DNA from: Chrysophaeum taylorii
Lineage: Eukaryota > Sar > Pelagophyceae > Pelagomonadales > Pelagomonadaceae
Reading direction: 5' to 3'
NCBI GenBank assembly: GCA_029834535.1
Contig: JAQMWT010000341.1
Location: 237,153-301,152, forward strand
Length of the DNA: 64,000 bases
Positions 1 through 64,000 of the stretch are shown here, in pieces; within the stretch, counting starts at the first letter, position 1, and each line of letters starts with the position of its first letter. A program made the translations under genes and the position numbers. The notes below the pieces were generated by a model that was not told where the DNA came from, searched no databases, and saw nothing but the letters and a program-made list of their open reading frames with translations.

Positions 1-1
1 T

Positions 2-868
2 TCGTCCAGTGGTGTCGGCGGAAGTGTTGCCTTCAAATCTGGGTATGGTGTTCGTGGAGGGGGCTTAAAGTTAGCGGGCGGTGAAAGCATTGCCAGCATT
101 GGCGGAACAGTCTCGCTCAAGTCTGGTGGCAGCGACACGTCGCACAGTGGCATGGTGCAAGTAACAAGCCGCGATGGACCGAGCAGTGGTGATATGTGCC
201 TTACGACAGGGGCATCAAGCAATTTTTCTTCGGGGACTGTGAACATAATGACAGGGAACGGACAGACTGGCAGGACGAAGGTATGCTTGACAACAGGTGA
301 CTGTTACCGAGGTCGAGCAGAGTCGATTCTAACACTCGCTGGTCCATCGGCTTCCTGCCGTGGTGGCGGTCATTGCTTTATTTCGGGAAGCGGAACTAAC
401 GGTGGTTGTATAGACCTAGATGCTGGCTTGAGTTCTGATGACCATGGCGGTTCAATCATGTTTGATGCCGGCGCTTCGGCATCGAGTGGAGGGTCTATTC
501 AGTTGAACACGGGTCGAGCGCATTGCGACGGGGCAGCTGCAGGATCATTATGTGTTCGTTCTGGTTCCGGTGCTGTTCATGGAGGCACAGTACAACTAAT
601 GTCGGGCGCAGGATCTGCCGAGTTCGGCAACATCGAATTGAATACTGGGCCCTCAGTGTTCAATGTCACTTCGGACGAGTGCGTGTTGCGATCCAAGTCT
701 GTTGCATATGCTGCCGCTTCCATGATTTCATTGACGAATCCATCGACATCCCCATTGGACGATACATCAGCTGGCATTCATCTTGATGTCAGTAACAGGG
801 CGAAGGGTACTGATTTTTCCGTTCAGCATTTCGAGGACAAACCTTGCGTGCTCTCTTCTGTACCCTTG
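2..868 (+). repeat. Irregular short Gly/Ser repeats before the S74 domain
   Basis: About 13-20 residue repeats follow the pattern G-G/S, then 4-5 residues alternating with hydrophobic ones, then [ST]-G, then a variable turn (for example GGTVQLMSGAG and GGSIQLNTGR). The spacing is not constant and Cys is common. The region continues beyond the window start. From about 650 to 868 the repeat pattern gives way to a non-repeat linker leading into S74. A beta-strand/turn, solenoid-like fold is inferred from the alternation; no structure is known to me. Confidence 0.75.
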
Positions 869-3800
869 AGAATCATGGGCACGAAATATTCCTCGGATCA
901 TCGAATCAAACGAGACATTCAATACGATGTGGATGTAGGAAAGCTCTATCAGGCATTTGTCAATATCAGCCTCGCTAACTATCACTACACAAATGACTGG
1001 GCCGAGGTTCGAGGGGTTGATCCGGAAACGAAGGCACGTGGCGTCATTGCTCAAGAAGTCGCTGCGATCTCTCCCTTCAAGTCAAGGATCGACGTCTCAG
1101 ACTACACTGACAAAAACTTTGCGCTGGAAAATATGTACAAAGTGGATAAACAAGGCATGGTGTTGGATCTGATCGGCGCACTTCAAGCAAGGCAAGAACG
1201 TTTGACCACGAATGTCGATCAACCCGAGAAAACCGGCAACATCACAATGGCGACTGACAGCGGACTGGCTGGTGGCAAGCTGCACTCTAGTGGCAACCTG
1301 TGCATTGGTACTGGGCTTTCCAGGGATCGAGATTCCGGATTCATCGAGATGCAGACTGGTCATGCCAAAGCGCGAGACAGCGGATCGCTCGCCCTTTCTG
1401 CTGGTGTATCGACATGCATTGGTGGGGACATGAGAATCAAAGGTGGCCAAGCATGTGAGGGTATGGGCAGCAATGTACACTTTATGGCAGGGCATTCATC
1501 CACAGGAAGTGAAGCTGGGGCTTCGAGCATTCATGTTTCTAGTGGCCAATCCAGCTCAGAAGGCGGCTCAATCCAACTAATTGGGGGTTCATCACCCACA
1601 TGCACATGGTCTGCTGGTGGCCATGTTGGGATAGAAACGTCTTCCGGCTCAGGTAGCAGTGGATCTATATTGATTGGTCACCGAAGCAGCGGCCCTGCAT
1701 CCAGAGGATTTCTTACTCGGCTCGATGCCGGGGGCAAGGCGCGCGTGTGTAGTGGTAGCGCGAAAGACAAGAGCCAAGCTTCGTCTGGAAACATCAGCAT
1801 AGTAACAGCCGCTCATAAGAGCTTGGGAAGTGTCTGCGTTATAGCAGGCAAACACGATGGAAGAGGCTCTGTTTTGAGTTTGTCGACGGGAAACAGTACA
1901 GCGCCATTCTCAGATACTTATATCAAAATCCTCGCTGGTTCAAGCTCTGCTGCAGGTTGTATCGGCTTGACGTCTGGGAATGCTTGCGATGGGCGAAGTC
2001 GTGGCGGGCTTTCGTCGTTGAGCGCAGGTAAGGCTGAGTCCGGTGGATTGGTAGATGTGCGCGCCGGACATGGCCAATGTGGAGTCGGGGGGAAGCTCGG
2101 GCTCCTGTCTGCATGTGGGACACAAGCCAGTGGAAGCATATCCTTGCGGACAGAATCTTCGATGGCAAACACTGGAGGAGTGCGAATCCGAACTGGCAGG
2201 TCTGCTCAAGGCGCAACAGGTTTTGTCTATATTGGTTCTGGAGTCGCACCAAGTGGCTGCGCGGGGAATGTGTCGTTGCACTCGGGTTTTACATCCGGGT
2301 CGGGAGCCGGCGTAAACCTGACAGCAGGCACGTCACGCGCGGACTGTGGTGGTTTTGCGACGCTCAGCGCGGGTGCCGGACATATAGGTGGAGCTATAAG
2401 TTTTGCTGGCGGAGCAGGAAGCGCGAGCGCAGGGAACTTGTCTCTCGCCGCTGGTTTCGGGGAACAGGGTGGTGGCATGTTCGCTTTGAAAAGCGGGAAT
2501 TCTGTGCAGAACAATGGTGGAGCGGTAAGTGCGGAAGCTGGTTGTGGTGCTTATGGGCCAGGTGGACATTTATGCCTGCTCAGTGGAAGTCAGAAGCTGG
2601 CCTCGTCAGTTGAAACGTCCGTTGGCACATCTTTGACTCTGGATGCAGGGCGTGGACAACATGCTGCTGGGAGTGCCATCATCGCATCGGCTCAGTCTAC
2701 AAGTGGGTCTGGCAATGTGGCACTTATCACTGGCAACGTGAGCGGCGGAATCTCTGGTTCAATCAATCTGACATCTGGTTATGCGAGCACTCCTGGTTCC
2801 TATTGTCTGCGTGCTGGTTCAGGCGCTCAAGGAGGTTACCTTGCATTAGTGAGCGGCAGCATGAATGTAGATCAACGAGAGGCGGACAGTGCCTTTCATG
2901 GGGGGAATGTGAACTTGAAGGCACAACATGCTTCTTGTGGGGGCTGTGGGGGCTTGTTGTGTCTGGCGTCAGGGGAAGGATCGATCGAAGCAGGAGGCAA
3001 CTTCCTCTTACGTGCAAGTTCAGGATGTGGAGACGGGGGCTTGGTCACAATGACGAGCGGAAATGCGAGCGCAGTGTCGAGCGGCAGTTTGGGCCTGGCC
3101 ACAGGAGCATCAAGCGAAGGGCTCTCAGGTTCGCTAGACCTTACAACTGCCCACAGCTACAGCGGCAGGGGTGGGCATATAGACTTTCTGGTTGGCCGCG
3201 TCAAACACGAGAGTGCCTTGGCTGGTAATGTAACAATTCGTTCGGCCACAGGGCTCCAAGGGACTGGTGGGAACGTAGAGATCACTTCAGGCTCGATGCC
3301 ACCGCAAAGTGGGATCTCTCTTTCTACAGTTGACAGCGACACTTCTGCTGGAGAAATGTCAATTGCAGTGGGTTCTGGTGGCCGATATGTTGTTGGCTGC
3401 ATGACTGCCGCTGCCGGCAACGCTTCGTTCAGCGGTGGCATGGTTGCCGTGAATGCTGGATCTGCTGCAGAAGGGTCGGTTTCTCGAGCAGGATCTGTCG
3501 CGATTAATGCCGGCACGGCGCATGACGGCAGTGGTGGTCACTTGTTTTGTTTATCGGGACAGAGTGATGCAGAATCTGGGGCGCTCTTTTTGAATTCGAA
3601 GAGTGCTGAGACGAACAGTGGTCACATCAGTATCCAAACTGGTACTGCTGGTTTAGGAGCAACTGGTGCCATATGCGCTGAAACTGGCGAGAGCCCAGCG
3701 GGGCCCGGCGGCAACATCTCACTCCGCGTCGGGTCGGCCGGACGTGAATGTGGGGGTGACGTGCTGCTTGTCGCCTCTTTGACAGTGGATGCTGAAACAC

Positions 3801-6800
3801 ATGTTGCCTCATCTGGTGCGCGCATCAGGCTCGTAGCGGGAAGTAGTACAGCTCGGAATTGCTACGGCGGTTGCTGTTCTATGAAGGCGGGTGACAATGG
3901 CGGAGACGCGCACATTGGGAGTGGCCGAAGCGTGCATGCAAATTCTGGGAACGTCGATCTGACAACACCACGCGGTGATGATTCATCTGGATGCATAAGC
4001 CTGACAACTGCAAGCCGGAATTATGCGCAGAGTGGATCTGTGACATTCTCAACTGGAGGATCAGAGACTACCTCAAGCGGCTTCATCGACATTGCTATTG
4101 GTGATACGACCCTTTTGGCTGGCTCAGTTATCTGTGCTGCTGGTGCGAATACGGGCGATGGTGGTCGAGTCAGTGTCCACGCCGCGAACGGAAAGAATGG
4201 CGGATCCGTCGTGCTGCGTACTGGTTTCTGCATTGATGGGCAATCACGGAGTTTTCATGCGTGCGACATTGCGGGTGGTGTCGCTTGCGTGGCAACGGGT
4301 GGTGGCGTCGAAATGCTCTCGGGACAGAGTCCTCAACAGGCTGCTGGCAATGTCTTGATGCAAGCGGGGGACGATGGGCTTGCTGGTGGCAATATGTCGA
4401 TCCTTGCGGCAATGAGCCGTGGCGCTACTGAAACAGGCGGTCGAGCCCGCATATCATCAGGCTCTGGCCGCTTTGCAGGGTCAGTTACTGCGGCTACACA
4501 AAGTGGAAACATCAGCGTTAGAACTGGCAATGCAAATAGCCAGGGTGACAGCGGTAGTGTCTTTGTCGAGACTGGTGACACCAATGGAGCATCTGGAGAG
4601 GTGCAGTTGGAGGTAGGCTATAGCGATAATTCCTATGGCGGCAAGGCGCTGCTTTCAGCAGGGAGCAACAATGAAGGCGGAGGCGATCTTGCCATCCTTG
4701 CTGGTGCAACATGTGAAACAGGGGTGGTTTATGCTGGTGGCGCCATCGAAGTCAAGGGAGGAGTCGGACAGCATGCGACGGGTTGTGTCTTGCTTGCAGG
4801 CGGCGATTCTGAGCGAGATGCCACTGGCAGCACCCACGTATTCACTGCCACGTCGCAGGGTGCCGCTTCTACCGGAGCCCTAAACTTTACCTCGGGAGAT
4901 GCGGGGAAGTTGAGTGGCGATGCCATACTCGAATCAGGTTCGTCTCAGTCTAAGCCCGGTGGCATAAGGTTTCGGGCGCGGCGAGCGAAGCAAGGAGGAT
5001 CAATATGGGTATGTGGTGGGTCCATGTCGGGTGCCGACAGTGCTGGAGGGCAGATCCAATTGGCTGCTGGTTCTGGGCCAACCGGCGGTGTCGTTTCAAT
5101 GCGCAGTGGAGCCAGCGCAAGTGCTGATGGGGGTAATGTCAGCATTACAGCTGGTTCAAGCAGCCTGATCGATGGCGGAGACGGGAGTGGCGGCATATGC
5201 CTGGTGCCCGGGCCTTCATCGGCCGGTTGCGGGAGCAATCTGTCCATAAATGGAGGCCATGGAAGCAATGAGTGTGCCCCTGGTGGTGATGTCGCAATCC
5301 AGGCAGGTGATTCGCTTGAGTCGCGGCCTGGAGGTGACATTCTCATGAATGGTGGTATCGGACTGAAGACAGGTAACATTTTTCTTGCCACAGGAGATGG
5401 CCCATCAAGTGGAAATTCAACCTTATCGACGGGAGACGCGCTTGAGCGCAGTGGCGTGTTTGGCGTTGAAACAGCTAGTCCGGGTGGTGAGGCAGGAAGA
5501 ATCCTGCTTGGTTCGGGGGCAGCTACCTTTGCTGCAGGTGGTGTTGTGCTTACTGCTGGTTCAGGATCTCATGGCTTCAGCGGGGCTGTAAACATGTCGG
5601 CCGGCAGAGCTGGCGCTGATGGCATGGGCGGTTCGGTGGCTGCGATCGGGGGAAACGGTCGCGATGGCATAGGAAGCGGGGTATCGATACTGAGTGGACT
5701 AGGAGGTGATCTTCCTTCCGGAGCTCTACTGTTGCACACAGACTGCGGTTCAAGTAGTAGCCCGAGTGGTGCCTTTTCGATTCGTACCGGAGATGCGTTG
5801 GACGGCGACGCACATGATGTTCGGGTTACCAGCGGTTTGTCACAAGATGCGCGCGCTGGCGGCATTGTCTGTGGTGTGGGTGCTGGGAGCAATGAAGGTG
5901 GATTTCTCAATGCCACTACCGGGTGCACTGTTGGAGAAGGTCATGCTGGGGGAAACGCCACATTTACCGCTGGCGGGGGACATGCTGGTGGCTCACTGCG
6001 CATTGTCGCCGGCAGTGGAGCTTGTGGCAATGGCGGGGGTATCTTGTGCACGGCACAGCACGCTGAATGTGGATTCGGTGGTCGGCTTATGCTTGAAGGA
6101 GGTAACGGAAGACGTGAAAATGCAGGTGAGGTCGCCGTGACCGCGGGCGTTCGTGCTTGTCATGGAGGTTCTATTGTCGTGACCGGAGGTCCAACCACTG
6201 GAGTTCAACAACAAGCCGGGAATATCAGCATCTTTGCCGGCTGTGGGTCATCGCGTAGAGCTTCGAGCGGCTCTGTTGTGATCAAGACGCCCACAGAACA
6301 CGGAAGAGTTGACATTATTAGCGGCTCGACGGAGTTTGGACATAGCGGGTCGAGCATGCTGGGATCTGGGAACGCCACCAATCATGCAGGCAGCATAAAT
6401 CTGACTGCAGGTACGAGTGGCATCGACCCCCCGTCGGATTTTTTCATTCGCGCTGGTCGTGGTGGAGATAGTATAGGTTGTGGTGGAACCCTATTACTCT
6501 TTTCTGGTGACAGTCGCGACGCTGGTGGTATGGGTGGTCCGCTTCTCATGCACGCTGGTCATGCGAAAATCTCGGGCGGTGGGATGGTGCTGTCCAGTGG
6601 CGACTCTTGCCTTCAGTCGGGGAGCATCTGTATTGAGACCCCCAAATCCTGCTTCGCTGCCAGTGGAAGCATTTCGCTCGCCTCTTATGAACACGACCGA
6701 AAAGCCAATTGCTTAACAAAATCTGGGGCCGTGACGTTGTCAACGGGAACATCAAGAAGTGCAATGGCTGGGGCGATCAGGCTAATTTCTGGTGAGGCGG

Positions 6801-9800
6801 AAGAAGCTGGCGGTGCCGTGTCGATTCGTGTCGATGGCACTACGAGTAGTAAAACAGTCGTTGGCACGTACCGAGTCTGTGCTGGTTACGGTAACCAAGG
6901 AGCTTCCGTGGATATTGCCAGCGGAAGAGGGAATGTTGAAAACGGTGGCCCTGTTTGCATTATGGGCGGAGAGGGCAAATTCGAGGAAGGTGCGACACTG
7001 TCGGTCATCGCCGGCTCGTCTGCAGGCGCATGTGCGGGAACACTCGACATTCGGGCAGGCAGTTCCAGCGCTGCAAGTGGCACAAGCAAGGAGAATATGT
7101 GTGGCGGCGGCGTGGGCGTCCATGCTGGCTGTAGCTCGTACATGCAGGGAGGTAGCTTGGCATGCGGTAGCGGGAACGGTGGGAACGTCAGCATTCTATC
7201 ATACAACACCACGGGCGATGGAGGGAGCGGGAAGTTGTCGTTCAAAACTGGCACAACTACTCGCAGCAACTCTGGCGTCTTGGTGCTCTTGACTGGCCAA
7301 GCCGAGGGTGGTCGTGGTGGCAACATACTACTCAACGTGGGCACTGGAGACGACGAACCTGGTGGGAACGTCGAAATCTCAGCCGGCGATTCAACTTCCA
7401 TTCGAGACCAGGGCGGTGGTAGTATTTTCCTGTGCTGTCCGTCTGGAGACGAAACACAGCAGGGTGGCTCGTTGACATTTGTGGCTGGTCCAGGATACCC
7501 TGGAGGCGATGTGAATTTCACTTCCGGTTTGGGTTTGTCCTCGCCCGGAAGTGGCGTGTTGACGCTGCGCACGGCAAACGGCGGGTCGTCCGGAGGAAGT
7601 GGGCCCATTGTGATCATAACCGGGACAACTAACCGACATGATGCTGGCTCGCTGCGTCTCCATTCTGGCGGAGCCCTCGACGGGGCTGCTGGGATCATAA
7701 ACATATCCGCAGGAGCGGCATTGGAGTCAGACGATGCCGGTCCTGTCCGCATTGAAGCGGGTGGCTCCACGTCGTCCGCGGGCGGGTCATTCGTTTTGCG
7801 CACTGGAGGCGGGCTTGGCTCGGACAGCGGGCACATAGAGTTGGTCACGGCAGACGCCGGTACTCTTGGAGCAAGCGGGCACATAGATTTGACCACAGGA
7901 TCGGCTTCACTTGGTAGTAGCGGAGATATTACGCTGTGGACGGGAAGTGCGGCATCTGGCGCCGGCGGGAGCATATTCATTGCTGTCGGTGATTCTCGCT
8001 TGGAGTCTACCTTCGCTTCTGGGAAGTCAACCGTCGGAGGCAGCATCCATCTCCAGTCTGGTTGTGGCATTGTAGACGGCCAAGGTCTCGGGGGAAGTGT
8101 ACTGATGATGACACAAAATGCTGGCGAGGCGGGAACGAGTGGCAACATTCTGTTGAATACTGGAACGTCAAGTCTAGGAAACTCTGGTTTTGTGTCGATC
8201 AAGTCGGGCATAGCGACAAGTGGCGGTGGTGGCGCGGTCCTTGTTCGCGTCGGTGACGGCGACAGCGCTAATGGTGGTTCGATCAGCATTGTAGCAGGTT
8301 CAACGACAGGAATCGAAGCCTCGGGTGGGTCGGCCAAGCTCAAGGCAGGTTCTGGCTTGGCCAGTACATGCAGTGAAGGAGGTCTTGTAGCTTGTCGAGG
8401 TGGCTGTGGATCTACTGACTCTGGCGGAAACATATGGATCGTTGCAGGGTGCGCAGAAGCAACAACCACGGGCGCTATCACGCTTCGCACTCAAAATGCT
8501 GGAAAGATCGGGGTAAGTGGCATGCTGCAGATTCAGACAGGAACATCCTTCCAGGGAAATACCGGCAGTGTGACTTGTGCATCTGGAGTCGCGAAAGGTG
8601 GCTCGGGTGGCAACATCAGCATAACTGTTGGAAGCGGCGACAGTGGAATTGGGGGGTGCATGTGTTTCAAGGCAGGCGACACCACGGCCAACGACGAGGT
8701 TGATGCGAGAATTGGTGGTGATTTTATTGTCACAGGTGGAATCGGCGGAGCTGGTGGTGCGGTTGCCTTTGAGAGTGGCAAGGGTGCAACTGCTTCTGGT
8801 GGCTCGGTATGCACCGTCAGTGGTTTTGGTGTGGCCACCAGTAGTGGAAACTTGACCATTGCATCAGCCGAGAGCGGACCAAATGGTGTCAGTGGCCACA
8901 TCGAAGTGACGAGCGGTCGCGCTTCCTACGGAAATTCGGGCTGGTTTAACGTAACTACCGGTGAAACTACGGAGGGTAGCGGTGGGAATCTATCCATTGC
9001 AGTTGGGCAAGGACTTAGTGGGTCTGGCGGGAACGTGACCGCGCGCTCTGGTTGCAGCAACCATTTAAGCGGCGGTGCCGTAGACATTTCTACTGGTGAA
9101 GGAACCGCTACAAGCAGTGGAAGTATCTTCGTGCTTACCGCCAATGCAGGTGCGCGTGGCGTGAGCGGGAATCTTCGCTTCAGTTCTGGAACCAGCACTC
9201 ATGGAAACAGCGGGACTCTCGCGATGGCTACAGGCGTGTCAAGCGCTGGTCGAGGTGGTCGTATCTACGTTGGTGTCGGTTACGGCCAGGATTCAGGTGG
9301 CGAGATATTCTGTGCCTCTGGTCGTAGCTGGGAGAACAGCGGTGGTTGGATTTGTCACAGCAGTGGCGAAGGCACGCAGACAAGTAGTGGTGGTGTCACG
9401 ATCGCCACAATGAACGCAGGAGTGGAGGGGGTCAGTGGCCGACTGCATTTTAGCACTGGAAGTTCAAAGAGAGGAAACTCGGGATGTATGCAGCTAGGCT
9501 CGGGTGCTGCATCAGGCGGTACTGCGGGGCATCTGGTGATTGCGGTTGGAAGTGGCACGAGTGGAACTGGCGGCGCGTGTCACTTGACCTCTGGGGGTTG
9601 TATTCTAGGTTCGGGTGGCATCATTGCGGTGTACAGTGGAGAGGGCACTGCCGCATCGAGTGGTAACATTCGGATTTCGACTATGAACTCTGGTGTTTCA
9701 GGTGTGAGTGGACGTTTGTGCTTCAGCTCTGGAACCAGCCGGAGAGGCAATAGCGGTCATATTGTTCTAGGCTCGGGAATCGCGACAAACGGCCGCGGTG

Positions 9801-12800
9801 GAGCTGTTTCACTGTGCGTTGGGAGTGGAACGAGCGGAGCCGGAGCTCCCTTGACCGTCCTCTCTGGTCATAGCATATCACGCACTGGCGGTTCGATTTC
9901 CGTAAGCGCACCAGATGCCGCAGCTACCAGCACCGGTGCAATCCTTGTGCACTCTTCGAATATTGGCGTCCTTGGTACGAGCGGGCTTCTCCTGTTCAGT
10001 TCTGGGACTTCCACATTCGGAAACAGCGGTGCAATACTCATCGGTTCGGGTGCAGCCTCAGGTGGTCGCGCAGGCACCGTGCACGTCAGTGTGGGGAGTG
10101 GAACCAGTGGTGCTGGTAACAGTTTGAACCTAATAGGAGGCAGCAGTACTTGCCAAAGCGGTGGCCAGATCCTGCTTGCTAGTGGCTGGGCGGAGCTATC
10201 GAGCAGTGGTAGCGTCGCAGTACTGACGGCGAATAGCGGTGTCTCTGGGATCAGTGGCCTCCTACACTTTAGCTCGGGATCAGCGTGTCAGGGTAATGCC
10301 GGTCTTTTTTGCGCAGCGTCTGGAAGTGCCACCAGTGGCCGTGGAGGTGGGTGTTTGATCTCCGTGGGCAGTGGCACAAGTGGTTGTTCTGGAGATGTTC
10401 TCGTGCAGGCTGGTCGCAGTACGCTAATAACTGGCGGTATGGTTATACTGGAATCTGGATCTGGCACAGCGACAAGTAGTGGTGCAATTCGGGTGTGTTC
10501 GACAAACTCTGGCGTCTGTGGTGTAAGTGGGTTCTTAATCTTCAGTTCAGGTACCGCTGTCGACGGCAACAGTGGTGCTGTCCTGCTGGCCACTGGCAGT
10601 GCCTCAGACACTGGAGGTTGGCTTGGCCTCAGCATAGGTAGTGGGACAAGTGCTGTCGGTGGCGAACTGCACGCCTCGGCTGGGCGATCGACGCACGCAA
10701 CGGGTGGGCAGATTGCTGTGGCGGCAGGTGGCGGTGAACAATCGAGCACTGGATGCATTATCGTCAGAACAACGAATTCGGGGCTAGCCGGAGCCACGGG
10801 AATGCTCGTTTTTAGCTCGGGGACTGTCAAGGAGGCAAACTCTGGAGCGTTGTTCCTGGGGAGTGGAGCGTCATCGGGTGGTCGCGGAGGCGTTCTATCT
10901 CTTAGTGCCGGAAGTGGTACTAGCGGCCTTGGCGGAACCCTCGGTTTTGTATCTGGTCGGAGTACAGTGCTTACGGGCGGGAAAGTCTGGATGGTCAGTG
11001 GAGAAGGCACGGCAACCAGCAGTGGTGCGTGCATCGTAGCATCCGCGAACAGTGGCAATTATGGGACTAGCGGATGTCTGGCTTTCAGTTCTGGTTCAAC
11101 AAGTGCTGGGAACTCTGGCGAACTGAGGCTATGTTCAGGCCCTGCAAGTGAAGGTTGTGCGGGCTCTCTCACGCTCGCAATCGGCAGCGGGATAAGCGGC
11201 CGTGGTGGCGACATCGCAGCTATTGCTGGTCGCACCACAATCCCAAATAGTGGAGGGAAGTTGCGAGTGTGCACGGGAGAGGGAACGACGACAAGTAGTG
11301 GAACCCTGATTCTCCAAAGCTCAAACGCAGGTGTGAGTGGGACATCAGGGCGGCTGGTCTTCAGCTCTGGAACTTCGAGCTCTGGTAACAGTGGAGACAC
11401 GTGCCTAGGTTCGGGTGCGAGTTCTGCAGGACGAGGTGGCGAAATCATGATCACTGCGGGAACTGGCACAAGCGGGATTGGTGGCGGATTGTCTGTCCGT
11501 CCGGGTCGAAGCACAGTTCAGACTGGAGGATCGTGCAAAGTTTCGAGTGGTGAGGGAACCCGGACGAGCAGTGGGTCAATCTCAATAGTGACAGCTAATT
11601 CTGGTGTCTCGGGCACAGGAGGTCGTTTGGTGTTCAGTTCTGGTTCAAGTTATGATGGTAACAGTGGTTGCTTGAGCATTGGTTCTGTTGCAACAACAGG
11701 CGGACGCGGAGGTCACTTGCACGTATCCATTGGAAGTGGAACTAGCGGAGCCGCCGGCAACGTGATTGTCGATTCAGGGCGCAGTACTGTTACAAGTGGT
11801 GGAGGCATCAGGATCACAACTGGGGAGGGGACCGCCAGTAGTAGTGGAACACTTCAGTTGACAAGTGCTAACAGTGGCGTGACCGGAGTGAGTGGGCGAT
11901 TGATCTTTAGTGCGGGTACCGCGGTCTGCGGGAACACGGGGAGCGTATTGCTTGGCACAGGCGCAGCCACGAGTGGGGCGGCTGGCCGACTATTCGTTGG
12001 AGCTGGTGATGGGGATATCTCAGGTGGTCGAGGACAAATCATCGCTGGCCGAAGTACGGTCATTACTGGTGGCCTCGTTTCAATTGTGAGTGGCAAAGGA
12101 ACCTTCACTAGCAGTGGATCCATTTGTCTTCGCTCTGCATCAGCCTCTGATGGCAACGGGTGTGGTGGCATTCTTGTCTTCAGCTCTGGCTCGACTCGAT
12201 CAGGCAATAGCGGCTCAATTGCAATCGGAAGCAATACCGCAACTGGAGGGAGAGGGGGTGTTGTTGAAGTATCGATTGGCAGCGGAGGCAGCGGCGAGGG
12301 AGCAAGTGTACAACTATCCGCGGGGCGCAGCACTCTGCACAGCGGTGGCCATCTAGCGGTTATGTGCGGTGAGGGTACGGCGACCACAAGCGGAGCTCTT
12401 TCTATACACACGGCCAATTCCGGTGTGGCTGGTTTCAGTGGAGCTCTAACTTTCAGCTCTGGCACTTCCCGCAACGGGAATTCGGGATTGGTATCTGTTG
12501 CATCCCACAGTGCTACGGGCGGAACTGGCGGTCGTGTGAGTATGCTCGTCGGAAGCGGTATGAGCGGCGCTGGCGGCAGGAGCAACGCGCTTTCCGGTCG
12601 TTCAAGTGTTCGCTCGGGTGGTACGCTTGTTGTGCGCGCTGCGGAGGGAACTGCAACGAGCTCGGGTTCTGTAAACATTGCCACCACGAACAGTGGCGCC
12701 GGTGGTGTGAGCGGCCTTCTCGTGTTCAGCAGTGGCTCTTCCCAGACAGGCAACAGCGGCTTAGTGTGGTTGGGATCTGGTTGTGCGACAGAAGGCCGAT

Positions 12801-15800
12801 CTGGCGCAATCCGAGCAATGGCGGGTAGTGGCGCCAGTGGTTCGGGCGTCAGTTTTTGTCTCACTGGTGGTCGAAGTACGACAGTAACAGGAGGGCCAAT
12901 TTATATCCACTCCGGGGAGGGTACGACGACCAGTAGTGGATCGATTAGCATTTTATCGGTGAATGGTGGCTTAGGTGGGTGCAGCGGCTTCCTGGCATTT
13001 AGCGCAGGATCGAGTTGCTCTGGTAACAGCGGCGAGCTGAGATTCGGATCCGCACCTGCAACATCGGGTCGCGCGGGCTTGCTTACCTTAGCGGCTGGTT
13101 CTGGGATGAGCGGATCAGGTAACAATATTCTTACTTCGTCTGGACGAAGTGTGTCAACGACTGGTGGTATCCTTATCATCGCAGTTGGCGAGGGGACGGC
13201 GTCGAGCAGCGGGAACGTGCGAATTCTAACCGGCAATGCCGGAAGTGCTGGTTGCGCCGGCAAGCTAGTGTTTAGCTCTGGGGCGGCAATCACGGGCAAT
13301 AGTGGGCTATGCTACGTGGGATCTGGGGCAGCCACCGGTGGTCGCGCAGGTATCGTTTTGGTCAGCGTGGGCAGCGGGACGAGTGGACACGGTGGCTCTT
13401 CGAGAACCAGCGCTGGACGTAGCACCTCAGCGTCTGGTGGCATGGTGACCGCAGCTGCTGGTGAGGGGACCGCAACAAGCAGTGGTTTGGTGGTTGTTAC
13501 GACTCCCAACAGTGGCATCTCTGGCTCAAGTGGCTATCTCGTCTTCAGCTCAGGGTCAGCTAGGGTTGGGAACAGTGGGATGATTGCGTTAGGCTCGGGA
13601 ACGGCGACGGCTGGGCGCGCAGGAGAAGGAAGGATCACCGTTGGTAGTGGATCGAGCGGGAATGGCGGCCAGCTGGTACTGCGTACTGGGCGCTCTAGTA
13701 TACGAACCGGTGGTGTCATGCGAATGTTGAGTAGTGAAGGCACTGCCACTAGCAGTGGGATTTTGTTTGTGGCGACATCGAACAGCGGCAATTTTGGGTG
13801 CAGCGGAAGACTGGCGTTCAGCTCAGGATCTGGAAGCTCGGGCAATGCGGGAATGCTGGTTCATGCATCAGGAGCTAGCACGGGAGGGCAAGGAGGGGAA
13901 ATCCGGGTGACCATTGGCAGTGGAACTAGCGGTGCCGGCGGTAATGTCTGTTCCCTCGGGGGTCGCAGTACCCAAGCCAGTGGTGGTTTGGTGCGCGTAT
14001 CATCCGGGGAAGGCACTGTTTCTAGCGCCGGTGTTATCACGCTGTTGACGACAAACACAGGCTCGAGTGGCCAGAGTGGACGTTTGATTTTCAGTTCGGG
14101 ATTATCTACGTCTGGCAATAGTGGTCTGGTCGCCTTCGGATCAAGCGCATCAACGTCCGGAAAGGCAGGGAGTACCACAGCTACAGTGGGCAGCGGAACA
14201 AGTGGGGTTGGTGGCGCTTGTCACCTGACATCCGGGCGGAGCCGCGTGGTGTCTGGCGGCATTCTGATACTAAGAGCAGCCGAAGGTACGGCATCAAGCA
14301 GCGGGAGCGTTGCAGTTCTGTCTGCAAACACTGGTGTGGGCGGCGTTAGTGGCCGTCTCATCTTTAGCATGGGCACGGGCACTGGTGGACACGGGGGTTC
14401 AGCTTTTCTCGGCAGTGGAGTGGCAACTATGGGTCGCTCCGGTCGTCTTATTATCAGTGTTGGGAGTGGCACCAGCGGTGTTGGAGGTTACCTCCAGGTG
14501 CTGTCAGGTCGATCGACAACGCATAGCGCGGGAAGCATAAGCCTTCTGTCGGGCGAAGGGACTGCCACAAGCAGTGGTTCTATTAGTGTGTACTCGGCTA
14601 ATAGCGGCGTGAGTGGAGTGAGTGGATTGCTCGCTTTTAGTACTGGCTATGCACGATCCGGGAATAGTGCCGTCTCATTCACATCGACGGGTACGTCCTC
14701 GTCAGGAAGAAGCGGGTCTGTGAGCATCAACGTGGGGAGTGGAACCAGCGGTGTAGGCGGATTTGTAGCGTCCCGTTCAGGTCGAAGCACAGTTGCTACC
14801 GCTGGTGCACTTTCATTGATGTCGGCAGAAGGATCCTCATCCAGCAGTGGGACTATGTCGCTCATGAGTGTGAACGCTGGAATCCAAGGCTGCAGCGGAC
14901 TCCTCGTTTTCAGCACAGGTAGCGCAAAGTTCGGAAATGGAGGGACCTACATGCTAGGGTCTGGAGAGGCCATCGGTGGTGCTGGGGGCAAGGTGCGCAT
15001 GAGCGTCGGGAGTGGGACAAGTGGAGCTGGCAGCGCAATATATGTGCTTGCTGGTCGAAGCAGCGTGCATTCTGGCGGTTCCTTGAGCTTCCGTAGTGGT
15101 GAAGGAACTGTATCGAGCAGTGGTAGCATACTTGTCTCCACACTCAACTCCGGAACAGGTGGTGTCACGGGTATCCTCATCTTCAGTTCAGGATCTGCCA
15201 GAGATGGTAACAGCGGCTCTGTTTGCCTTGCAACAGGAGCTTCGACAGCTGCGCGATCAGGTGAAATACGAGTCACAGTTGGGAGGGCCACTAGTGGTTG
15301 GGGGAATTTAGTACACACTGCGGCAGGGCGAAGCTCCACGAGCAGAGGAGGAAATGTGGTCATAGTTGCCTCAGAGGGCACCGCGACGAGTAGTGGTGTT
15401 CTACGGCTTCGTACTGCAAACTCAGGAGTGGTGGGCACGAGCGGATACCTGCTTTTCAGCACAGGCACGTCCGAAAACGGCAACACTGGTACGTTGCAGG
15501 TGAGCTCTGGCCCAGGAAGCACGGGGCAGGGCGGAGCAGTGCGAATCTCAGTTGGAAGCGGAGCAAGTGGTGCCGGTGGTATAGTCCGACTTTCCGCAGG
15601 ACGCACTACAACAGACAGCGGCGGTCGCATTGCAATTTGGTCTGGAGAAGGGACTGCAAGCAGCACTGGCTCGTTTACAATTCGAACCTCTAACGGAGGT
15701 GAGAGTGGAGGGAGTGGGTGCCTTATCTTCAGCTCGGGCACGGCACGCTCAGGAAACAGCGGGGTCGTGTCCTTAGGATCTGGTTCCTCTTCTGCAGGGC

Positions 15801-18800
15801 GGAGCGGTGGTTTGGTTGCTGGAGTCGGCTCTGGAGCAAGTGGGGTCGGTGGCGTCATCAGTGCTTTTGCAGGGCGGAGTACGGTTGTGAGCGGCGGATC
15901 TGTGCGTGTGTCATCTGGAGAGGGGACTGTGTCGAGCAGTGGCTCTTTGTCTATTCTGTCAGGGAATAGCGGTACCACCGGAGCAAGCGGGATGCTGCTC
16001 TTCAGCTCAGGGGCGGCTGTTCAAGGGAACTCCGGGGTTTGCCTTCTGGGTTCGCAATCGACGACAGCAGGCTCAGGTGGACGACTACAAGTGAGTGTCG
16101 GAAGTGGGACGAGTGGAATTGCTGGTCACCTATCCCTCTTGGCAGGACGTAGCAGTGTCGAGACTGGTGGTGCTCTATATTTATACGGCGGGGAGGGCAC
16201 CGCGTCTAGTACTGGCTCGCTCATTTGCGCGAGCGCAAATGGTGGGACTGCAGGCACATCCGGCAAATTGACGTTCAGCACAGGATGTGCGTTGTGCGGG
16301 AACAGTGGCAAGATCATTGCTGGTGCGGGTTCTTCAACACAAGGTCGTGGGGGTGGAATAGCCATCGTAGCCGGTTGTGGAACCAGTGGCTCTGGCGGTT
16401 TGGTATGGTGCGAAGCCAGTCGCAGTATGATGCTTACCGGTGGAAGTCTCAATATCTTGGCTGGTGAAGGTACTGCAACATCAAGCGGTTCCCTTCAAAT
16501 TTTCTCTACGAATAGTGGTACATCAGGCGCTACCGGGCACTTGGTATTTAGTTCCGGCTCTGCGGTTGTCGGCAATTCAGGGCTCATCGCTCTAGGCTCA
16601 GCAACAGCAACAGGCGGGCGTGGTGGGACAATCGGCATGACTGTGGGCAGCGGTACCAGTGGCCAGGGTGGCACATTACATGTCGTTGCTGGTAGAAGCA
16701 CGGCTGCGACTGGTGGAAAGTTGCAGGTGTTGGCAGGGGAGGGAACGTCCACGAGCAGCGGCAATGTCTGTATTTCCAGCAGCAATTCCGGGCAAGGCGG
16801 TGTCAGCGGAACGCTCGCTTTTAGCTCGGGGACGGGTGTCGTTGGAAATTCTGGTAGTGTCCTCGTCAACACGGGCGCATCAACAGGCGGCCGTGGTGGT
16901 GACCTCTTGATTCACACCGGAAGCGGAACTAGCGGATTTGGTGGGGGTGTCTTCGTTTTTCCGGGGCGTGGTGTTTCGGTATCTGGTGGTTTGATGCTTG
17001 CGAACAGCGGTGAAGGCACAGCATCGAGCAGTGGTTGCTTCAAAATCACGACGTCAAATGGCGGTGTTGGTGGCTCGAGTGGTATGCTCATTTTCAGCTC
17101 TGGTTCGACGCAAACCGGGAATAGTGGATCTATACTCGTCGGCTCCGGGCATTCAACATCTGGTCGAGGAGGATCCGTCTTTCTCTCAATTGGCAGTGGC
17201 ACAAGCGGCTTGGGAGGTTTGATGGCGTTTCGCTCTGGGCGCTCGAATCGGAAAGCTGGAGGCACCGCCGTCGTGTCTGTCGGCGAAGGTACAGCCACCA
17301 GCAGTGGACTTTTGGTGGTCTCGAGCGCCAACTCGGGTACCTCGGGAACCAGTGGAAGCTTAATTTTCAGTTCTGGGTCGTCTCTTGGTGGAAACAGTGG
17401 GCAAATATGCCTAGCATCAGGAGTTTCTACTGCTGGTCGTGGAGGTGCGTTGGTGCTCAGTGCTGGCAGCGGAACAAGTGGAACTGGTGCAAGAGTCATT
17501 CTTCACGCTGCTCACAGCACACTGGCTTCTGGTGGTGCGTTGAGAGTGAAAGGCGGCGAGGGAACCGCATCCAGCAGTGGGCAAATTTCTGTCAAATCTG
17601 CAAATGGCGGGGTTGGTGGAGTTAGTGGCTGCTTGTCTTTCAGCAGTGGGTCAACATGCGACAGTAACACAGGTCAAGTGCACCTAGGCTCGAGCGCTTC
17701 GACCGTAGGTAGGGCTGGTGCTGTAAGCGTATGTGTTGGTAGCGGAACAAGTGGATCTGCTGGCATCCTACGTTTGTTGTCTGGTCGTAGTACGTCAACC
17801 AGTGGGGGGAAAGTGCACGGTGCAAGTGGAGAGGGGACTTGCACAAGCAGTGGAGTCTTGCGCATTACAAGCTCAAACGCAGGCATTCGAGGATGTAGTG
17901 GTTTATTGGTTTTCAGTTCTGGATCATCAGGAAATGGCAACAGCGGTCAATTTTCCCTTGGATCGCAGGCGGCGTCATCTGGCACAGGCGGTGAGTTGCG
18001 AATAAGTGCGGGTAGCGGTACAAGCGGTGGTGGCGGACTGCAGGCGCTCTTCGCAGGAAGTAGCAGTGCGGTTAGCGGGGGTATGTTAAAAATGCAAACT
18101 GGCGAGGGAACACAAGCAACTAGTGGATTTGTGGCAATAAGGACCACCAATGCTGGCTCTATAGGTGGAAGTGGTCCTCTTGTCTTCAGTTCTGGCACCA
18201 GTCTCAATGCAAACGCTGGTTTCATCCTTGTGGCAACAGGAGTGGCAACTGGGGGACGCGGAGGTATACTCAGCATCAGCGCGGGAAGTGGAACAAGCGG
18301 CCATGCGTCTGTGTTCGCAGTCCTGGGTGGGAGAAGCACTGTAAGAACTGGTGGTGATATGTGCCTTAGCACCGGAGAAGGCACCGCCAGAAGCAGTGGA
18401 AATATCTACGTATGTTCCGTAAACGCAGGAAGGGGAGGTGTAGCTGGAGTTTTGGTTTTCAGTTCGGGCTCAACGACAACTGGTAACGGTGGATCTGTTC
18501 TGGTGGGAGCAGGGGGTGCTACCACAGGTCGGGGCGGTTGCTTGGTGGTTACGGTCGGAAGCGGCACAAGTGGGTCAGGCGGTTCCATCCCTTTTAGCGC
18601 TAGTCGCAGTTCCCTTGGCAGTGGGGGAATAATAACACTCAATACTGCCGAAGGTACCGCTAGTAGCAGCGGCCACATTTGGTTGCAGTCGACGAATAGC
18701 GGCGTGCGTGGAACCAGTGGCTCGCTAGTGTTCAGCACTGGGTCAGCTGTCACTGGCAATTCAGGTTATCTGATATACGGTGCCTCCGCTTCAACAGGAG

Positions 18801-21800
18801 GAAGAAGCGGATACCTGGCAGTAAGCGCAGGTAGTGGCACTAGTGGAAGCGGAGGACATATGCGCTTAACGTCAGGACGAAGCGTCTTAGGAAGCGGTGG
18901 GTCTGTCGGCATGACCACGGGTGAAGGCACCGCAACGAGCAGTGGACTGCTCGTTGTTCTTGCGGCAAACAGTGGCGCGAGTGGAGTGAGTGGAATTCTG
19001 GTTTTCTCGTCTGGATCAACGCAGTCTGGAAACAGTGGTGCGATTCTCGTCGGATCTGGTGCGGCGACATCAGGACGGGGAGGTTCCATCCGCGTCAGCG
19101 TGGGAAGTGGGGCCAGCGGTTCTGGTGGTGCATTCCGGGTGCAGTCTGGTCGTTGCGCGGTGCACAGTGGTGGACACGTCACGTTGGCGAGCGGAGAGGG
19201 GACGCTGTCGACCAGTGGGTCAGTTTCGATACGCACTGCGAACTCCGGAGTTCAAGGCGCCAGCGGTCTACTCGTCTTTAGCTCTGGATCAGCAAAGACT
19301 GGTAACAGCGGTGCGTTGATTGTTGGATCGGGTGCCGCCAGCGCCGGTACCGGCGCAGCGCTAAGTGTGAGTGTCGGCAGCGGTACAAGTGGATTCGGAG
19401 GGGCTCTTTGCTTGGTGTCCGGTCGCACTACGCTCGAATCGGGTGGAGTCGTGATGTTCGCGAGCGGTGAAGGAACTGCGACTAGCAGTGGTGTGCTGCG
19501 CGTGAACAGCGCAAATTCGGGTGTCGAGGGGGTCAGCGGGTGCCTGTTGTTCAGTTCTGGTTTAACGAAGTCCGGTAATAGCGGAACGGTGCGCATCGGC
19601 ACGAGCGATACCACTGCTGGACGTGGAGGTGCGATTAGCATCACTGCGGGCAGCGGGACGAGTGGTGCGGCTCCTTGCGTTGACGTATCATCAGGACGGA
19701 GCACTGTTCGCACGGGCGGATATCTAAGCGTGAGCGCCAGTGAAGGAACGGCGACAAGCAGCGGTGCCGTGTGCATCCAGACAGCCAATAGTGGTATTGC
19801 TGGAACGAGCGGGATGCTCTCTTTTAGTTCAGGATCGTCGCAGACAGGAAACTCGGGTACGCTGCGCGTGGCCTCTGGTGTGGCATCGGCTGGCCGCGGA
19901 GGTTTTGTGAGTCTGAGTGTTGGAAGTGGAAGCAGCGGTGTTGGGGGTACTACGTCGTTGGCATCAGGGCACAGCACGTCAGGCACGGGTGGCACAGTGC
20001 GGCTGCAGTCAGGCGAAGGCACCACGTCGAGCAGCGGCATGATCTCGCTGCGAACAAGCAATGCTGGCGTCTTTGGCTGCAGCGGGCTGCTCAGCTTCAG
20101 CTCTGGAAATGCGGCGACGGGTAATTCCGGGGTCGTGTTATTGGGTACCGGAGAATCCTCTTCTGGGCGTGGAGGTGCGGTGCGGCTTACTGTTGGAAGT
20201 GGCACCAGCGGTATCGGTGGCAAGGCCGAACTGTGGTCAGGCCGCATTACGACCGCGTCTGGTGGTAACATCGTCGTAAACAGCGCTGAGGGTACGGTGT
20301 CGAGCAGTGGCTCGTTGATTTTCCGGACAGCAAACAGTGGAATCACGGGAGCGAGCGGGCGGTTGGTATTCAGCTCTGGATCCTCGAGTGTGGGAAACAG
20401 CGGATGCGCCTGCATAGCCACGGGAACCGCGACGGCAGGTCGCGGAGGCACCGTTCTCATTGTGGTCGGGAGTGGGACCAGTAATGCGGGTGGCGAATGC
20501 AGAGTCAAGGCCGGGTGTTCAACGTCAGCAAGTGGCGGCGTGGTGCAGCTATCGTCGAGTGAGGGAACGGCGACCAGTAGCGGGATGATTGCCGTGACTA
20601 CAGCAAACAGCGGCGTCGCGGGTGCCAGTGGCTTGCTGGTCTTCAGCACGGGCTCAGCATGCTCGGGAAATTCTGGCTCCGTTGCTCTCGGTTCGGGACC
20701 TGGTAGTGGTGGGCGCAGTGGGCGAGTGACAGTTGGCGTTGGAAGCGGCACCAGCGGGCTTGCAAATTCGGTTGCCTTTTACATGGGACGCAGCACGAGC
20801 CACAGTGGTGGAGCCTTTAAAGTTTCTTCCGGCGAGGGAGCTGCGACAAGTAGCGGCGTTATCAAACTCCGCAGCGCCAACTCTGGCGTTGGTGGTGTGA
20901 GTGGGCACCTGGTATTCAGTTCTGGCTCGGGCGTTTCAGGGAACAGCGGATTGTTGTTGATTTCCTCCGGAGCATCGTCCGGCGGCCGGGGTGGCCGCGT
21001 CACAATAACTGCTGGAAGCGGCACTAGTGGCACGGGTGCTGCGGTGGATGCCACATCGGGGCGCAGTGCGTCTGTCACGGGCGGGAAGGTCGCTGTCGAT
21101 GGTGGTGAAGGAAGTGCGTCCAGTAGTGGACAGATCTCCATTCAGTCTGCAAACGCGGGCATCGCCGGTTCCAGCGGGCGCATGGTCTTTAGCAGCGGGT
21201 CAACCACGTCCGGAAACAGCGGGAGCTTGATGTTGGGCACTGGAGTTTCAACGGCAGGCCGCGCCGGAGCCGCGATCATAAGTGCTGGTAGTGGTACGAG
21301 CGGCAGCGGGGCAGGAATCGGCATGGTTTCTGGCCGCAGCACGGCTCAAAGTGGTGGTCATATCTCAGCTTTGACAGGCGAGGGAACGGTCACGAGTAGT
21401 GGAGCAGTCATGATCCTGTCAGCAAACAGCGGTGTCGATGGTTTGAGCGGACGTCTGTTGTTTAGTTCGGGGTCTTCGCAGTCTGGAAACAGCGGCGCGG
21501 TGATGATAGGCTCGGGGGCTTCATCTTCTGGTCGCGGGGGGACGGTGCGGCTGAGCGTTGGAAGCGGCATGAGCGGATCAGGTGGATCAATCGAGTTAAA
21601 TTCGGGCCGAAGCACGGTGCTCAGTGGCGGTTGCCTCGCCATAGCGAGTGGAGAGGGGGTGCAGTCGACTAGTGGGTCAATTTCGATTCGTACGGCGAAC
21701 TCTGGAGTTGAAGGCACGAGCGGACTACTTCTTTTCAGCTCAGGTACATCGCTTGCGGGCAACAGTGGAATGTTGCTTATCGGATCGGGTGCTGCCAGCG

Positions 21801-24800
21801 CAGGTACTGGCGGAGACCTCGGTGTGACCGTTGGCAGCGGCACTAGCGCGTCTGGAGGCGTTCTGTGCTTGCTGTCCGGGCGCAGTACTGTCAAGTCTGG
21901 TGGCTGCATTGTTGTCGAGAGCGGCGAAGGAACTGCGAGTAGTAGCGGCGCGCTTCTTGTGAAAAGTGCGAATTCCGGCGTTGGGGGTGTCAGTGGCTAC
22001 CTATCTTTTAGCTCGGGCGCGACCAAGTCGGGCAACAGCGGTATGTTATGCATTGGCACTGGTGACGCCACATCTGGGCGTGGAGGTGCGATCAGCGTTA
22101 CTTCTGGTAGCGGGACAAGTGGTGCTGCTGCTTCAATTGACGTAATATCAGGGCGCAGCACCGTGCAAACTGGCGGATATCTTATCGTGAGCTCTAGTGA
22201 AGGAACAGCGACAAGCAGCGGTGCGGTGCGCATCCAGACGGCAAATGGTGGCACTGCTGGAGCGAGCGGGCTGCTCTCTTTTAGTTCAGGATCGTCACAG
22301 ACAGGAAACTCGGGTGCATTTTGCCTGGCTTCTGGTGTGGCATCGGTTGGTTGCGGAGGCTTTGTGAGCCTGAGTGTTGGAAGTGGAACTAGTGGTGCGG
22401 GTGGCAGAATTTCGTTGGCATCGGGTCGCACCTCGTTAGCCACGGGCGGGACAATACAGCTAGAGTCTGGCGAAGGCACCGCGTCGAGCAGTGGCACCGT
22501 GGTTTTGCGGACAAGCAATGCTGGTGTCGCTGGAAGTAGCGGGTTGCTCCTCTTCAGCTCGGGGAGTGCAGTGACGGGAAACGCCGGAGTTGTCAGGCTC
22601 GGCACCGGCGCGGCTTCTTCTGGCTGTGGAGGTGCTATACGGCTTACTATTGGGAGCGGCACAAGCGGAAGCGGTGGGAAAGCCAAGGTTGCCTCGGGCC
22701 GAACTACGTTAGAGTCTGGTGGCACGATCGTCATAAATAGCGCCGAGGGTACGGCGTCGAGTGGCGGTTCGTTGCTCATCCTGACCTCAAACAGTGGAGT
22801 CACTGGTACGAGCGGACAGTTGATATTCAGCACTGGTTCCTCAAAAACTGGAAACAGCGGCAGCCTCGCGATAGCCTCAGGCGTTGCAACAGACGGGCGC
22901 GCAGGCGCCATGCGCATCATAGTAGGAAGTGGAACAAGCAGCGCAGGTGGTAAACTCACCGTCGACGCAGGGCGTTCAGCGTCGTCAAGTGGCGGTGTGG
23001 TGCACCTATCGTCGAGTGAGGGCACGGCAACCACCAGCGGGATGATCGCCGTGACTTCGGCGAATAGCGGTGTCGCGGGGGTAAGTGGCTGGCTGGTTTT
23101 CAGCTCGGGCTCAGCCGTTTCGGGAAACTCTGGCGCTGTTGCGCTCGGTACGGGACCATGTTGTGCTGGGCGCAGTGGGCGACTGACAATTGGAGTTGGA
23201 AGCGGCACCAGCGGGTATGCGAATTTCGTTGCTTTTTATACGGGACGCAGCACGATCCACAGCGGTGGGACCTTCAAAGTCTCTTCAGGCGAGGGAACTG
23301 CAACAAGTAGTGGCCCCATCACCATTCACAGTGCGAATTCTGGCATTGGTGGTGCAAGCGGGCACCTGATTTTCAGTTCCGGCTCGGCCGTCTCAGGGAA
23401 TAGTGGCCTCTTGGCGCTTGCCTCAGGCGCCTCGTCTGGCGGTCGTGGTGGCCGCGTCGTAATCACTGCTGGAAGTGGGACTAGCGGCGCGGGCGGCGCA
23501 GTATGTGCCATGTCAGGTCGCAGTACGTCCGTCACGGGCGGGAGCGTCATGGTCGACGGAGGCGAAGGTACAGCGTCCAGCAGTGGCCAGATCTCCGTTC
23601 AGTCGTCAAACTCGGGCGACGCCGGTAACAGTGGGCGCCTCATATTCAGCAGTGGGTCGACCAAGCTGGGAAACAGTGGGAGCTTGATGCTCGGTACCGC
23701 GGGTGCGACAGGAGGTCGCGGTGGGGCCATGGGTGTGAGCGCTGGCAGCGGTACGAGCGGAGCTGGTGGTGCTTTAATGGGTAGCGCGGGTCGCAGCGCG
23801 AGTCAAAGCGGTGGCCGTGTCTCCTTTATATCTGGAGAAGGCACGGTAACGAGTAGTGGGTTTCTCGTCGCTCGGACTGCCAACAGTGGCGCAAGCGGAG
23901 TGAGCGGCATATTGGTTTTTTCATCTGGATCTGCGCAGTCTGGGAACAGTGGCGCAATTCACACGGGATCTGGTGTGGCTACTTCGGGGCGGGGAGGTTC
24001 CATCCGTGCCAGTGTGGGGAGTGGGACAAGCGGTATTGGTGGTGAACTCCGGTTGCAGTCTGGTCGTTGCATAGTGGGAAGTGGTGGGCGCGTCACGTTG
24101 TCGAGTGGAGAAGGGACGCAGTCGAGCAGTGGGTCAGTTTCGATCTGCAGCGCAAACTCTGGCGTGCAAGGTGCCAGCGGTCTACTTGTGTTTAGCTCGG
24201 GATCAGCAAAGACGGGCAACAGCGGTTCGTTCTTAGTTGGATCGGGTGTGACCACAGGAGGTTGTGGCGGAGCCATAACTTTAAGCGTCGGCGGCGGCAC
24301 GAGTGGATTCGGAGGTACTCTAGGCTTGGTGTCCGGACGCAGCACGGTTGTGTCTGGTGGCCTCATTTTACTCGAGAGCGGTGAAGGAACTGCGACTAGT
24401 AGCGGCGCGTTGCACGTTAAGACCGTAAACTCCGGGGTCGGGGGCATCAGCGGCTATCTGGCGTTTAGCTCGGGAACGACCAAGGCGGGGAACAGCGGAA
24501 TGCTGTGCGTCGGCACAGGCGACGCAACATCTGGACGTGGTGGTGCGATCAGCATTGCTGCTGGCAGTGGAACGAGTGGTGCCGCTGTTTTGGTTGACGT
24601 GTTGTCAGGAAGGAGTGCCGTACACACGGGAGGGTACCTCAGCGTGAGCGCTAGTGAAGGGACGGCGACAAGTAGCGGTGAAGTGTGCATCCTCACTGTA
24701 AATAGTGGCGTTGTTGGAATGAGCGGGCTGCTCTCGTTCAGTTCAGGATTGTCGCAGACAGGAAATTCGGGTGCCTTAAGCGTGGCTTCTGGTGTGGCAT

Positions 24801-27800
24801 CAGTTGGCCGCGGAGGCTTTGTATGTCTGAGTGTTGGAAGTGGAACTAGTGGTGTTGGGGGTATTTTGTCGCTGGCATCGGGCCGCAGTACTTCAGTCAC
24901 GGGAGGCACGATGCGACTGGAGTCAGGCGAAGGCACGGCGTCGAGCAGTGGAACCATCTTGTTGCAGACAAGTAACGCTGGCGTCTGCGGTTCCAGCGGG
25001 CTGCTCATCTTTAGCTCGGGAAGTGCGGCGACGGGCAACGCCGGGTATGCCACAATCGGCAGCGGTGAATCCTCTTCTGCCAGTGGAGGTGCTCTGCGGC
25101 TCACAGTTGGGAGTGGCACAAGCGGAATTGGTGGCAAGGCCAAACTTCTGTCGGGCCGCAGTACGGCAGCATCTGGTGGTACGATCGACGTAAACAGCGC
25201 CGAGGGTACGGCGTCGAGCAGTGGCTCACTGCTCGTCCGGTCAGCTAACAGTGGCATCACTGGAGTGAGCGGATGGTTGGTATTCAGCTCTGGATCTTCG
25301 AATGCCGGAAACAGCGGATGCGTCTGCATGGCATCTGGCGCTGCGACAGCAGGGCGCGGAGGTACCGTGAGCGTTGTAGTTGGAAGTGGGACCAGCAACG
25401 CAGGTGGTGACCTCACTGTTGAAGCTGGGCGTTCAACATCTGCAAGTGGCGGCAGGGTGCAGCTGTCCTCGAGTGAGGGCACGGCGACCAGCAGCGGGAT
25501 GGTTGTCGTTAACACGGCCAACAGCGGCGTTGCGGGTAGCAGTGGCTCGCTAATCTTCAGCTCGGGCTCTGCCGTCTCTGGAAATTCTGGCAGCGTTGCT
25601 CTAGGTACGGGAGCTAGCAGTAGTGGACGCAGCGGGAGACTGATCATTGGAGTTGGAAGCGGCACCAGCGGGCGTGCAAACTGCGTTGCTTTTTACTCGG
25701 GACGCAGCACGAGCCACAGCGGTGGAACACTCAAGATTTATTCAGGCGAGGGAACGGTTTCGAGTGGTGGCGCCGTCAACATTCGCAGTGCCAACTCTGG
25801 CGTTGGTGGCGTGAGCGGGCGTCTGGTCTTCAGTTCTGGCTCGGGCGCTTCAGGAAATAGTGGCCTTTTGTTGCTTGGCTCCGGAGCATCGTCTGGGGGT
25901 CGTGGTGGTTGCGTAACACTTGCAGCTGGAAGTGGGACTAGCGGCTCTGGCGCCGCCATGGATGCCACGTCGGGGCGCAGTACGTCTGTCACAGGCGGAA
26001 AGGTCGTTGTCGATGGTGGTGAAGGAACTGCGTCTAGCAGTGGCCAGATCTCAATTCAGTCTGCAAACTCCGGCGGTGCAGGGTGCAGCGGGCACCTAGT
26101 CTTCAGCAGCGGGTCGGCAAACTCGGGAAACAGCGGGAGCTTCATGGTGGGTTCCGGAGTTTCAACGGCAGGCCGTGCCGGAGCGGTGATTATAGGCGTG
26201 GGCAGTGGTACGAGCGGCAGCGGGGCAGGGCTCTTTATCGTTTCTGGCCGCAGCTTGACTCAAAGTGGTGGCTATATCTCAACATCAACTGGCGAAGGAA
26301 CAGCCTCGAGTAGTGGAGCATTCGCGATCGCGTCAGCAAACAGTGGTGTCAATGGTATGAGCGGATTTCTGGTGTTCAGCTCGGGATCTTCACAGTCTGG
26401 AAACAGTGGCGCGGTGATGATCGGATCCGGGGCTTCATCTTCTGGGCGCGGTGGAGCAGTGTGCCTGAGCGTTGGCAGCGGCACGAGCGGATCTGGTGGA
26501 TCAATCCAGATACAGTCAGGCCAAAGCACGGTGCTCAGTGGGGGTTGCCTCGCCGTAGCGAGTGGAGAGGGGACTCAGTCAAGCAGCGGTTCAGTTTCTT
26601 TATGCACGGCAAACTCTGGAGTTCAAGGCACGAGCGGTCTGCTGGTGTTCAGCTCGGGTACTTCAGTCACGAGCAACAGCGGCGTGCTGGTCGTCGGATC
26701 GGGTGCTCCTAGTGCAGGTACTGGCGGATTGCTAGGGGTATGCGTCGGCAGTGGTACGAGCGGAATTGGAGGCGCTCTGAGCTTGGAGTCGGGACGTAGT
26801 ACTGTCAATTCGGGTGGTATCATTGTCATCGAGAGCGGTGAAGGAACTGCAAGTAGTAGTGGAGCGTTACATGTGAAAAGCACTAATTCCGGCGTTGGGG
26901 GCGTCACCGGCTATCTATCGTTTAGCTCTGGCACGACCAAGTCGAGCAACAGCGGAATGGTGTGCGTTGGTACAGGCGACGGCACTGCTGGACGTGGAGG
27001 TGGGATCAGCATAAGTGCTGGCAGCGGGACGAGTGGTGCCGCTGCTTCGGTTCACGTATCATCAGGGCAGAGCACAATGCATACAGGCGGTCACCTACGC
27101 GTGAGCGCAAGTGAAGGGACGGCAACAAGCAGCGGTGTTGTATGCATCTGCACTGCGAACAGTGGCGATACGGGCACGACCGGGCTGCTCTCGTTCAGTT
27201 CAGGATCTTCGCACACAGGTAACTCGGGTGTGCTACGTGCGGCTTCTGGTGTGGCATCGGTTGGCCGCGGAGGCTTTGTGAGTCTGAGTGTCGGAAGTGG
27301 AACTAGCGGTGCCGGGGGCATAATTTCGTTCGCATCGGGTCGTAGTACCTCTGTCACGGGAGGTACAATGCAGGTAGAGTCGGGCAAAAGCATCGCGTCA
27401 AGCAGTGGCACCATCATGTTGCGGACAAGCAACGCTGGAGTCAGCGGAAGCAGCGGGCTTCTCATCTTCAGCTCAGGGAGTGCAGTGACGGGCAACTCCG
27501 GAACTGTCATTATTGGAACCAGTGCTGCTTCTTCTGGATGTGGAGGTGCTGTGCGGCTCGCCGTCGGGAGTGGCACAAGCGGAGTTGGTGGCAATGCCAA
27601 AGTTGTATCAGGCCGAACTACGACAGCGTCTGGTGGTACGATCATCGTGATCAGCGCAGAGGGCACGGCATCGAGCAGTGGCTCGTTGCTCGTCCGAACG
27701 GCAAACAGCGGACTCACTGGAACGAGCGGATGGTTGGTTTTCAGCTCAGGTTCGTCAAAAGTGGGAAACAGCGGTAGCTTGACATTAGCTTCTGGTGGCG

Positions 27801-30800
27801 CGACAGCGGGCCGTGGAGGCAGCATTCGTGTTGCGGTTGGATGTGGCAGCAGTGCTGCAGCAGCGCGAGTTCAAATTCAAGCTGGTAGATCTGTGGAAGC
27901 GACAGGTGGCACAAGTTACTTTGGCAGTGGTGAAGGCATTGCCTCAAGTTCGGGTGCCATCATGGTAAAGTCTGCGAATTCTGGTATCTGTGGTGTGAGT
28001 GGGCACCTGATTTTCAGCACTGGCTCATCTGTGTCGGGGAACAGTGGCCTGATGTCATTCGCCTCTGGAACATCGACTAGTTGCCGTGGTGGCAGCATCG
28101 TGATCACTGCTGGGAGTGGGACCAGTGGAGCTAGTGCTTCAGTGCATGCCATTTCAGGGCGCAGTACGTCAGTCACGGGGGGGGGGTTCATGGTTTTCGG
28201 AGGCGAAGGTACTGTGTCCAGCAGTGGCCAGGTCTTCATTCAGTCAGCAAATTCAGGCGTCGTGGGCTGCAGCGGGCGCTTAGTCTTGAGCAGTGGGGCG
28301 GCCAAGTCAGGAAACAGTGGAAGATTGATGCTTGGTACTGCCAGTGCGACTGCAGGCCGCGGTGGAGTTGTGAGTGTGGGCGCTGGCAGCGGCACGAGTG
28401 GAGCTGGAATGCTTTCAATGAGTAGCACGGGGCGCAGTACGAGTCAAACCGGTGGCCATGTATCTGTGATCACTGGGGAAGGCACCGCAACGAGCAGTGG
28501 ACTGCTCGTTGTTCTTGCGGCAAACAGTGGCGCGAGTGGAGTGAGTGGAATTCTGGTTTTCTCGTCTGGATCAACGCAGTCTGGAAACAGTGGTGCGATT
28601 CTCGTCGGATCTGGTGCGGCGACATCAGGACGGGGAGGTTCCATCCGCGTCAGCGTGGGAAGTGGGGCCAGCGGTTCTGGTGGTGCATTCCGGGTGCAGT
28701 CTGGTCGTTGCGCGGTGCACAGTGGTGGACACGTCACGTTGGCGAGCGGAGAGGGGACGCTGTCGACCAGTGGGTCAGTTTCGATACGCACTGCGAACTC
28801 CGGAGTTCAAGGCGCCAGCGGTCTACTCGTCTTTAGCTCTGGATCAGCAAAGACTGGTAACAGCGGTGCGTTGATTGTTGGATCGGGTGCCGCCAGCGCC
28901 GGTACCGGCGCAGCGCTAAGTGTGAGTGTCGGCAGCGGTACAAGTGGATTCGGAGGGGCTCTTTGCTTGGTGTCCGGTCGCACTACGCTCGAATCGGGTG
29001 GAGTCGTGATGTTCGCGAGCGGTGAAGGAACTGCGACTAGCAGTGGTGTGCTGCGCGTGAACAGCGCAAATTCGGGTGTCGAGGGGGTCAGCGGGTGCCT
29101 GTTGTTCAGTTCTGGTTTAACGAAGTCCGGTAATAGCGGAACGGTGCGCATCGGCACGAGCGATACCACTGCTGGACGTGGAGGTGCGATTAGCATCACT
29201 GCGGGCAGCGGGACGAGTGGTGCGGCTCCTTGCGTTGACGTATCATCAGGACGGAGCACTGTTCGCACGGGCGGATATCTAAGCGTGAGCGCCAGTGAAG
29301 GAACGGCGACAAGCAGCGGTGCCGTGTGCATCCAGACAGCCAATAGTGGTATTGCTGGAACGAGCGGGATGCTCTCTTTTAGTTCAGGATCGTCGCAGAC
29401 AGGAAACTCGGGTACGCTGCGCGTGGCCTCTGGTGTGGCATCGGCTGGCCGCGGAGGTTTTGTGAGTCTGAGTGTTGGAAGTGGAAGCAGCGGTGTTGGG
29501 GGTACTACGTCGTTGGCATCAGGGCACAGCACGTCAGGCACGGGTGGCACAGTGCGGCTGCAGTCAGGCGAAGGCACCACGTCGAGCAGCGGCATGATCT
29601 CGCTGCGAACAAGCAATGCTGGCGTCTTTGGCTGCAGCGGGCTGCTCAGCTTCAGCTCTGGAAATGCGGCGACGGGTAATTCCGGGGTCGTGTTATTGGG
29701 TACCGGAGAATCCTCTTCTGGGCGTGGAGGTGCGGTGCGGCTTACTGTTGGAAGTGGCACCAGCGGTATCGGTGGCAAGGCCGAACTGTGGTCAGGCCGC
29801 ATTACGACCGCGTCTGGTGGTAACATCGTCGTAAACAGCGCTGAGGGTACGGTGTCGAGCAGTGGCTCGTTGATTTTCCGGACAGCAAACAGTGGAATCA
29901 CGGGAGCGAGCGGGCGGTTGGTATTCAGCTCTGGATCCTCGAGTGTGGGAAACAGCGGATGCGCCTGCATAGCCACGGGAACCGCGACGGCAGGTCGCGG
30001 AGGCACCGTTCTCATTGTGGTCGGGAGTGGGACCAGTAATGCGGGTGGCGAATGCAGAGTCAAGGCCGGGTGTTCAACGTCAGCAAGTGGCGGCGTGGTG
30101 CAGCTATCGTCGAGTGAGGGAACGGCGACCAGTAGCGGGATGATTGCCGTGACTACAGCAAACAGCGGCGTCGCGGGTGCCAGTGGCTTGCTGGTCTTCA
30201 GCACGGGCTCAGCATGCTCGGGAAATTCTGGCTCCGTTGCTCTCGGTTCGGGACCTGGTAGTGGTGGGCGCAGTGGGCGAGTGACAGTTGGCGTTGGAAG
30301 CGGCACCAGCGGGCTTGCAAATTCGGTTGCCTTTTACATGGGACGCAGCACGAGCCACAGTGGTGGAGCCTTTAAAGTTTCTTCCGGCGAGGGAGCTGCG
30401 ACAAGTAGCGGCGTTATCAAACTCCGCAGCGCCAACTCTGGCGTTGGTGGTGTGAGTGGGCACCTGGTATTCAGTTCTGGCTCGGGCGTTTCAGGGAACA
30501 GCGGATTGTTGTTGATTTCCTCCGGAGCATCGTCCGGCGGCCGGGGTGGCCGCGTCACAATAACTGCTGGAAGCGGCACTAGTGGCACGGGTGCTGCGGT
30601 GGATGCCACATCGGGGCGCAGTGCGTCTGTCACGGGCGGGAAGGTCGCTGTCGATGGTGGTGAAGGAAGTGCGTCCAGTAGTGGACAGATCTCCATTCAG
30701 TCTGCAAACGCGGGCATCGCCGGTTCCAGCGGGCGCATGGTCTTTAGCAGCGGGTCAACCACGTCCGGAAACAGCGGGAGCTTGATGTTGGGCACTGGAG

Positions 30801-31108
30801 TTTCAACGGCAGGCCGCGCCGGAGCCGCGATCATAAGTGCTGGTAGTGGTACGAGCGGCAGCGGGGCAGGAATCGGCATGGTTTCTGGCCGCAGCACGGC
30901 TCAAAGTGGTGGTCATATCTCAGCTTTGACAGGCGAGGGAACGGTCACGAGTAGTGGAGCAGTCATGATCCTGTCAGCAAACAGCGGTGTCGATGGTTTG
31001 AGCGGACGTCTGTTGTTTAGTTCGGGGTCTTCGCAGTCTGGAAACAGCGGCGCGGTGATGATAGGCTCGGGGGCTTCATCTTCTGGTCGCGGGGGACGGT
31101 GCGGCTGA
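2..31108 (+). CDS. Giant Gly/Ser-repeat protein with embedded Peptidase_S74 domain (5' partial)
   Basis: The frame is open from position 2, so the true start is upstream; the first in-window Met (152) is only an internal codon and serves here as residue 1 for numbering. In order: irregular 13-20 residue repeats (to residue 239), an S74 chaperone/auto-protease domain (about 240-351), more irregular repeats (352 to about 2970), then a 91-residue unit repeated to the end. Framework motifs such as GSGTSG, GEGT, FSSG and GNSG recur while their codons vary freely (all four Gly codons, both Ser codon families), which points to selection on the protein. There is no membrane segment or signal peptide in view, and any signal peptide would lie upstream. 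The stop at 31,106 follows a one-base loss in a G run and is probably not the natural end. A role in an extracellular fibre, adhesive or wall is inference; the exact function is unknown. I see no intron. Confidence 0.85.
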   Translation, partial: SSSGVGGSVAFKSGYGVRGGGLKLAGGESIASIGGTVSLKSGGSDTSHSGMVQVTSRDGPSSGDMCLTTGASSNFSSGTVNIMTGNGQTGRTKVCLTTGDCYRGRAESILTLAGPSASCRGGGHCFISGSGTNGGCIDLDAGLSSDDHGGSIMFDAGASASSGGSIQLNTGRAHCDGAAAGSLCVRSGSGAVHGGTVQLMSGAGSAEFGNIELNTGPSVFNVTSDECVLRSKSVAYAAASMISLTNPSTSPLDDTSAGIHLDVSNRAKGTDFSVQHFEDKPCVLSSVPLRIMGTKYSSDHRIKRDIQYDVDVGKLYQAFVNISLANYHYTNDWAEVRGVDPETKARGVIAQEVAAISPFKSRIDVSDYTDKNFALENMYKVDKQGMVLDLIGALQARQERLTTNVDQPEKTGNITMATDSGLAGGKLHSSGNLCIGTGLSRDRDSGFIEMQTGHAKARDSGSLALSAGVSTCIGGDMRIKGGQACEGMGSNVHFMAGHSSTGSEAGASSIHVSSGQSSSEGGSIQLIGGSSPTCTWSAGGHVGIETSSGSGSSGSILIGHRSSGPASRGFLTRLDAGGKARVCSGSAKDKSQASSGNISIVTAAHKSLGSVCVIAGKHDGRGSVLSLSTGNSTAPFSDTYIKILAGSSSAAGCIGLTSGNACDGRSRGGLSSLSAGKAESGGLVDVRAGHGQCGVGGKLGLLSACGTQASGSISLRTESSMANTGGVRIRTGRSAQGATGFVYIGSGVAPSGCAGNVSLHSGFTSGSGAGVNLTAGTSRADCGGFATLSAGAGHIGGAISFAGGAGSASAGNLSLAAGFGEQGGGMFALKSGNSVQNNGGAVSAEAGCGAYGPGGHLCLLSGSQKLASSVETSVGTSLTLDAGRGQHAAGSAIIASAQSTSGSGNVALITGNVSGGISGSINLTSGYASTPGSYCLRAGSGAQGGYLALVSGSMNVDQREADSAFHGGNVNLKAQHASCGGCGGLLCLASGEGSIEAGGNFLLRASSGCGDGGLVTMTSGNASAVSSGSLGLATGASSEGLSGSLDLTTAHSYSGRGGHIDFLVGRVKHESALAGNVTIRSATGLQGTGGNVEITSGSMPPQSGISLSTVDSDTSAGEMSIAVGSGGRYVVGCMTAAAGNASFSGGMVAVNAGSAAEGSVSRAGSVAINAGTAHDGSGGHLFCLSGQSDAESGALFLNSKSAETNSGHISIQTGTAGLGATGAICAETGESPAGPGGNISLRVGSAGRECGGDVLLVASLTVDAETHVASSGARIRLVAGSSTARNCYGGCCSMKAGDNGGDAHIGSGRSVHANSGNVDLTTPRGDDSSGCISLTTASRNYAQSGSVTFSTGGSETTSSGFIDIAIGDTTLLAGSVICAAGANTGDGGRVSVHAANGKNGGSVVLRTGFCIDGQSRSFHACDIAGGVACVATGGGVEMLSGQSPQQAAGNVLMQAGDDGLAGGNMSILAAMSRGATETGGRARISSGSGRFAGSVTAATQSGNISVRTGNANSQGDSGSVFVETGDTNGASGEVQLEVGYSDNSYGGKALLSAGSNNEGGGDLAILAGATCETGVVYAGGAIEVKGGVGQHATGCVLLAGGDSERDATGSTHVFTATSQGAASTGALNFTSGDAGKLSGDAILESGSSQSKPGGIRFRARRAKQGGSIWVCGGSMSGADSAGGQIQLAAGSGPTGGVVSMRSGASASADGGNVSITAGSSSLIDGGDGSGGICLVPGPSSAGCGSNLSINGGHGSNECAPGGDVAIQAGDSLESRPGGDILMNGGIGLKTGNIFLATGDGPSSGNSTLSTGDALERSGVFGVETASPGGEAGRILLGSGAATFAAGGVVLTAGSGSHGFSGAVNMSAGRAGADGMGGSVAAIGGNGRDGIGSGVSILSGLGGDLPSGALLLHTDCGSSSSPSGAFSIRTGDALDGDAHDVRVTSGLSQDARAGGIVCGVGAGSNEGGFLNATTGCTVGEGHAGGNATFTAGGGHAGGSLRIVAGSGACGNGGGILCTAQHAECGFGGRLMLEGGNGRRENAGEVAVTAGVRACHGGSIVVTGGPTTGVQQQAGNISIFAGCGSSRRASSGSVVIKTPTEHGRVDIISGSTEFGHSGSSMLGSGNATNHAGSINLTAGTSGIDPPSDFFIRAGRGGDSIGCGGTLLLFSGDSRDAGGMGGPLLMHAGHAKISGGGMVLSSGDSCLQSGSICIETPKSCFAASGSISLASYEHDRKANCLTKSGAVTLSTGTSRSAMAGAIRLISGEAEEAGGAVSIRVDGTTSSKTVVGTYRVCAGYGNQGASVDIASGRGNVENGGPVCIMGGEGKFEEGATLSVIAGSSAGACAGTLDIRAGSSSAASGTSKENMCGGGVGVHAGCSSYMQGGSLACGSGNGGNVSILSYNTTGDGGSGKLSFKTGTTTRSNSGVLVLLTGQAEGGRGGNILLNVGTGDDEPGGNVEISAGDSTSIRDQGGGSIFLCCPSGDETQQGGSLTFVAGPGYPGGDVNFTSGLGLSSPGSGVLTLRTANGGSSGGSGPIVIITGTTNRHDAGSLRLHSGGALDGAAGIINISAGAALESDDAGPVRIEAGGSTSSAGGSFVLRTGGGLGSDSGHIELVTADAGTLGASGHIDLTTGSASLGSSGDITLWTGSAASGAGGSIFIAVGDSRLESTFASGKSTVGGSIHLQSGCGIVDGQGLGGSVLMMTQNAGEAGTSGNILLNTGTSSLGNSGFVSIKSGIATSGGGGAVLVRVGDGDSANGGSISIVAGSTTGIEASGGSAKLKAGSGLASTCSEGGLVACRGGCGSTDSGGNIWIVAGCAEATTTGAITLRTQNAGKIGVSGMLQIQTGTSFQGNTGSVTCASGVAKGGSGGNISITVGSGDSGIGGCMCFKAGDTTANDEVDARIGGDFIVTGGIGGAGGAVAFESGKGATASGGSVCTVSGFGVATSSGNLTIASAESGPNGVSGHIEVTSGRASYGNSGWFNVTTGETTEGSGGNLSIAVGQGLSGSGGNVTARSGCSNHLSGGAVDISTGEGTATSSGSIFVLTANAGARGVSGNLRFSSGTSTHGNSGTLAMATGVSSAGRGGRIYVGVGYGQDSGGEIFCASGRSWENSGGWICHSSGEGTQTSSGGVTIATMNAGVEGVSGRLHFSTGSSKRGNSGCMQLGSGAASGGTAGHLVIAVGSGTSGTGGACHLTSGGCILGSGGIIAVYSGEGTAASSGNIRISTMNSGVSGVSGRLCFSSGTSRRGNSGHIVLGSGIATNGRGGAVSLCVGSGTSGAGAPLTVLSGHSISRTGGSISVSAPDAAATSTGAILVHSSNIGVLGTSGLLLFSSGTSTFGNSGAILIGSGAASGGRAGTVHVSVGSGTSGAGNSLNLIGGSSTCQSGGQILLASGWAELSSSGSVAVLTANSGVSGISGLLHFSSGSACQGNAGLFCAASGSATSGRGGGCLISVGSGTSGCSGDVLVQAGRSTLITGGMVILESGSGTATSSGAIRVCSTNSGVCGVSGFLIFSSGTAVDGNSGAVLLATGSASDTGGWLGLSIGSGTSAVGGELHASAGRSTHATGGQIAVAAGGGEQSSTGCIIVRTTNSGLAGATGMLVFSSGTVKEANSGALFLGSGASSGGRGGVLSLSAGSGTSGLGGTLGFVSGRSTVLTGGKVWMVSGEGTATSSGACIVASANSGNYGTSGCLAFSSGSTSAGNSGELRLCSGPASEGCAGSLTLAIGSGISGRGGDIAAIAGRTTIPNSGGKLRVCTGEGTTTSSGTLILQSSNAGVSGTSGRLVFSSGTSSSGNSGDTCLGSGASSAGRGGEIMITAGTGTSGIGGGLSVRPGRSTVQTGGSCKVSSGEGTRTSSGSISIVTANSGVSGTGGRLVFSSGSSYDGNSGCLSIGSVATTGGRGGHLHVSIGSGTSGAAGNVIVDSGRSTVTSGGGIRITTGEGTASSSGTLQLTSANSGVTGVSGRLIFSAGTAVCGNTGSVLLGTGAATSGAAGRLFVGAGDGDISGGRGQIIAGRSTVITGGLVSIVSGKGTFTSSGSICLRSASASDGNGCGGILVFSSGSTRSGNSGSIAIGSNTATGGRGGVVEVSIGSGGSGEGASVQLSAGRSTLHSGGHLAVMCGEGTATTSGALSIHTANSGVAGFSGALTFSSGTSRNGNSGLVSVASHSATGGTGGRVSMLVGSGMSGAGGRSNALSGRSSVRSGGTLVVRAAEGTATSSGSVNIATTNSGAGGVSGLLVFSSGSSQTGNSGLVWLGSGCATEGRSGAIRAMAGSGASGSGVSFCLTGGRSTTVTGGPIYIHSGEGTTTSSGSISILSVNGGLGGCSGFLAFSAGSSCSGNSGELRFGSAPATSGRAGLLTLAAGSGMSGSGNNILTSSGRSVSTTGGILIIAVGEGTASSSGNVRILTGNAGSAGCAGKLVFSSGAAITGNSGLCYVGSGAATGGRAGIVLVSVGSGTSGHGGSSRTSAGRSTSASGGMVTAAAGEGTATSSGLVVVTTPNSGISGSSGYLVFSSGSARVGNSGMIALGSGTATAGRAGEGRITVGSGSSGNGGQLVLRTGRSSIRTGGVMRMLSSEGTATSSGILFVATSNSGNFGCSGRLAFSSGSGSSGNAGMLVHASGASTGGQGGEIRVTIGSGTSGAGGNVCSLGGRSTQASGGLVRVSSGEGTVSSAGVITLLTTNTGSSGQSGRLIFSSGLSTSGNSGLVAFGSSASTSGKAGSTTATVGSGTSGVGGACHLTSGRSRVVSGGILILRAAEGTASSSGSVAVLSANTGVGGVSGRLIFSMGTGTGGHGGSAFLGSGVATMGRSGRLIISVGSGTSGVGGYLQVLSGRSTTHSAGSISLLSGEGTATSSGSISVYSANSGVSGVSGLLAFSTGYARSGNSAVSFTSTGTSSSGRSGSVSINVGSGTSGVGGFVASRSGRSTVATAGALSLMSAEGSSSSSGTMSLMSVNAGIQGCSGLLVFSTGSAKFGNGGTYMLGSGEAIGGAGGKVRMSVGSGTSGAGSAIYVLAGRSSVHSGGSLSFRSGEGTVSSSGSILVSTLNSGTGGVTGILIFSSGSARDGNSGSVCLATGASTAARSGEIRVTVGRATSGWGNLVHTAAGRSSTSRGGNVVIVASEGTATSSGVLRLRTANSGVVGTSGYLLFSTGTSENGNTGTLQVSSGPGSTGQGGAVRISVGSGASGAGGIVRLSAGRTTTDSGGRIAIWSGEGTASSTGSFTIRTSNGGESGGSGCLIFSSGTARSGNSGVVSLGSGSSSAGRSGGLVAGVGSGASGVGGVISAFAGRSTVVSGGSVRVSSGEGTVSSSGSLSILSGNSGTTGASGMLLFSSGAAVQGNSGVCLLGSQSTTAGSGGRLQVSVGSGTSGIAGHLSLLAGRSSVETGGALYLYGGEGTASSTGSLICASANGGTAGTSGKLTFSTGCALCGNSGKIIAGAGSSTQGRGGGIAIVAGCGTSGSGGLVWCEASRSMMLTGGSLNILAGEGTATSSGSLQIFSTNSGTSGATGHLVFSSGSAVVGNSGLIALGSATATGGRGGTIGMTVGSGTSGQGGTLHVVAGRSTAATGGKLQVLAGEGTSTSSGNVCISSSNSGQGGVSGTLAFSSGTGVVGNSGSVLVNTGASTGGRGGDLLIHTGSGTSGFGGGVFVFPGRGVSVSGGLMLANSGEGTASSSGCFKITTSNGGVGGSSGMLIFSSGSTQTGNSGSILVGSGHSTSGRGGSVFLSIGSGTSGLGGLMAFRSGRSNRKAGGTAVVSVGEGTATSSGLLVVSSANSGTSGTSGSLIFSSGSSLGGNSGQICLASGVSTAGRGGALVLSAGSGTSGTGARVILHAAHSTLASGGALRVKGGEGTASSSGQISVKSANGGVGGVSGCLSFSSGSTCDSNTGQVHLGSSASTVGRAGAVSVCVGSGTSGSAGILRLLSGRSTSTSGGKVHGASGEGTCTSSGVLRITSSNAGIRGCSGLLVFSSGSSGNGNSGQFSLGSQAASSGTGGELRISAGSGTSGGGGLQALFAGSSSAVSGGMLKMQTGEGTQATSGFVAIRTTNAGSIGGSGPLVFSSGTSLNANAGFILVATGVATGGRGGILSISAGSGTSGHASVFAVLGGRSTVRTGGDMCLSTGEGTARSSGNIYVCSVNAGRGGVAGVLVFSSGSTTTGNGGSVLVGAGGATTGRGGCLVVTVGSGTSGSGGSIPFSASRSSLGSGGIITLNTAEGTASSSGHIWLQSTNSGVRGTSGSLVFSTGSAVTGNSGYLIYGASASTGGRSGYLAVSAGSGTSGSGGHMRLTSGRSVLGSGGSVGMTTGEGTATSSGLLVVLAANSGASGVSGILVFSSGSTQSGNSGAILVGSGAATSGRGGSIRVSVGSGASGSGGAFRVQSGRCAVHSGGHVTLASGEGTLSTSGSVSIRTANSGVQGASGLLVFSSGSAKTGNSGALIVGSGAASAGTGAALSVSVGSGTSGFGGALCLVSGRTTLESGGVVMFASGEGTATSSGVLRVNSANSGVEGVSGCLLFSSGLTKSGNSGTVRIGTSDTTAGRGGAISITAGSGTSGAAPCVDVSSGRSTVRTGGYLSVSASEGTATSSGAVCIQTANSGIAGTSGMLSFSSGSSQTGNSGTLRVASGVASAGRGGFVSLSVGSGSSGVGGTTSLASGHSTSGTGGTVRLQSGEGTTSSSGMISLRTSNAGVFGCSGLLSFSSGNAATGNSGVVLLGTGESSSGRGGAVRLTVGSGTSGIGGKAELWSGRITTASGGNIVVNSAEGTVSSSGSLIFRTANSGITGASGRLVFSSGSSSVGNSGCACIATGTATAGRGGTVLIVVGSGTSNAGGECRVKAGCSTSASGGVVQLSSSEGTATSSGMIAVTTANSGVAGASGLLVFSTGSACSGNSGSVALGSGPGSGGRSGRVTVGVGSGTSGLANSVAFYMGRSTSHSGGAFKVSSGEGAATSSGVIKLRSANSGVGGVSGHLVFSSGSGVSGNSGLLLISSGASSGGRGGRVTITAGSGTSGTGAAVDATSGRSASVTGGKVAVDGGEGSASSSGQISIQSANAGIAGSSGRMVFSSGSTTSGNSGSLMLGTGVSTAGRAGAAIISAGSGTSGSGAGIGMVSGRSTAQSGGHISALTGEGTVTSSGAVMILSANSGVDGLSGRLLFSSGSSQSGNSGAVMIGSGASSSGRGGTVRLSVGSGMSGSGGSIELNSGRSTVLSGGCLAIASGEGVQSTSGSISIRTANSGVEGTSGLLLFSSGTSLAGNSGMLLIGSGAASAGTGGDLGVTVGSGTSASGGVLCLLSGRSTVKSGGCIVVESGEGTASSSGALLVKSANSGVGGVSGYLSFSSGATKSGNSGMLCIGTGDATSGRGGAISVTSGSGTSGAAASIDVISGRSTVQTGGYLIVSSSEGTATSSGAVRIQTANGGTAGASGLLSFSSGSSQTGNSGAFCLASGVASVGCGGFVSLSVGSGTSGAGGRISLASGRTSLATGGTIQLESGEGTASSSGTVVLRTSNAGVAGSSGLLLFSSGSAVTGNAGVVRLGTGAASSGCGGAIRLTIGSGTSGSGGKAKVASGRTTLESGGTIVINSAEGTASSGGSLLILTSNSGVTGTSGQLIFSTGSSKTGNSGSLAIASGVATDGRAGAMRIIVGSGTSSAGGKLTVDAGRSASSSGGVVHLSSSEGTATTSGMIAVTSANSGVAGVSGWLVFSSGSAVSGNSGAVALGTGPCCAGRSGRLTIGVGSGTSGYANFVAFYTGRSTIHSGGTFKVSSGEGTATSSGPITIHSANSGIGGASGHLIFSSGSAVSGNSGLLALASGASSGGRGGRVVITAGSGTSGAGGAVCAMSGRSTSVTGGSVMVDGGEGTASSSGQISVQSSNSGDAGNSGRLIFSSGSTKLGNSGSLMLGTAGATGGRGGAMGVSAGSGTSGAGGALMGSAGRSASQSGGRVSFISGEGTVTSSGFLVARTANSGASGVSGILVFSSGSAQSGNSGAIHTGSGVATSGRGGSIRASVGSGTSGIGGELRLQSGRCIVGSGGRVTLSSGEGTQSSSGSVSICSANSGVQGASGLLVFSSGSAKTGNSGSFLVGSGVTTGGCGGAITLSVGGGTSGFGGTLGLVSGRSTVVSGGLILLESGEGTATSSGALHVKTVNSGVGGISGYLAFSSGTTKAGNSGMLCVGTGDATSGRGGAISIAAGSGTSGAAVLVDVLSGRSAVHTGGYLSVSASEGTATSSGEVCILTVNSGVVGMSGLLSFSSGLSQTGNSGALSVASGVASVGRGGFVCLSVGSGTSGVGGILSLASGRSTSVTGGTMRLESGEGTASSSGTILLQTSNAGVCGSSGLLIFSSGSAATGNAGYATIGSGESSSASGGALRLTVGSGTSGIGGKAKLLSGRSTAASGGTIDVNSAEGTASSSGSLLVRSANSGITGVSGWLVFSSGSSNAGNSGCVCMASGAATAGRGGTVSVVVGSGTSNAGGDLTVEAGRSTSASGGRVQLSSSEGTATSSGMVVVNTANSGVAGSSGSLIFSSGSAVSGNSGSVALGTGASSSGRSGRLIIGVGSGTSGRANCVAFYSGRSTSHSGGTLKIYSGEGTVSSGGAVNIRSANSGVGGVSGRLVFSSGSGASGNSGLLLLGSGASSGGRGGCVTLAAGSGTSGSGAAMDATSGRSTSVTGGKVVVDGGEGTASSSGQISIQSANSGGAGCSGHLVFSSGSANSGNSGSFMVGSGVSTAGRAGAVIIGVGSGTSGSGAGLFIVSGRSLTQSGGYISTSTGEGTASSSGAFAIASANSGVNGMSGFLVFSSGSSQSGNSGAVMIGSGASSSGRGGAVCLSVGSGTSGSGGSIQIQSGQSTVLSGGCLAVASGEGTQSSSGSVSLCTANSGVQGTSGLLVFSSGTSVTSNSGVLVVGSGAPSAGTGGLLGVCVGSGTSGIGGALSLESGRSTVNSGGIIVIESGEGTASSSGALHVKSTNSGVGGVTGYLSFSSGTTKSSNSGMVCVGTGDGTAGRGGGISISAGSGTSGAAASVHVSSGQSTMHTGGHLRVSASEGTATSSGVVCICTANSGDTGTTGLLSFSSGSSHTGNSGVLRAASGVASVGRGGFVSLSVGSGTSGAGGIISFASGRSTSVTGGTMQVESGKSIASSSGTIMLRTSNAGVSGSSGLLIFSSGSAVTGNSGTVIIGTSAASSGCGGAVRLAVGSGTSGVGGNAKVVSGRTTTASGGTIIVISAEGTASSSGSLLVRTANSGLTGTSGWLVFSSGSSKVGNSGSLTLASGGATAGRGGSIRVAVGCGSSAAAARVQIQAGRSVEATGGTSYFGSGEGIASSSGAIMVKSANSGICGVSGHLIFSTGSSVSGNSGLMSFASGTSTSCRGGSIVITAGSGTSGASASVHAISGRSTSVTGGGFMVFGGEGTVSSSGQVFIQSANSGVVGCSGRLVLSSGAAKSGNSGRLMLGTASATAGRGGVVSVGAGSGTSGAGMLSMSSTGRSTSQTGGHVSVITGEGTATSSGLLVVLAANSGASGVSGILVFSSGSTQSGNSGAILVGSGAATSGRGGSIRVSVGSGASGSGGAFRVQSGRCAVHSGGHVTLASGEGTLSTSGSVSIRTANSGVQGASGLLVFSSGSAKTGNSGALIVGSGAASAGTGAALSVSVGSGTSGFGGALCLVSGRTTLESGGVVMFASGEGTATSSGVLRVNSANSGVEGVSGCLLFSSGLTKSGNSGTVRIGTSDTTAGRGGAISITAGSGTSGAAPCVDVSSGRSTVRTGGYLSVSASEGTATSSGAVCIQTANSGIAGTSGMLSFSSGSSQTGNSGTLRVASGVASAGRGGFVSLSVGSGSSGVGGTTSLASGHSTSGTGGTVRLQSGEGTTSSSGMISLRTSNAGVFGCSGLLSFSSGNAATGNSGVVLLGTGESSSGRGGAVRLTVGSGTSGIGGKAELWSGRITTASGGNIVVNSAEGTVSSSGSLIFRTANSGITGASGRLVFSSGSSSVGNSGCACIATGTATAGRGGTVLIVVGSGTSNAGGECRVKAGCSTSASGGVVQLSSSEGTATSSGMIAVTTANSGVAGASGLLVFSTGSACSGNSGSVALGSGPGSGGRSGRVTVGVGSGTSGLANSVAFYMGRSTSHSGGAFKVSSGEGAATSSGVIKLRSANSGVGGVSGHLVFSSGSGVSGNSGLLLISSGASSGGRGGRVTITAGSGTSGTGAAVDATSGRSASVTGGKVAVDGGEGSASSSGQISIQSANAGIAGSSGRMVFSSGSTTSGNSGSLMLGTGVSTAGRAGAAIISAGSGTSGSGAGIGMVSGRSTAQSGGHISALTGEGTVTSSGAVMILSANSGVDGLSGRLLFSSGSSQSGNSGAVMIGSGASSSGRGGRCG
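869..1204 (+). other. Peptidase_S74 / intramolecular chaperone auto-processing domain
   Basis: This covers residues about 240-351, counting the Met at 152 as 1. It is the only non-repetitive, charged, helix-capable stretch in the window. The motif SDHRIKRDI starts at Ser248 (codon 893-895) with Lys253 five residues later, the spacing of the Ser-Lys dyad in phage endosialidase C-terminal chaperones and in eukaryotic MYRF. GVIAQEV follows at residues 297-303, and DLIGALQARQERL, likely the terminal helix, at 339-351. In known families this domain drives trimer assembly and then cuts just before the Ser. By that rule the cut here would fall between Ser247 and Ser248 and leave the whole giant array on the C-terminal product. 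Whether it cleaves is untested. The domain usually sits at a protein's C-terminus in phages; here it lies between two repeat regions. Confidence 0.85.
1205..9068 (+). repeat. Irregular short-rung repeat region after S74
   Basis: There are about 2,620 residues of loosely spaced strand/turn repeats of the same type as upstream (GNISIRTG, GGSVLMMT and similar). Turn lengths vary and there is little nucleotide similarity between neighbouring repeats. From about 7.8 kb the phrases of the later 91-residue unit begin to appear (ASGHIDLTTG, GNSGFVSIKSG, GGNISITVGSGDSG), so this region grades into the regular array. It holds no other domain that I can recognise. The high divergence suggests it is the oldest and least exchanged part of the repeat. 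Confidence 0.75.
9260..18922 (+). repeat. Monomeric, diverged section of the 91-residue array
   Basis: About 35 units here keep the rung framework, but I see no neighbouring pair that is near-identical at DNA level and no higher-order periodicity. Variable positions include unusual substitutions (for example ASRS for SGRS, or GYGQ in place of GSGT). This is the array flank next to the irregular region. Divergent flanks beside homogenised interiors are typical of arrays that evolve by unequal exchange. Confidence 0.7.
19085..28639 (+). repeat. 9-unit higher-order repeats (2,457-bp period)
   Basis: Unit subtypes recur every nine units. The SGRxxVxSGG landmark of the first subtype sits at 19,145, 21,602, 24,059 and 26,516, exactly 2,457 bp (9 x 273) apart. 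Other subtype tags recur in the same order, for example the unit with AFY after GSGTSG, the SGQISIQS unit and the ILVFSSGS unit. The blocks are about 19,085-21,541, 21,542-23,998, 23,999-26,455 and 26,456-28,639. The fourth has only eight units because two subtypes (the GTSNAG unit and the AFY unit) appear fused near 27,817-28,090. All are in frame. Confidence 0.85.
31091..31095 (+). other. Frameshift: G run shortened (6 to 5)
   Basis: The earlier copy has six G at 21,536-21,541, here five. The loss creates the stop at 31,106-31,108 that ends the first giant frame. The repeat protein resumes at once in the next frame at 31,096. Confidence 0.85.
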
Positions 31109-32265
31109 GCGTTGGAAGCGGCATGAGCGGATCAGGTGGATCAATCGAGTTAAATTCGGGCCGAAGCACGGTGCTCAGTGGCGGTTGCCTCGCCATAGCG
31201 AGTGGAGAGGGGGTGCAGTCGACTAGTGGGTCAATTTCGATTCGTACGGCGAACTCTGGAGTTGAAGGCACGAGCGGACTACTTCTTTTCAGCTCAGGTA
31301 CATCGCTTGCGGGCAACAGTGGAATGTTGCTTATCGGATCGGGTGCTGCCAGCGCAGGTACTGGCGGAGACCTCGGTGTGACCGTTGGCAGCGGCACTAG
31401 CGCGTCTGGAGGCGTTCTGTGCTTGCTGTCCGGGCGCAGTACTGTCAAGTCTGGTGGCTGCATTGTTGTCGAGAGCGGCGAAGGAACTGCGAGTAGTAGC
31501 GGCGCGCTTCTTGTGAAAAGTGCGAATTCCGGCGTTGGGGGTGTCAGTGGCTACCTATCTTTTAGCTCGGGCGCGACCAAGTCGGGCAACAGCGGTATGT
31601 TATGCATTGGCACTGGTGACGCCACATCTGGGCGTGGAGGTGCGATCAGCGTTACTTCTGGTAGCGGGACAAGTGGTGCTGCTGCTTCAATTGACGTAAT
31701 ATCAGGGCGCAGCACCGTGCAAACTGGCGGATATCTTATCGTGAGCTCTAGTGAAGGAACAGCGACAAGCAGCGGTGCGGTGCGCATCCAGACGGCAAAT
31801 GGTGGCACTGCTGGAACGAGCGGGCTGCTCTCTTTTAGTTCAGGATCGTCACAGACAGGAAACTCGGGTGCATTTTGCCTGGCTTCTGGTGTGGCATCGG
31901 TTGGTTGCGGAGGCTTTGTGAGCCTGAGTGTTGGAAGTGGAACTAGTGGTGCGGGTGGCAGAATTTCGTTGGCATCGGGTCGCACCTCGTTAGCCACGGG
32001 CGGGACAATACAGCTAGAGTCTGGCGAAGGCACCGCGTCGAGCAGTGGCACCGTGGTTTTGCGGACAAGCAATGCTGGTGTCGCTGGAAGTAGCGGGTTG
32101 CTCCTCTTCAGCTCGGGGAGTGCAGTGACGGGAACGCCGGAGTTGTCAGGCTCGGCACCGGCGCGGCTTCTTCTGGCTGTGGAGGTGCTATACGGCTTAC
32201 TATTGGGAGCGGCACAAGCGGAAGCGGTGGGAAAGCCAAGGTTGCCTCGGGCCGAACTACGTTAG
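31096..32265 (+). CDS. Repeat-protein continuation fragment 2
   Basis: It continues the 91-residue array directly from the frameshift at 31,091-31,095, starting TVRLSVGSG, the same phrase as the intact copy at 21,54x. About 345 residues match the repeat. After 32,133 the frame is lost through a second one-base deletion, and the last ~44 codons (Leu/Ala/Pro-rich) are out of frame. This is not an independent gene: it has no start context, and an in-frame Met at 31,099 is incidental. Confidence 0.6.
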   Translation, partial: TVRLSVGSGMSGSGGSIELNSGRSTVLSGGCLAIASGEGVQSTSGSISIRTANSGVEGTSGLLLFSSGTSLAGNSGMLLIGSGAASAGTGGDLGVTVGSGTSASGGVLCLLSGRSTVKSGGCIVVESGEGTASSSGALLVKSANSGVGGVSGYLSFSSGATKSGNSGMLCIGTGDATSGRGGAISVTSGSGTSGAAASIDVISGRSTVQTGGYLIVSSSEGTATSSGAVRIQTANGGTAGTSGLLSFSSGSSQTGNSGAFCLASGVASVGCGGFVSLSVGSGTSGAGGRISLASGRTSLATGGTIQLESGEGTASSSGTVVLRTSNAGVAGSSGLLLFSSGSAVTGTPELSGSAPARLLLAVEVLYGLLLGAAQAEAVGKPRLPRAELR

Positions 32266-34328
32266 AGTCTGGTGGCACGATCGTCATAAATAGCGCCGAG
32301 GGTACGGCGTCGAGTGGCGGTTCGTTGCTCATCCTGACCTCAAACAGTGGAGTCACTGGTACGAGCGGACAGTTGATATTCAGCACTGGTTCCTCAAAAA
32401 CTGGAAACAGCGGCAGCCTCGCGATAGCCTCAGGCGTTGCAACAGACGGGCGCGCAGGCGCCATGCGCATCATAGTAGGAAGTGGAACAAGCAGCGCAGG
32501 TGGTAAACTCACCGTCGACGCAGGGCGTTCAGCGTCGTCAAGTGGCGGTGTGGTGCACCTATCGTCGAGTGAGGGCACGGCAACCACCAGCGGGATGATC
32601 GCCGTGACTTCGGCGAATAGCGGCGTCGCGGGGGTAAGTGGCTGGCTGGTTTTCAGCTCGGGCTCAGCCGTTTCGGGAAACTCTGGCGCTGTTGCGCTCG
32701 GTACGGGACCATGTTGTGCTGGGCGCAGTGGGCGACTGACAATTGGAGTTGGAAGCGGCACCAGCGGGTATGCGAATTTCGTTGCTTTTTATACGGGACG
32801 CAGCACGATCCACAGCGGTGGGACCTTCAAAGTCTCTTCAGGCGAGGGAACTGCAACAAGTAGTGGCCCCATCACCATTCACAGTGCGAATTCTGGCATT
32901 GGTGGTGCAAGCGGGCACCTGATTTTCAGTTCCGGCTCGGCCGTCTCAGGGAATAGTGGCCTCTTGGCGCTTGCCTCAGGCGCCTCGTCTGGCGGTCGTG
33001 GTGGCCGCGTCGTAATCACTGCTGGAAGTGGGACTAGCGGCGCGGGCGGCGCAGTATGTGCCATGTCAGGTCGCAGTACGTCCGTCACGGGCGGGAGCGT
33101 CATGGTCGACGGAGGCGAAGGTACAGCGTCCAGCAGTGGCCAGATCTCCATTCAGTCGTCAAACTCGGGCGACGCCGGTAACAGTGGGCGCCTCATATTC
33201 AGCAGTGGGTCGACCAAGCTGGGAAACAGTGGGAGCTTGATGCTCGGTACCGCGGGTGCGACAGGAGGTCGCGGTGGGGCCATGGGTGTGAGCGCTGGCA
33301 GCGGTACGAGCGGAGCTGGTGGTGCTTTAATGGGTAGCGCGGGTCGCAGCGCGAGTCAAAGCGGTGGCCGTGTCTCCTTTATATCTGGAGAAGGCACGGT
33401 AACGAGTAGTGGGTTTCTCGTCGCTCGGACTGCCAACAGTGGCGCAAGCGGAGTGAGCGGCATATTGGTTTCATCTGGATCTGCGCAGTCTGGGAACAGT
33501 GGCGCAATTCACACGGGATCTGGTGTGGCTACTTCGGGGCGGGGAGGTTCCATCCGTGCCAGTGTGGGGAGTGGGACAAGCGGTATTGGTGGTGAACTCC
33601 GGTTGCAGTCTGGTCGTTGCATAGTGGGAAGTGGTGGGCGCGTCACGTTGTCGAGTGGAGAAGGGACGCAGTCGAGCAGTGGGTCAGTTTCGATCTGCAG
33701 CGCAAACTCTGGCGTGCAAGGTGCCAGCGGTCTACTTGTGTTTAGCTCGGGATCAGCAAAGACGGGCAACAGCGGTTCGTTCTTAGTTGGATCGGGTGTG
33801 ACCACAGGAGGTTGTGGCGGAGCCATAACTTTAAGCGTCGGCGGCGGCACGAGTGGATTCGGAGGTACTCTAGGCTTGGTGTCCGGACGCAGCACGGTTG
33901 TGTCTGGTGGCCTCATTTTACTCGAGAGCGGTGAAGGAACTGCGACTAGTAGCGGCGCGTTGCACGTTAAGACCGTAAACTCCGGGGTCGGGGGCATCAG
34001 CGGCTATCTGGCGTTTAGCTCTGGAACGACCAAGGCGGGAAACAGCGGAATGCTGTGCGTCGGCACAGGCGACGCAACATCTGGACGTGGTGGTGCGATC
34101 AGCATTGCTGCTGGCAGTGGAACGAGTGGTACCGCTGTTTTGGTTTACGTGTTGTCAGGAAGGAGTGCCGTACACACGGGAGGGTACCTCAGCGTGAGCG
34201 CTAGTGAAGGGACGGCGACAAGTAGCGGTGAAGTGTGCATCCTCACTGTAAATAGTGGCGTTGTTGGAATGAGCGGGCTGCTCTCGTTCAGTTCAGGATT
34301 GTCGCAGACAGGAAATTCGGGTGCCTAA
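32133..34328 (+). CDS. Repeat-protein continuation fragment 3
   Basis: The frame resumes at 32,133 (NAGVVRLG) after AAA at 22,579-22,581 of the earlier copy has become AA at 32,133-32,134. About 730 residues of regular units follow. At 33,469-33,471 a run of six T in the earlier copy is three T, an in-frame loss of one Phe (ILVSSG in place of ILVFSSG). The stop at 34,326 comes from loss of one T relative to 24,776-24,777. It belongs with the flanking fragments as one coding array. Confidence 0.6.
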   Translation, partial: NAGVVRLGTGAASSGCGGAIRLTIGSGTSGSGGKAKVASGRTTLESGGTIVINSAEGTASSGGSLLILTSNSGVTGTSGQLIFSTGSSKTGNSGSLAIASGVATDGRAGAMRIIVGSGTSSAGGKLTVDAGRSASSSGGVVHLSSSEGTATTSGMIAVTSANSGVAGVSGWLVFSSGSAVSGNSGAVALGTGPCCAGRSGRLTIGVGSGTSGYANFVAFYTGRSTIHSGGTFKVSSGEGTATSSGPITIHSANSGIGGASGHLIFSSGSAVSGNSGLLALASGASSGGRGGRVVITAGSGTSGAGGAVCAMSGRSTSVTGGSVMVDGGEGTASSSGQISIQSSNSGDAGNSGRLIFSSGSTKLGNSGSLMLGTAGATGGRGGAMGVSAGSGTSGAGGALMGSAGRSASQSGGRVSFISGEGTVTSSGFLVARTANSGASGVSGILVSSGSAQSGNSGAIHTGSGVATSGRGGSIRASVGSGTSGIGGELRLQSGRCIVGSGGRVTLSSGEGTQSSSGSVSICSANSGVQGASGLLVFSSGSAKTGNSGSFLVGSGVTTGGCGGAITLSVGGGTSGFGGTLGLVSGRSTVVSGGLILLESGEGTATSSGALHVKTVNSGVGGISGYLAFSSGTTKAGNSGMLCVGTGDATSGRGGAISIAAGSGTSGTAVLVYVLSGRSAVHTGGYLSVSASEGTATSSGEVCILTVNSGVVGMSGLLSFSSGLSQTGNSGA

Positions 34329-34579
34329 GCGTGGCTTCTGGTGTGGCATCAGTTGGCCGCGGAGGCTTTGTATGTCTGAGTGTTGGAAGTGGAACTAGCG
34401 GTGCCGGGGGTATTTTGTCGCTGGCATCGGGCCGCAGTACTTCAGTCACGGGAGGTACGATGCGACTGGTCAGGCGAAGGCATCGGCGTCGAGCAGTGGC
34501 ACCATCATGTTGCGGACAAGCAACGCTGGAATCAGCGGAAGCAGCGGGCTTCTCATCTTCAGCTCAGGGAGTGCAGTGA
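34328..34579 (+). CDS. Repeat-protein continuation fragment 4 (short)
   Basis: The frame resumes at 34,328 (SVASGVASVG) and carries about 47 residues of repeat to 34,468. There a 2-bp loss and, about 14 bp on, a 1-bp gain relative to 24,910-24,935 change the frame twice. The downstream part of this frame (Arg-rich) is not real coding. The breaks coincide with the junction between two different repeat copies. Confidence 0.5.
   Translation, partial: SVASGVASVGRGGFVCLSVGSGTSGAGGILSLASGRSTSVTGGTMRLVRRRHRRRAVAPSCCGQATLESAEAAGFSSSAQGVQ
34468..34484 (+). other. Mosaic junction with two compensating indels
   Basis: To the left the sequence is a copy of about 24,820-24,915, to the right a copy of about 27,408-27,778. 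Between them gactggagtcagg has become gactggtcagg and ggcacggcg has become ggcatcggcg. The net change is -1. It falls in the GEGT motif, like the other breakpoint of this block. Confidence 0.7.
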
Positions 34580-37500
34580 CGGGCAACTCCGGAACTGTCA
34601 TTATTGGAACCAGTGCTGCTTCTTCTGGATGTGGAGGTGCTGTGCGGCTCGCCGTCGGGAGTGGCACAAGCGGAGTTGGTGGCAATGCCAAAGTTGTATC
34701 AGGCCGAACTACGACAGCGTCTGGTGGTACGATCATCGTGATCAGCGCAGAGGGCACGGCATCGAGCAGTGGCTCGTTGCTCGTCCGAACGGCAAACAGC
34801 GGACTCACTGGAACGAGCGGATGGCTGGTTTTCAGCTCAGGTTCTTCGAAAGCGGGAAACAGCGGTAGTCTGACTTTAGCCTCAGGCACCGCAACAAGAG
34901 GGCGTGGCGGGGCTGTGCGCATCATAGTAGGAAGTGGGACCAGCAACGCAGGGGGTGAACTCACGATTGAGGCTGGGTGTTCAACATCAGGGAGTGGTGG
35001 CATGTTGCAGCTTTCGTCGTGTGAGGCAACGGCGACCAGCAGCGGGATGATCACAGTGACCTCGGCAAACAGCGGAATGGCGGGTGACAGTGGCTTGCTA
35101 GTCTTTAGCTCGGGTTCATCCGTCTCAGGAAACACAGGCACTGTGGCTCTTGGTACAGGACCTAGTAGTCATCGACGCAGTGGATGCCTAAGCATTGGAG
35201 CTGGGAGTGGAACCAGTGGTGCTGGGGGTATGATTTCGATGGTATCGGGCCGCAGTACATCAGTCACGGGAGGTACATTGCGGCTTGAGTCCGGCGAAGG
35301 CACTGCGTCGAGCAGTGGCATGATCACGTTGCGAACAAGCAATTCTGGTGACAGCGGAAACAGCGGGGTTCTCATCTTTAGCTCGGGGAGTACATCGACG
35401 GGCAACACTGGGGTGGTCGTGCTCGGCACCGGTGCTGCTTCATCGGGTCGTGGAGGCGCTGTGCGGCTCTCCATTGGGAGTGGCACGAGCGGGGTTGGCG
35501 GCAAGCTTGAATTCGTGTCAGGCCGCAGTACGACAGTGTCGGGTGGGTTGTTGGTCGTGAACAGCGGCGAAGGTACTGCGTCGAGCAGTGGATACATTCT
35601 CGTTAGTACTGCGAACAGTGGCATCGCTGGGTCGAGCGGGGTGTTGGCATTCAGCTCGGGATCATCAGGATCTGGCAACAGCGGGTTTGTCCACCTTTCT
35701 TCTGGGTCATCAACAGCCGGTCGTGGAGGCACACTGCAAGTCAGTACTGGAAGTGGCACGAGCGGTTTTGGGGCGGATGTATTTCTTCAGTCCGGTCGAT
35801 CCACGGTCGCAACCGGAGGCATCTGCATAGTTGTGTCTGGCGAGGGTACCGTCTCCAGCAGCGGTGCCGTTCAAATTTTGTCTTCGAATGGTGGCACGGC
35901 TGGGATGAGTGGCACATTAGCATTCAGCTCGGGATCTTGTGCTGCTGGCAACACTGGGACACTGTCCGTCGCCTCCGGCACAAGCACCGGGGGTCGAGGC
36001 GGAGTGATTTGCTTGGCCTCTGGCAGTGGGACGAGTGGACAAGGCGGGTCCATAAACTTCATCTCTGGAAGAAGCACTGTTGCGAGCGGCGGAAACGTTG
36101 CTTTTGCATCTGGAGAAGGAACTGCGACAAGCAGTGGCACCCTGTTCTTGCAGACGAGCAATGCAGGGGTTGCAGGTGGGAGTGGTTGCTTATTGTTCAG
36201 TTCTGGGACATCTGCGGCCGGAAACTCGGGAGCTCTTCTGCTGGGTTCGCAGACTGCGACAGCCGGTCGTGGTGGTAGTGTGGTGGTCTCTACGGGCAGT
36301 GGGGGGAGCGGTGCTGGAGGCTCGTGCTTAGCAACATCAGGACGAAGCATCGGTCATACAGGCGGGAAACTGACGTTGATAAGTGGAGAGGGCACATCGT
36401 CAAGCAGCGGTACGATCTCCGTTCAGTCGTCGAACGCGGGCATCGCCGGTTGCAGCGGGCGCTTAGTCTTCAGCAGTGGGTCGGCAAAGTCAGGAAACAG
36501 TGGAAGCTTGATGTTTGGTAGTGCGGGCGCGACCGCAGGCCGCGGTGGAGCTGTGAGCGTGAGCGCTGGCAGCGGCACGAGCGGAGCTGGAGGATGTTTG
36601 ATGAGTTGCGCGGGTCGCAGCACGAGTCAAAGCGGTGGCAGTATGTCAGTGATCGCAAGCGAAGGCACGGCAACGAGCAGTGGAGTTCTCCTGGTTCAAA
36701 CTGCCGACAGCGGCGCGAGTGGAGTGAGCGGGATCCTGATCTTCTCATCTGGATCTGCACAGTCTGGAAACAGCGGCGCGATTCACACGGGATCTGGTGT
36801 GGCTACTTCGGGGCGGGGAGGTTCCGTCTGTGTCAGCGTGGGAAGTGGGACAAGCGGCATTGGTGGTGCACTCCAGCTGCAGTCTGGTCGTTGCATAGTG
36901 GGAAGTGGTGGACGGGTCACGTTGTCGAGCGGAGAAGGGACGCAGTCGAGCAGTGGGTCAGTTTCGATATGCAGCGCGAACTCTGGAGTTCGAGGTGCAA
37001 GCGGTCTGCTCGTGTTTAGCTCTGGATCCGCAAAGACGGGCAACAGCGGCGCGTTGTTTGTTGGATCGGGTGTGGCCACTGCAGGTAATGGCGGAGCCCT
37101 TAGTTTGAGTGTCGGGAGTGGCACGAGTGGATTCGGAGGCACTCTATGCTTTGTGTCCGGGCGCAGCACGATCGAGTCGGGTGGCATCATTTTGTTCGAG
37201 AGCGGCGAAGGAACTGCGAGTAGCAGCGGCGCCTTGCACGTGAAAACAGCAAACTCAGGCGTTGGGGGCAATGGCGGCTATCTGGCGTTTAGTTCTGGAA
37301 CGACCAAGGCAGGGAACAGTGGCATGCTGTGCGTCGGTACTGGCGACGCCACAGCTGGACGAGGAGGTGCGATGACCATTATTGCTGGCAGTGGGACGAG
37401 TGGTGCCGCTGCTTTGGTTGACATATTTTCAGGGCGGAGCACCGTACACACGGGCGGATACCTATGCGTGAGCACTGGTGAAGGAACAGCGACAAGCAGC

Positions 37501-40500
37501 GGGACCGTGAGCATCAAGACCGCCAATAGTGGGATCAATGGAATCAGCGGGTTTCTCTCGTTCAGTTCAGGTTCGTCGCAGACAGGAAACTCAGGTGCGC
37601 TGCGCGTGGCTTCTGGTGCGGCGTCTGTTGGCCGTGGAGGCTTTGTGAGTCTGAGTGTTGGAAGTGGAACTAGTGGCGCTGGAAGCATTATGTCGATAGC
37701 ATCGGGGCGCAGTACTTCAGTCACGGGCGGAACCATACAGCTAGAGTCAGGCGAAGGTACCGCGTCGAGCAGCGGGACGATCTTAGTGCAGACAAGCAAC
37801 ACTGGCGTCATTGGTTCTAGCGGGCTGCTCGTGTTCAGCTCCGGAAGTGCGGCGACAGGCAACGCCGGGGCCGTCATGTTTGGCACCGGAGCAGCTTCTT
37901 CGGGCCGTGCGGGTGCCGTGCGGCTCAGTGTAGGGAGCGGTACGAGCGGAATCGGTGGCAAATTGGCGGTTGTGTCAGGCTGTAGTACGACTGCATCAGG
38001 TGGTATGATCGTCGTTAACAGCGCCGAGGGTACAGCATCGAGCAGCGGTTGCTTGCTTATCTCTTCGGCAAACGGCGGAGTCACCGGACTGAGTGGACGA
38101 TTGACATTCAGCTCTGGCTCTTCGAATGTCGGAAACAGTGGTAGCGTGATTGTGGCATCTGGATCATCGACCTCTGGGTGCGCTGGTTCAATTTTCATCG
38201 CAGTTGGAAGTGGCACCAGTGGCGATGGTGGTGATGTTACTTTATTTCCAGGTCGTTCAACTCACTCTACGGGTGGTGTCTGTCACTTTTCCGGCGGAGA
38301 AGGCACAGCATCAAGTTCGGGCGTCATCACCATCAAATCTGCCAATGCGGGGTTCAGTTGTGCGAGCGGGCTTCTTGTCTTTAGTTCTGGCACAGGCGCT
38401 TCAGGAAATAGTGGCCTTTTGTTGCTTGGCTCCGGAGCATCGTCTGGGGGTCGTGGTGGTTGCGTCACACTTGCAGCTGGAAGCGGGACCAGCGGCGTGG
38501 GCGCCGCCATGGATGCCACGTCGGGGCGCAGTACGTCTGTCACGGGCGGGAAGGTCGTTGTCGATGGGGGTGAAGGAACTGCGTCAAGCAGTGGCCAAAT
38601 TTCAATTCAGTCTGCAAACTCGGGCGTCGCAGGTTGCAGCGGGCACCTCGTCTTCAGCAGCGGGTCTGCAAATTCGGGAAACAGCGGGAACTTAATGGTG
38701 GGTACCGGAGTTTCAACGGCAGGCCGCGCCGGAGCGGTGATGATAAGCGTGGGTAGTGGCACGAGCGGCAGCGGGGCAGAGGTCGTCATAGTTTCTGGCC
38801 GCAGCACGACTCGAAGTGGTGGCTATATCTCAACATCAACTGGCGAAGGAACGGCCTCGAGTAGTGGAGCAGTCGCGATCGTGTCAGCCAACAGTGGTGT
38901 CAATGGTGTGAGCGGATTGCTGGTGTTCAGCTCGGGATCTTCGCAGTCTGGAAACAGTGGCGCGGTGATGATTGGGTCGGGCGCTTCGTCTTTGGGGCGC
39001 GGTGGGGCGGTGAGGCTAAGCATAGGCAGTAGTACAAGCGGATCAGGAGGATCAATCCAGATGCATTCTGGCCGAAGCACGGTGCTCAGTGGCGGTTGCC
39101 TCGCCATAACGAGCGCAGAGGGGACGCATTCGAGCAGTGGGTCCATTTCGATCCGCACGGCAAACTCTGGAGCTCAAGGCTCGAGCGGTCTTCTGGTGTT
39201 CAGCTCGGGCACTTCAGTCAGTGGGAACAGCGGCGTGGTGCTCGTCGGATCGGGCGCTGCCAGCGCAGGTATTGGCGGAGGCCTAAGTGTGAGCGTCGGC
39301 AGCGGCACGAGTGGATTCGGAGGTGCTGTATGCTTGGTTTCCGGGCGCAGTACGGCCAAGTCGGGTGGCATCATTGTTATCGAGAGCGGTGAAGGAACTA
39401 CCAGTAGCAGCGGCGCGCTGCACGTGAACAGCGCGAATTCCGGCGCAGGGGGCGTCAGTGGCTATCTATCGTTTAGTTCTGGCACGACCAAGTCGGGCAA
39501 TAGCGGAGTACTGTGCATCGGTACGGGCGACGCCACTGCCGGACGTGGAGGTGCGATCAGCATTACTGCTGGCAGCGGAACGAGTGGTAATGGTGCTTTG
39601 ATTAACGTATATTCCGGGCGAAACACCGTACACACTGGTGGGCACCTAAGCGTGAGCGCAAGCGAAGGAACGGCTACAAGCAGCGGTTCGGTGTGCATCC
39701 ATACGGCAAACAGCGGAGTAGGGGGGACGAGCGGCCTTCTCTCGTTCAGTTCAGGGTCGTCGCACACAGGAAACTCTGGTGCGCTGTGCGTGGCGTCGGG
39801 TGTGGCATCGGCTGGTCGCGGAGGCTCTGTGAGTCTGAGTGTTGGAAGTGGAACCAGTGGTGCTGGGGGTATGATTTCGATGGTATCGGGCCGCAGTACA
39901 TCAGTCACGGGAGGTACATTGCGGCTTGAGTCCGGCGAAGGCACTGCGTCGAGCAGTGGCATGATCACGTTGCGAACAAGCAATTCTGGTGACAGCGGAA
40001 ACAGCGGGTTTCTCATCTTTAGCTCGGGGAGTACATCGACGGGCAACACTGGGGTGGTCGTGCTCGGCACCGGTGCTGCTTCATCGGGTCGTGGAGGCGC
40101 TGTGCGGCTCTCCATTGGGAGTGGCACGAGCGGGGTTGGCGGCAAGCTTGAATTCGTGTCAGGCCGCAGTACGACAGTGTCGGGTGGGTTGTTGGTCGTG
40201 AACAGCGGCGAAGGTACTGCGTCGAGCAGTGGATACATTCTCGTTAGTACTGCGAACAGTGGCATCGCTGGGTCGAGCGGGGTGTTGGCATTCAGCTCGG
40301 GATCATCAGGATCTGGCAACAGCGGGTTTGTCCACCTTTCTTCTGGGTCATCAACAGCCGGTCGTGGAGGCACACTGCAAGTCAGTACTGGAAGTGGCAC
40401 GAGCGGTTTTGGGGCGGATGTATTTCTTCAGTCCGGTCGATCCACGGTCGCAACCGGAGGCATCTGCATAGTTGTGTCTGGCGAGGGTACCGTCTCCAGC

Positions 40501-43500
40501 AGCGGTGCCGTTCAAATTTTGTCTTCGAATGGTGGCACGGCTGGGATGAGTGGCACATTAGCATTCAGCTCGGGATCTTGTGCTGCTGGCAACACTGGGA
40601 CACTGTCCGTCGCCTCCGGCACAAGCACCGGGGGTCGAGGCGGAGTGATTTGCTTGGCCTCTGGCAGTGGGACGAGTGGACAAGGCGGGTCCATAAACTT
40701 CATCTCTGGAAGAAGCACTGTTGCGAGCGGCGGAAACGTTGCTTTTGCATCTGGAGAAGGAACTGCGACAAGCAGTGGCACCCTGTTCTTGCAAACGAGC
40801 AATGCAGGGGTTGCAGGTGGGAGTGGTTGCTTATTGTTCAGTTCTGGGACATCTGCGGCCGGAAACTCGGGAGCTCTTCTGCTGGGTTCGCAGACTGCGA
40901 CAGCCGGTCGTGGTGGTAGTGTGGTGGTCTCTACGGGCAGTGGGGGGAGCGGTGCTGGAGGCTCGTGCTTAGCAACATCAGGACGAAGCATCGGTCATAC
41001 AGGCGGGAAACTGACGTTGATAAGTGGAGAGGGCACATCGTCAAGCAGCGGTACGATCTCCGTTCAGTCGTCGAACGCGGGCATCGCCGGTTGCAGCGGG
41101 CGCTTAGTCTTCAGCAGTGGGTCGGCAAAGTCAGGAAACAGTGGAAGCTTGATGTTTGGTAGTGCGGGCGCGACCGCAGGCCGCGGTGGAGCTGTGAGCG
41201 TGAGCGCTGGCAGCGGCACGAGCGGAGCTGGAGGATGTTTGATGAGTTGCGCGGGTCGCAGCACGAGTCAAAGCGGTGGCAGTATGTCAGTGATCGCAAG
41301 CGAAGGCACGGCAACGAGCAGTGGAGTTCTCCTGGTTCAAACTGCCGACAGCGGCGCGAGTGGAGTGAGCGGGATCCTGATCTTCTCATCTGGATCTGCA
41401 CAGTCTGGAAACAGCGGCGCGATTCACACGGGATCTGGTGTGGCTACTTCGGGGCGGGGAGGTTCCGTCTGTGTCAGCGTGGGAAGTGGGACAAGCGGCA
41501 TTGGTGGTGCACTCCAGCTGCAGTCTGGTCGTTGCATAGTGGGAAGTGGTGGACGGGTCACGTTGTCGAGCGGAGAAGGGACGCAGTCGAGCAGTGGGTC
41601 AGTTTCGATATGCAGCGCGAACTCTGGAGTTCGAGGTGCAAGCGGTCTGCTCGTGTTTAGCTCTGGATCCGCAAAGACGGGCAACAGCGGCGCGTTGTTT
41701 GTTGGATCGGGTGTGGCCACTGCAGGTAATGGCGGAGCCCTTAGTTTGAGTGTCGGGAGTGGCACGAGTGGATTCGGAGGCACTCTATGCTTTGTGTCCG
41801 GGCGCAGCACGATCGAGTCGGGTGGCATCATTTTGTTCGAGAGCGGTGAAGGAACTGCGAGTAGCAGCGGCGCCTTGCACGTGAAAACAGCAAACTCGGG
41901 CGTTGGGGGCAATGGCGGCTATCTGGCGTTTAGTTCTGGAACGACCAAGGCAGGGAACAGTGGCATGCTGTGCGTCGGTACTGGCGACGCCACAGCTGGA
42001 CGAGGAGGTGCGATGACCATTATTGCTGGCAGTGGGACGAGTGGTGCCGCTGCTTTGGTTGACATGTTTTCAGGGCGGAGCACCGTACACACGGGCGGAT
42101 ACCTATGCGTGAGCACTGGTGAAGGAACAGCGACAAGCAGCGGGACCGTGAGCATCAAGACCGCCAATAGTGGGATCAATGGAATCAGCGGGTTTCTCTC
42201 GTTCAGTTCAGGTTCGTCGCAGACAGGAAACTCAGGTGCGCTGCGCGTGGCTTCTGGTGCGGCGTCTGTTGGCCGTGGAGGCTTTGTGAGTCTGAGTGTT
42301 GGAAGTGGAACTAGTGGCGCTGGAAGCATTATGTCGATAGCATCGGGGCGCAGTACTTCAGTCACGGGCGGAACTATACAGCTAGAGTCAGGCGAAGGTA
42401 CCGCGTCGAGCAGCGGGACGATCTTAGTGCAGACAAGCAACACTGGCGTCATTGGTTCTAGCGGGCTGCTCGTGTTCAGCTCCGGAAGTGCGGCGACAGG
42501 CAACGCCGGGGCCGTCATGTTTGGCACCGGAGCAGCTTCTTCGGGCCGTGCGGGTGCCGTGCGGCTCGGTGTAGGGAGCGGTACAAGCGGAATCGGTGGC
42601 AAATTGGCGGTTGTGTCAGGCTGTAGTACGACTGCATCTGGTGGTATGATCGTCGTTAACAGCGCTGAAGGTACAGCATCGAGCAGCGGTTGCTTGCTTA
42701 TCTCTTCGGCAAACGGTGGAGTCGCTGGAACGAGCGGAAAGTTGTTGTTCAGCTCTGGTTCCGCCAATGACGGAAATAGCGGAACCGTTTGCATAGGCTC
42801 GGGTTCTGCAGCAATGGGACGCGGAGGCGCGGTGCGCATTGTTGTAGGAAGTGGGACCAGCATCGCTGGTGGCGCACTCTCAGTCGAGGCTGGGCGATCG
42901 ACGTCAGGAACTGGTGGCATGGTGCAGCTGTCGTCTAGCGAGGGCACGGCGACAAGCAGTGGGATTATCGCCGTGACTACGGCAAACAGCGGAGTGACGG
43001 GCATCGCTGGTTTGCTGCTATTTAGCTCGGGCTCTACCATCTCGGGAAATTCCGGCGCCGTGGCGCTCGGCACAGGACCAAGCAGCGGTGGGCGTAGTGG
43101 ACGACTAGCGATTGCGGTGGGAAGTGGGACTAGTGGAGTCGGAGGCATAGTATCTATGACATCTGCCCGCAGTACAACTAACACAGGCGGCACCGTGCAG
43201 CTTATGTCAGGCGAAGGCACCGCGACGAGCAGTGGCAGGGTTTCATTGCAGACGGGAAACAGTGGCGTCGGCGGTATCAGTGGAGTGCTCATCTTCAGCT
43301 CAGGGAGTGCAGTGATGGGCAACTCAGGAGTCGTCATGCTAGGCTCCGGTGCTATCACATCAGGCCGTGGAGGTGGTGTGCAGCTATCCGTCGGGAGTGG
43401 CACGAGCGGAGTAGGCAGCAAAATTGAGGCCGTGTCAGGCCGCAGTACCGCAGCATCTGGTGGTAAAATAGTCGTGAACACCGCCGAGGGTACGGCGTCG

Positions 43501-46500
43501 AGCAGCGGCTCGTTGTTTCTCAACACAGCAAACAGCGGGACAACTGGAACCAGTGGGCGGCTGGTATTCAGCTCTGGTTCATCAAGTGCCGGAAACAGCG
43601 GATGCGTCTGCTTGGCATCGGGCGCTGCGACAGCAGGGCGCGGAGGCACCGTGCGCCTTGTGGTTGGAAGTGGGACTAGCAACGCAGGCGGCGAACTCAC
43701 TGTTCACGCCGGGCGTTCAACGTCTGCGAGTGGCGGCAGTGTGCTGCTTTCTTCTAGTGAGGGCACTGCAACCAGCAGCGGGGTGGTCGCCTTGAGCACG
43801 GCAAACAGCGGCGCCACGGGTAGCAGTGGCGTGCTACTTTTCAGCTCGGGCTCAGCCGTCTCTGGAAATTCCGGCACGGTTGCTCTCGGTACCGGAGCTA
43901 GCACGGGTGGACGAAGTGGACGACTAATCATGGGAGTTGGAAGTGGCACCAGCGGGCATGCAAGCTGCGTTGCCATTTACTCAGGGCGCAGCACGATCCA
44001 CAGCGGTGGAAAACTTCTGGCTTATTCGGGCGAAGGAACTGCTACAAGTAGTGGTGGCGTCATAATTCTAAGTGCCAACTCTGGCGTTGGTGGCGTGAGC
44101 GGGCGTCTAGTCTTTAGTTCGGGCACAGGCGCTTCAGGAAATAGTGGCCTTTTGTTGCTTGGCTCCGGAGCATCGTCTGGGGGTCGTGGTGGTTGCGTCA
44201 CACTTGCAGCTGGAAGTGGGACCAGCGGCGTTGGCGCCGCCATGGATGCCACGTCGGGCCGCAGTACGTCTGTCACGGGCGGGAAGGTCGTTGTCGATGG
44301 GGGTGAAGGAACTGCGTCAAGCAGTGGCCAAATTTCAATTCAGTCTGCAAACTCGGGCGTCGCAGGTTGCAGCGGGCACCTCGTCTTCAGCAGCGGGTCG
44401 GCAAATTCGGGAAACAGCGGGAGCTTAATGGTGGGTACCGGAGTTTCAACGGCAGGCCGCGCCGGAGCGGTGATGATAAGCGTGGGTAGTGGCACGAGCG
44501 GCAGCGGGGCAGAGGTCGTCATAGTTTCTGGCCGCAGCACGACTCGAAGTGGTGGCTATATCTCAACATCAACTGGCGAAGGAACAGCCTCGAGTAGTGG
44601 AGCAGTCGCGATCGTGTCACCAAACAGTGGTGTCAGTGGTGTGAGCGGATTGCTGGTGTTCAGCTCGGGATCTTCGCAGTCTGGAAACAGTGGCGCGGTG
44701 ATGATTGGGTCGGGCGCTTCGTCTTTGGGACGCGGTGGGGCGGTGAGGCTAAGCATAGGCAGTAGTACAAGCGGATCAGGAGGATCAATCCAGATGCATT
44801 CTGGCCGAAGCACGGTGCTCAGTGGCGGTTGCCTCGCCATAACGAGCGCAGAGGGGACGCATTCGAGCAGTGGGTCCATTTCGATCCGCACGGCAAACTC
44901 TGGAGCTCAAGGCTCGAGCGGTCTGCTTGTGTTTAGTTCTGGATCGGCAAAGACTGGCAACAGCGGTGCGTTGCTTGTTGGATCGGGTGCTGCCAGCGCT
45001 GGTACCGGCTCAGCGCTGAGTGTGAGTGTCGGTAGCGGTACAAGCGGATTCGGAGGCACTCTGGGCTTGGTGTCCGGAAGGAGCACGGTCATGTCGGGTG
45101 GCGTTGTGGTGTTCGAGAGCGGCGAAGGAACAGCAAGTAGTAGCGGAGCGCTGCACATCAAGAGTGCTAATTCAGGCCTCGGGGGTGTCAGTGGTTATGT
45201 GTCATTCAGTTCTGGTTCAGCCAAGCTGGGAAACAGTGGAATGATGTGCATCGGTACAGGCGACGCTGCAGCTGGCTGCGGAGGAGCTATCAGGATCAAA
45301 GCTGGCAGCGGGGCTAGTGGTGCCGCTGCCTGTGTTGACGTATCATCAGGGCGGAGCACTCTTCACACGGGCGGTTATCTAAGCGTGACCGGCAGCGAAG
45401 GAACGGCGACAAGCAGCGGTGCCATGTGCATCCAGACGGCCAATAGTGGCGTCGCTGGAACGAGCGGGAGGCTCTCATTTAGTTCAGGATCGTCGCAGAC
45501 AGGAAACTCGGGTGTGCTGCGCGTAGCTTCTGGTGTGGCATCGGCGGGTCGCGGAGGTTATGTGTGTCTGAGTGTTGGAAGTGGAACTAGCGGTGTTGGG
45601 GGTATAATGTCGTTGGCAACAGGGCGCAGTACGTCAGTCACAGGCGGCGCAGTGCGTCTGCAGTCAGGCGAAGGCACCGCGGGGAGCAGCGGCATGATAT
45701 CGCTGCAAACAAGCAACACCGGCGTCTGTGGCTGCAGCGGGCTGCTCATCTTCAGCTCTGGAAATGCGGCGACGGGTAACTCCGGGGTTGTGTTATTGGG
45801 TACCGGTGAATCTTCTTCTGGCCACGGAGCTGGTGTGCGGCTCACCGTTGGGAGTGGCACGAGCGGAGTTGGCAGCAACATCGAAGCCATGTCAGCCCGC
45901 AGTACCACAGTATCTGGTGGTACAATAGCTGTGAACACCGCCGAGGGTACGGTGTCGAGCAGCGGCTCGTTGCTTGTCAACACGGCAAACAGCGGGATAA
46001 CCGGGGCCAGTGGAAGGTTGGTATTCAGCTCTGGTTCATCAAATGCCGGAAACAGTGGTAACCTCGCATTTGCCTCAGGCACCGCGACAGTAGGTCGCGG
46101 AGGCACCGTGCGCCTTGTGGTTGGAAGTGGGACTAGCAACGCAGGTGGCGAACTCACTGTTCACGCCGGGCGTTCAACGTCTGCGAGTGGCGGCAGTGTG
46201 CTGCTTTCTTCTAGTGAGGGCACTGCAACCAGCAGCGGGGTGGTCGCCTTGAGCACGGCAAACAGCGGCGCCACGGGTAGCAGTGGCGTGCTACTTTTCA
46301 GCTCGGGCTCAGCCGTCTCTGGAAATTCCGGCACGGTTGCTCTCGGTACCGGAGCTAGCACGGGTGGACGAAGTGGGCGAGTTATCATGGGAGTTGGAAG
46401 TGGCACCAGCGGGCATGCAAGCTGCGTTGCCATTTACTCGGGGCGCAGCACGATCCACAGCGGTGGAAAACTTCTGGCTTATTCAGGCGAAGGAACTGTT

Positions 46501-49500
46501 ACAAGTAGTGGTGGCGTCATAATTCTAAGTGCCAACTCTGGCGTTGGTGGCGTGAGCGGGCGTCTAGTCTTTAGTTCGGGCACAGGCGCTTCAGGAAATA
46601 GTGGCCTTTTGTTGCTTGGCTCCGGAGCATCGTCTGGGGGTCGTGGTGGTTGCGTCACACTTGCAGCTGGAAGCGGGACCAGCGGCGTGGGCGCCGCCAT
46701 GGATGCCACGTCGGGGCGCAGTACGTCTGTCACGGGCGGGAAGGTCGTTGTCGATGGGGGTGAAGGAACTGCGTCAAGCAGTGGCCAAATTTCAATTCAG
46801 TCTGCAAACTCGGGCGTCGCAGGTTGCAGCGGGCACCTCGTCTTCAGCAGCGGGTCGGCAAATTCGGGAAACAGCGGGAGCTTAATGGTGGGTACCGGAG
46901 TTTCAACGGCAGGCCGCGCCGGAGCGGTGATGATAAGCGTGGGTAGTGGCACGAGCGGCAGCGGGGCAGAGGTCGTCATAGTTTCTGGCCGCAGCACGAC
47001 TCGAAGTGGTGGCTATATCTCAACATCAACTGGCGAAGGAACAGCCTCGAGTAGTGGAGCAGTCGCGATCGTGTCACCAAACAGTGGTGTCAATGGTGTG
47101 AGCGGATTGCTGGTGTTCAGCTCGGGATCTTCGCAGTCTGGAAACAGTGGCGCGGCGATGATTGGGTCGGGCGCTTCGTCTTTGGGGCGCGGTGGGGCGG
47201 TGAGGCTAAGCATAGGCAGTAGTACAAGCGGATCAGGAGGATCAATCCAGATGCATTCTGGCCGAAGCACGGTGCTCAGTGGCGGTTGCCTCGCGATAAC
47301 GAGCGCAGAGGGGACGCACTCGAGCAGTGGGTCCATTTCGATCCGCACGGCAAACTCTGGAGCTCAAGGCTCGAGCGGTCTTCTGGTGTTCAGCTCGGGC
47401 ACTTCAGTCAGTGGGAACAGCGGCGTGGTGCTCGTCGGATCGGGCGCTGCCAGCGCAGGTATTGGCGGAGGCCTAAGTGTGAGCGTCGGCAGCGGCACGA
47501 GTGGATTCGGAGGTGCTGTATGCTTGGTTTCCGGGCGCAGTACGGCCAAGTCGGGTGGCATCATTGTTATCGAGAGCGGTGAAGGAACTACCAGTAGCAG
47601 CGGCGCGCTGCACGTGAACAGCGCGAATTCCGGCGCAGGGGGCGTCAGTGGCTATCTATCGTTTAGTTCTGGCACGACCAAGTCGGGCAATAGCGGAGTA
47701 CTGTGCATCGGTACAGGCGACGCCACTGCCGGACGTGGAGGTGCGATCAGCATTACTGCTGGCAGCGGAACGAGTGGTAATGGTGCTTTGATTAACGTAT
47801 ATTCCGGGCGAAGCACCGTACACACTGGTGGGCACCTAAGCGTGAGCGCAAGTGAAGGAACGGCTGCAAGCAGCGGTTCAGTGTGCATCCATACGGCAAA
47901 CAGCGGAGTAGGGGGGACGAGCGGCCTTCTCTCGTTCAGTTCAGGGTCGTCGCGCACAGGAAACTCCGGTGCGCTGTGCGTGGCGTCGGGTGTGGCATCG
48001 GCTGGTCGCGGAGGCTCTGTGAGTCTGAGTGTTGGGAGTGGAAGTAGCGGACATGGGGGCATTATCTCGTTGGCATCGGGTCGCAGTTCATCAGTCACAG
48101 GAGGTGCATTGCAGCTAGAGTCAGGTGAAGGCACCGCGTCAAGCAGTGGCACCATCATGTTGCAAACGAATAATGCTGGTTTCGGCGGAAGCAGCGGCCT
48201 GCTCGTTTTCAGTTCCGGGAGTGCAGTGACCGGAAACTCAGGAACTGTCGTGATCAGCACAGGTCCTGCTTCTTCTGGCCGTGGAGGCACAGTCCGCCAA
48301 TCCGTAGGCAGCGGAACAAGCGGGGCAGGAGGGAATGTCGTATTCCTTCCGGGAAGAAGCTCACTGATGTCAGGAGGCCAGCTATCATTCCTGTCTGGTG
48401 AAGGAACGACGACAACCAGCGGAACTCTTTGTCTCCAAATTGCGAATAGTGGATCATCCGGATGTAGCGGTAGGCTTTGTTTTAGTTCTGGCTTCTCCTC
48501 TAATGGAAATTCTGGTAATATTGCGCTTGACTCTGGTCCAAGTTCAGCCGGACGAGGTGGCGCTATATTGTTGGCTGTGGGGAGTGGAACATCCGGCGTT
48601 GGTGGCCGGGTTGTTCTTGCGAGTGGTGTTAGTACTGTTGCGACTGGCGGTTTGCTGAGTGTTTTTGGCGGTGAGGGTACTGCAACGTCTAGTGGTGTTG
48701 TTTGCATTGTCAGCGCAAACTCGGGTGCGAACGGGGTGAGCGGACACTTAACGTTCAGCTCGGGGTCGTCCACCTCGAAAAACAGCGGCTCTATGTGCCT
48801 CGGTACCGGCACGGCATCCGGGGGATCTGGCGGCATCTTAAACTTATGTGTCGGCAGCGGAACGAGCGGAGCTGGTGGTAACATCCGTGGGAAGGGTGGA
48901 CGAGCGATCGCGAAGAGCGGTGGCGCAGTTCGGCTGAGCAGCGGAGAAGGTACAGCATCAAGCAGTGGCAGCATAAGCATCACGAGCTCGAACGCGGGAG
49001 TGTCAGGGTGCAGTGGACCGCTCGTCTTCAGTTCGGGGACGTCGAAAAGTGACAACTCGGGTGGTGTCCATCTTGGCACATCACCAGCATCTGGGGGAAA
49101 GGCTGGTAGTATCAGCTTGAGTTTGGGCAGTGGTGCGAGTGGTGCGGGATCGTCGAGTCAGTTGTTGGCTGCACGCAGTACCACCAGCACCGGTGGACTT
49201 CTCGTCTTCTTCACCGGCGAAGGAACCGTGTCTAGCAGTGGGTCGATCTGCATTTTAAGTGCTAATGCTGGGTTGGGCGGCGGAGGAGGTGGACTTATGT
49301 TCAGCTCTGGCGTTGCAACTGCTGGGAATAGTGGCTCAAACCTAGTCGGTTCAAGAGAATCTACTGCTGGTCGCGGTGGCTTTGTTTTACTGGCCGTAGG
49401 GAGCGGAACAAGTGGTGCTGGCGGATCTGTCAGCGTGTATTCTGGTAGGAGCACCTCACAGACAGGTGGGTGCGTTGACATCGCTGGCGGAGAGGGTACC

Positions 49501-52500
49501 GTGTCGAGTAGCGGAAGCATACTCGTTCGTACGACCAACGGCGGCGTGTCAGGAGCGAACGGTGCTCTCGTATTCAGCTCAGGATCTGCATGTAACAGTA
49601 ATAGCGGCGGGGTCTCGATGAGTTCAGGAACTTCGACGTCTGGTCGTGGTGGCGCAGTCTATATTAGTAGCGGCAGTGGCACTTCCGGTTCGGGCGGGGC
49701 CATATCGCTATTCGGCGGAAGATCAACAGCGAAGACTGGCGGTGCCATCTCAATCCGTGCTGGCGAGGGCACGGCATCCTCTAGTGGTGCAATTTTCATC
49801 AGCAGCACAAACGTGGGCACGGACGGTACCAGCGGCATCCTAACATTCAGCTCTGGAATCGGAACCGCTGGTAACAGCGGTGTGATGACGTTCGGAACCG
49901 GGGTAGCAACCGAAGGATGTGGTGGCAGCGTGCGGCTAAATGTGGGGAGTGGCACGAGTGGAACAGGCGGTCAGCTGGAGATTCTCAGTGGCCGTGCGAC
50001 ATCCGCGACTGGTGGCACATTGGAGTTATTGAGTGGTGAAGGGACAGCGACAAGTAGCGGTGCAATTTTGATGACGACATCTAATGCTGGGGACTCTGGT
50101 AATTCGGGTTTTCTTCGATTTAGCTCGGGTACCTCGGTAACCGGCAACTCCGGCTCCATTAGATTTGGCTCGGGGTCGGCATCATCTGGGCAAGCTCGAA
50201 AGCTCACCATCAGTGTCGGTAGCGGCACGAGCGGAATCGGTGGCACGTTTGGTACTACAGCTGGACGTGGCACTCAAAGTACGGGGGGCCTGATGCTCTT
50301 CTCGAGCGGAGAAGGAACGGCGACGAGCAGTGGTTCGTTGTCGATCACCACGGCAAACTCTGGTGTCGGCGGTGGTAGCGGGTATCTTTCATTCAGCTCT
50401 GGTTCGAGCACGACCGGAAACAGCGGTGCCACGTCGGTCGCATCGGGAGCCGCAACTGATGGAACCAGTGGTTCCGTTTGCATCGCCATTGGCAGTGGTA
50501 CTAGCGGCACAGGAGGCAATACTCAAGTTCTCGGAGGGCGAGCATCCGAAATGACGGGAGGGCGTATTGTGGTTCATGCTGGCGAAGGCACAGCGTCAAG
50601 CTCTGGCATGGTTAGAATCTTCACTATGAATAGCGGTCAAGCGGGATTGAGTGGCCGATTAGTCTTCAGTACTGGCTCGTCGCGCTCTGGCAACAGCGGT
50701 CGTATCGCTGCAGGTTCCGGTTCGAGCACGGTCGGAAGAGGCGGCGCTATCCTCTTGACTGTGGGGAGTGGAAGTTCAGGTGTTGGTGGCCGATGTTTTT
50801 GTGCGAGTGGCGGTAGTACTATCGCGACTGGTGGGTCATTGAGGTTTCTTAGTGGCGAGGGCACGGCAACGTCGAGTGGCACAGTTCGTGTTTTCAGCGC
50901 GAACTCTGGAGTGAACGGTGTGAGCGGATACTTGGCGTTCAGCTCGGGAGCTTCCTCATCAAGCAACAGCGGTTCTGTGTGCTTTGATTCCGGTGCGGCC
51001 ACAGGTGGAAGTGGCGGCACCATAAAGTTATGTGTCGGCAGTGGAACGAGTGGCGCTGGCGGTAGCATTCGCACCAGTAGCGGGCGTGCGACTGCAACGA
51101 GTGGTGGGTTGGTTCGGCTGAGTAGTGGAGAAGGAACGGCGTCAAGCAGCGGCAGCATCAGCATCGTGAGCTCAAACGCTGGAGTATCTGGGTGCAGCGG
51201 ACTACTCGTCTTTAGTTCGGGGACTGCAAAAACTGGCAATTCGGGTGACCTGCTTGTTGGTTCGGCTTCGGCCGCGGGCGGCAAGGCTGGCGACGTTACC
51301 ATAGGTGTAGGCAGTGGCACGAGTGGTGTTGGTAGTGCAATCACATTGTTAGCTGGTCAAGACGCTGTCAATACTGGAGGGCATTTGGAATTAGCAAGCG
51401 GAGAAGGGACGGGGACAAGCAGTGGCTCGATTTTGCTTTCGAGCGCAAACGTTGCATGCGCTGGTGCGAGCGCTCTCCTAGTATTCAGCACGGGCGTGGC
51501 CCGAGGAGGCGGGAACAGTGGAACTACAATGCTCGCGTCGGGGGTGTCGACTGGTGGACGCGGAGGCAGCCTTATACTCACTGTTGGGAGCGGCACAAGT
51601 GGTGTCGGCGGTACTATCAGCGCGTATTCTGGTAGAAGTACTTCACAGTCGGGTGGGCGTGTCGACACCACAGGCGGCGAGGGTACCGCGTCGAGTAGCG
51701 GAAGCATAATCGTTTCGACGATCAACGTCGGCATATCGGGAACGAGTGGTGCTCTGGTTTTCAGCTCAGGATCCGTCTGTAACAGTAATAGCGGAGGAAT
51801 AATGTTTGGTTCTGGAGCTTCGACGTCCGGTCGTGGCGGCGCGATCTTTATTAGTAGCGGGGGTGGCACCTCCGGTTCGGGCGGGGCCATGTCGCTATTC
51901 GGCGGAAGATCAACGGCGAAGACTGGTGGCGCCATCTCAATCCGTGCTGGCGAGGGCACGGCATCCTCGAGTGGTGCAATCTTCATCGGCAGCACAAACG
52001 CAGGCTCGGCCGGTACCAGTGGCATCCTAACATTCAGCTCCGGAATCGGAACCGCTGGTAACAGCGGTGTGGTAACGTTCGGAACCGGGGTGGCGACCGG
52101 AGGATGTGGTGGCAGGGTGCGGGTGAATGTGGGAAGTGGCACGAGTGGAACAGGCGGTCAGCTGGAGGTTCTCAGTGGCCGTGCGACATCCGCGACGGGT
52201 GGCACACTGGAGTTATTGACTGGTGAGGGGACGGCGACAAGTAGTGGTGCAATTTTGATGACGTCATCAAATGCTGGAGACTCTGGTAATTCGGGCTTTC
52301 TTCGATTTAGCTCGGGTACCTCGGTGACCGGCAACTCCGGCTCCACTAAATTTGGCTCGGGGTCGGCGTCGGCTGGGCGAAGTGGAAAGCTCACAATCAG
52401 TGTTGGTAGCGGCGCGAGCGGAATCGGTGGCACATTTGGTACGACAGCTGGACGTGGCACTCAAAGTACAGGAGGCGTGATGGTCTTCTTGAGCGGAGAA

Positions 52501-53211
52501 GGAACGGCGACGAGCAGTGGTTCGTTGTGGATCACCACGGCAAACTCTGGTGTCGGAGGTGGAAGTGGGTATCTTTCATTCAGCTCTGGTTCGAGCACAA
52601 CCGGAAACAGCGGTGCCGTGTCTGTCGCATCTGGAGCCGCAACTGGTGAAACCAGTGGTTCCGTTTGCATCGCAATCGGCAGTGGTACCAGCGGCACCGG
52701 AGGCAATACTAAAGTTCTCGGAGGGCGAACATCAGAAATGACGGGAGGGAACATTGTGGTTTATGCTGGCGAAGGCACAGCGTCAAGCTCCGGCGTGGTC
52801 AGCATCTTCACCATGAACAGCGGTCAAGCGGGATTGAGTGGCCGATTAGTCTTCAGTACTGGCTCGTCGCGCGCTGGCAACAGTGGTTGCATTGCTGCAG
52901 GTTCTGGTTTGAGCACTGGCGGACGAGGTGGCGCTATATTGTTGGCTGTGGGGAGTGGAACATCCGGCGTTGGTGGCCGGGTTGTTCTTGCGAGTGGTGC
53001 TAGTACTGTTGCGACTGGCGGTTTGCTGAGTGTTTTTGGCGGTGAGGGTACTGCAACGTCTAGTGGTGTTGTTTGCATTGTCAGCGCAAACTCGGGTGCG
53101 AACGGGGTGAGCGGACACTTAACGTTCAGCTCGGGGTCGTCCACCTCGAAAAACAGCGGCTCTATGTGCCTCGGTACCGGCACGGCATCCGGGGATCTGG
53201 CGGCATCTTAA
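34483..53211 (+). CDS. Second giant repeat-protein frame (continuation 5)
   Basis: This is a single open frame of more than 6,200 codons made entirely of 91-residue units, about 68 of them, with no other domain. It spans the end of the 9-unit higher-order region, the segmental copies at 35.2-48.0 kb and the first full 8-unit-pair block. The first in-frame Met (34,507) lies inside a unit, so it is a continuation of the upstream frames and not a new gene. It ends at 53,211 only because a G run at 53,191 is one base shorter than in the intact copy at 48,82x. One unit carries an extra Gly codon near 51,511 (GVARGGGNSG), which shifts the period by 3 bp without breaking the frame. Confidence 0.8.
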   Translation, partial: SASSSGTIMLRTSNAGISGSSGLLIFSSGSAVTGNSGTVIIGTSAASSGCGGAVRLAVGSGTSGVGGNAKVVSGRTTTASGGTIIVISAEGTASSSGSLLVRTANSGLTGTSGWLVFSSGSSKAGNSGSLTLASGTATRGRGGAVRIIVGSGTSNAGGELTIEAGCSTSGSGGMLQLSSCEATATSSGMITVTSANSGMAGDSGLLVFSSGSSVSGNTGTVALGTGPSSHRRSGCLSIGAGSGTSGAGGMISMVSGRSTSVTGGTLRLESGEGTASSSGMITLRTSNSGDSGNSGVLIFSSGSTSTGNTGVVVLGTGAASSGRGGAVRLSIGSGTSGVGGKLEFVSGRSTTVSGGLLVVNSGEGTASSSGYILVSTANSGIAGSSGVLAFSSGSSGSGNSGFVHLSSGSSTAGRGGTLQVSTGSGTSGFGADVFLQSGRSTVATGGICIVVSGEGTVSSSGAVQILSSNGGTAGMSGTLAFSSGSCAAGNTGTLSVASGTSTGGRGGVICLASGSGTSGQGGSINFISGRSTVASGGNVAFASGEGTATSSGTLFLQTSNAGVAGGSGCLLFSSGTSAAGNSGALLLGSQTATAGRGGSVVVSTGSGGSGAGGSCLATSGRSIGHTGGKLTLISGEGTSSSSGTISVQSSNAGIAGCSGRLVFSSGSAKSGNSGSLMFGSAGATAGRGGAVSVSAGSGTSGAGGCLMSCAGRSTSQSGGSMSVIASEGTATSSGVLLVQTADSGASGVSGILIFSSGSAQSGNSGAIHTGSGVATSGRGGSVCVSVGSGTSGIGGALQLQSGRCIVGSGGRVTLSSGEGTQSSSGSVSICSANSGVRGASGLLVFSSGSAKTGNSGALFVGSGVATAGNGGALSLSVGSGTSGFGGTLCFVSGRSTIESGGIILFESGEGTASSSGALHVKTANSGVGGNGGYLAFSSGTTKAGNSGMLCVGTGDATAGRGGAMTIIAGSGTSGAAALVDIFSGRSTVHTGGYLCVSTGEGTATSSGTVSIKTANSGINGISGFLSFSSGSSQTGNSGALRVASGAASVGRGGFVSLSVGSGTSGAGSIMSIASGRSTSVTGGTIQLESGEGTASSSGTILVQTSNTGVIGSSGLLVFSSGSAATGNAGAVMFGTGAASSGRAGAVRLSVGSGTSGIGGKLAVVSGCSTTASGGMIVVNSAEGTASSSGCLLISSANGGVTGLSGRLTFSSGSSNVGNSGSVIVASGSSTSGCAGSIFIAVGSGTSGDGGDVTLFPGRSTHSTGGVCHFSGGEGTASSSGVITIKSANAGFSCASGLLVFSSGTGASGNSGLLLLGSGASSGGRGGCVTLAAGSGTSGVGAAMDATSGRSTSVTGGKVVVDGGEGTASSSGQISIQSANSGVAGCSGHLVFSSGSANSGNSGNLMVGTGVSTAGRAGAVMISVGSGTSGSGAEVVIVSGRSTTRSGGYISTSTGEGTASSSGAVAIVSANSGVNGVSGLLVFSSGSSQSGNSGAVMIGSGASSLGRGGAVRLSIGSSTSGSGGSIQMHSGRSTVLSGGCLAITSAEGTHSSSGSISIRTANSGAQGSSGLLVFSSGTSVSGNSGVVLVGSGAASAGIGGGLSVSVGSGTSGFGGAVCLVSGRSTAKSGGIIVIESGEGTTSSSGALHVNSANSGAGGVSGYLSFSSGTTKSGNSGVLCIGTGDATAGRGGAISITAGSGTSGNGALINVYSGRNTVHTGGHLSVSASEGTATSSGSVCIHTANSGVGGTSGLLSFSSGSSHTGNSGALCVASGVASAGRGGSVSLSVGSGTSGAGGMISMVSGRSTSVTGGTLRLESGEGTASSSGMITLRTSNSGDSGNSGFLIFSSGSTSTGNTGVVVLGTGAASSGRGGAVRLSIGSGTSGVGGKLEFVSGRSTTVSGGLLVVNSGEGTASSSGYILVSTANSGIAGSSGVLAFSSGSSGSGNSGFVHLSSGSSTAGRGGTLQVSTGSGTSGFGADVFLQSGRSTVATGGICIVVSGEGTVSSSGAVQILSSNGGTAGMSGTLAFSSGSCAAGNTGTLSVASGTSTGGRGGVICLASGSGTSGQGGSINFISGRSTVASGGNVAFASGEGTATSSGTLFLQTSNAGVAGGSGCLLFSSGTSAAGNSGALLLGSQTATAGRGGSVVVSTGSGGSGAGGSCLATSGRSIGHTGGKLTLISGEGTSSSSGTISVQSSNAGIAGCSGRLVFSSGSAKSGNSGSLMFGSAGATAGRGGAVSVSAGSGTSGAGGCLMSCAGRSTSQSGGSMSVIASEGTATSSGVLLVQTADSGASGVSGILIFSSGSAQSGNSGAIHTGSGVATSGRGGSVCVSVGSGTSGIGGALQLQSGRCIVGSGGRVTLSSGEGTQSSSGSVSICSANSGVRGASGLLVFSSGSAKTGNSGALFVGSGVATAGNGGALSLSVGSGTSGFGGTLCFVSGRSTIESGGIILFESGEGTASSSGALHVKTANSGVGGNGGYLAFSSGTTKAGNSGMLCVGTGDATAGRGGAMTIIAGSGTSGAAALVDMFSGRSTVHTGGYLCVSTGEGTATSSGTVSIKTANSGINGISGFLSFSSGSSQTGNSGALRVASGAASVGRGGFVSLSVGSGTSGAGSIMSIASGRSTSVTGGTIQLESGEGTASSSGTILVQTSNTGVIGSSGLLVFSSGSAATGNAGAVMFGTGAASSGRAGAVRLGVGSGTSGIGGKLAVVSGCSTTASGGMIVVNSAEGTASSSGCLLISSANGGVAGTSGKLLFSSGSANDGNSGTVCIGSGSAAMGRGGAVRIVVGSGTSIAGGALSVEAGRSTSGTGGMVQLSSSEGTATSSGIIAVTTANSGVTGIAGLLLFSSGSTISGNSGAVALGTGPSSGGRSGRLAIAVGSGTSGVGGIVSMTSARSTTNTGGTVQLMSGEGTATSSGRVSLQTGNSGVGGISGVLIFSSGSAVMGNSGVVMLGSGAITSGRGGGVQLSVGSGTSGVGSKIEAVSGRSTAASGGKIVVNTAEGTASSSGSLFLNTANSGTTGTSGRLVFSSGSSSAGNSGCVCLASGAATAGRGGTVRLVVGSGTSNAGGELTVHAGRSTSASGGSVLLSSSEGTATSSGVVALSTANSGATGSSGVLLFSSGSAVSGNSGTVALGTGASTGGRSGRLIMGVGSGTSGHASCVAIYSGRSTIHSGGKLLAYSGEGTATSSGGVIILSANSGVGGVSGRLVFSSGTGASGNSGLLLLGSGASSGGRGGCVTLAAGSGTSGVGAAMDATSGRSTSVTGGKVVVDGGEGTASSSGQISIQSANSGVAGCSGHLVFSSGSANSGNSGSLMVGTGVSTAGRAGAVMISVGSGTSGSGAEVVIVSGRSTTRSGGYISTSTGEGTASSSGAVAIVSPNSGVSGVSGLLVFSSGSSQSGNSGAVMIGSGASSLGRGGAVRLSIGSSTSGSGGSIQMHSGRSTVLSGGCLAITSAEGTHSSSGSISIRTANSGAQGSSGLLVFSSGSAKTGNSGALLVGSGAASAGTGSALSVSVGSGTSGFGGTLGLVSGRSTVMSGGVVVFESGEGTASSSGALHIKSANSGLGGVSGYVSFSSGSAKLGNSGMMCIGTGDAAAGCGGAIRIKAGSGASGAAACVDVSSGRSTLHTGGYLSVTGSEGTATSSGAMCIQTANSGVAGTSGRLSFSSGSSQTGNSGVLRVASGVASAGRGGYVCLSVGSGTSGVGGIMSLATGRSTSVTGGAVRLQSGEGTAGSSGMISLQTSNTGVCGCSGLLIFSSGNAATGNSGVVLLGTGESSSGHGAGVRLTVGSGTSGVGSNIEAMSARSTTVSGGTIAVNTAEGTVSSSGSLLVNTANSGITGASGRLVFSSGSSNAGNSGNLAFASGTATVGRGGTVRLVVGSGTSNAGGELTVHAGRSTSASGGSVLLSSSEGTATSSGVVALSTANSGATGSSGVLLFSSGSAVSGNSGTVALGTGASTGGRSGRVIMGVGSGTSGHASCVAIYSGRSTIHSGGKLLAYSGEGTVTSSGGVIILSANSGVGGVSGRLVFSSGTGASGNSGLLLLGSGASSGGRGGCVTLAAGSGTSGVGAAMDATSGRSTSVTGGKVVVDGGEGTASSSGQISIQSANSGVAGCSGHLVFSSGSANSGNSGSLMVGTGVSTAGRAGAVMISVGSGTSGSGAEVVIVSGRSTTRSGGYISTSTGEGTASSSGAVAIVSPNSGVNGVSGLLVFSSGSSQSGNSGAAMIGSGASSLGRGGAVRLSIGSSTSGSGGSIQMHSGRSTVLSGGCLAITSAEGTHSSSGSISIRTANSGAQGSSGLLVFSSGTSVSGNSGVVLVGSGAASAGIGGGLSVSVGSGTSGFGGAVCLVSGRSTAKSGGIIVIESGEGTTSSSGALHVNSANSGAGGVSGYLSFSSGTTKSGNSGVLCIGTGDATAGRGGAISITAGSGTSGNGALINVYSGRSTVHTGGHLSVSASEGTAASSGSVCIHTANSGVGGTSGLLSFSSGSSRTGNSGALCVASGVASAGRGGSVSLSVGSGSSGHGGIISLASGRSSSVTGGALQLESGEGTASSSGTIMLQTNNAGFGGSSGLLVFSSGSAVTGNSGTVVISTGPASSGRGGTVRQSVGSGTSGAGGNVVFLPGRSSLMSGGQLSFLSGEGTTTTSGTLCLQIANSGSSGCSGRLCFSSGFSSNGNSGNIALDSGPSSAGRGGAILLAVGSGTSGVGGRVVLASGVSTVATGGLLSVFGGEGTATSSGVVCIVSANSGANGVSGHLTFSSGSSTSKNSGSMCLGTGTASGGSGGILNLCVGSGTSGAGGNIRGKGGRAIAKSGGAVRLSSGEGTASSSGSISITSSNAGVSGCSGPLVFSSGTSKSDNSGGVHLGTSPASGGKAGSISLSLGSGASGAGSSSQLLAARSTTSTGGLLVFFTGEGTVSSSGSICILSANAGLGGGGGGLMFSSGVATAGNSGSNLVGSRESTAGRGGFVLLAVGSGTSGAGGSVSVYSGRSTSQTGGCVDIAGGEGTVSSSGSILVRTTNGGVSGANGALVFSSGSACNSNSGGVSMSSGTSTSGRGGAVYISSGSGTSGSGGAISLFGGRSTAKTGGAISIRAGEGTASSSGAIFISSTNVGTDGTSGILTFSSGIGTAGNSGVMTFGTGVATEGCGGSVRLNVGSGTSGTGGQLEILSGRATSATGGTLELLSGEGTATSSGAILMTTSNAGDSGNSGFLRFSSGTSVTGNSGSIRFGSGSASSGQARKLTISVGSGTSGIGGTFGTTAGRGTQSTGGLMLFSSGEGTATSSGSLSITTANSGVGGGSGYLSFSSGSSTTGNSGATSVASGAATDGTSGSVCIAIGSGTSGTGGNTQVLGGRASEMTGGRIVVHAGEGTASSSGMVRIFTMNSGQAGLSGRLVFSTGSSRSGNSGRIAAGSGSSTVGRGGAILLTVGSGSSGVGGRCFCASGGSTIATGGSLRFLSGEGTATSSGTVRVFSANSGVNGVSGYLAFSSGASSSSNSGSVCFDSGAATGGSGGTIKLCVGSGTSGAGGSIRTSSGRATATSGGLVRLSSGEGTASSSGSISIVSSNAGVSGCSGLLVFSSGTAKTGNSGDLLVGSASAAGGKAGDVTIGVGSGTSGVGSAITLLAGQDAVNTGGHLELASGEGTGTSSGSILLSSANVACAGASALLVFSTGVARGGGNSGTTMLASGVSTGGRGGSLILTVGSGTSGVGGTISAYSGRSTSQSGGRVDTTGGEGTASSSGSIIVSTINVGISGTSGALVFSSGSVCNSNSGGIMFGSGASTSGRGGAIFISSGGGTSGSGGAMSLFGGRSTAKTGGAISIRAGEGTASSSGAIFIGSTNAGSAGTSGILTFSSGIGTAGNSGVVTFGTGVATGGCGGRVRVNVGSGTSGTGGQLEVLSGRATSATGGTLELLTGEGTATSSGAILMTSSNAGDSGNSGFLRFSSGTSVTGNSGSTKFGSGSASAGRSGKLTISVGSGASGIGGTFGTTAGRGTQSTGGVMVFLSGEGTATSSGSLWITTANSGVGGGSGYLSFSSGSSTTGNSGAVSVASGAATGETSGSVCIAIGSGTSGTGGNTKVLGGRTSEMTGGNIVVYAGEGTASSSGVVSIFTMNSGQAGLSGRLVFSTGSSRAGNSGCIAAGSGLSTGGRGGAILLAVGSGTSGVGGRVVLASGASTVATGGLLSVFGGEGTATSSGVVCIVSANSGANGVSGHLTFSSGSSTSKNSGSMCLGTGTASGDLAAS
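35206..38080 (+). repeat. Segmental copy A (repeated at 39,847-42,721)
   Basis: About 2,875 bp recur 4,641 bp (17 x 273) downstream with only scattered substitutions, for example cagacgagc against caaacgagc near 36,152 and 40,793. Both copies are in frame. The left breakpoint is in the GSGTSG codons (agtggaaccagtggt) and the right in the ANGGV phrase. Before 35,206 is a fused unit (GTSNAG-type into GTSGAGG-type). Confidence 0.85.
38380..39846 (+). repeat. Segmental copy B (partners at 44,113 and 46,570)
   Basis: This segment recurs at 44,113 to about 44,922 (offset 5,733 bp = 21 x 273) and at 46,570-48,036 (offset 8,190 bp = 30 x 273). It contains the SGQISIQS unit, the ISTSTGEG unit and the IQMHSGRST unit in order. 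The copies are near-identical and in frame. Confidence 0.8.
39847..42721 (+). repeat. Segmental copy A' of 35,206-38,080
   Basis: This is the near-identical partner at offset 4,641 bp. It is preceded directly by a different segment (38,380-39,846) that itself recurs at 46,570-48,036, so the breakpoint at 39,846/39,847 is shared by two copy pairs. The frame is intact throughout. Confidence 0.85.
43638..44922 (+). repeat. Segmental copy C (repeated at 46,095-47,379)
   Basis: About 1,285 bp recur 2,457 bp (9 x 273) downstream, nearly identical. The left breakpoint is in the GRGGTV codons and the right in SGLLVFSSG, after which this copy diverges to a unit like 19,264 onward. It includes the partial copy of segment B. 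Confidence 0.8.
46095..48036 (+). repeat. Segmental copies C' and B''
   Basis: 46,095-47,379 matches 43,638-44,922 and 46,570-48,036 matches 38,380-39,846, so this copy carries the union of the two. After 48,036 the sequence moves to units not seen before (GHGGIISLAS, then RQSVGSGTSG), a bridge to the 8-unit block family that starts near 48,551. Confidence 0.8.
53191..53194 (+). other. Frameshift: G run shortened (5 to 4)
   Basis: The phrase atccgggggatct at 48,826 and again at 57,556 has five G, here four. The loss ends the second giant frame at 53,211. Confidence 0.85.
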
Positions 53212-53489
53212 ACTTATGTGTCGGCAGCGGAACGAGCGGAGCTGGTGGTAACATCCGTGGGAAGGGTGGACGAGCGATCGCGAAGAGCGGTGGCGCAGTT
53301 CGGCTGAGCAGCGGAGAAGGTACAGCATCAAGCAGTGGCAGCATAAGCATCACGAGCTCGAACGCGGGAGTGTCAGGGTGCAGTGGACCGCTCGTCTTCA
53401 GTTCGGGGACGTCGAAAAGTGACAACTCGGGTGGTGTCCATCTTGGCACATCACCAGCATCTGGAGAAAGGCTGGTAGTATCAGCTTGA
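53193..53489 (+). CDS. Repeat-protein continuation fragment 6
   Basis: About 92 residues of one unit (GSGGILNLCVGSG, then SGRST-equivalent, GEGTASSSG and FSSGTSK) lie between two frameshifts at 53,191 and 53,463-53,469. The last residues before the stop are out of frame. It is part of the array, not a gene. Confidence 0.5.
   Translation, partial: GSGGILNLCVGSGTSGAGGNIRGKGGRAIAKSGGAVRLSSGEGTASSSGSISITSSNAGVSGCSGPLVFSSGTSKSDNSGGVHLGTSPASGERLVVSA
53463..53469 (+). other. Frameshift: ctgggggaaagg reduced to ctggagaaagg
   Basis: Compared with 49,091-49,102 one base is missing and one G is A. The third copy (57,833-57,836) is also one base short at the same place but in a different form. Confidence 0.8.
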
Positions 53490-56400
53490 GTTTGGGCAGT
53501 GGTGCGAGTGGTGCGGGATCGTCGAGTCAGTTGTTGGCTGCACGCAGTACCACCAGCACCGGTGGACTTCTCGTCTTCTTCACCGGCGAAGGAACCGTGT
53601 CTAGCAGTGGGTCGATCTGCATTTTAAGTGCTAATGCTGGGTTGGGCGGCGGAGGAGGTGGACTTATGTTCAGCTCTGGCGTTGCAACTGCTGGGAATAG
53701 TGGCTCAAACCTAGTCGGTTCAAGAGAATCTACTGCTGGTCGCGGTGGCTTTGTTTTACTGGCCGTAGGGAGCGGAACAAGTGGTGCTGGCGGATCTGTC
53801 AGCGTGTATTCTGGTAGGAGCACCTCACAGACAGGTGGGTGCGTTGACATCGCTGGCGGAGAGGGTACCGTGTCGAGTAGCGGAAGCATACTCGTTCGTA
53901 CGACCAACGGCGGCGTGTCAGGAGCGAACGGTGCTCTCGTATTCAGCTCAGGATCTGCATGTAACAGTAATAGCGGCGGGGTCTCGATGGGTTCAGGAAC
54001 TTCGACGTCTGGTCGTGGTGGCGCAGTCTATATTAGTAGCGGCAGTGGCACTTCCGGTTCGGGCGGGGCCATATCGCTATTCGGCGGAAGATCAACAGCG
54101 AAGACTGGCGGTGCCATCTCAATCCGTGCTGGCGAGGGCACGGCATCCTCTAGTGGTGCAATTTTCATCAGCAGCACAAACGTGGGCACGGACGGTACCA
54201 GCGGCATCCTAACATTCAGCTCTGGAATCGGAACCGCTGGTAACAGCGGTGTGGTGACGTTCGGAACCGGGGTAGCAACCGAAGGATGTGGTGGCAGCGT
54301 GCGGCTAAATGTGGGGAGTGGCACGAGTGGAACAGGCGGTCAGATGGAGATTCTCAGTGGCCGTGCGACATCCGCGACTGGTGGCACATTGGAGTTATTG
54401 AGTGGTGAAGGGACAGCGACAAGTAGCGGTGCAATTTTGATGACGACATCTAATGCTGGGGACTCTGGTAATTCGGGCTTTCTTCGATTTAGCTCGGGTA
54501 CCTCGGTAACCGGCAACTCCGGCTCCATTAGATTTGGCTCGGGGTCGGCATCATCTGGGCAAGCTCGAAAGCTCACCATCAGTGTCGGTAGCGGCACGAG
54601 CGGAATCGGTGGCACGTTTGGTACTACAGCTGGACGTGGCACTCAAAGTACGGGGGGCGTGATGCTCTTCTCGAGCGGAGAAGGAACGGCGACGAGCAGT
54701 GGTTCGTTGTGGATCACCACGGCAAACTCTGGTGTCGGCGGTGGTAGCGGGTATCTTTCATTCAGCTCTGGTTCGAGCACGACCGGAAACAGCGGTGCCA
54801 CGTCGGTCGCATCGGGAGCCGCAACTGATGGAACCAGTGGTTCCGTTTGCATCGCCATTGGCAGTGGTACTAGCGGCACAGGAGGCAATACTCAAGTTCT
54901 CGGAGGGCGAGCATCCGAAATGACGGGAGGGCGTATTGTGGTTCATGCTGGCGAAGGCACAGCGTCAAGCTCTGGCATGGTTAGAATCTTCACTATGAAT
55001 AGCGGTCAAGCGGGATTGAGTGGCCGATTAGTCTTCAGTACTGGCTCGTCGCGCTCCGGCAACAGTGGTCGCATCGCTGCAGGTTCCGGTTCGAGCACGG
55101 TCGGAAGAGGCGGCGCTATCCTCTTGACTGTGGGGAGTGGAAGTTCGGGTGTTGGTGGCCGATGTTTTTGTGCGAGTGGCGGTAGTACTATCGCGACTGG
55201 TGGGTCATTGAGGTTTCTTAGTGGCGAGGGCACGGCAACGTCGAGTGGCACAGTTCGTGTTTTCAGCGCGAACTCTGGAGTGAACGGTGTGAGCGGATAC
55301 TTGGCGTTCAGCTCGGGAGCTTCCTCATCAAGCAACAGCGGTTCTGTGTGCTTTGATTCCGGTGCGGCCACAGGTGGAAGTGGCGGCACCATAAAGTTAT
55401 GTGTCGGCAGTGGAACGAGTGGCGCCGGCGGTAGCATTCGCACCAGTAGCGGGCGTGCGACTGCAACGAGTGGTGGGTTGGTTCGGCTGAGTAGTGGAGA
55501 AGGAACGGCGTCAAGCAGCGGCAGCATCAGCATCGTGAGCTCAAACGCTGGAGTATCTGGGTGCAGCGGACTACTCGTCTTTAGTTCGGGGACTGCAAAA
55601 ACTGGCAATTCGGGTGACCTGCTTGTTGGTTCGGCTTCGGCCGCGGGCGGCAAGGCTGGCGACGTTACCATAGGTGTAGGCAGTGGCACGAGTGGTGTTG
55701 GTAGTGCAATCACATTGTTAGCTGGTCAAGACGCTGTCAATACTGGAGGGCATTTGGAATTAGCAAGCGGAGAAGGGACGGGGACAAGCAGTGGCTCGAT
55801 TTTGCTTTCGAGCGCAAACGTTGCATGCGCTGGTGCGAGCGCTCTCCTAGTATTCAGCACGGGCGTGGCCCGAGGAGGCGGGAACAGTGGAACTACAATG
55901 CTCGCGTCGGGGGTGTCGACTGGTGGACGCGGAGGCAGCCTTATACTCACTGTTGGGAGCGGCACAAGTGGTGTCGGCGGTACTATCAGCGCGTATTCTG
56001 GTAGAAGTACTTCACAGTCGGGTGGGCGTGTCGACACCACAGGCGGCGAGGGTACCGCGTCGAGTAGCGGAAGCATAATCGTTTCGACGATCAACGTCGG
56101 CATATCGGGAACGAGTGGTGCTCTGGTTTTCAGCTCAGGATCCGTCTGTAACAGTAATAGCGGAGGAATAATGTTTGGTTCTGGAGCTTCGACGTCCGGT
56201 CGTGGCGGCGCGATCTTTATTAGTAGCGGGGGTGGCACCTCCGGTTCGGGCGGGGCCATGTCGCTATTCGGCGGAAGATCAACGGCGAAGACTGGTGGCG
56301 CCATCTCAATCCGTGCTGGCGAGGGCACGGCATCCTCGAGTGGTGCAATCTTCATCGGCAGCACAAACGCAGGCTCGGCCGGTACCAGTGGCATCCTAAC

Positions 56401-57859
56401 ATTCAGCTCCGGAATCGGAACCGCTGGTAACAGCGGTGTGGTAACGTTCGGAACCGGGGTGGCGACCGGAGGATGTGGTGGCAGGGTGCGGGTGAATGTG
56501 GGAAGTGGCACGAGTGGAACAGGCGGTCAGCTGGAGGTTCTCAGTGGCCGTGCGACATCCGCGACGGGTGGCACACTGGAGTTATTGACTGGTGAGGGGA
56601 CGGCGACAAGTAGTGGTGCAATTTTGATGACGTCATCAAATGCTGGAGACTCTGGTAATTCGGGCTTTCTTCGATTTAGCTCGGGTACCTCGGTGACCGG
56701 CAACTCCGGCTCCACTAAATTTGGCTCGGGGTCGGCGTCGGCTGGGCGAAGTGGAAAGCTCACAATCAGTGTTGGTAGCGGCGCGAGCGGAATCGGTGGC
56801 ACATTTGGTACAACAGCTGGACGTGGCACTCAAAGTACAGGAGGCGTGATGCTCTTCTTGAGCGGAGAAGGAACGGCGACGAGCAGTGGTTCGTTGTGGA
56901 TCACCACGGCAAACTCTGGTGTCGGAGGTGGAAGTGGGTATCTTTCATTCAGCTCTGGTTCGAGCACAACCGGAAACAGCGGTGCCGTGTCTGTCGCATC
57001 TGGAGCCGCAACTGGTGAAACCAGTGGTTCCGTTTGCATCGCAATCGGCAGTGGTACCAGCGGCACCGGAGGCAATACTAAAGTTCTCGGAGGGCGAACA
57101 TCAGAAATGACGGGAGGGAACATTGTGGTTTATGCTGGCGAAGGCACAGCGTCAAGCTCCGGCGTGGTCAGCATCTTCACCATGAACAGCGGTCAAGCGG
57201 GATTGAGTGGCCGATTAGTCTTCAGTACTGGCTCGTCGCGCGCTGGCAACAGTGGTTGCATTGCTGCAGGTTCTGGTTTGAGCACTGGCGGACGAGGTGG
57301 CGCTATATTGTTGGCTGTGGGGAGTGGAACATCCGGCGTTGGTGGCCGGGTTGTTCTTGCGAGTGGTGCTAGTACTGTTGCGACTGGCGGTTTGCTGAGT
57401 GTTTTTGGCGGTGAGGGTACTGCAACGTCTAGTGGTGTTGTTTGCATTGTCAGCGCAAACTCGGGTGCGAACGGGGTGAGCGGACACTTAACGTTCAGCT
57501 CGGGGTCGTCCACCTCGAAAAACAGCGGCTCTATGTGCCTCGGTACCGGCACGGCATCCGGGGGATCTGGCGGCATCTTAAACTTATGTGTCGGCAGCGG
57601 AACGAGCGGAGCTGGTGGTAACATCCGTGGGAAGGGTGGACGAGCGATCGCGAAGAGCGGTGGCGCAGTTCGGCTGAGCAGCGGAGAAGGTACAGCATCA
57701 AGCAGTGGCAGCATAAGCATCACGAGCTCGAACGCGGGAGTGTCAGGGTGCAGTGGACCGCTCGTCTTCAGTTCGGGGACGTCGAAAAGTGACAACTCGG
57801 GTGGTGTCCATCTTGGCACATCACCAGCATCTGGGGAAAGGCTGGTAGTATCAGCTTGA
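53468..57859 (+). CDS. Repeat-protein continuation fragment 7
   Basis: About 1,455 residues of regular units start KAGSISLSLGSG, identical in phrasing to the intact frame at 49,10x. It covers the second copy of the 4.37-kb block and the start of the third. It ends in the out-of-frame tail ERLVVSA, produced by a one-base deletion at 57,833-57,836. The first Met (53,486) follows the resumed frame by six codons and is not a credible start. Confidence 0.65.
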   Translation, partial: KAGSISLSLGSGASGAGSSSQLLAARSTTSTGGLLVFFTGEGTVSSSGSICILSANAGLGGGGGGLMFSSGVATAGNSGSNLVGSRESTAGRGGFVLLAVGSGTSGAGGSVSVYSGRSTSQTGGCVDIAGGEGTVSSSGSILVRTTNGGVSGANGALVFSSGSACNSNSGGVSMGSGTSTSGRGGAVYISSGSGTSGSGGAISLFGGRSTAKTGGAISIRAGEGTASSSGAIFISSTNVGTDGTSGILTFSSGIGTAGNSGVVTFGTGVATEGCGGSVRLNVGSGTSGTGGQMEILSGRATSATGGTLELLSGEGTATSSGAILMTTSNAGDSGNSGFLRFSSGTSVTGNSGSIRFGSGSASSGQARKLTISVGSGTSGIGGTFGTTAGRGTQSTGGVMLFSSGEGTATSSGSLWITTANSGVGGGSGYLSFSSGSSTTGNSGATSVASGAATDGTSGSVCIAIGSGTSGTGGNTQVLGGRASEMTGGRIVVHAGEGTASSSGMVRIFTMNSGQAGLSGRLVFSTGSSRSGNSGRIAAGSGSSTVGRGGAILLTVGSGSSGVGGRCFCASGGSTIATGGSLRFLSGEGTATSSGTVRVFSANSGVNGVSGYLAFSSGASSSSNSGSVCFDSGAATGGSGGTIKLCVGSGTSGAGGSIRTSSGRATATSGGLVRLSSGEGTASSSGSISIVSSNAGVSGCSGLLVFSSGTAKTGNSGDLLVGSASAAGGKAGDVTIGVGSGTSGVGSAITLLAGQDAVNTGGHLELASGEGTGTSSGSILLSSANVACAGASALLVFSTGVARGGGNSGTTMLASGVSTGGRGGSLILTVGSGTSGVGGTISAYSGRSTSQSGGRVDTTGGEGTASSSGSIIVSTINVGISGTSGALVFSSGSVCNSNSGGIMFGSGASTSGRGGAIFISSGGGTSGSGGAMSLFGGRSTAKTGGAISIRAGEGTASSSGAIFIGSTNAGSAGTSGILTFSSGIGTAGNSGVVTFGTGVATGGCGGRVRVNVGSGTSGTGGQLEVLSGRATSATGGTLELLTGEGTATSSGAILMTSSNAGDSGNSGFLRFSSGTSVTGNSGSTKFGSGSASAGRSGKLTISVGSGASGIGGTFGTTAGRGTQSTGGVMLFLSGEGTATSSGSLWITTANSGVGGGSGYLSFSSGSSTTGNSGAVSVASGAATGETSGSVCIAIGSGTSGTGGNTKVLGGRTSEMTGGNIVVYAGEGTASSSGVVSIFTMNSGQAGLSGRLVFSTGSSRAGNSGCIAAGSGLSTGGRGGAILLAVGSGTSGVGGRVVLASGASTVATGGLLSVFGGEGTATSSGVVCIVSANSGANGVSGHLTFSSGSSTSKNSGSMCLGTGTASGGSGGILNLCVGSGTSGAGGNIRGKGGRAIAKSGGAVRLSSGEGTASSSGSISITSSNAGVSGCSGPLVFSSGTSKSDNSGGVHLGTSPASGERLVVSA
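57833..57836 (+). other. Frameshift: G run shortened (5 to 4)
   Basis: ctggggaaagg here, ctgggggaaagg in the first copy near 49,091. It is the same site as the 53,463 break, so two of the three copies are broken at one codon. Confidence 0.8.
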
Positions 57860-59349
57860 GTTTGGGCAGTGGTGCGAGTGGTGCGGGATCGTCGAGTCAG
57901 TTGTTGGCTGCACGCAGTACCACCAGCACCGGTGGACTTCTCGTCTTCTTCACCGGCGAAGGAACCGTGTCTAGCAGTGGGTCGATCTGCATTTTAAGTG
58001 CTAATGCTGGGTTGGGCGGCGGAGGAGGTGGACTTATGTTCAGCTCTGGCGTTGCAACTGCTGGGAATAGTGGCTCAAACCTAGTCGGTTCAAGAGAATC
58101 TACTGCTGGTCGCGGTGGCTTTGTTTTACTGGCCGTAGGGAGCGGAACAAGTGGTGCTGGCGGATCTGTCAGCGTGCATTCTGGTAGGAGCACCTCACAC
58201 ACAGGTGGGTGCGTTGACATCGCTGGCGGAGAGGGTACCGTTTCGAGTAGCGGAAGCATACTCGTTCGTACGACCAACGGCGGCGTGTCAGGAGCGAACG
58301 GTGCTCTCGTATTCAGCTCAGGATCTGCATGTAACAGTAATAGCGGCGGGGTCTCGATGGGTTCAGGAACTTCGACGTCTGGTCGTGGTGGCGCAGTCTA
58401 TATTAGTAGCGGCAGTGGCACTTCCGGTTCGGGCGGGGCCATATCGCTATTCGGCGGAAGATCAACAGCGAAGACTGGCGGTGCCATCTCAATCCGTGCT
58501 GGCGAGGGCACGGCATCCTCTAGTGGTGCAATTTTCATCGGCAGCACAAACGTGGGCACGGACGGTACCAGCGGCATCCTAACATTCAGCTCCGGAATCG
58601 GAACCGCTGGTAACAGTGGTGTGGTGACGTTCGGAACCGGGGTAGCAACCGAAGGATGTGGTGGCAGCGTGCGGCTAAATGTGGGGAGTGGCACGAGTGG
58701 AACAGGCGGTCAGCTGGAGATTCTCAGTGGCCGTGCGACATCCGCGACTGGTGGCACATTGGAGTTATTGAGTGGTGAAGGGACTGCGACAAGTAGCGGT
58801 GCAATTTTGATGACGACATCTAATGCTGGGGACTCTGGTAATTCGGGCTTTCTTCGATTTAGCTCGGGTACCTCGGTAACCGGCAACTCCGGCTCCATTA
58901 GATTTGGCTCGGGGTGGGCATCATCTGGGCAAGCTGGAAAGCTTACAATCAGTGTTGGTAGCGGCACGAGCGGAATCGGTGGCACGTTTGGTACTACAGC
59001 TGGACGTGGCACTCAAAGTACGGGGGGCCTGATGCTCTTCTCGAGCGGAGAAGGAACGGCGACGAGCAGTGGTTCGTTGTGGATCACCACGGCAAACTCT
59101 GGTGTCGGCGGTGGTAGCGGGCATCTTTCATTCAGCTCTGGTTCGAGCACAACCGGAAACAGCGGTGCCACGTCGGTCGCATCGGGAGCCGCAACTGATG
59201 GAACCAGTGGTTCCGTTTGCATCGCCATTGGCAGTGGTACTAGCGGCACAGGAGGCAATACTCAAGTTCTCGGAGGGCGAGCATCCGAAATGACGGGAGG
59301 GCGTGGTTCATGCTGGCGAAGGCACAGCGTCAAGCTCTGGCATGGTTAG
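57838..59349 (+). CDS. Repeat-protein continuation fragment 8
   Basis: About 489 residues of the third 4.37-kb block resume at KAGSISLSLG. The real repeat ends at 59,304, where five bases (attgt) present at 54,934 and 50,565 are missing after gcgt. The last 15 or so codons are out of frame. Its units match 53,468-54,930 closely. Confidence 0.6.
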   Translation, partial: KAGSISLSLGSGASGAGSSSQLLAARSTTSTGGLLVFFTGEGTVSSSGSICILSANAGLGGGGGGLMFSSGVATAGNSGSNLVGSRESTAGRGGFVLLAVGSGTSGAGGSVSVHSGRSTSHTGGCVDIAGGEGTVSSSGSILVRTTNGGVSGANGALVFSSGSACNSNSGGVSMGSGTSTSGRGGAVYISSGSGTSGSGGAISLFGGRSTAKTGGAISIRAGEGTASSSGAIFIGSTNVGTDGTSGILTFSSGIGTAGNSGVVTFGTGVATEGCGGSVRLNVGSGTSGTGGQLEILSGRATSATGGTLELLSGEGTATSSGAILMTTSNAGDSGNSGFLRFSSGTSVTGNSGSIRFGSGWASSGQAGKLTISVGSGTSGIGGTFGTTAGRGTQSTGGLMLFSSGEGTATSSGSLWITTANSGVGGGSGHLSFSSGSSTTGNSGATSVASGAATDGTSGSVCIAIGSGTSGTGGNTQVLGGRASEMTGGRGSCWRRHSVKLWHG

Positions 59350-60118
59350 AATCTTCACTATGAATAGCGGTCAAGCGGGATTGAGTGGCCGATTAGTCTT
59401 CAGTACTGGCTCGTCGCGCTCTGGCAACAGTGGTCGCATCGTTGCAGGTTCCGGTTCGAGCACGGTCGGAAGAGGCGGCGCTATCCTCTTGACTGTGGGA
59501 AGTGGAAGTTCGGGTGTTGGTGGCCGATGTTTTTGTGCGAGTGGCGGTAGTACTATCGCGACTGGTGGGTCATTGAGGTTTCTTAGTGGCGAGGGCACGG
59601 CAACGTCGAGTGGCACAGTTCGTGTTTTCAGCGCGAACTCTGGAGTGAACGGTGTGAGCGGATACTTGGCGTTCAGCTCGGGAGCTTCCTCATCAAGCGA
59701 CAGCGGGTCTGTGTGCTTTGATTCCGGTGCGGCCACAGGTGGAAGTGGCGGCACCATAAAGTTATGTGTCGGCAGTGGAACGAGTGGCGCTGGCGGTAGC
59801 ATTCGCACCAGTGGCGGCGTGCGACCGTCGAGTGGTGGGTTGGTTCGGCTGAGTAAAGTGGGAGAAGGAACGGCGTCGGTAGCGGCAGCATCAGCATCGC
59901 GAGCTCAAACGCTGGAGTATCTGGGTGCAGCGGACTACTCGTCTTTAGTTCGGGGACTTCAAAACCTGGCAATTCGGGTGACCTGCTTGCTGGTTCGGCT
60001 TCGGCCGCGGGCGGCAAAGGCTAAGCAACCTCCAACTCCGCTCGTGCCACTTCCAACCGCTACTCGCACCTCTCCTCCACGACCGCCTGATGATGCCCCA
60101 GTCCCCAGGCATATTTGA
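59303..60118 (+). CDS. Repeat-protein continuation fragment 9, degraded, ends at strand switch
   Basis: The repeat resumes as VVHAGEGTASSSG after the 5-bp loss and matches 54,940 onward. From about 59,812 the copy carries many small indels: gggcg to ggcg, actgcaacgag to accgtcgag, gtagtggag to gtaaagtgggag, and a lost base near 59,873 that breaks the frame. The same unit continues in another frame to about 60,014 and then stops in mid-unit. Codons after 60,020 are antisense of the opposite-strand array. Base differences from the parallel copies rise sharply in the last 200 bp, as at a poor read end. Confidence 0.45.
   Translation: MVHAGEGTASSSGMVRIFTMNSGQAGLSGRLVFSTGSSRSGNSGRIVAGSGSSTVGRGGAILLTVGSGSSGVGGRCFCASGGSTIATGGSLRFLSGEGTATSSGTVRVFSANSGVNGVSGYLAFSSGASSSSDSGSVCFDSGAATGGSGGTIKLCVGSGTSGAGGSIRTSGGVRPSSGGLVRLSKVGEGTASVAAASASRAQTLEYLGAADYSSLVRGLQNLAIRVTCLLVRLRPRAAKAKQPPTPLVPLPTATRTSPPRPPDDAPVPRHI
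60014..60023. other. Strand-switch junction between two repeat arrays
   Basis: Left of here the sequence follows the copy at 55,640-55,655 (gccgcgggcggcaa, with one extra A). Right of here it is the reverse complement of a unit ending GSGTSGVGGCL. Neither side shows a stop codon, unique C-terminal domain or spacer, so both arrays are cut in mid-unit and joined tail to tail. Confidence 0.85.
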
Positions 60119-62190
60119 CCACTGTTGCTGGACTTTCCTGTCCCCGAACTAAAGCCAACCACCCCGCGTGTCCTGACGAGCCACTGTTCGCACTTCGAAT
60201 CATGACGCTGCCAGTGCTGGTCGCCGCCCTCACCACTCGCCACGACTGCTCCGCCTCCGGTGTTTGCTGTGCTTCTGCCGCCAAACAGAGAGAGGCTGCT
60301 GCCCGCGCCAGACGTGCCGCTGCCAACGCTAACCTGCAGCCTACCTCCTACGCCCGCGCTCGCGGTTCCTGTCCCCAGGGACATACTTCCGCTATTTCCA
60401 GCCTTTGCAGACCCCGAGCTTAGACGCCCACTGCAACCTGCAGTGCCGGCGTTCGCACTTCGGACAACAACAGCACCACTGCTCGTGCATGTTGTGCATG
60501 TTCCAGATGCGAGTAGCGTGACGCCACCTGTTGCGCTCGAGCTCGCCCCGGCATTGATGAGGACGCCGCCTCCGAGACCCCCGCCCGTAGAGGCGCCTCC
60601 ATCTATAAGCACGGCACCTCCGGTTGCAGATTCCCCGCTTTGGATGCTCACAGCACCACCACTGCCAGAATCTGCAATGCCAACACTCAATGTTATTACG
60701 CCGCCAGCTCCCAAAGTCGCGTCGGCCGTGGCGAGGTCGATTGCACCGGTGTTTCCCGATCTAGACGTCCCGGTATTTAGGTGAATGCAGCCAGACGCGC
60801 CACTTGTACCAGCATTTGCGGTCCGGACGCACAAGCTTCCGCTGCTGGATGCAGAACCGTACCCGGTGTCAAGGGCGATGCTTCCACCCGTCGCCTCGGA
60901 GGAGCCTCCGGCACTGGCACAAACATTTCCGCCAGATCCGCTGGTCCCCGACCCGACACCCAGACTGATCCTGCCTCCGCGACCGCCACTTGTTGCTCCT
61001 GAGCCAAGCACCATGGAACCACTATTGCCAGAACAAGCGCTGCCAGTGCTGAATACCAAGGCTCCCGTACCGCCTGCTATTCCGGCGTTGGCGGATAAGA
61101 TTATCACGGCTCCGCTGCTCGAAGCAGTGCCCTCGCCGGTGCCAAAACAGACTAGCCCTCCGGTACTCACGGTTGACCGTGAAGATCGAGCGAACAGCTG
61201 GCCTCCAGCGCCACTGGTGCCACTACCAACTACAATATTGATGGTTCCCGCCCTTACACCCGATGAAGCACCCGTGCCAAAGCGAATATGGCCGCCGTTG
61301 CCATTACTGCTAACACTTGAACTGAAAGTTAGCCTACCGCTCGTTCCAAAAAGTCCAGCGTTGGCACTTTTGATGACGACAAAGCCACTGCTCGAGGAAG
61401 TACCCTCACCTGATGACACAAAGAGCACCCCACCTGTTGCCTTCGCACTGCGACCAGCAACGAGCGATGCGCAGCCGCCTGCAGCGCTCGTCCCACTGCC
61501 AACTGTCAGCGCGACATATCCAGCACGGCCGTAAGTAGAAGGACCAGACCCCAAGCATACGGACCCACTGTTGGCGCCGTTAGCAGTCCCCGAGCTGAAA
61601 GAGAGGAGCCCAACCGTGCCAGAAAGTCCGCTATTTGAAGAACATACGATAATACTGCCACTGCTCGAGTACGTTCCTTCGCCGGTCATCATTAGCAGCT
61701 CGCCCCCAGTAGAAGCTGTACTCCTCCCTGCGAGCACCCGGATCTGCCCTCCTGCGCCACTCGTCCCACTACCCACTGTCATCGAAACGCCACCACCCCG
61801 TCCTCCAGAAGCCGAGCTCGTACCCAGGGAAATCAGTCCGCTGTTCCCATCAATGGACAAGCCAGAGCTAAAAGTAAGCAGCCCACTGGCTCCGAGCACC
61901 CCTGCGTTCAAAGTTGCGATGGTAACATACCCGCTGCTACTAGCCGTCCCTTCACCGCTACACGCTAACATGCACCCGCCTGTGCTAACGCGGCTGCGTC
62001 CAGGGGCCAGCGTCAGGCTACCAGAAATCCCGGACGTACCACTTCCAACTGAAACAACAATTGCGCCTCCTCTGCCTCCACGTGTCCATGCCGAACCGAT
62101 AAGCAACGAACCACTGTTTCCTGACTGTGACGTGCCCGAGCTGAATACCAAGGCACCACTCGATCCTGATACCCCCGCATTGAAGTCACG
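60021..62190 (-). CDS. Opposite-strand repeat-protein fragment
   Basis: Read on the - strand this is about 720 residues of the same 91-residue unit family (GSGTSG, GEGT, FSSG and GNSG all present), entering from the right and cut off at the junction. An irregular short-rung stretch, IADSGSGGAVSIQSGES and following, lies at about 60,490-60,690 and looks like the short repeats near 7-9 kb, so this array is not a simple copy of the + array. A compensated frame slip lies within about 60,140-60,230, and six bases are missing near 60,430 (GRLSSGS in place of GRLVFSSGS). A lost base near 62,190 breaks the frame upstream. No start or stop of its own is visible. Confidence 0.6.
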
Positions 62191-62340
62191 ATGCGCAGGT
62201 GCCCACTACTTGTTGCCGTACCTTCGCCGCTGCAAAGCAGCACTTCCCCAGTGGCTGCACTTGCTCGGCCTGTGGTCAATGACAACACTCCACCAGCCCC
62301 ACCGTGCCGCTGCCCACCACCAAACACAGTCTCCCGCCTC
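62191..62340 (-). pseudogene. Opposite-strand repeat fragment, frame-broken
   Basis: About 45 residues of repeat (GGVLSLTTGRASAATGEVLLCSGEG and on) sit between frame breaks at about 62,190 and about 62,330. Between 62,340 and 62,440 the repeat can still be recognised but changes frame more than once. Confidence 0.45.
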
Positions 62341-62439
62341 TTCCACCAGTTGCAGAACCCGAGGCAAGGTGCATCATTCCGCTGTTGCCCGTAGTTGCTG
62401 ATCCAGAGCTGAAGACTAAAATACCACTGCTTCCACATG

Positions 62440-62882
62440 ACCCCCATTTGCGCTGCCAATGGATATCGTGCCACTCGAGGTTGCCGTGCCTTCGCCACTC
62501 CGAACAACGACGACGCCTCCCGTCAGAACCGTACTTCTACCACCTCGCACAAGCATTTCGCTTCCTTTCCCTGATGTGCCACTTCCTGATGTTATCTGAA
62601 TCCTTCCAGCAAGTCCTACAGTAGCCATACCAGTGCCCAGTGTGAGACCACTGTTGCTCGAACTGGATGACCCTGAACTGAACACGAGTTGGCCACTTGT
62701 GCCAGACAGGCCACCGTTCGAAGTGAGGATCAATATTTGCCCGCTGCTCCTAGAAGTGCCCTCACCGGTCTCCACAGAGATGCGGCCGCCCGTAACCGCA
62801 GTGCTGCGGCCTGGATTAATGGAAATCCTGCCGCCTACAGCGCTGGTCCCGCTTCCGATAACGAGAGAGACCAGACCACTCG
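62440..62882 (-). pseudogene. Opposite-strand repeat fragment, frame-broken
   Basis: About 148 residues of regular repeat, from SLVIGSGTSAVGG through ETGEGTSRSSG and FSSGSSSSSNSG to GSANGG. It is near-identical to about 63,520-63,960 further right (offset about 1,082 bp, close to four units less 10 bp). It lacks one codon pair (SGLTLG against SGLIALG in the right-hand copy). Confidence 0.5.
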
Positions 62883-62884
62883 CC

Positions 62885-63662
62885 CGGTCGTCGCAGCTCC
62901 AGAGCTGATTTCCCAATTGCCGCTGTTCCCAGATTGAACAGTTCCAGAGCTAAATACGAGAGCTGCACTACCCCAGCCACACCACTGTTTGCGCTGGCGA
63001 CGCAAACAAAGCCGCCTAGAGGCCGTCCCTTCGCCGCCCTGCACAACAGTAGCCCCGCCGCTTTGTATGGTACTACGACCGCCAGACACGTGGAACAAAC
63101 TACCTGTCCCGCTCGTGCCGCTGCCGACGGTCAGTCTCGCGTGGCCACTTTTCCCAGCGGTTGCAGAGGCGGAAGAGAGAAAGAACCCTCCCGTGTTTCC
63201 AGTTATCGACGTTCCTGAACTAAATCGAAGCAAGCCCGCTGAACCAGAGTCCCCAGCGTTCAAAGTCCTCACCGCAATTGCACCACTACTCGTCGCCGTC
63301 CCCTGACCGGTCGATAGCGCCAACGTGCCACCCGTTGCCGTCGCACGCCCACCGTAAAGCTCCAGCTGACCGCCTGCGCCACTCGTGCCGCTTCCCACAC
63401 TAAGCCTGACATTCCCGCCACTCCCGCCGATCGATGCACCAGTGCCAAATGTCACAGTGCCACTGTTACCCGTGGTTGCAGATCCAGAGCTGAAGACTAA
63501 AACGCCACTGTTTCCGCTCGACCCTGTATTTGCGCTGCCAATGGATATCATGCCACTCGAGGTTGCCGTGCCTTCGCCACTCCGAACAACGACGACGCCT
63601 CCCGTCAGAACCGTACTTCTACCGCCTCGCACAAACATTTCGCTTCCTATGCCTGATGCCAC
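62885..63662 (-). pseudogene. Opposite-strand repeat fragment with internal frame slips
   Basis: About 260 residues of units (VRGGRSTVLTGG, GGRATATGG, SGGRSTIQSGG). A slip between about 62,965 and 63,020 is visible because GFVCVASANSGVAG appears in another frame there. A further break near 62,885 separates it from the previous fragment, and a missing base near 63,655 from the next. The unit with SGGRATATGG lacks a residue (GRATATGG). Confidence 0.5.
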
Positions 63663-64000
63663 TTCCTGATGTTATCTGAATCCTTCCAGCAGGTCCTGCA
63701 GTAGCCATACCAGTGCCCAGTGCAATGAGACCACTGTTGCTCGAACTGGATGACCCTGAACTGAACACGAGTTGGCCACTTGTGCCAGACAGGCCACCGT
63801 TCGAAGTGAGGATCAATATTTGCCCGCTGCTCCTAGAAGTGCCCTCACCGGTCTCCACAGAGATGCGGCCGCCTGTAGCCGCAGTGCTGCGGCCTGGATT
63901 AATGGAATCCTGCCGCCTACAGCGCGCTGGTCCTGGCTTCCGATAACGAGAGAGACCAGACCACCGCCCGTCGTCGCGTAGCCCAGAGCTGATTCCCCAA
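63663..64000 (-). pseudogene. Opposite-strand repeat fragment at window end
   Basis: Repeat phrases ETGEGTSRSSG, LTSNGGLSGTSG and FSSGSSSSSNSG are readable, but the last ~120 bp carry many indels relative to 62,790-62,900 (for example around 63,905-63,985). The array continues beyond the window or the contig ends here. Confidence 0.45.

Follow-up and report, generated by a model that had tools for sequence, protein, structure and literature searches.

A Candidate Giant Fibre Gene with Internal Peptidase_S74 Domains in the Alga Chrysophaeum taylorii

INTRODUCTION

Does a repeat array that fills most of a contig end, and in which the reading frame changes nine times, represent the remains of a single gene for a protein of extraordinary size? 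This question was raised by a 64,000-nucleotide stretch of Chrysophaeum taylorii DNA (the window), for which an earlier note had proposed one protein of about 20,000 residues, encoded without introns and with neither end in view. The window belongs to contig C341 and was compared with contigs C314, C531, C587, C443, and C323 of the same genome. Elsewhere in this genome, the chlorophyll-binding family PF00504 was matched 84 times, in some cases only partially; a PDB search with one chlorophyll-binding protein returned antenna chains from various kinds of algae, including fucoxanthin chlorophyll a/c proteins, which suggests an alga with chlorophyll c.

The evidence assembled below makes it probable that the window spans the central part of a single protein-coding gene in the nuclear genome of a photosynthetic alga, and that its product would be a secreted, trimerising giant fibre equipped with S74 chaperones.

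RESULTS AND DISCUSSION

Open frames and extent of the gene

Both long frames described previously, of more than 10,300 and more than 6,200 codons, were recovered (Table 1), the first of which extends upstream of the window to position -2140 and thus reaches 11,082 codons. The count of nine frame changes on the + strand, all between 31 and 60 kb, was likewise reproduced, with four located at 31 to 34.5 kb and five within 11 kb of the contig end. Each falls inside a 91-residue repeat unit, and the repeat, as followed with a hidden Markov model (HMM) of the unit, picks up in a different frame, in or close to the register expected of the unit, so that the intervening pieces are indeed the same repeat in shifted frames. 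Introns were rejected as the cause of these breaks, as units continue across them without an intron-sized insert.

TABLE 1 Features located within the 64,000-nucleotide window
Position	Strand	Feature	Evidence
2..31105	+	Open frame, 10,368 codons in window; array of 91-aa repeats with diverged start	Stop-to-stop ORFs
893..1075	+	Second S74 (intramolecular chaperone) domain of the gene; motif SDHRIK; self-cleavage predicted immediately upstream of 893	Pfam PF13884, PHROG tail fibre, alignment to MYRF 7dc3
18912..35216	+	Duplication at an offset of 9.6 kb (18912-25668 vs 28467-35216), 97% alike	Self-alignment
31021..34398	+	Shifted-frame array, including a short last piece	Breaks near 31.09, 32.13, 34.33, 34.48 kb
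31021..32262	+	Array piece in shifted frame, 414 codons	Stop-to-stop ORF
32094..34325	+	Array piece in shifted frame, 744 codons	Stop-to-stop ORF
34399..53208	+	Open frame of 91-aa units, 6,270 codons (6,234 from first ATG)	Stop-to-stop ORF
46020..60022	+	Overlap with C531:1-13978, 98.9% identity; C531 holds the 3' end of the gene	Contig alignment
48549..60022	+	Units of a higher order, about 4.37 kb each; similarity 98-99%	Alignment
53423..60115	+	Shifted-frame array	Breaks near 53.19, 53.46, 57.83, 59.30, 59.89 kb
53423..57856	+	Array piece in shifted frame, 1,478 codons	Stop-to-stop ORF
57793..59346	+	Array piece in shifted frame, 518 codons	Stop-to-stop ORF
59294..60115	+	Array piece in shifted frame, 274 codons	Stop-to-stop ORF
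60011..64000	-	Inverted copy of C531:19678-23694; 10 mismatches, 21 gaps	Contig alignment

The proposed size of about 20,000 residues proved to be an underestimate, and both ends of the gene could be located. Its start, 26.9 kb upstream of the window on C341, combines a signal-peptide-like sequence with a PSI-like Cys module, while its end, with a C-terminal module, lies on C531; together, the two contigs specify about 32,500 codons. The intronless character holds for the array and not for the gene as a whole: intron-like breaks, read by eye, are present near -26.8, -26.5, -23.2, -22.2, and -19.3 kb, within the first 8 kb of the gene. Further upstream frame breaks occur at -9.4 and -2.1 kb.

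An intact paralogue on C314

A paralogue on C314 begins with an ATG at C314:592390 and occupies a stop-to-stop frame of 34,841 codons which contains no N. Of its codons, 34,825 lie in a single 104.5-kb exon, and a predicted GT-AG intron of 59 nt brings the gene to 35,000 codons in all. In this paralogue, a single frame runs through the N-terminal module, the two S74 domains, and the array. Across this open frame, the other five frames contain 232 to 1,413 stops, compared to none; since each of the six frames across the whole window likewise contains 300 to 773 stops, chance open frames are excluded. The existence of an intact 35,000-residue copy in the same genome indicates that the mega-protein is probably real, and larger than was proposed.

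Peptidase_S74 domains and the number of mature products

Eight matches to Peptidase_S74 (PF13884) were found in the genome, distributed over six contigs and all above the curated cut-off; all eight loci carry the motif S-D-x-R-x-K. Each giant gene possesses two such domains, which in the C341 gene score 47.9 and 30.3 bits against a cut-off of 22, and PHROG tail fibre matches coincide with the S74 region. For two of the eight loci, the Ser and Lys positions were aligned to MYRF and coincide with its positions 587 and 592, the catalytic dyad of MYRF being given as S587/K592 in PMC8326128. The 7dc3 chain has Ala at 587 and is presumably a cleavage-dead mutant.

PMC8326128 and PMC3742443 describe self-cleavage of S74-type domains in MYRF and in phage tailspikes. 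With two catalytic motifs per gene, self-cleavage may yield pieces of about 4,000, 5,000, and 23,000 to 27,000 residues, and a division of the mature product into several proteins by cleavage at the S74 domains is a serious contender at somewhat short of even chances. Against it stands the single uninterrupted C314 frame through both S74 domains, owing to which translation would first give a single chain, and the two readings are compatible. The notion of one giant protein thus stands as regards one giant repeat protein and is weakened as regards a single mature chain.

The repeat array and the terminal modules

The 91-residue unit is made up of six G/S turns of 15 residues, and every turn contains two alternating hydrophobic positions. 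The unit HMM gave 18 matches on the - strand of the window and 230 on the + strand, of which 181 are close to full length; the + strand figure includes a few double counts at overlaps between search chunks. On C531, about 3.9 of the 4.37-kb higher-order units are followed by further array; the copy number of this unit is assembly-dependent. Tandem Repeats Finder reported no array at a score of 200, and Rfam nothing at gathering scores. For 1,000 residues of array, PHROG gave no match and Pfam only two, both below the cut-off, one being a trimeric autotransporter domain (E = 0.0032; 17.6 bits versus 27). Four units matched neither any of 50,697 phage records by tblastn nor any PDB entry by sequence (E ≤ 0.01), and no relatives were confirmed in viral contigs, genome contigs, or phage records.

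At E ≤ 0.001, the N-terminal module was detected in two places (C314 and C341) and the C-terminal module in three, one on C531 and two on C314, of which one is a fragment of 29 residues. The PSI domain profile (PF01437) scored 22.5 bits at the C314 N terminus, just under the cut-off of 23.1. By sequence, the C-terminal module matched nothing in the PDB (E ≤ 1) and nothing in the viral contigs or phage records. Its structure model, in which 217 of 298 residues have pLDDT below 50 and the tip (residues 216 to 298) reaches about 64 to 88, retrieved 25 viral proteins by Foldseek at E ≤ 0.001 (best E = 7e-07), mostly from uncultured phages and some from giant viruses. The sole PDB fold match at E ≤ 0.001, phage tailspike 4ru4, spans 324 columns and hence mainly involves low-confidence parts of the model; the R1 pyocin fibre 6cxb (probability 0.99, E = 0.092) and the snail lectin 2cgy (probability 0.89, E = 0.95) were also returned, so that by E-value the PDB matches are weak.

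On the basis of these features, the protein would be secreted and would trimerise in the manner of phage tail fibres, with the S74 domains predicted to aid folding of the part that precedes them and to cut the chain. The last 23,000 to 27,000 residues may make up a surface fibre, roughly a micrometre long and ending in a lectin-like tip, that serves structure or adhesion. The same gene could instead encode a Ser/Thr-rich mucilage glycoprotein, soluble or gel-forming, and not a folded trimeric fibre. The amino acid composition (S+T about 27 to 32%, G 23 to 25% of residues) and the poor monomer fold of the repeat (mean pLDDT 42.1) suit such a product, while the regular 15-residue hydrophobic pattern, the S74 chaperones, and the fibre-tip-like end argue against it, and we regard it as rather unlikely.

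Selection on the array and origin of the frame breaks

The repeat units combine strongly diverged DNA with conserved protein. Among 60 units, diversity at the three codon positions was 0.374, 0.292, and 0.655, the third being the most variable, and pN was lower than pS in 98.7% of 1,770 unit pairs. Values of dN/dS were 0.25 and 0.29 for two block pairs of the window and 0.251, 0.186, and 0.165 for three of C314; this range, 0.17 to 0.29, points to purifying selection and indicates that the array is coding. Gap lengths were divisible by three in 13 of 69 and 0 of 8 cases for the window pairs and in 6 of 26, 3 of 18, and 9 of 50 for the C314 pairs; these mostly non-triplet gaps are ascribed to the alignment of diverged copies whose total lengths are equal, and lend no help to the present reading.

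The end of the window is also the end of C341 (301,152 bases), and from about position 60,022 the repeat switches to the other strand. A fold-back artefact at this point was rejected, as the tail is only 72 to 74% alike to the adjacent array and matches C531 instead. In 18 of the 21 gaps of the last 4 kb it is the window that is short of bases, whereas the frame in C531 continues without a break over 4,003 codons. An inverted, gapped copy of a stretch that is open in C531 makes consensus errors and a misjoin likely, and the C341 end is therefore a probable misjoin with poor consensus.

The attribution of the frame breaks to consensus errors, as put forward in the earlier note, accordingly applies to at least part of them, three of the nine (57.83, 59.30, and 59.89 kb) being open in C531. 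It may not extend to the four at 31 to 34.5 kb, which appear as gaps against the 97% copy at 21.5 to 24.9 kb, itself open, or to the two near 53.2 to 53.5 kb, where C531 is broken too. Because the breaks at 31.1 to 34.5, -9.4, and -2.1 kb lie on a single contig and that at 53.19 kb recurs at C531:7.14 kb, some may be real, and the frameshifts at 31 to 34.5 and 53.2 kb may be among these. Both groups would fit a decaying C341/C531 paralogue with pseudogene mutations beside a working C314 gene, the four at 31 to 34.5 kb lying away from the contig end. This explanation appears improbable in view of the two longest frames, which are unbroken, the dN/dS of recent duplicates within the array, and the position near contig ends of the remaining five breaks and of most gaps in C531; each contig, moreover, has an open frame through some of the stretch that is broken in the other. 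Non-coding satellite DNA with a 273-bp period that is a multiple of three by accident, to which the tandem higher-order duplication might point, is ruled out by the selection test and by the single frame shared by the C314 modules and array, and its likelihood is negligible.

Comparison with known systems

The predicted protein resembles phage tail fibres and tailspikes with an S74 chaperone (endosialidase type) in its Ser-Lys motif, PHROG matches, and fibre-tip-like C-terminal module. In contrast to these, the algal gene is about 100 kb long with intron-like breaks, its S74 domains are internal with most of the array after them, and its repeat shaft matches no phage record (four units, tblastn). 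Among eukaryotic S74 proteins, MYRF and MrfA are similar in the S74 domain, with alignments that cover 121 residues (E = 4.6e-7) and 102 residues (E = 1.8e-7), and the algal protein differs in its secreted-type start and size. The MYRF family carries an Ndt80-like DNA-binding domain before S74; a Pfam scan of window positions 2 to 20000 gave S74 only and no DNA-binding domain, most of the pre-S74 part being located upstream of the window. Within the same genome, the S74 genes on C587, C443, and C323 (open frames of 4,072, 2,768, and 3,508 codons) also join a repeat array to an S74 domain with the same motif, but use a 69-aa AGITSTAAVTGTSTL-type repeat and place S74 near the C terminus.

In size class, the protein is comparable to titin (about 35,000 residues, hundreds of exons), PKZILLA-1 of Prymnesium (45,212 residues), and the giants of Omnitrophota, all of which have domains other than those of the algal protein; unlike titin, the algal array sits in one exon. 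The giant genes of Omnitrophota and related bacteria specify up to 85,800 aa according to PMC12057145. Giant1 to Giant5 of Apilactobacillus, in PMC12863079, are surface proteins of 3,000 to 8,000 aa, four with predicted beta-solenoids; likened by description only, they are similar as very large extracellular proteins and differ in being bacterial and smaller. No paper on such an algal protein was noticed among the matches listed, bioRxiv as a collection and most subscription journals being outside the scope.

Implications

A fuller reading, which we advance tentatively, is that C. taylorii encodes a pair of secreted paralogues with lengths of about 32,500 and 35,000 residues, nearly all of the longer one coming from a single 104.5-kb exon. 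Both would fold as giant trimeric tail-fibre-like cables with internal self-cutting chaperones of phage type and a lectin-like tip, representing a new use of the S74 chaperone. Contig-end consensus errors can conceal such genes from annotation. If real, both proteins would rank among the largest of eukaryotes to have been predicted from a genome, one with an exon of that exceptional length, and would offer a test case for the transcription, translation, and secretion of a 35,000-residue chain; a viral-type trimerising, self-cutting domain would, moreover, be usable in a micrometre-long eukaryotic surface fibre.

The 91-residue repeat array

The window spans 237153-301152 of contig C341 (301,152 bases) and forms its end, in an assembly of 70.8 Mb and 697 contigs, and its forward strand carries seven successive open frames of 274 to 10,368 codons (stop to stop), reaching 60,115 and bearing out the earlier note's claim of a frame exceeding 10,300 codons. 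The two long frames are rich in Gly (23-24%) and Ser (19-22%) and share a 91-residue period (match at lag 91 of 0.36 and 0.525, where composition alone would give 0.123 and 0.139) and a sub-period of 15 residues. The unit comprises six turns of 15 residues plus one residue; V, I, L, M or F fill two alternating positions of each turn in 75-100% of 165 units.

Two ungapped block pairs from the window, compared using a Nei-Gojobori script, yielded dN and dS values of 0.0055 and 0.0221 (pair 1) and of 0.032 and 0.111 (pair 2). For three block pairs from C314, the contig bearing a paralogue, dN/dS was 0.251, 0.186 and 0.165. Among the 60 units whose start motif recurs after exactly 91 residues, to which this count was restricted, diversity was highest at the third codon position (0.655 versus 0.374 and 0.292), and the five other frames contained 53 to 246 stops.

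Gene extent and frame breaks

The gene begins upstream of the window and ends on contig C531 (table). From start to stop it measures 98,023 nt, or 32,674 codons with putative introns still included (rounded to 32,500), a length which assumes that window position 46020 equals C531:1 and which would change with a different number of 4.37-kb units; the anchor (46020-48549) lies immediately before these. The protein had been put at about 20,000 residues with neither end in view, an estimate replaced by this longer model; the proposed absence of introns holds for the array but probably not for the 5' part of the gene.

Coordinates of features (window coordinates unless a contig or locus is named; negative values lie upstream on C341)
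Feature	Location	Basis
ATG, signal-peptide-like start, then Cys-rich module	-26925	
Putative introns, several with GT and AG ends	near -26.8, -26.5, -23.2, -22.2, -19.3 kb	by eye
First S74 domain	starts -14593	profile search
Second S74 domain	starts 893	profile search
Open frame, 4,003 codons, closing with C-terminal module	C531:13070-25078	
C314 open frame, 34,841 codons	C314:592381-696903	
C314 ATG, in-frame stop just before	C314:592390	
C314 intron, 59 nt, GT-AG	C314:696865-696923	predicted
C314 TGA, closing final exon	C314:697449	
29-residue piece past C314 stop (L020)	C314:697513-697599	
Dolichol-phosphate mannose synthase type glycosyltransferase-like frame, ~30 kb upstream of window	L009:9187-9999 (-)	by eye
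S74 match in 143-aa frame near reverse-transcriptase-like open frame (L005)	C109:199042-202212	open frame named by eye

At each of the nine frame changes on the forward strand the array picks up again in a different frame, exactly or nearly where the next unit is expected. The intervening pieces are the same repeat, as proposed. Window 46020-60022 matches C531:1-13978 at 98.9% identity. The alignment has 53 gaps, of which 39 are single-base; 40 of the 53 fall in C531:2-7 kb, a stretch broken in C531 and open in the window. Conversely, the C531 counterpart is open at the window breaks at 57.83, 59.30 and 59.89 kb. The five distal window breaks and those of C531 thus cluster at the ends of both contigs, each contig being intact across part of the other's bad stretch. 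Read on the opposite strand, the final 3,990 bases of the window also match C531:19678-23694, within its long open frame. The two differ by 10 mismatches and 21 gaps, 18 of the gaps being bases missing from the window and not from C531. Consensus errors are the likely cause of the three breaks at 57.83-59.89 kb. Of the other six, four lie at 31.1-34.5 kb, a 97% copy of which, at 21.5-24.9 kb, is open; the break at 53.19 kb recurs at C531:7.14 kb and has a neighbour at 53.46 kb. These six, and further breaks upstream at -9.4 and -2.1 kb, may be errors or real frameshifts.

The C314 paralogue

Contig C314 (985,660 bases, free of N over the 116 kb inspected) carries a gene model of 35,000 codons, 34,825 of them in the first exon. 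Its 34,841-codon open frame has 364 unit HMM matches (271 near full length). Its C-terminal module is 55% alike to that of C531, and its PSI-like N module 43% to that of C341 over 72 residues. By megablast at E 1e-50, C341 and C314 share no DNA match, and a 2-kb query gave short matches only (67-84%), which argues that the paralogues are old. Of the signs of function, the strongest is that both have kept these modules along with long open arrays.

The L020 piece, ~60 nt past the C314 stop, is 86% alike to the final part of the C-terminal module and points to a small duplication of the gene end. Elsewhere, antenna protein genes on C88, C539, C390 and C533 are clustered, three to five copies together, and score equally or almost so; the genome holds 84 PF00504 matches. 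The antenna genes mark the source as a photosynthetic alga, probably one that has chlorophyll c.

Predicted self-cleavage and fibre formation

PKZILLA-1 is one giant protein of larger size. Others, in PVC-group bacteria, reach up to 85,800 aa (PMC12057145). Together, the size, a 104.5-kb exon, S74 domains inside the chain and a fibre-tip-like end make a combination that is new as far as the literature was searched.

According to PMC8326128 and PMC3742443, S74 domains drive trimerisation and self-cutting of phage tailspikes and of the eukaryotic protein MYRF through a Ser-Lys dyad, the MYRF cut falling between P586 and S587. The S-D-x-R-x-K motif is present at all eight S74 loci of the genome. 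Three more long S74 genes, on C587, C443 and C323 (frames of 4,072, 2,768 and 3,508 codons), carry a 69-residue AGITSTAAVTGTSTL-type repeat, with S74 close to the C-terminus.

In the C-terminal model, residues 216-298 form the sole confident piece, which resembles viral, chiefly phage, proteins in a BFVD structure search; a PDB search returned pyocin fibre and snail lectin matches, weak by E-value. If the S74 domains act, the C341/C531 chain would be divided into pieces of ~4,110, 5,160 and 23,400 codons (introns still counted) and that of C314 into 3,827, 4,616 and 26,557. Were the last 26,557 residues all 15-residue turns, each with an assumed rise of 0.5 nm, the fibre would be ~0.9 micrometre long. 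We infer that these proteins may form trimeric fibres with a role in adhesion.
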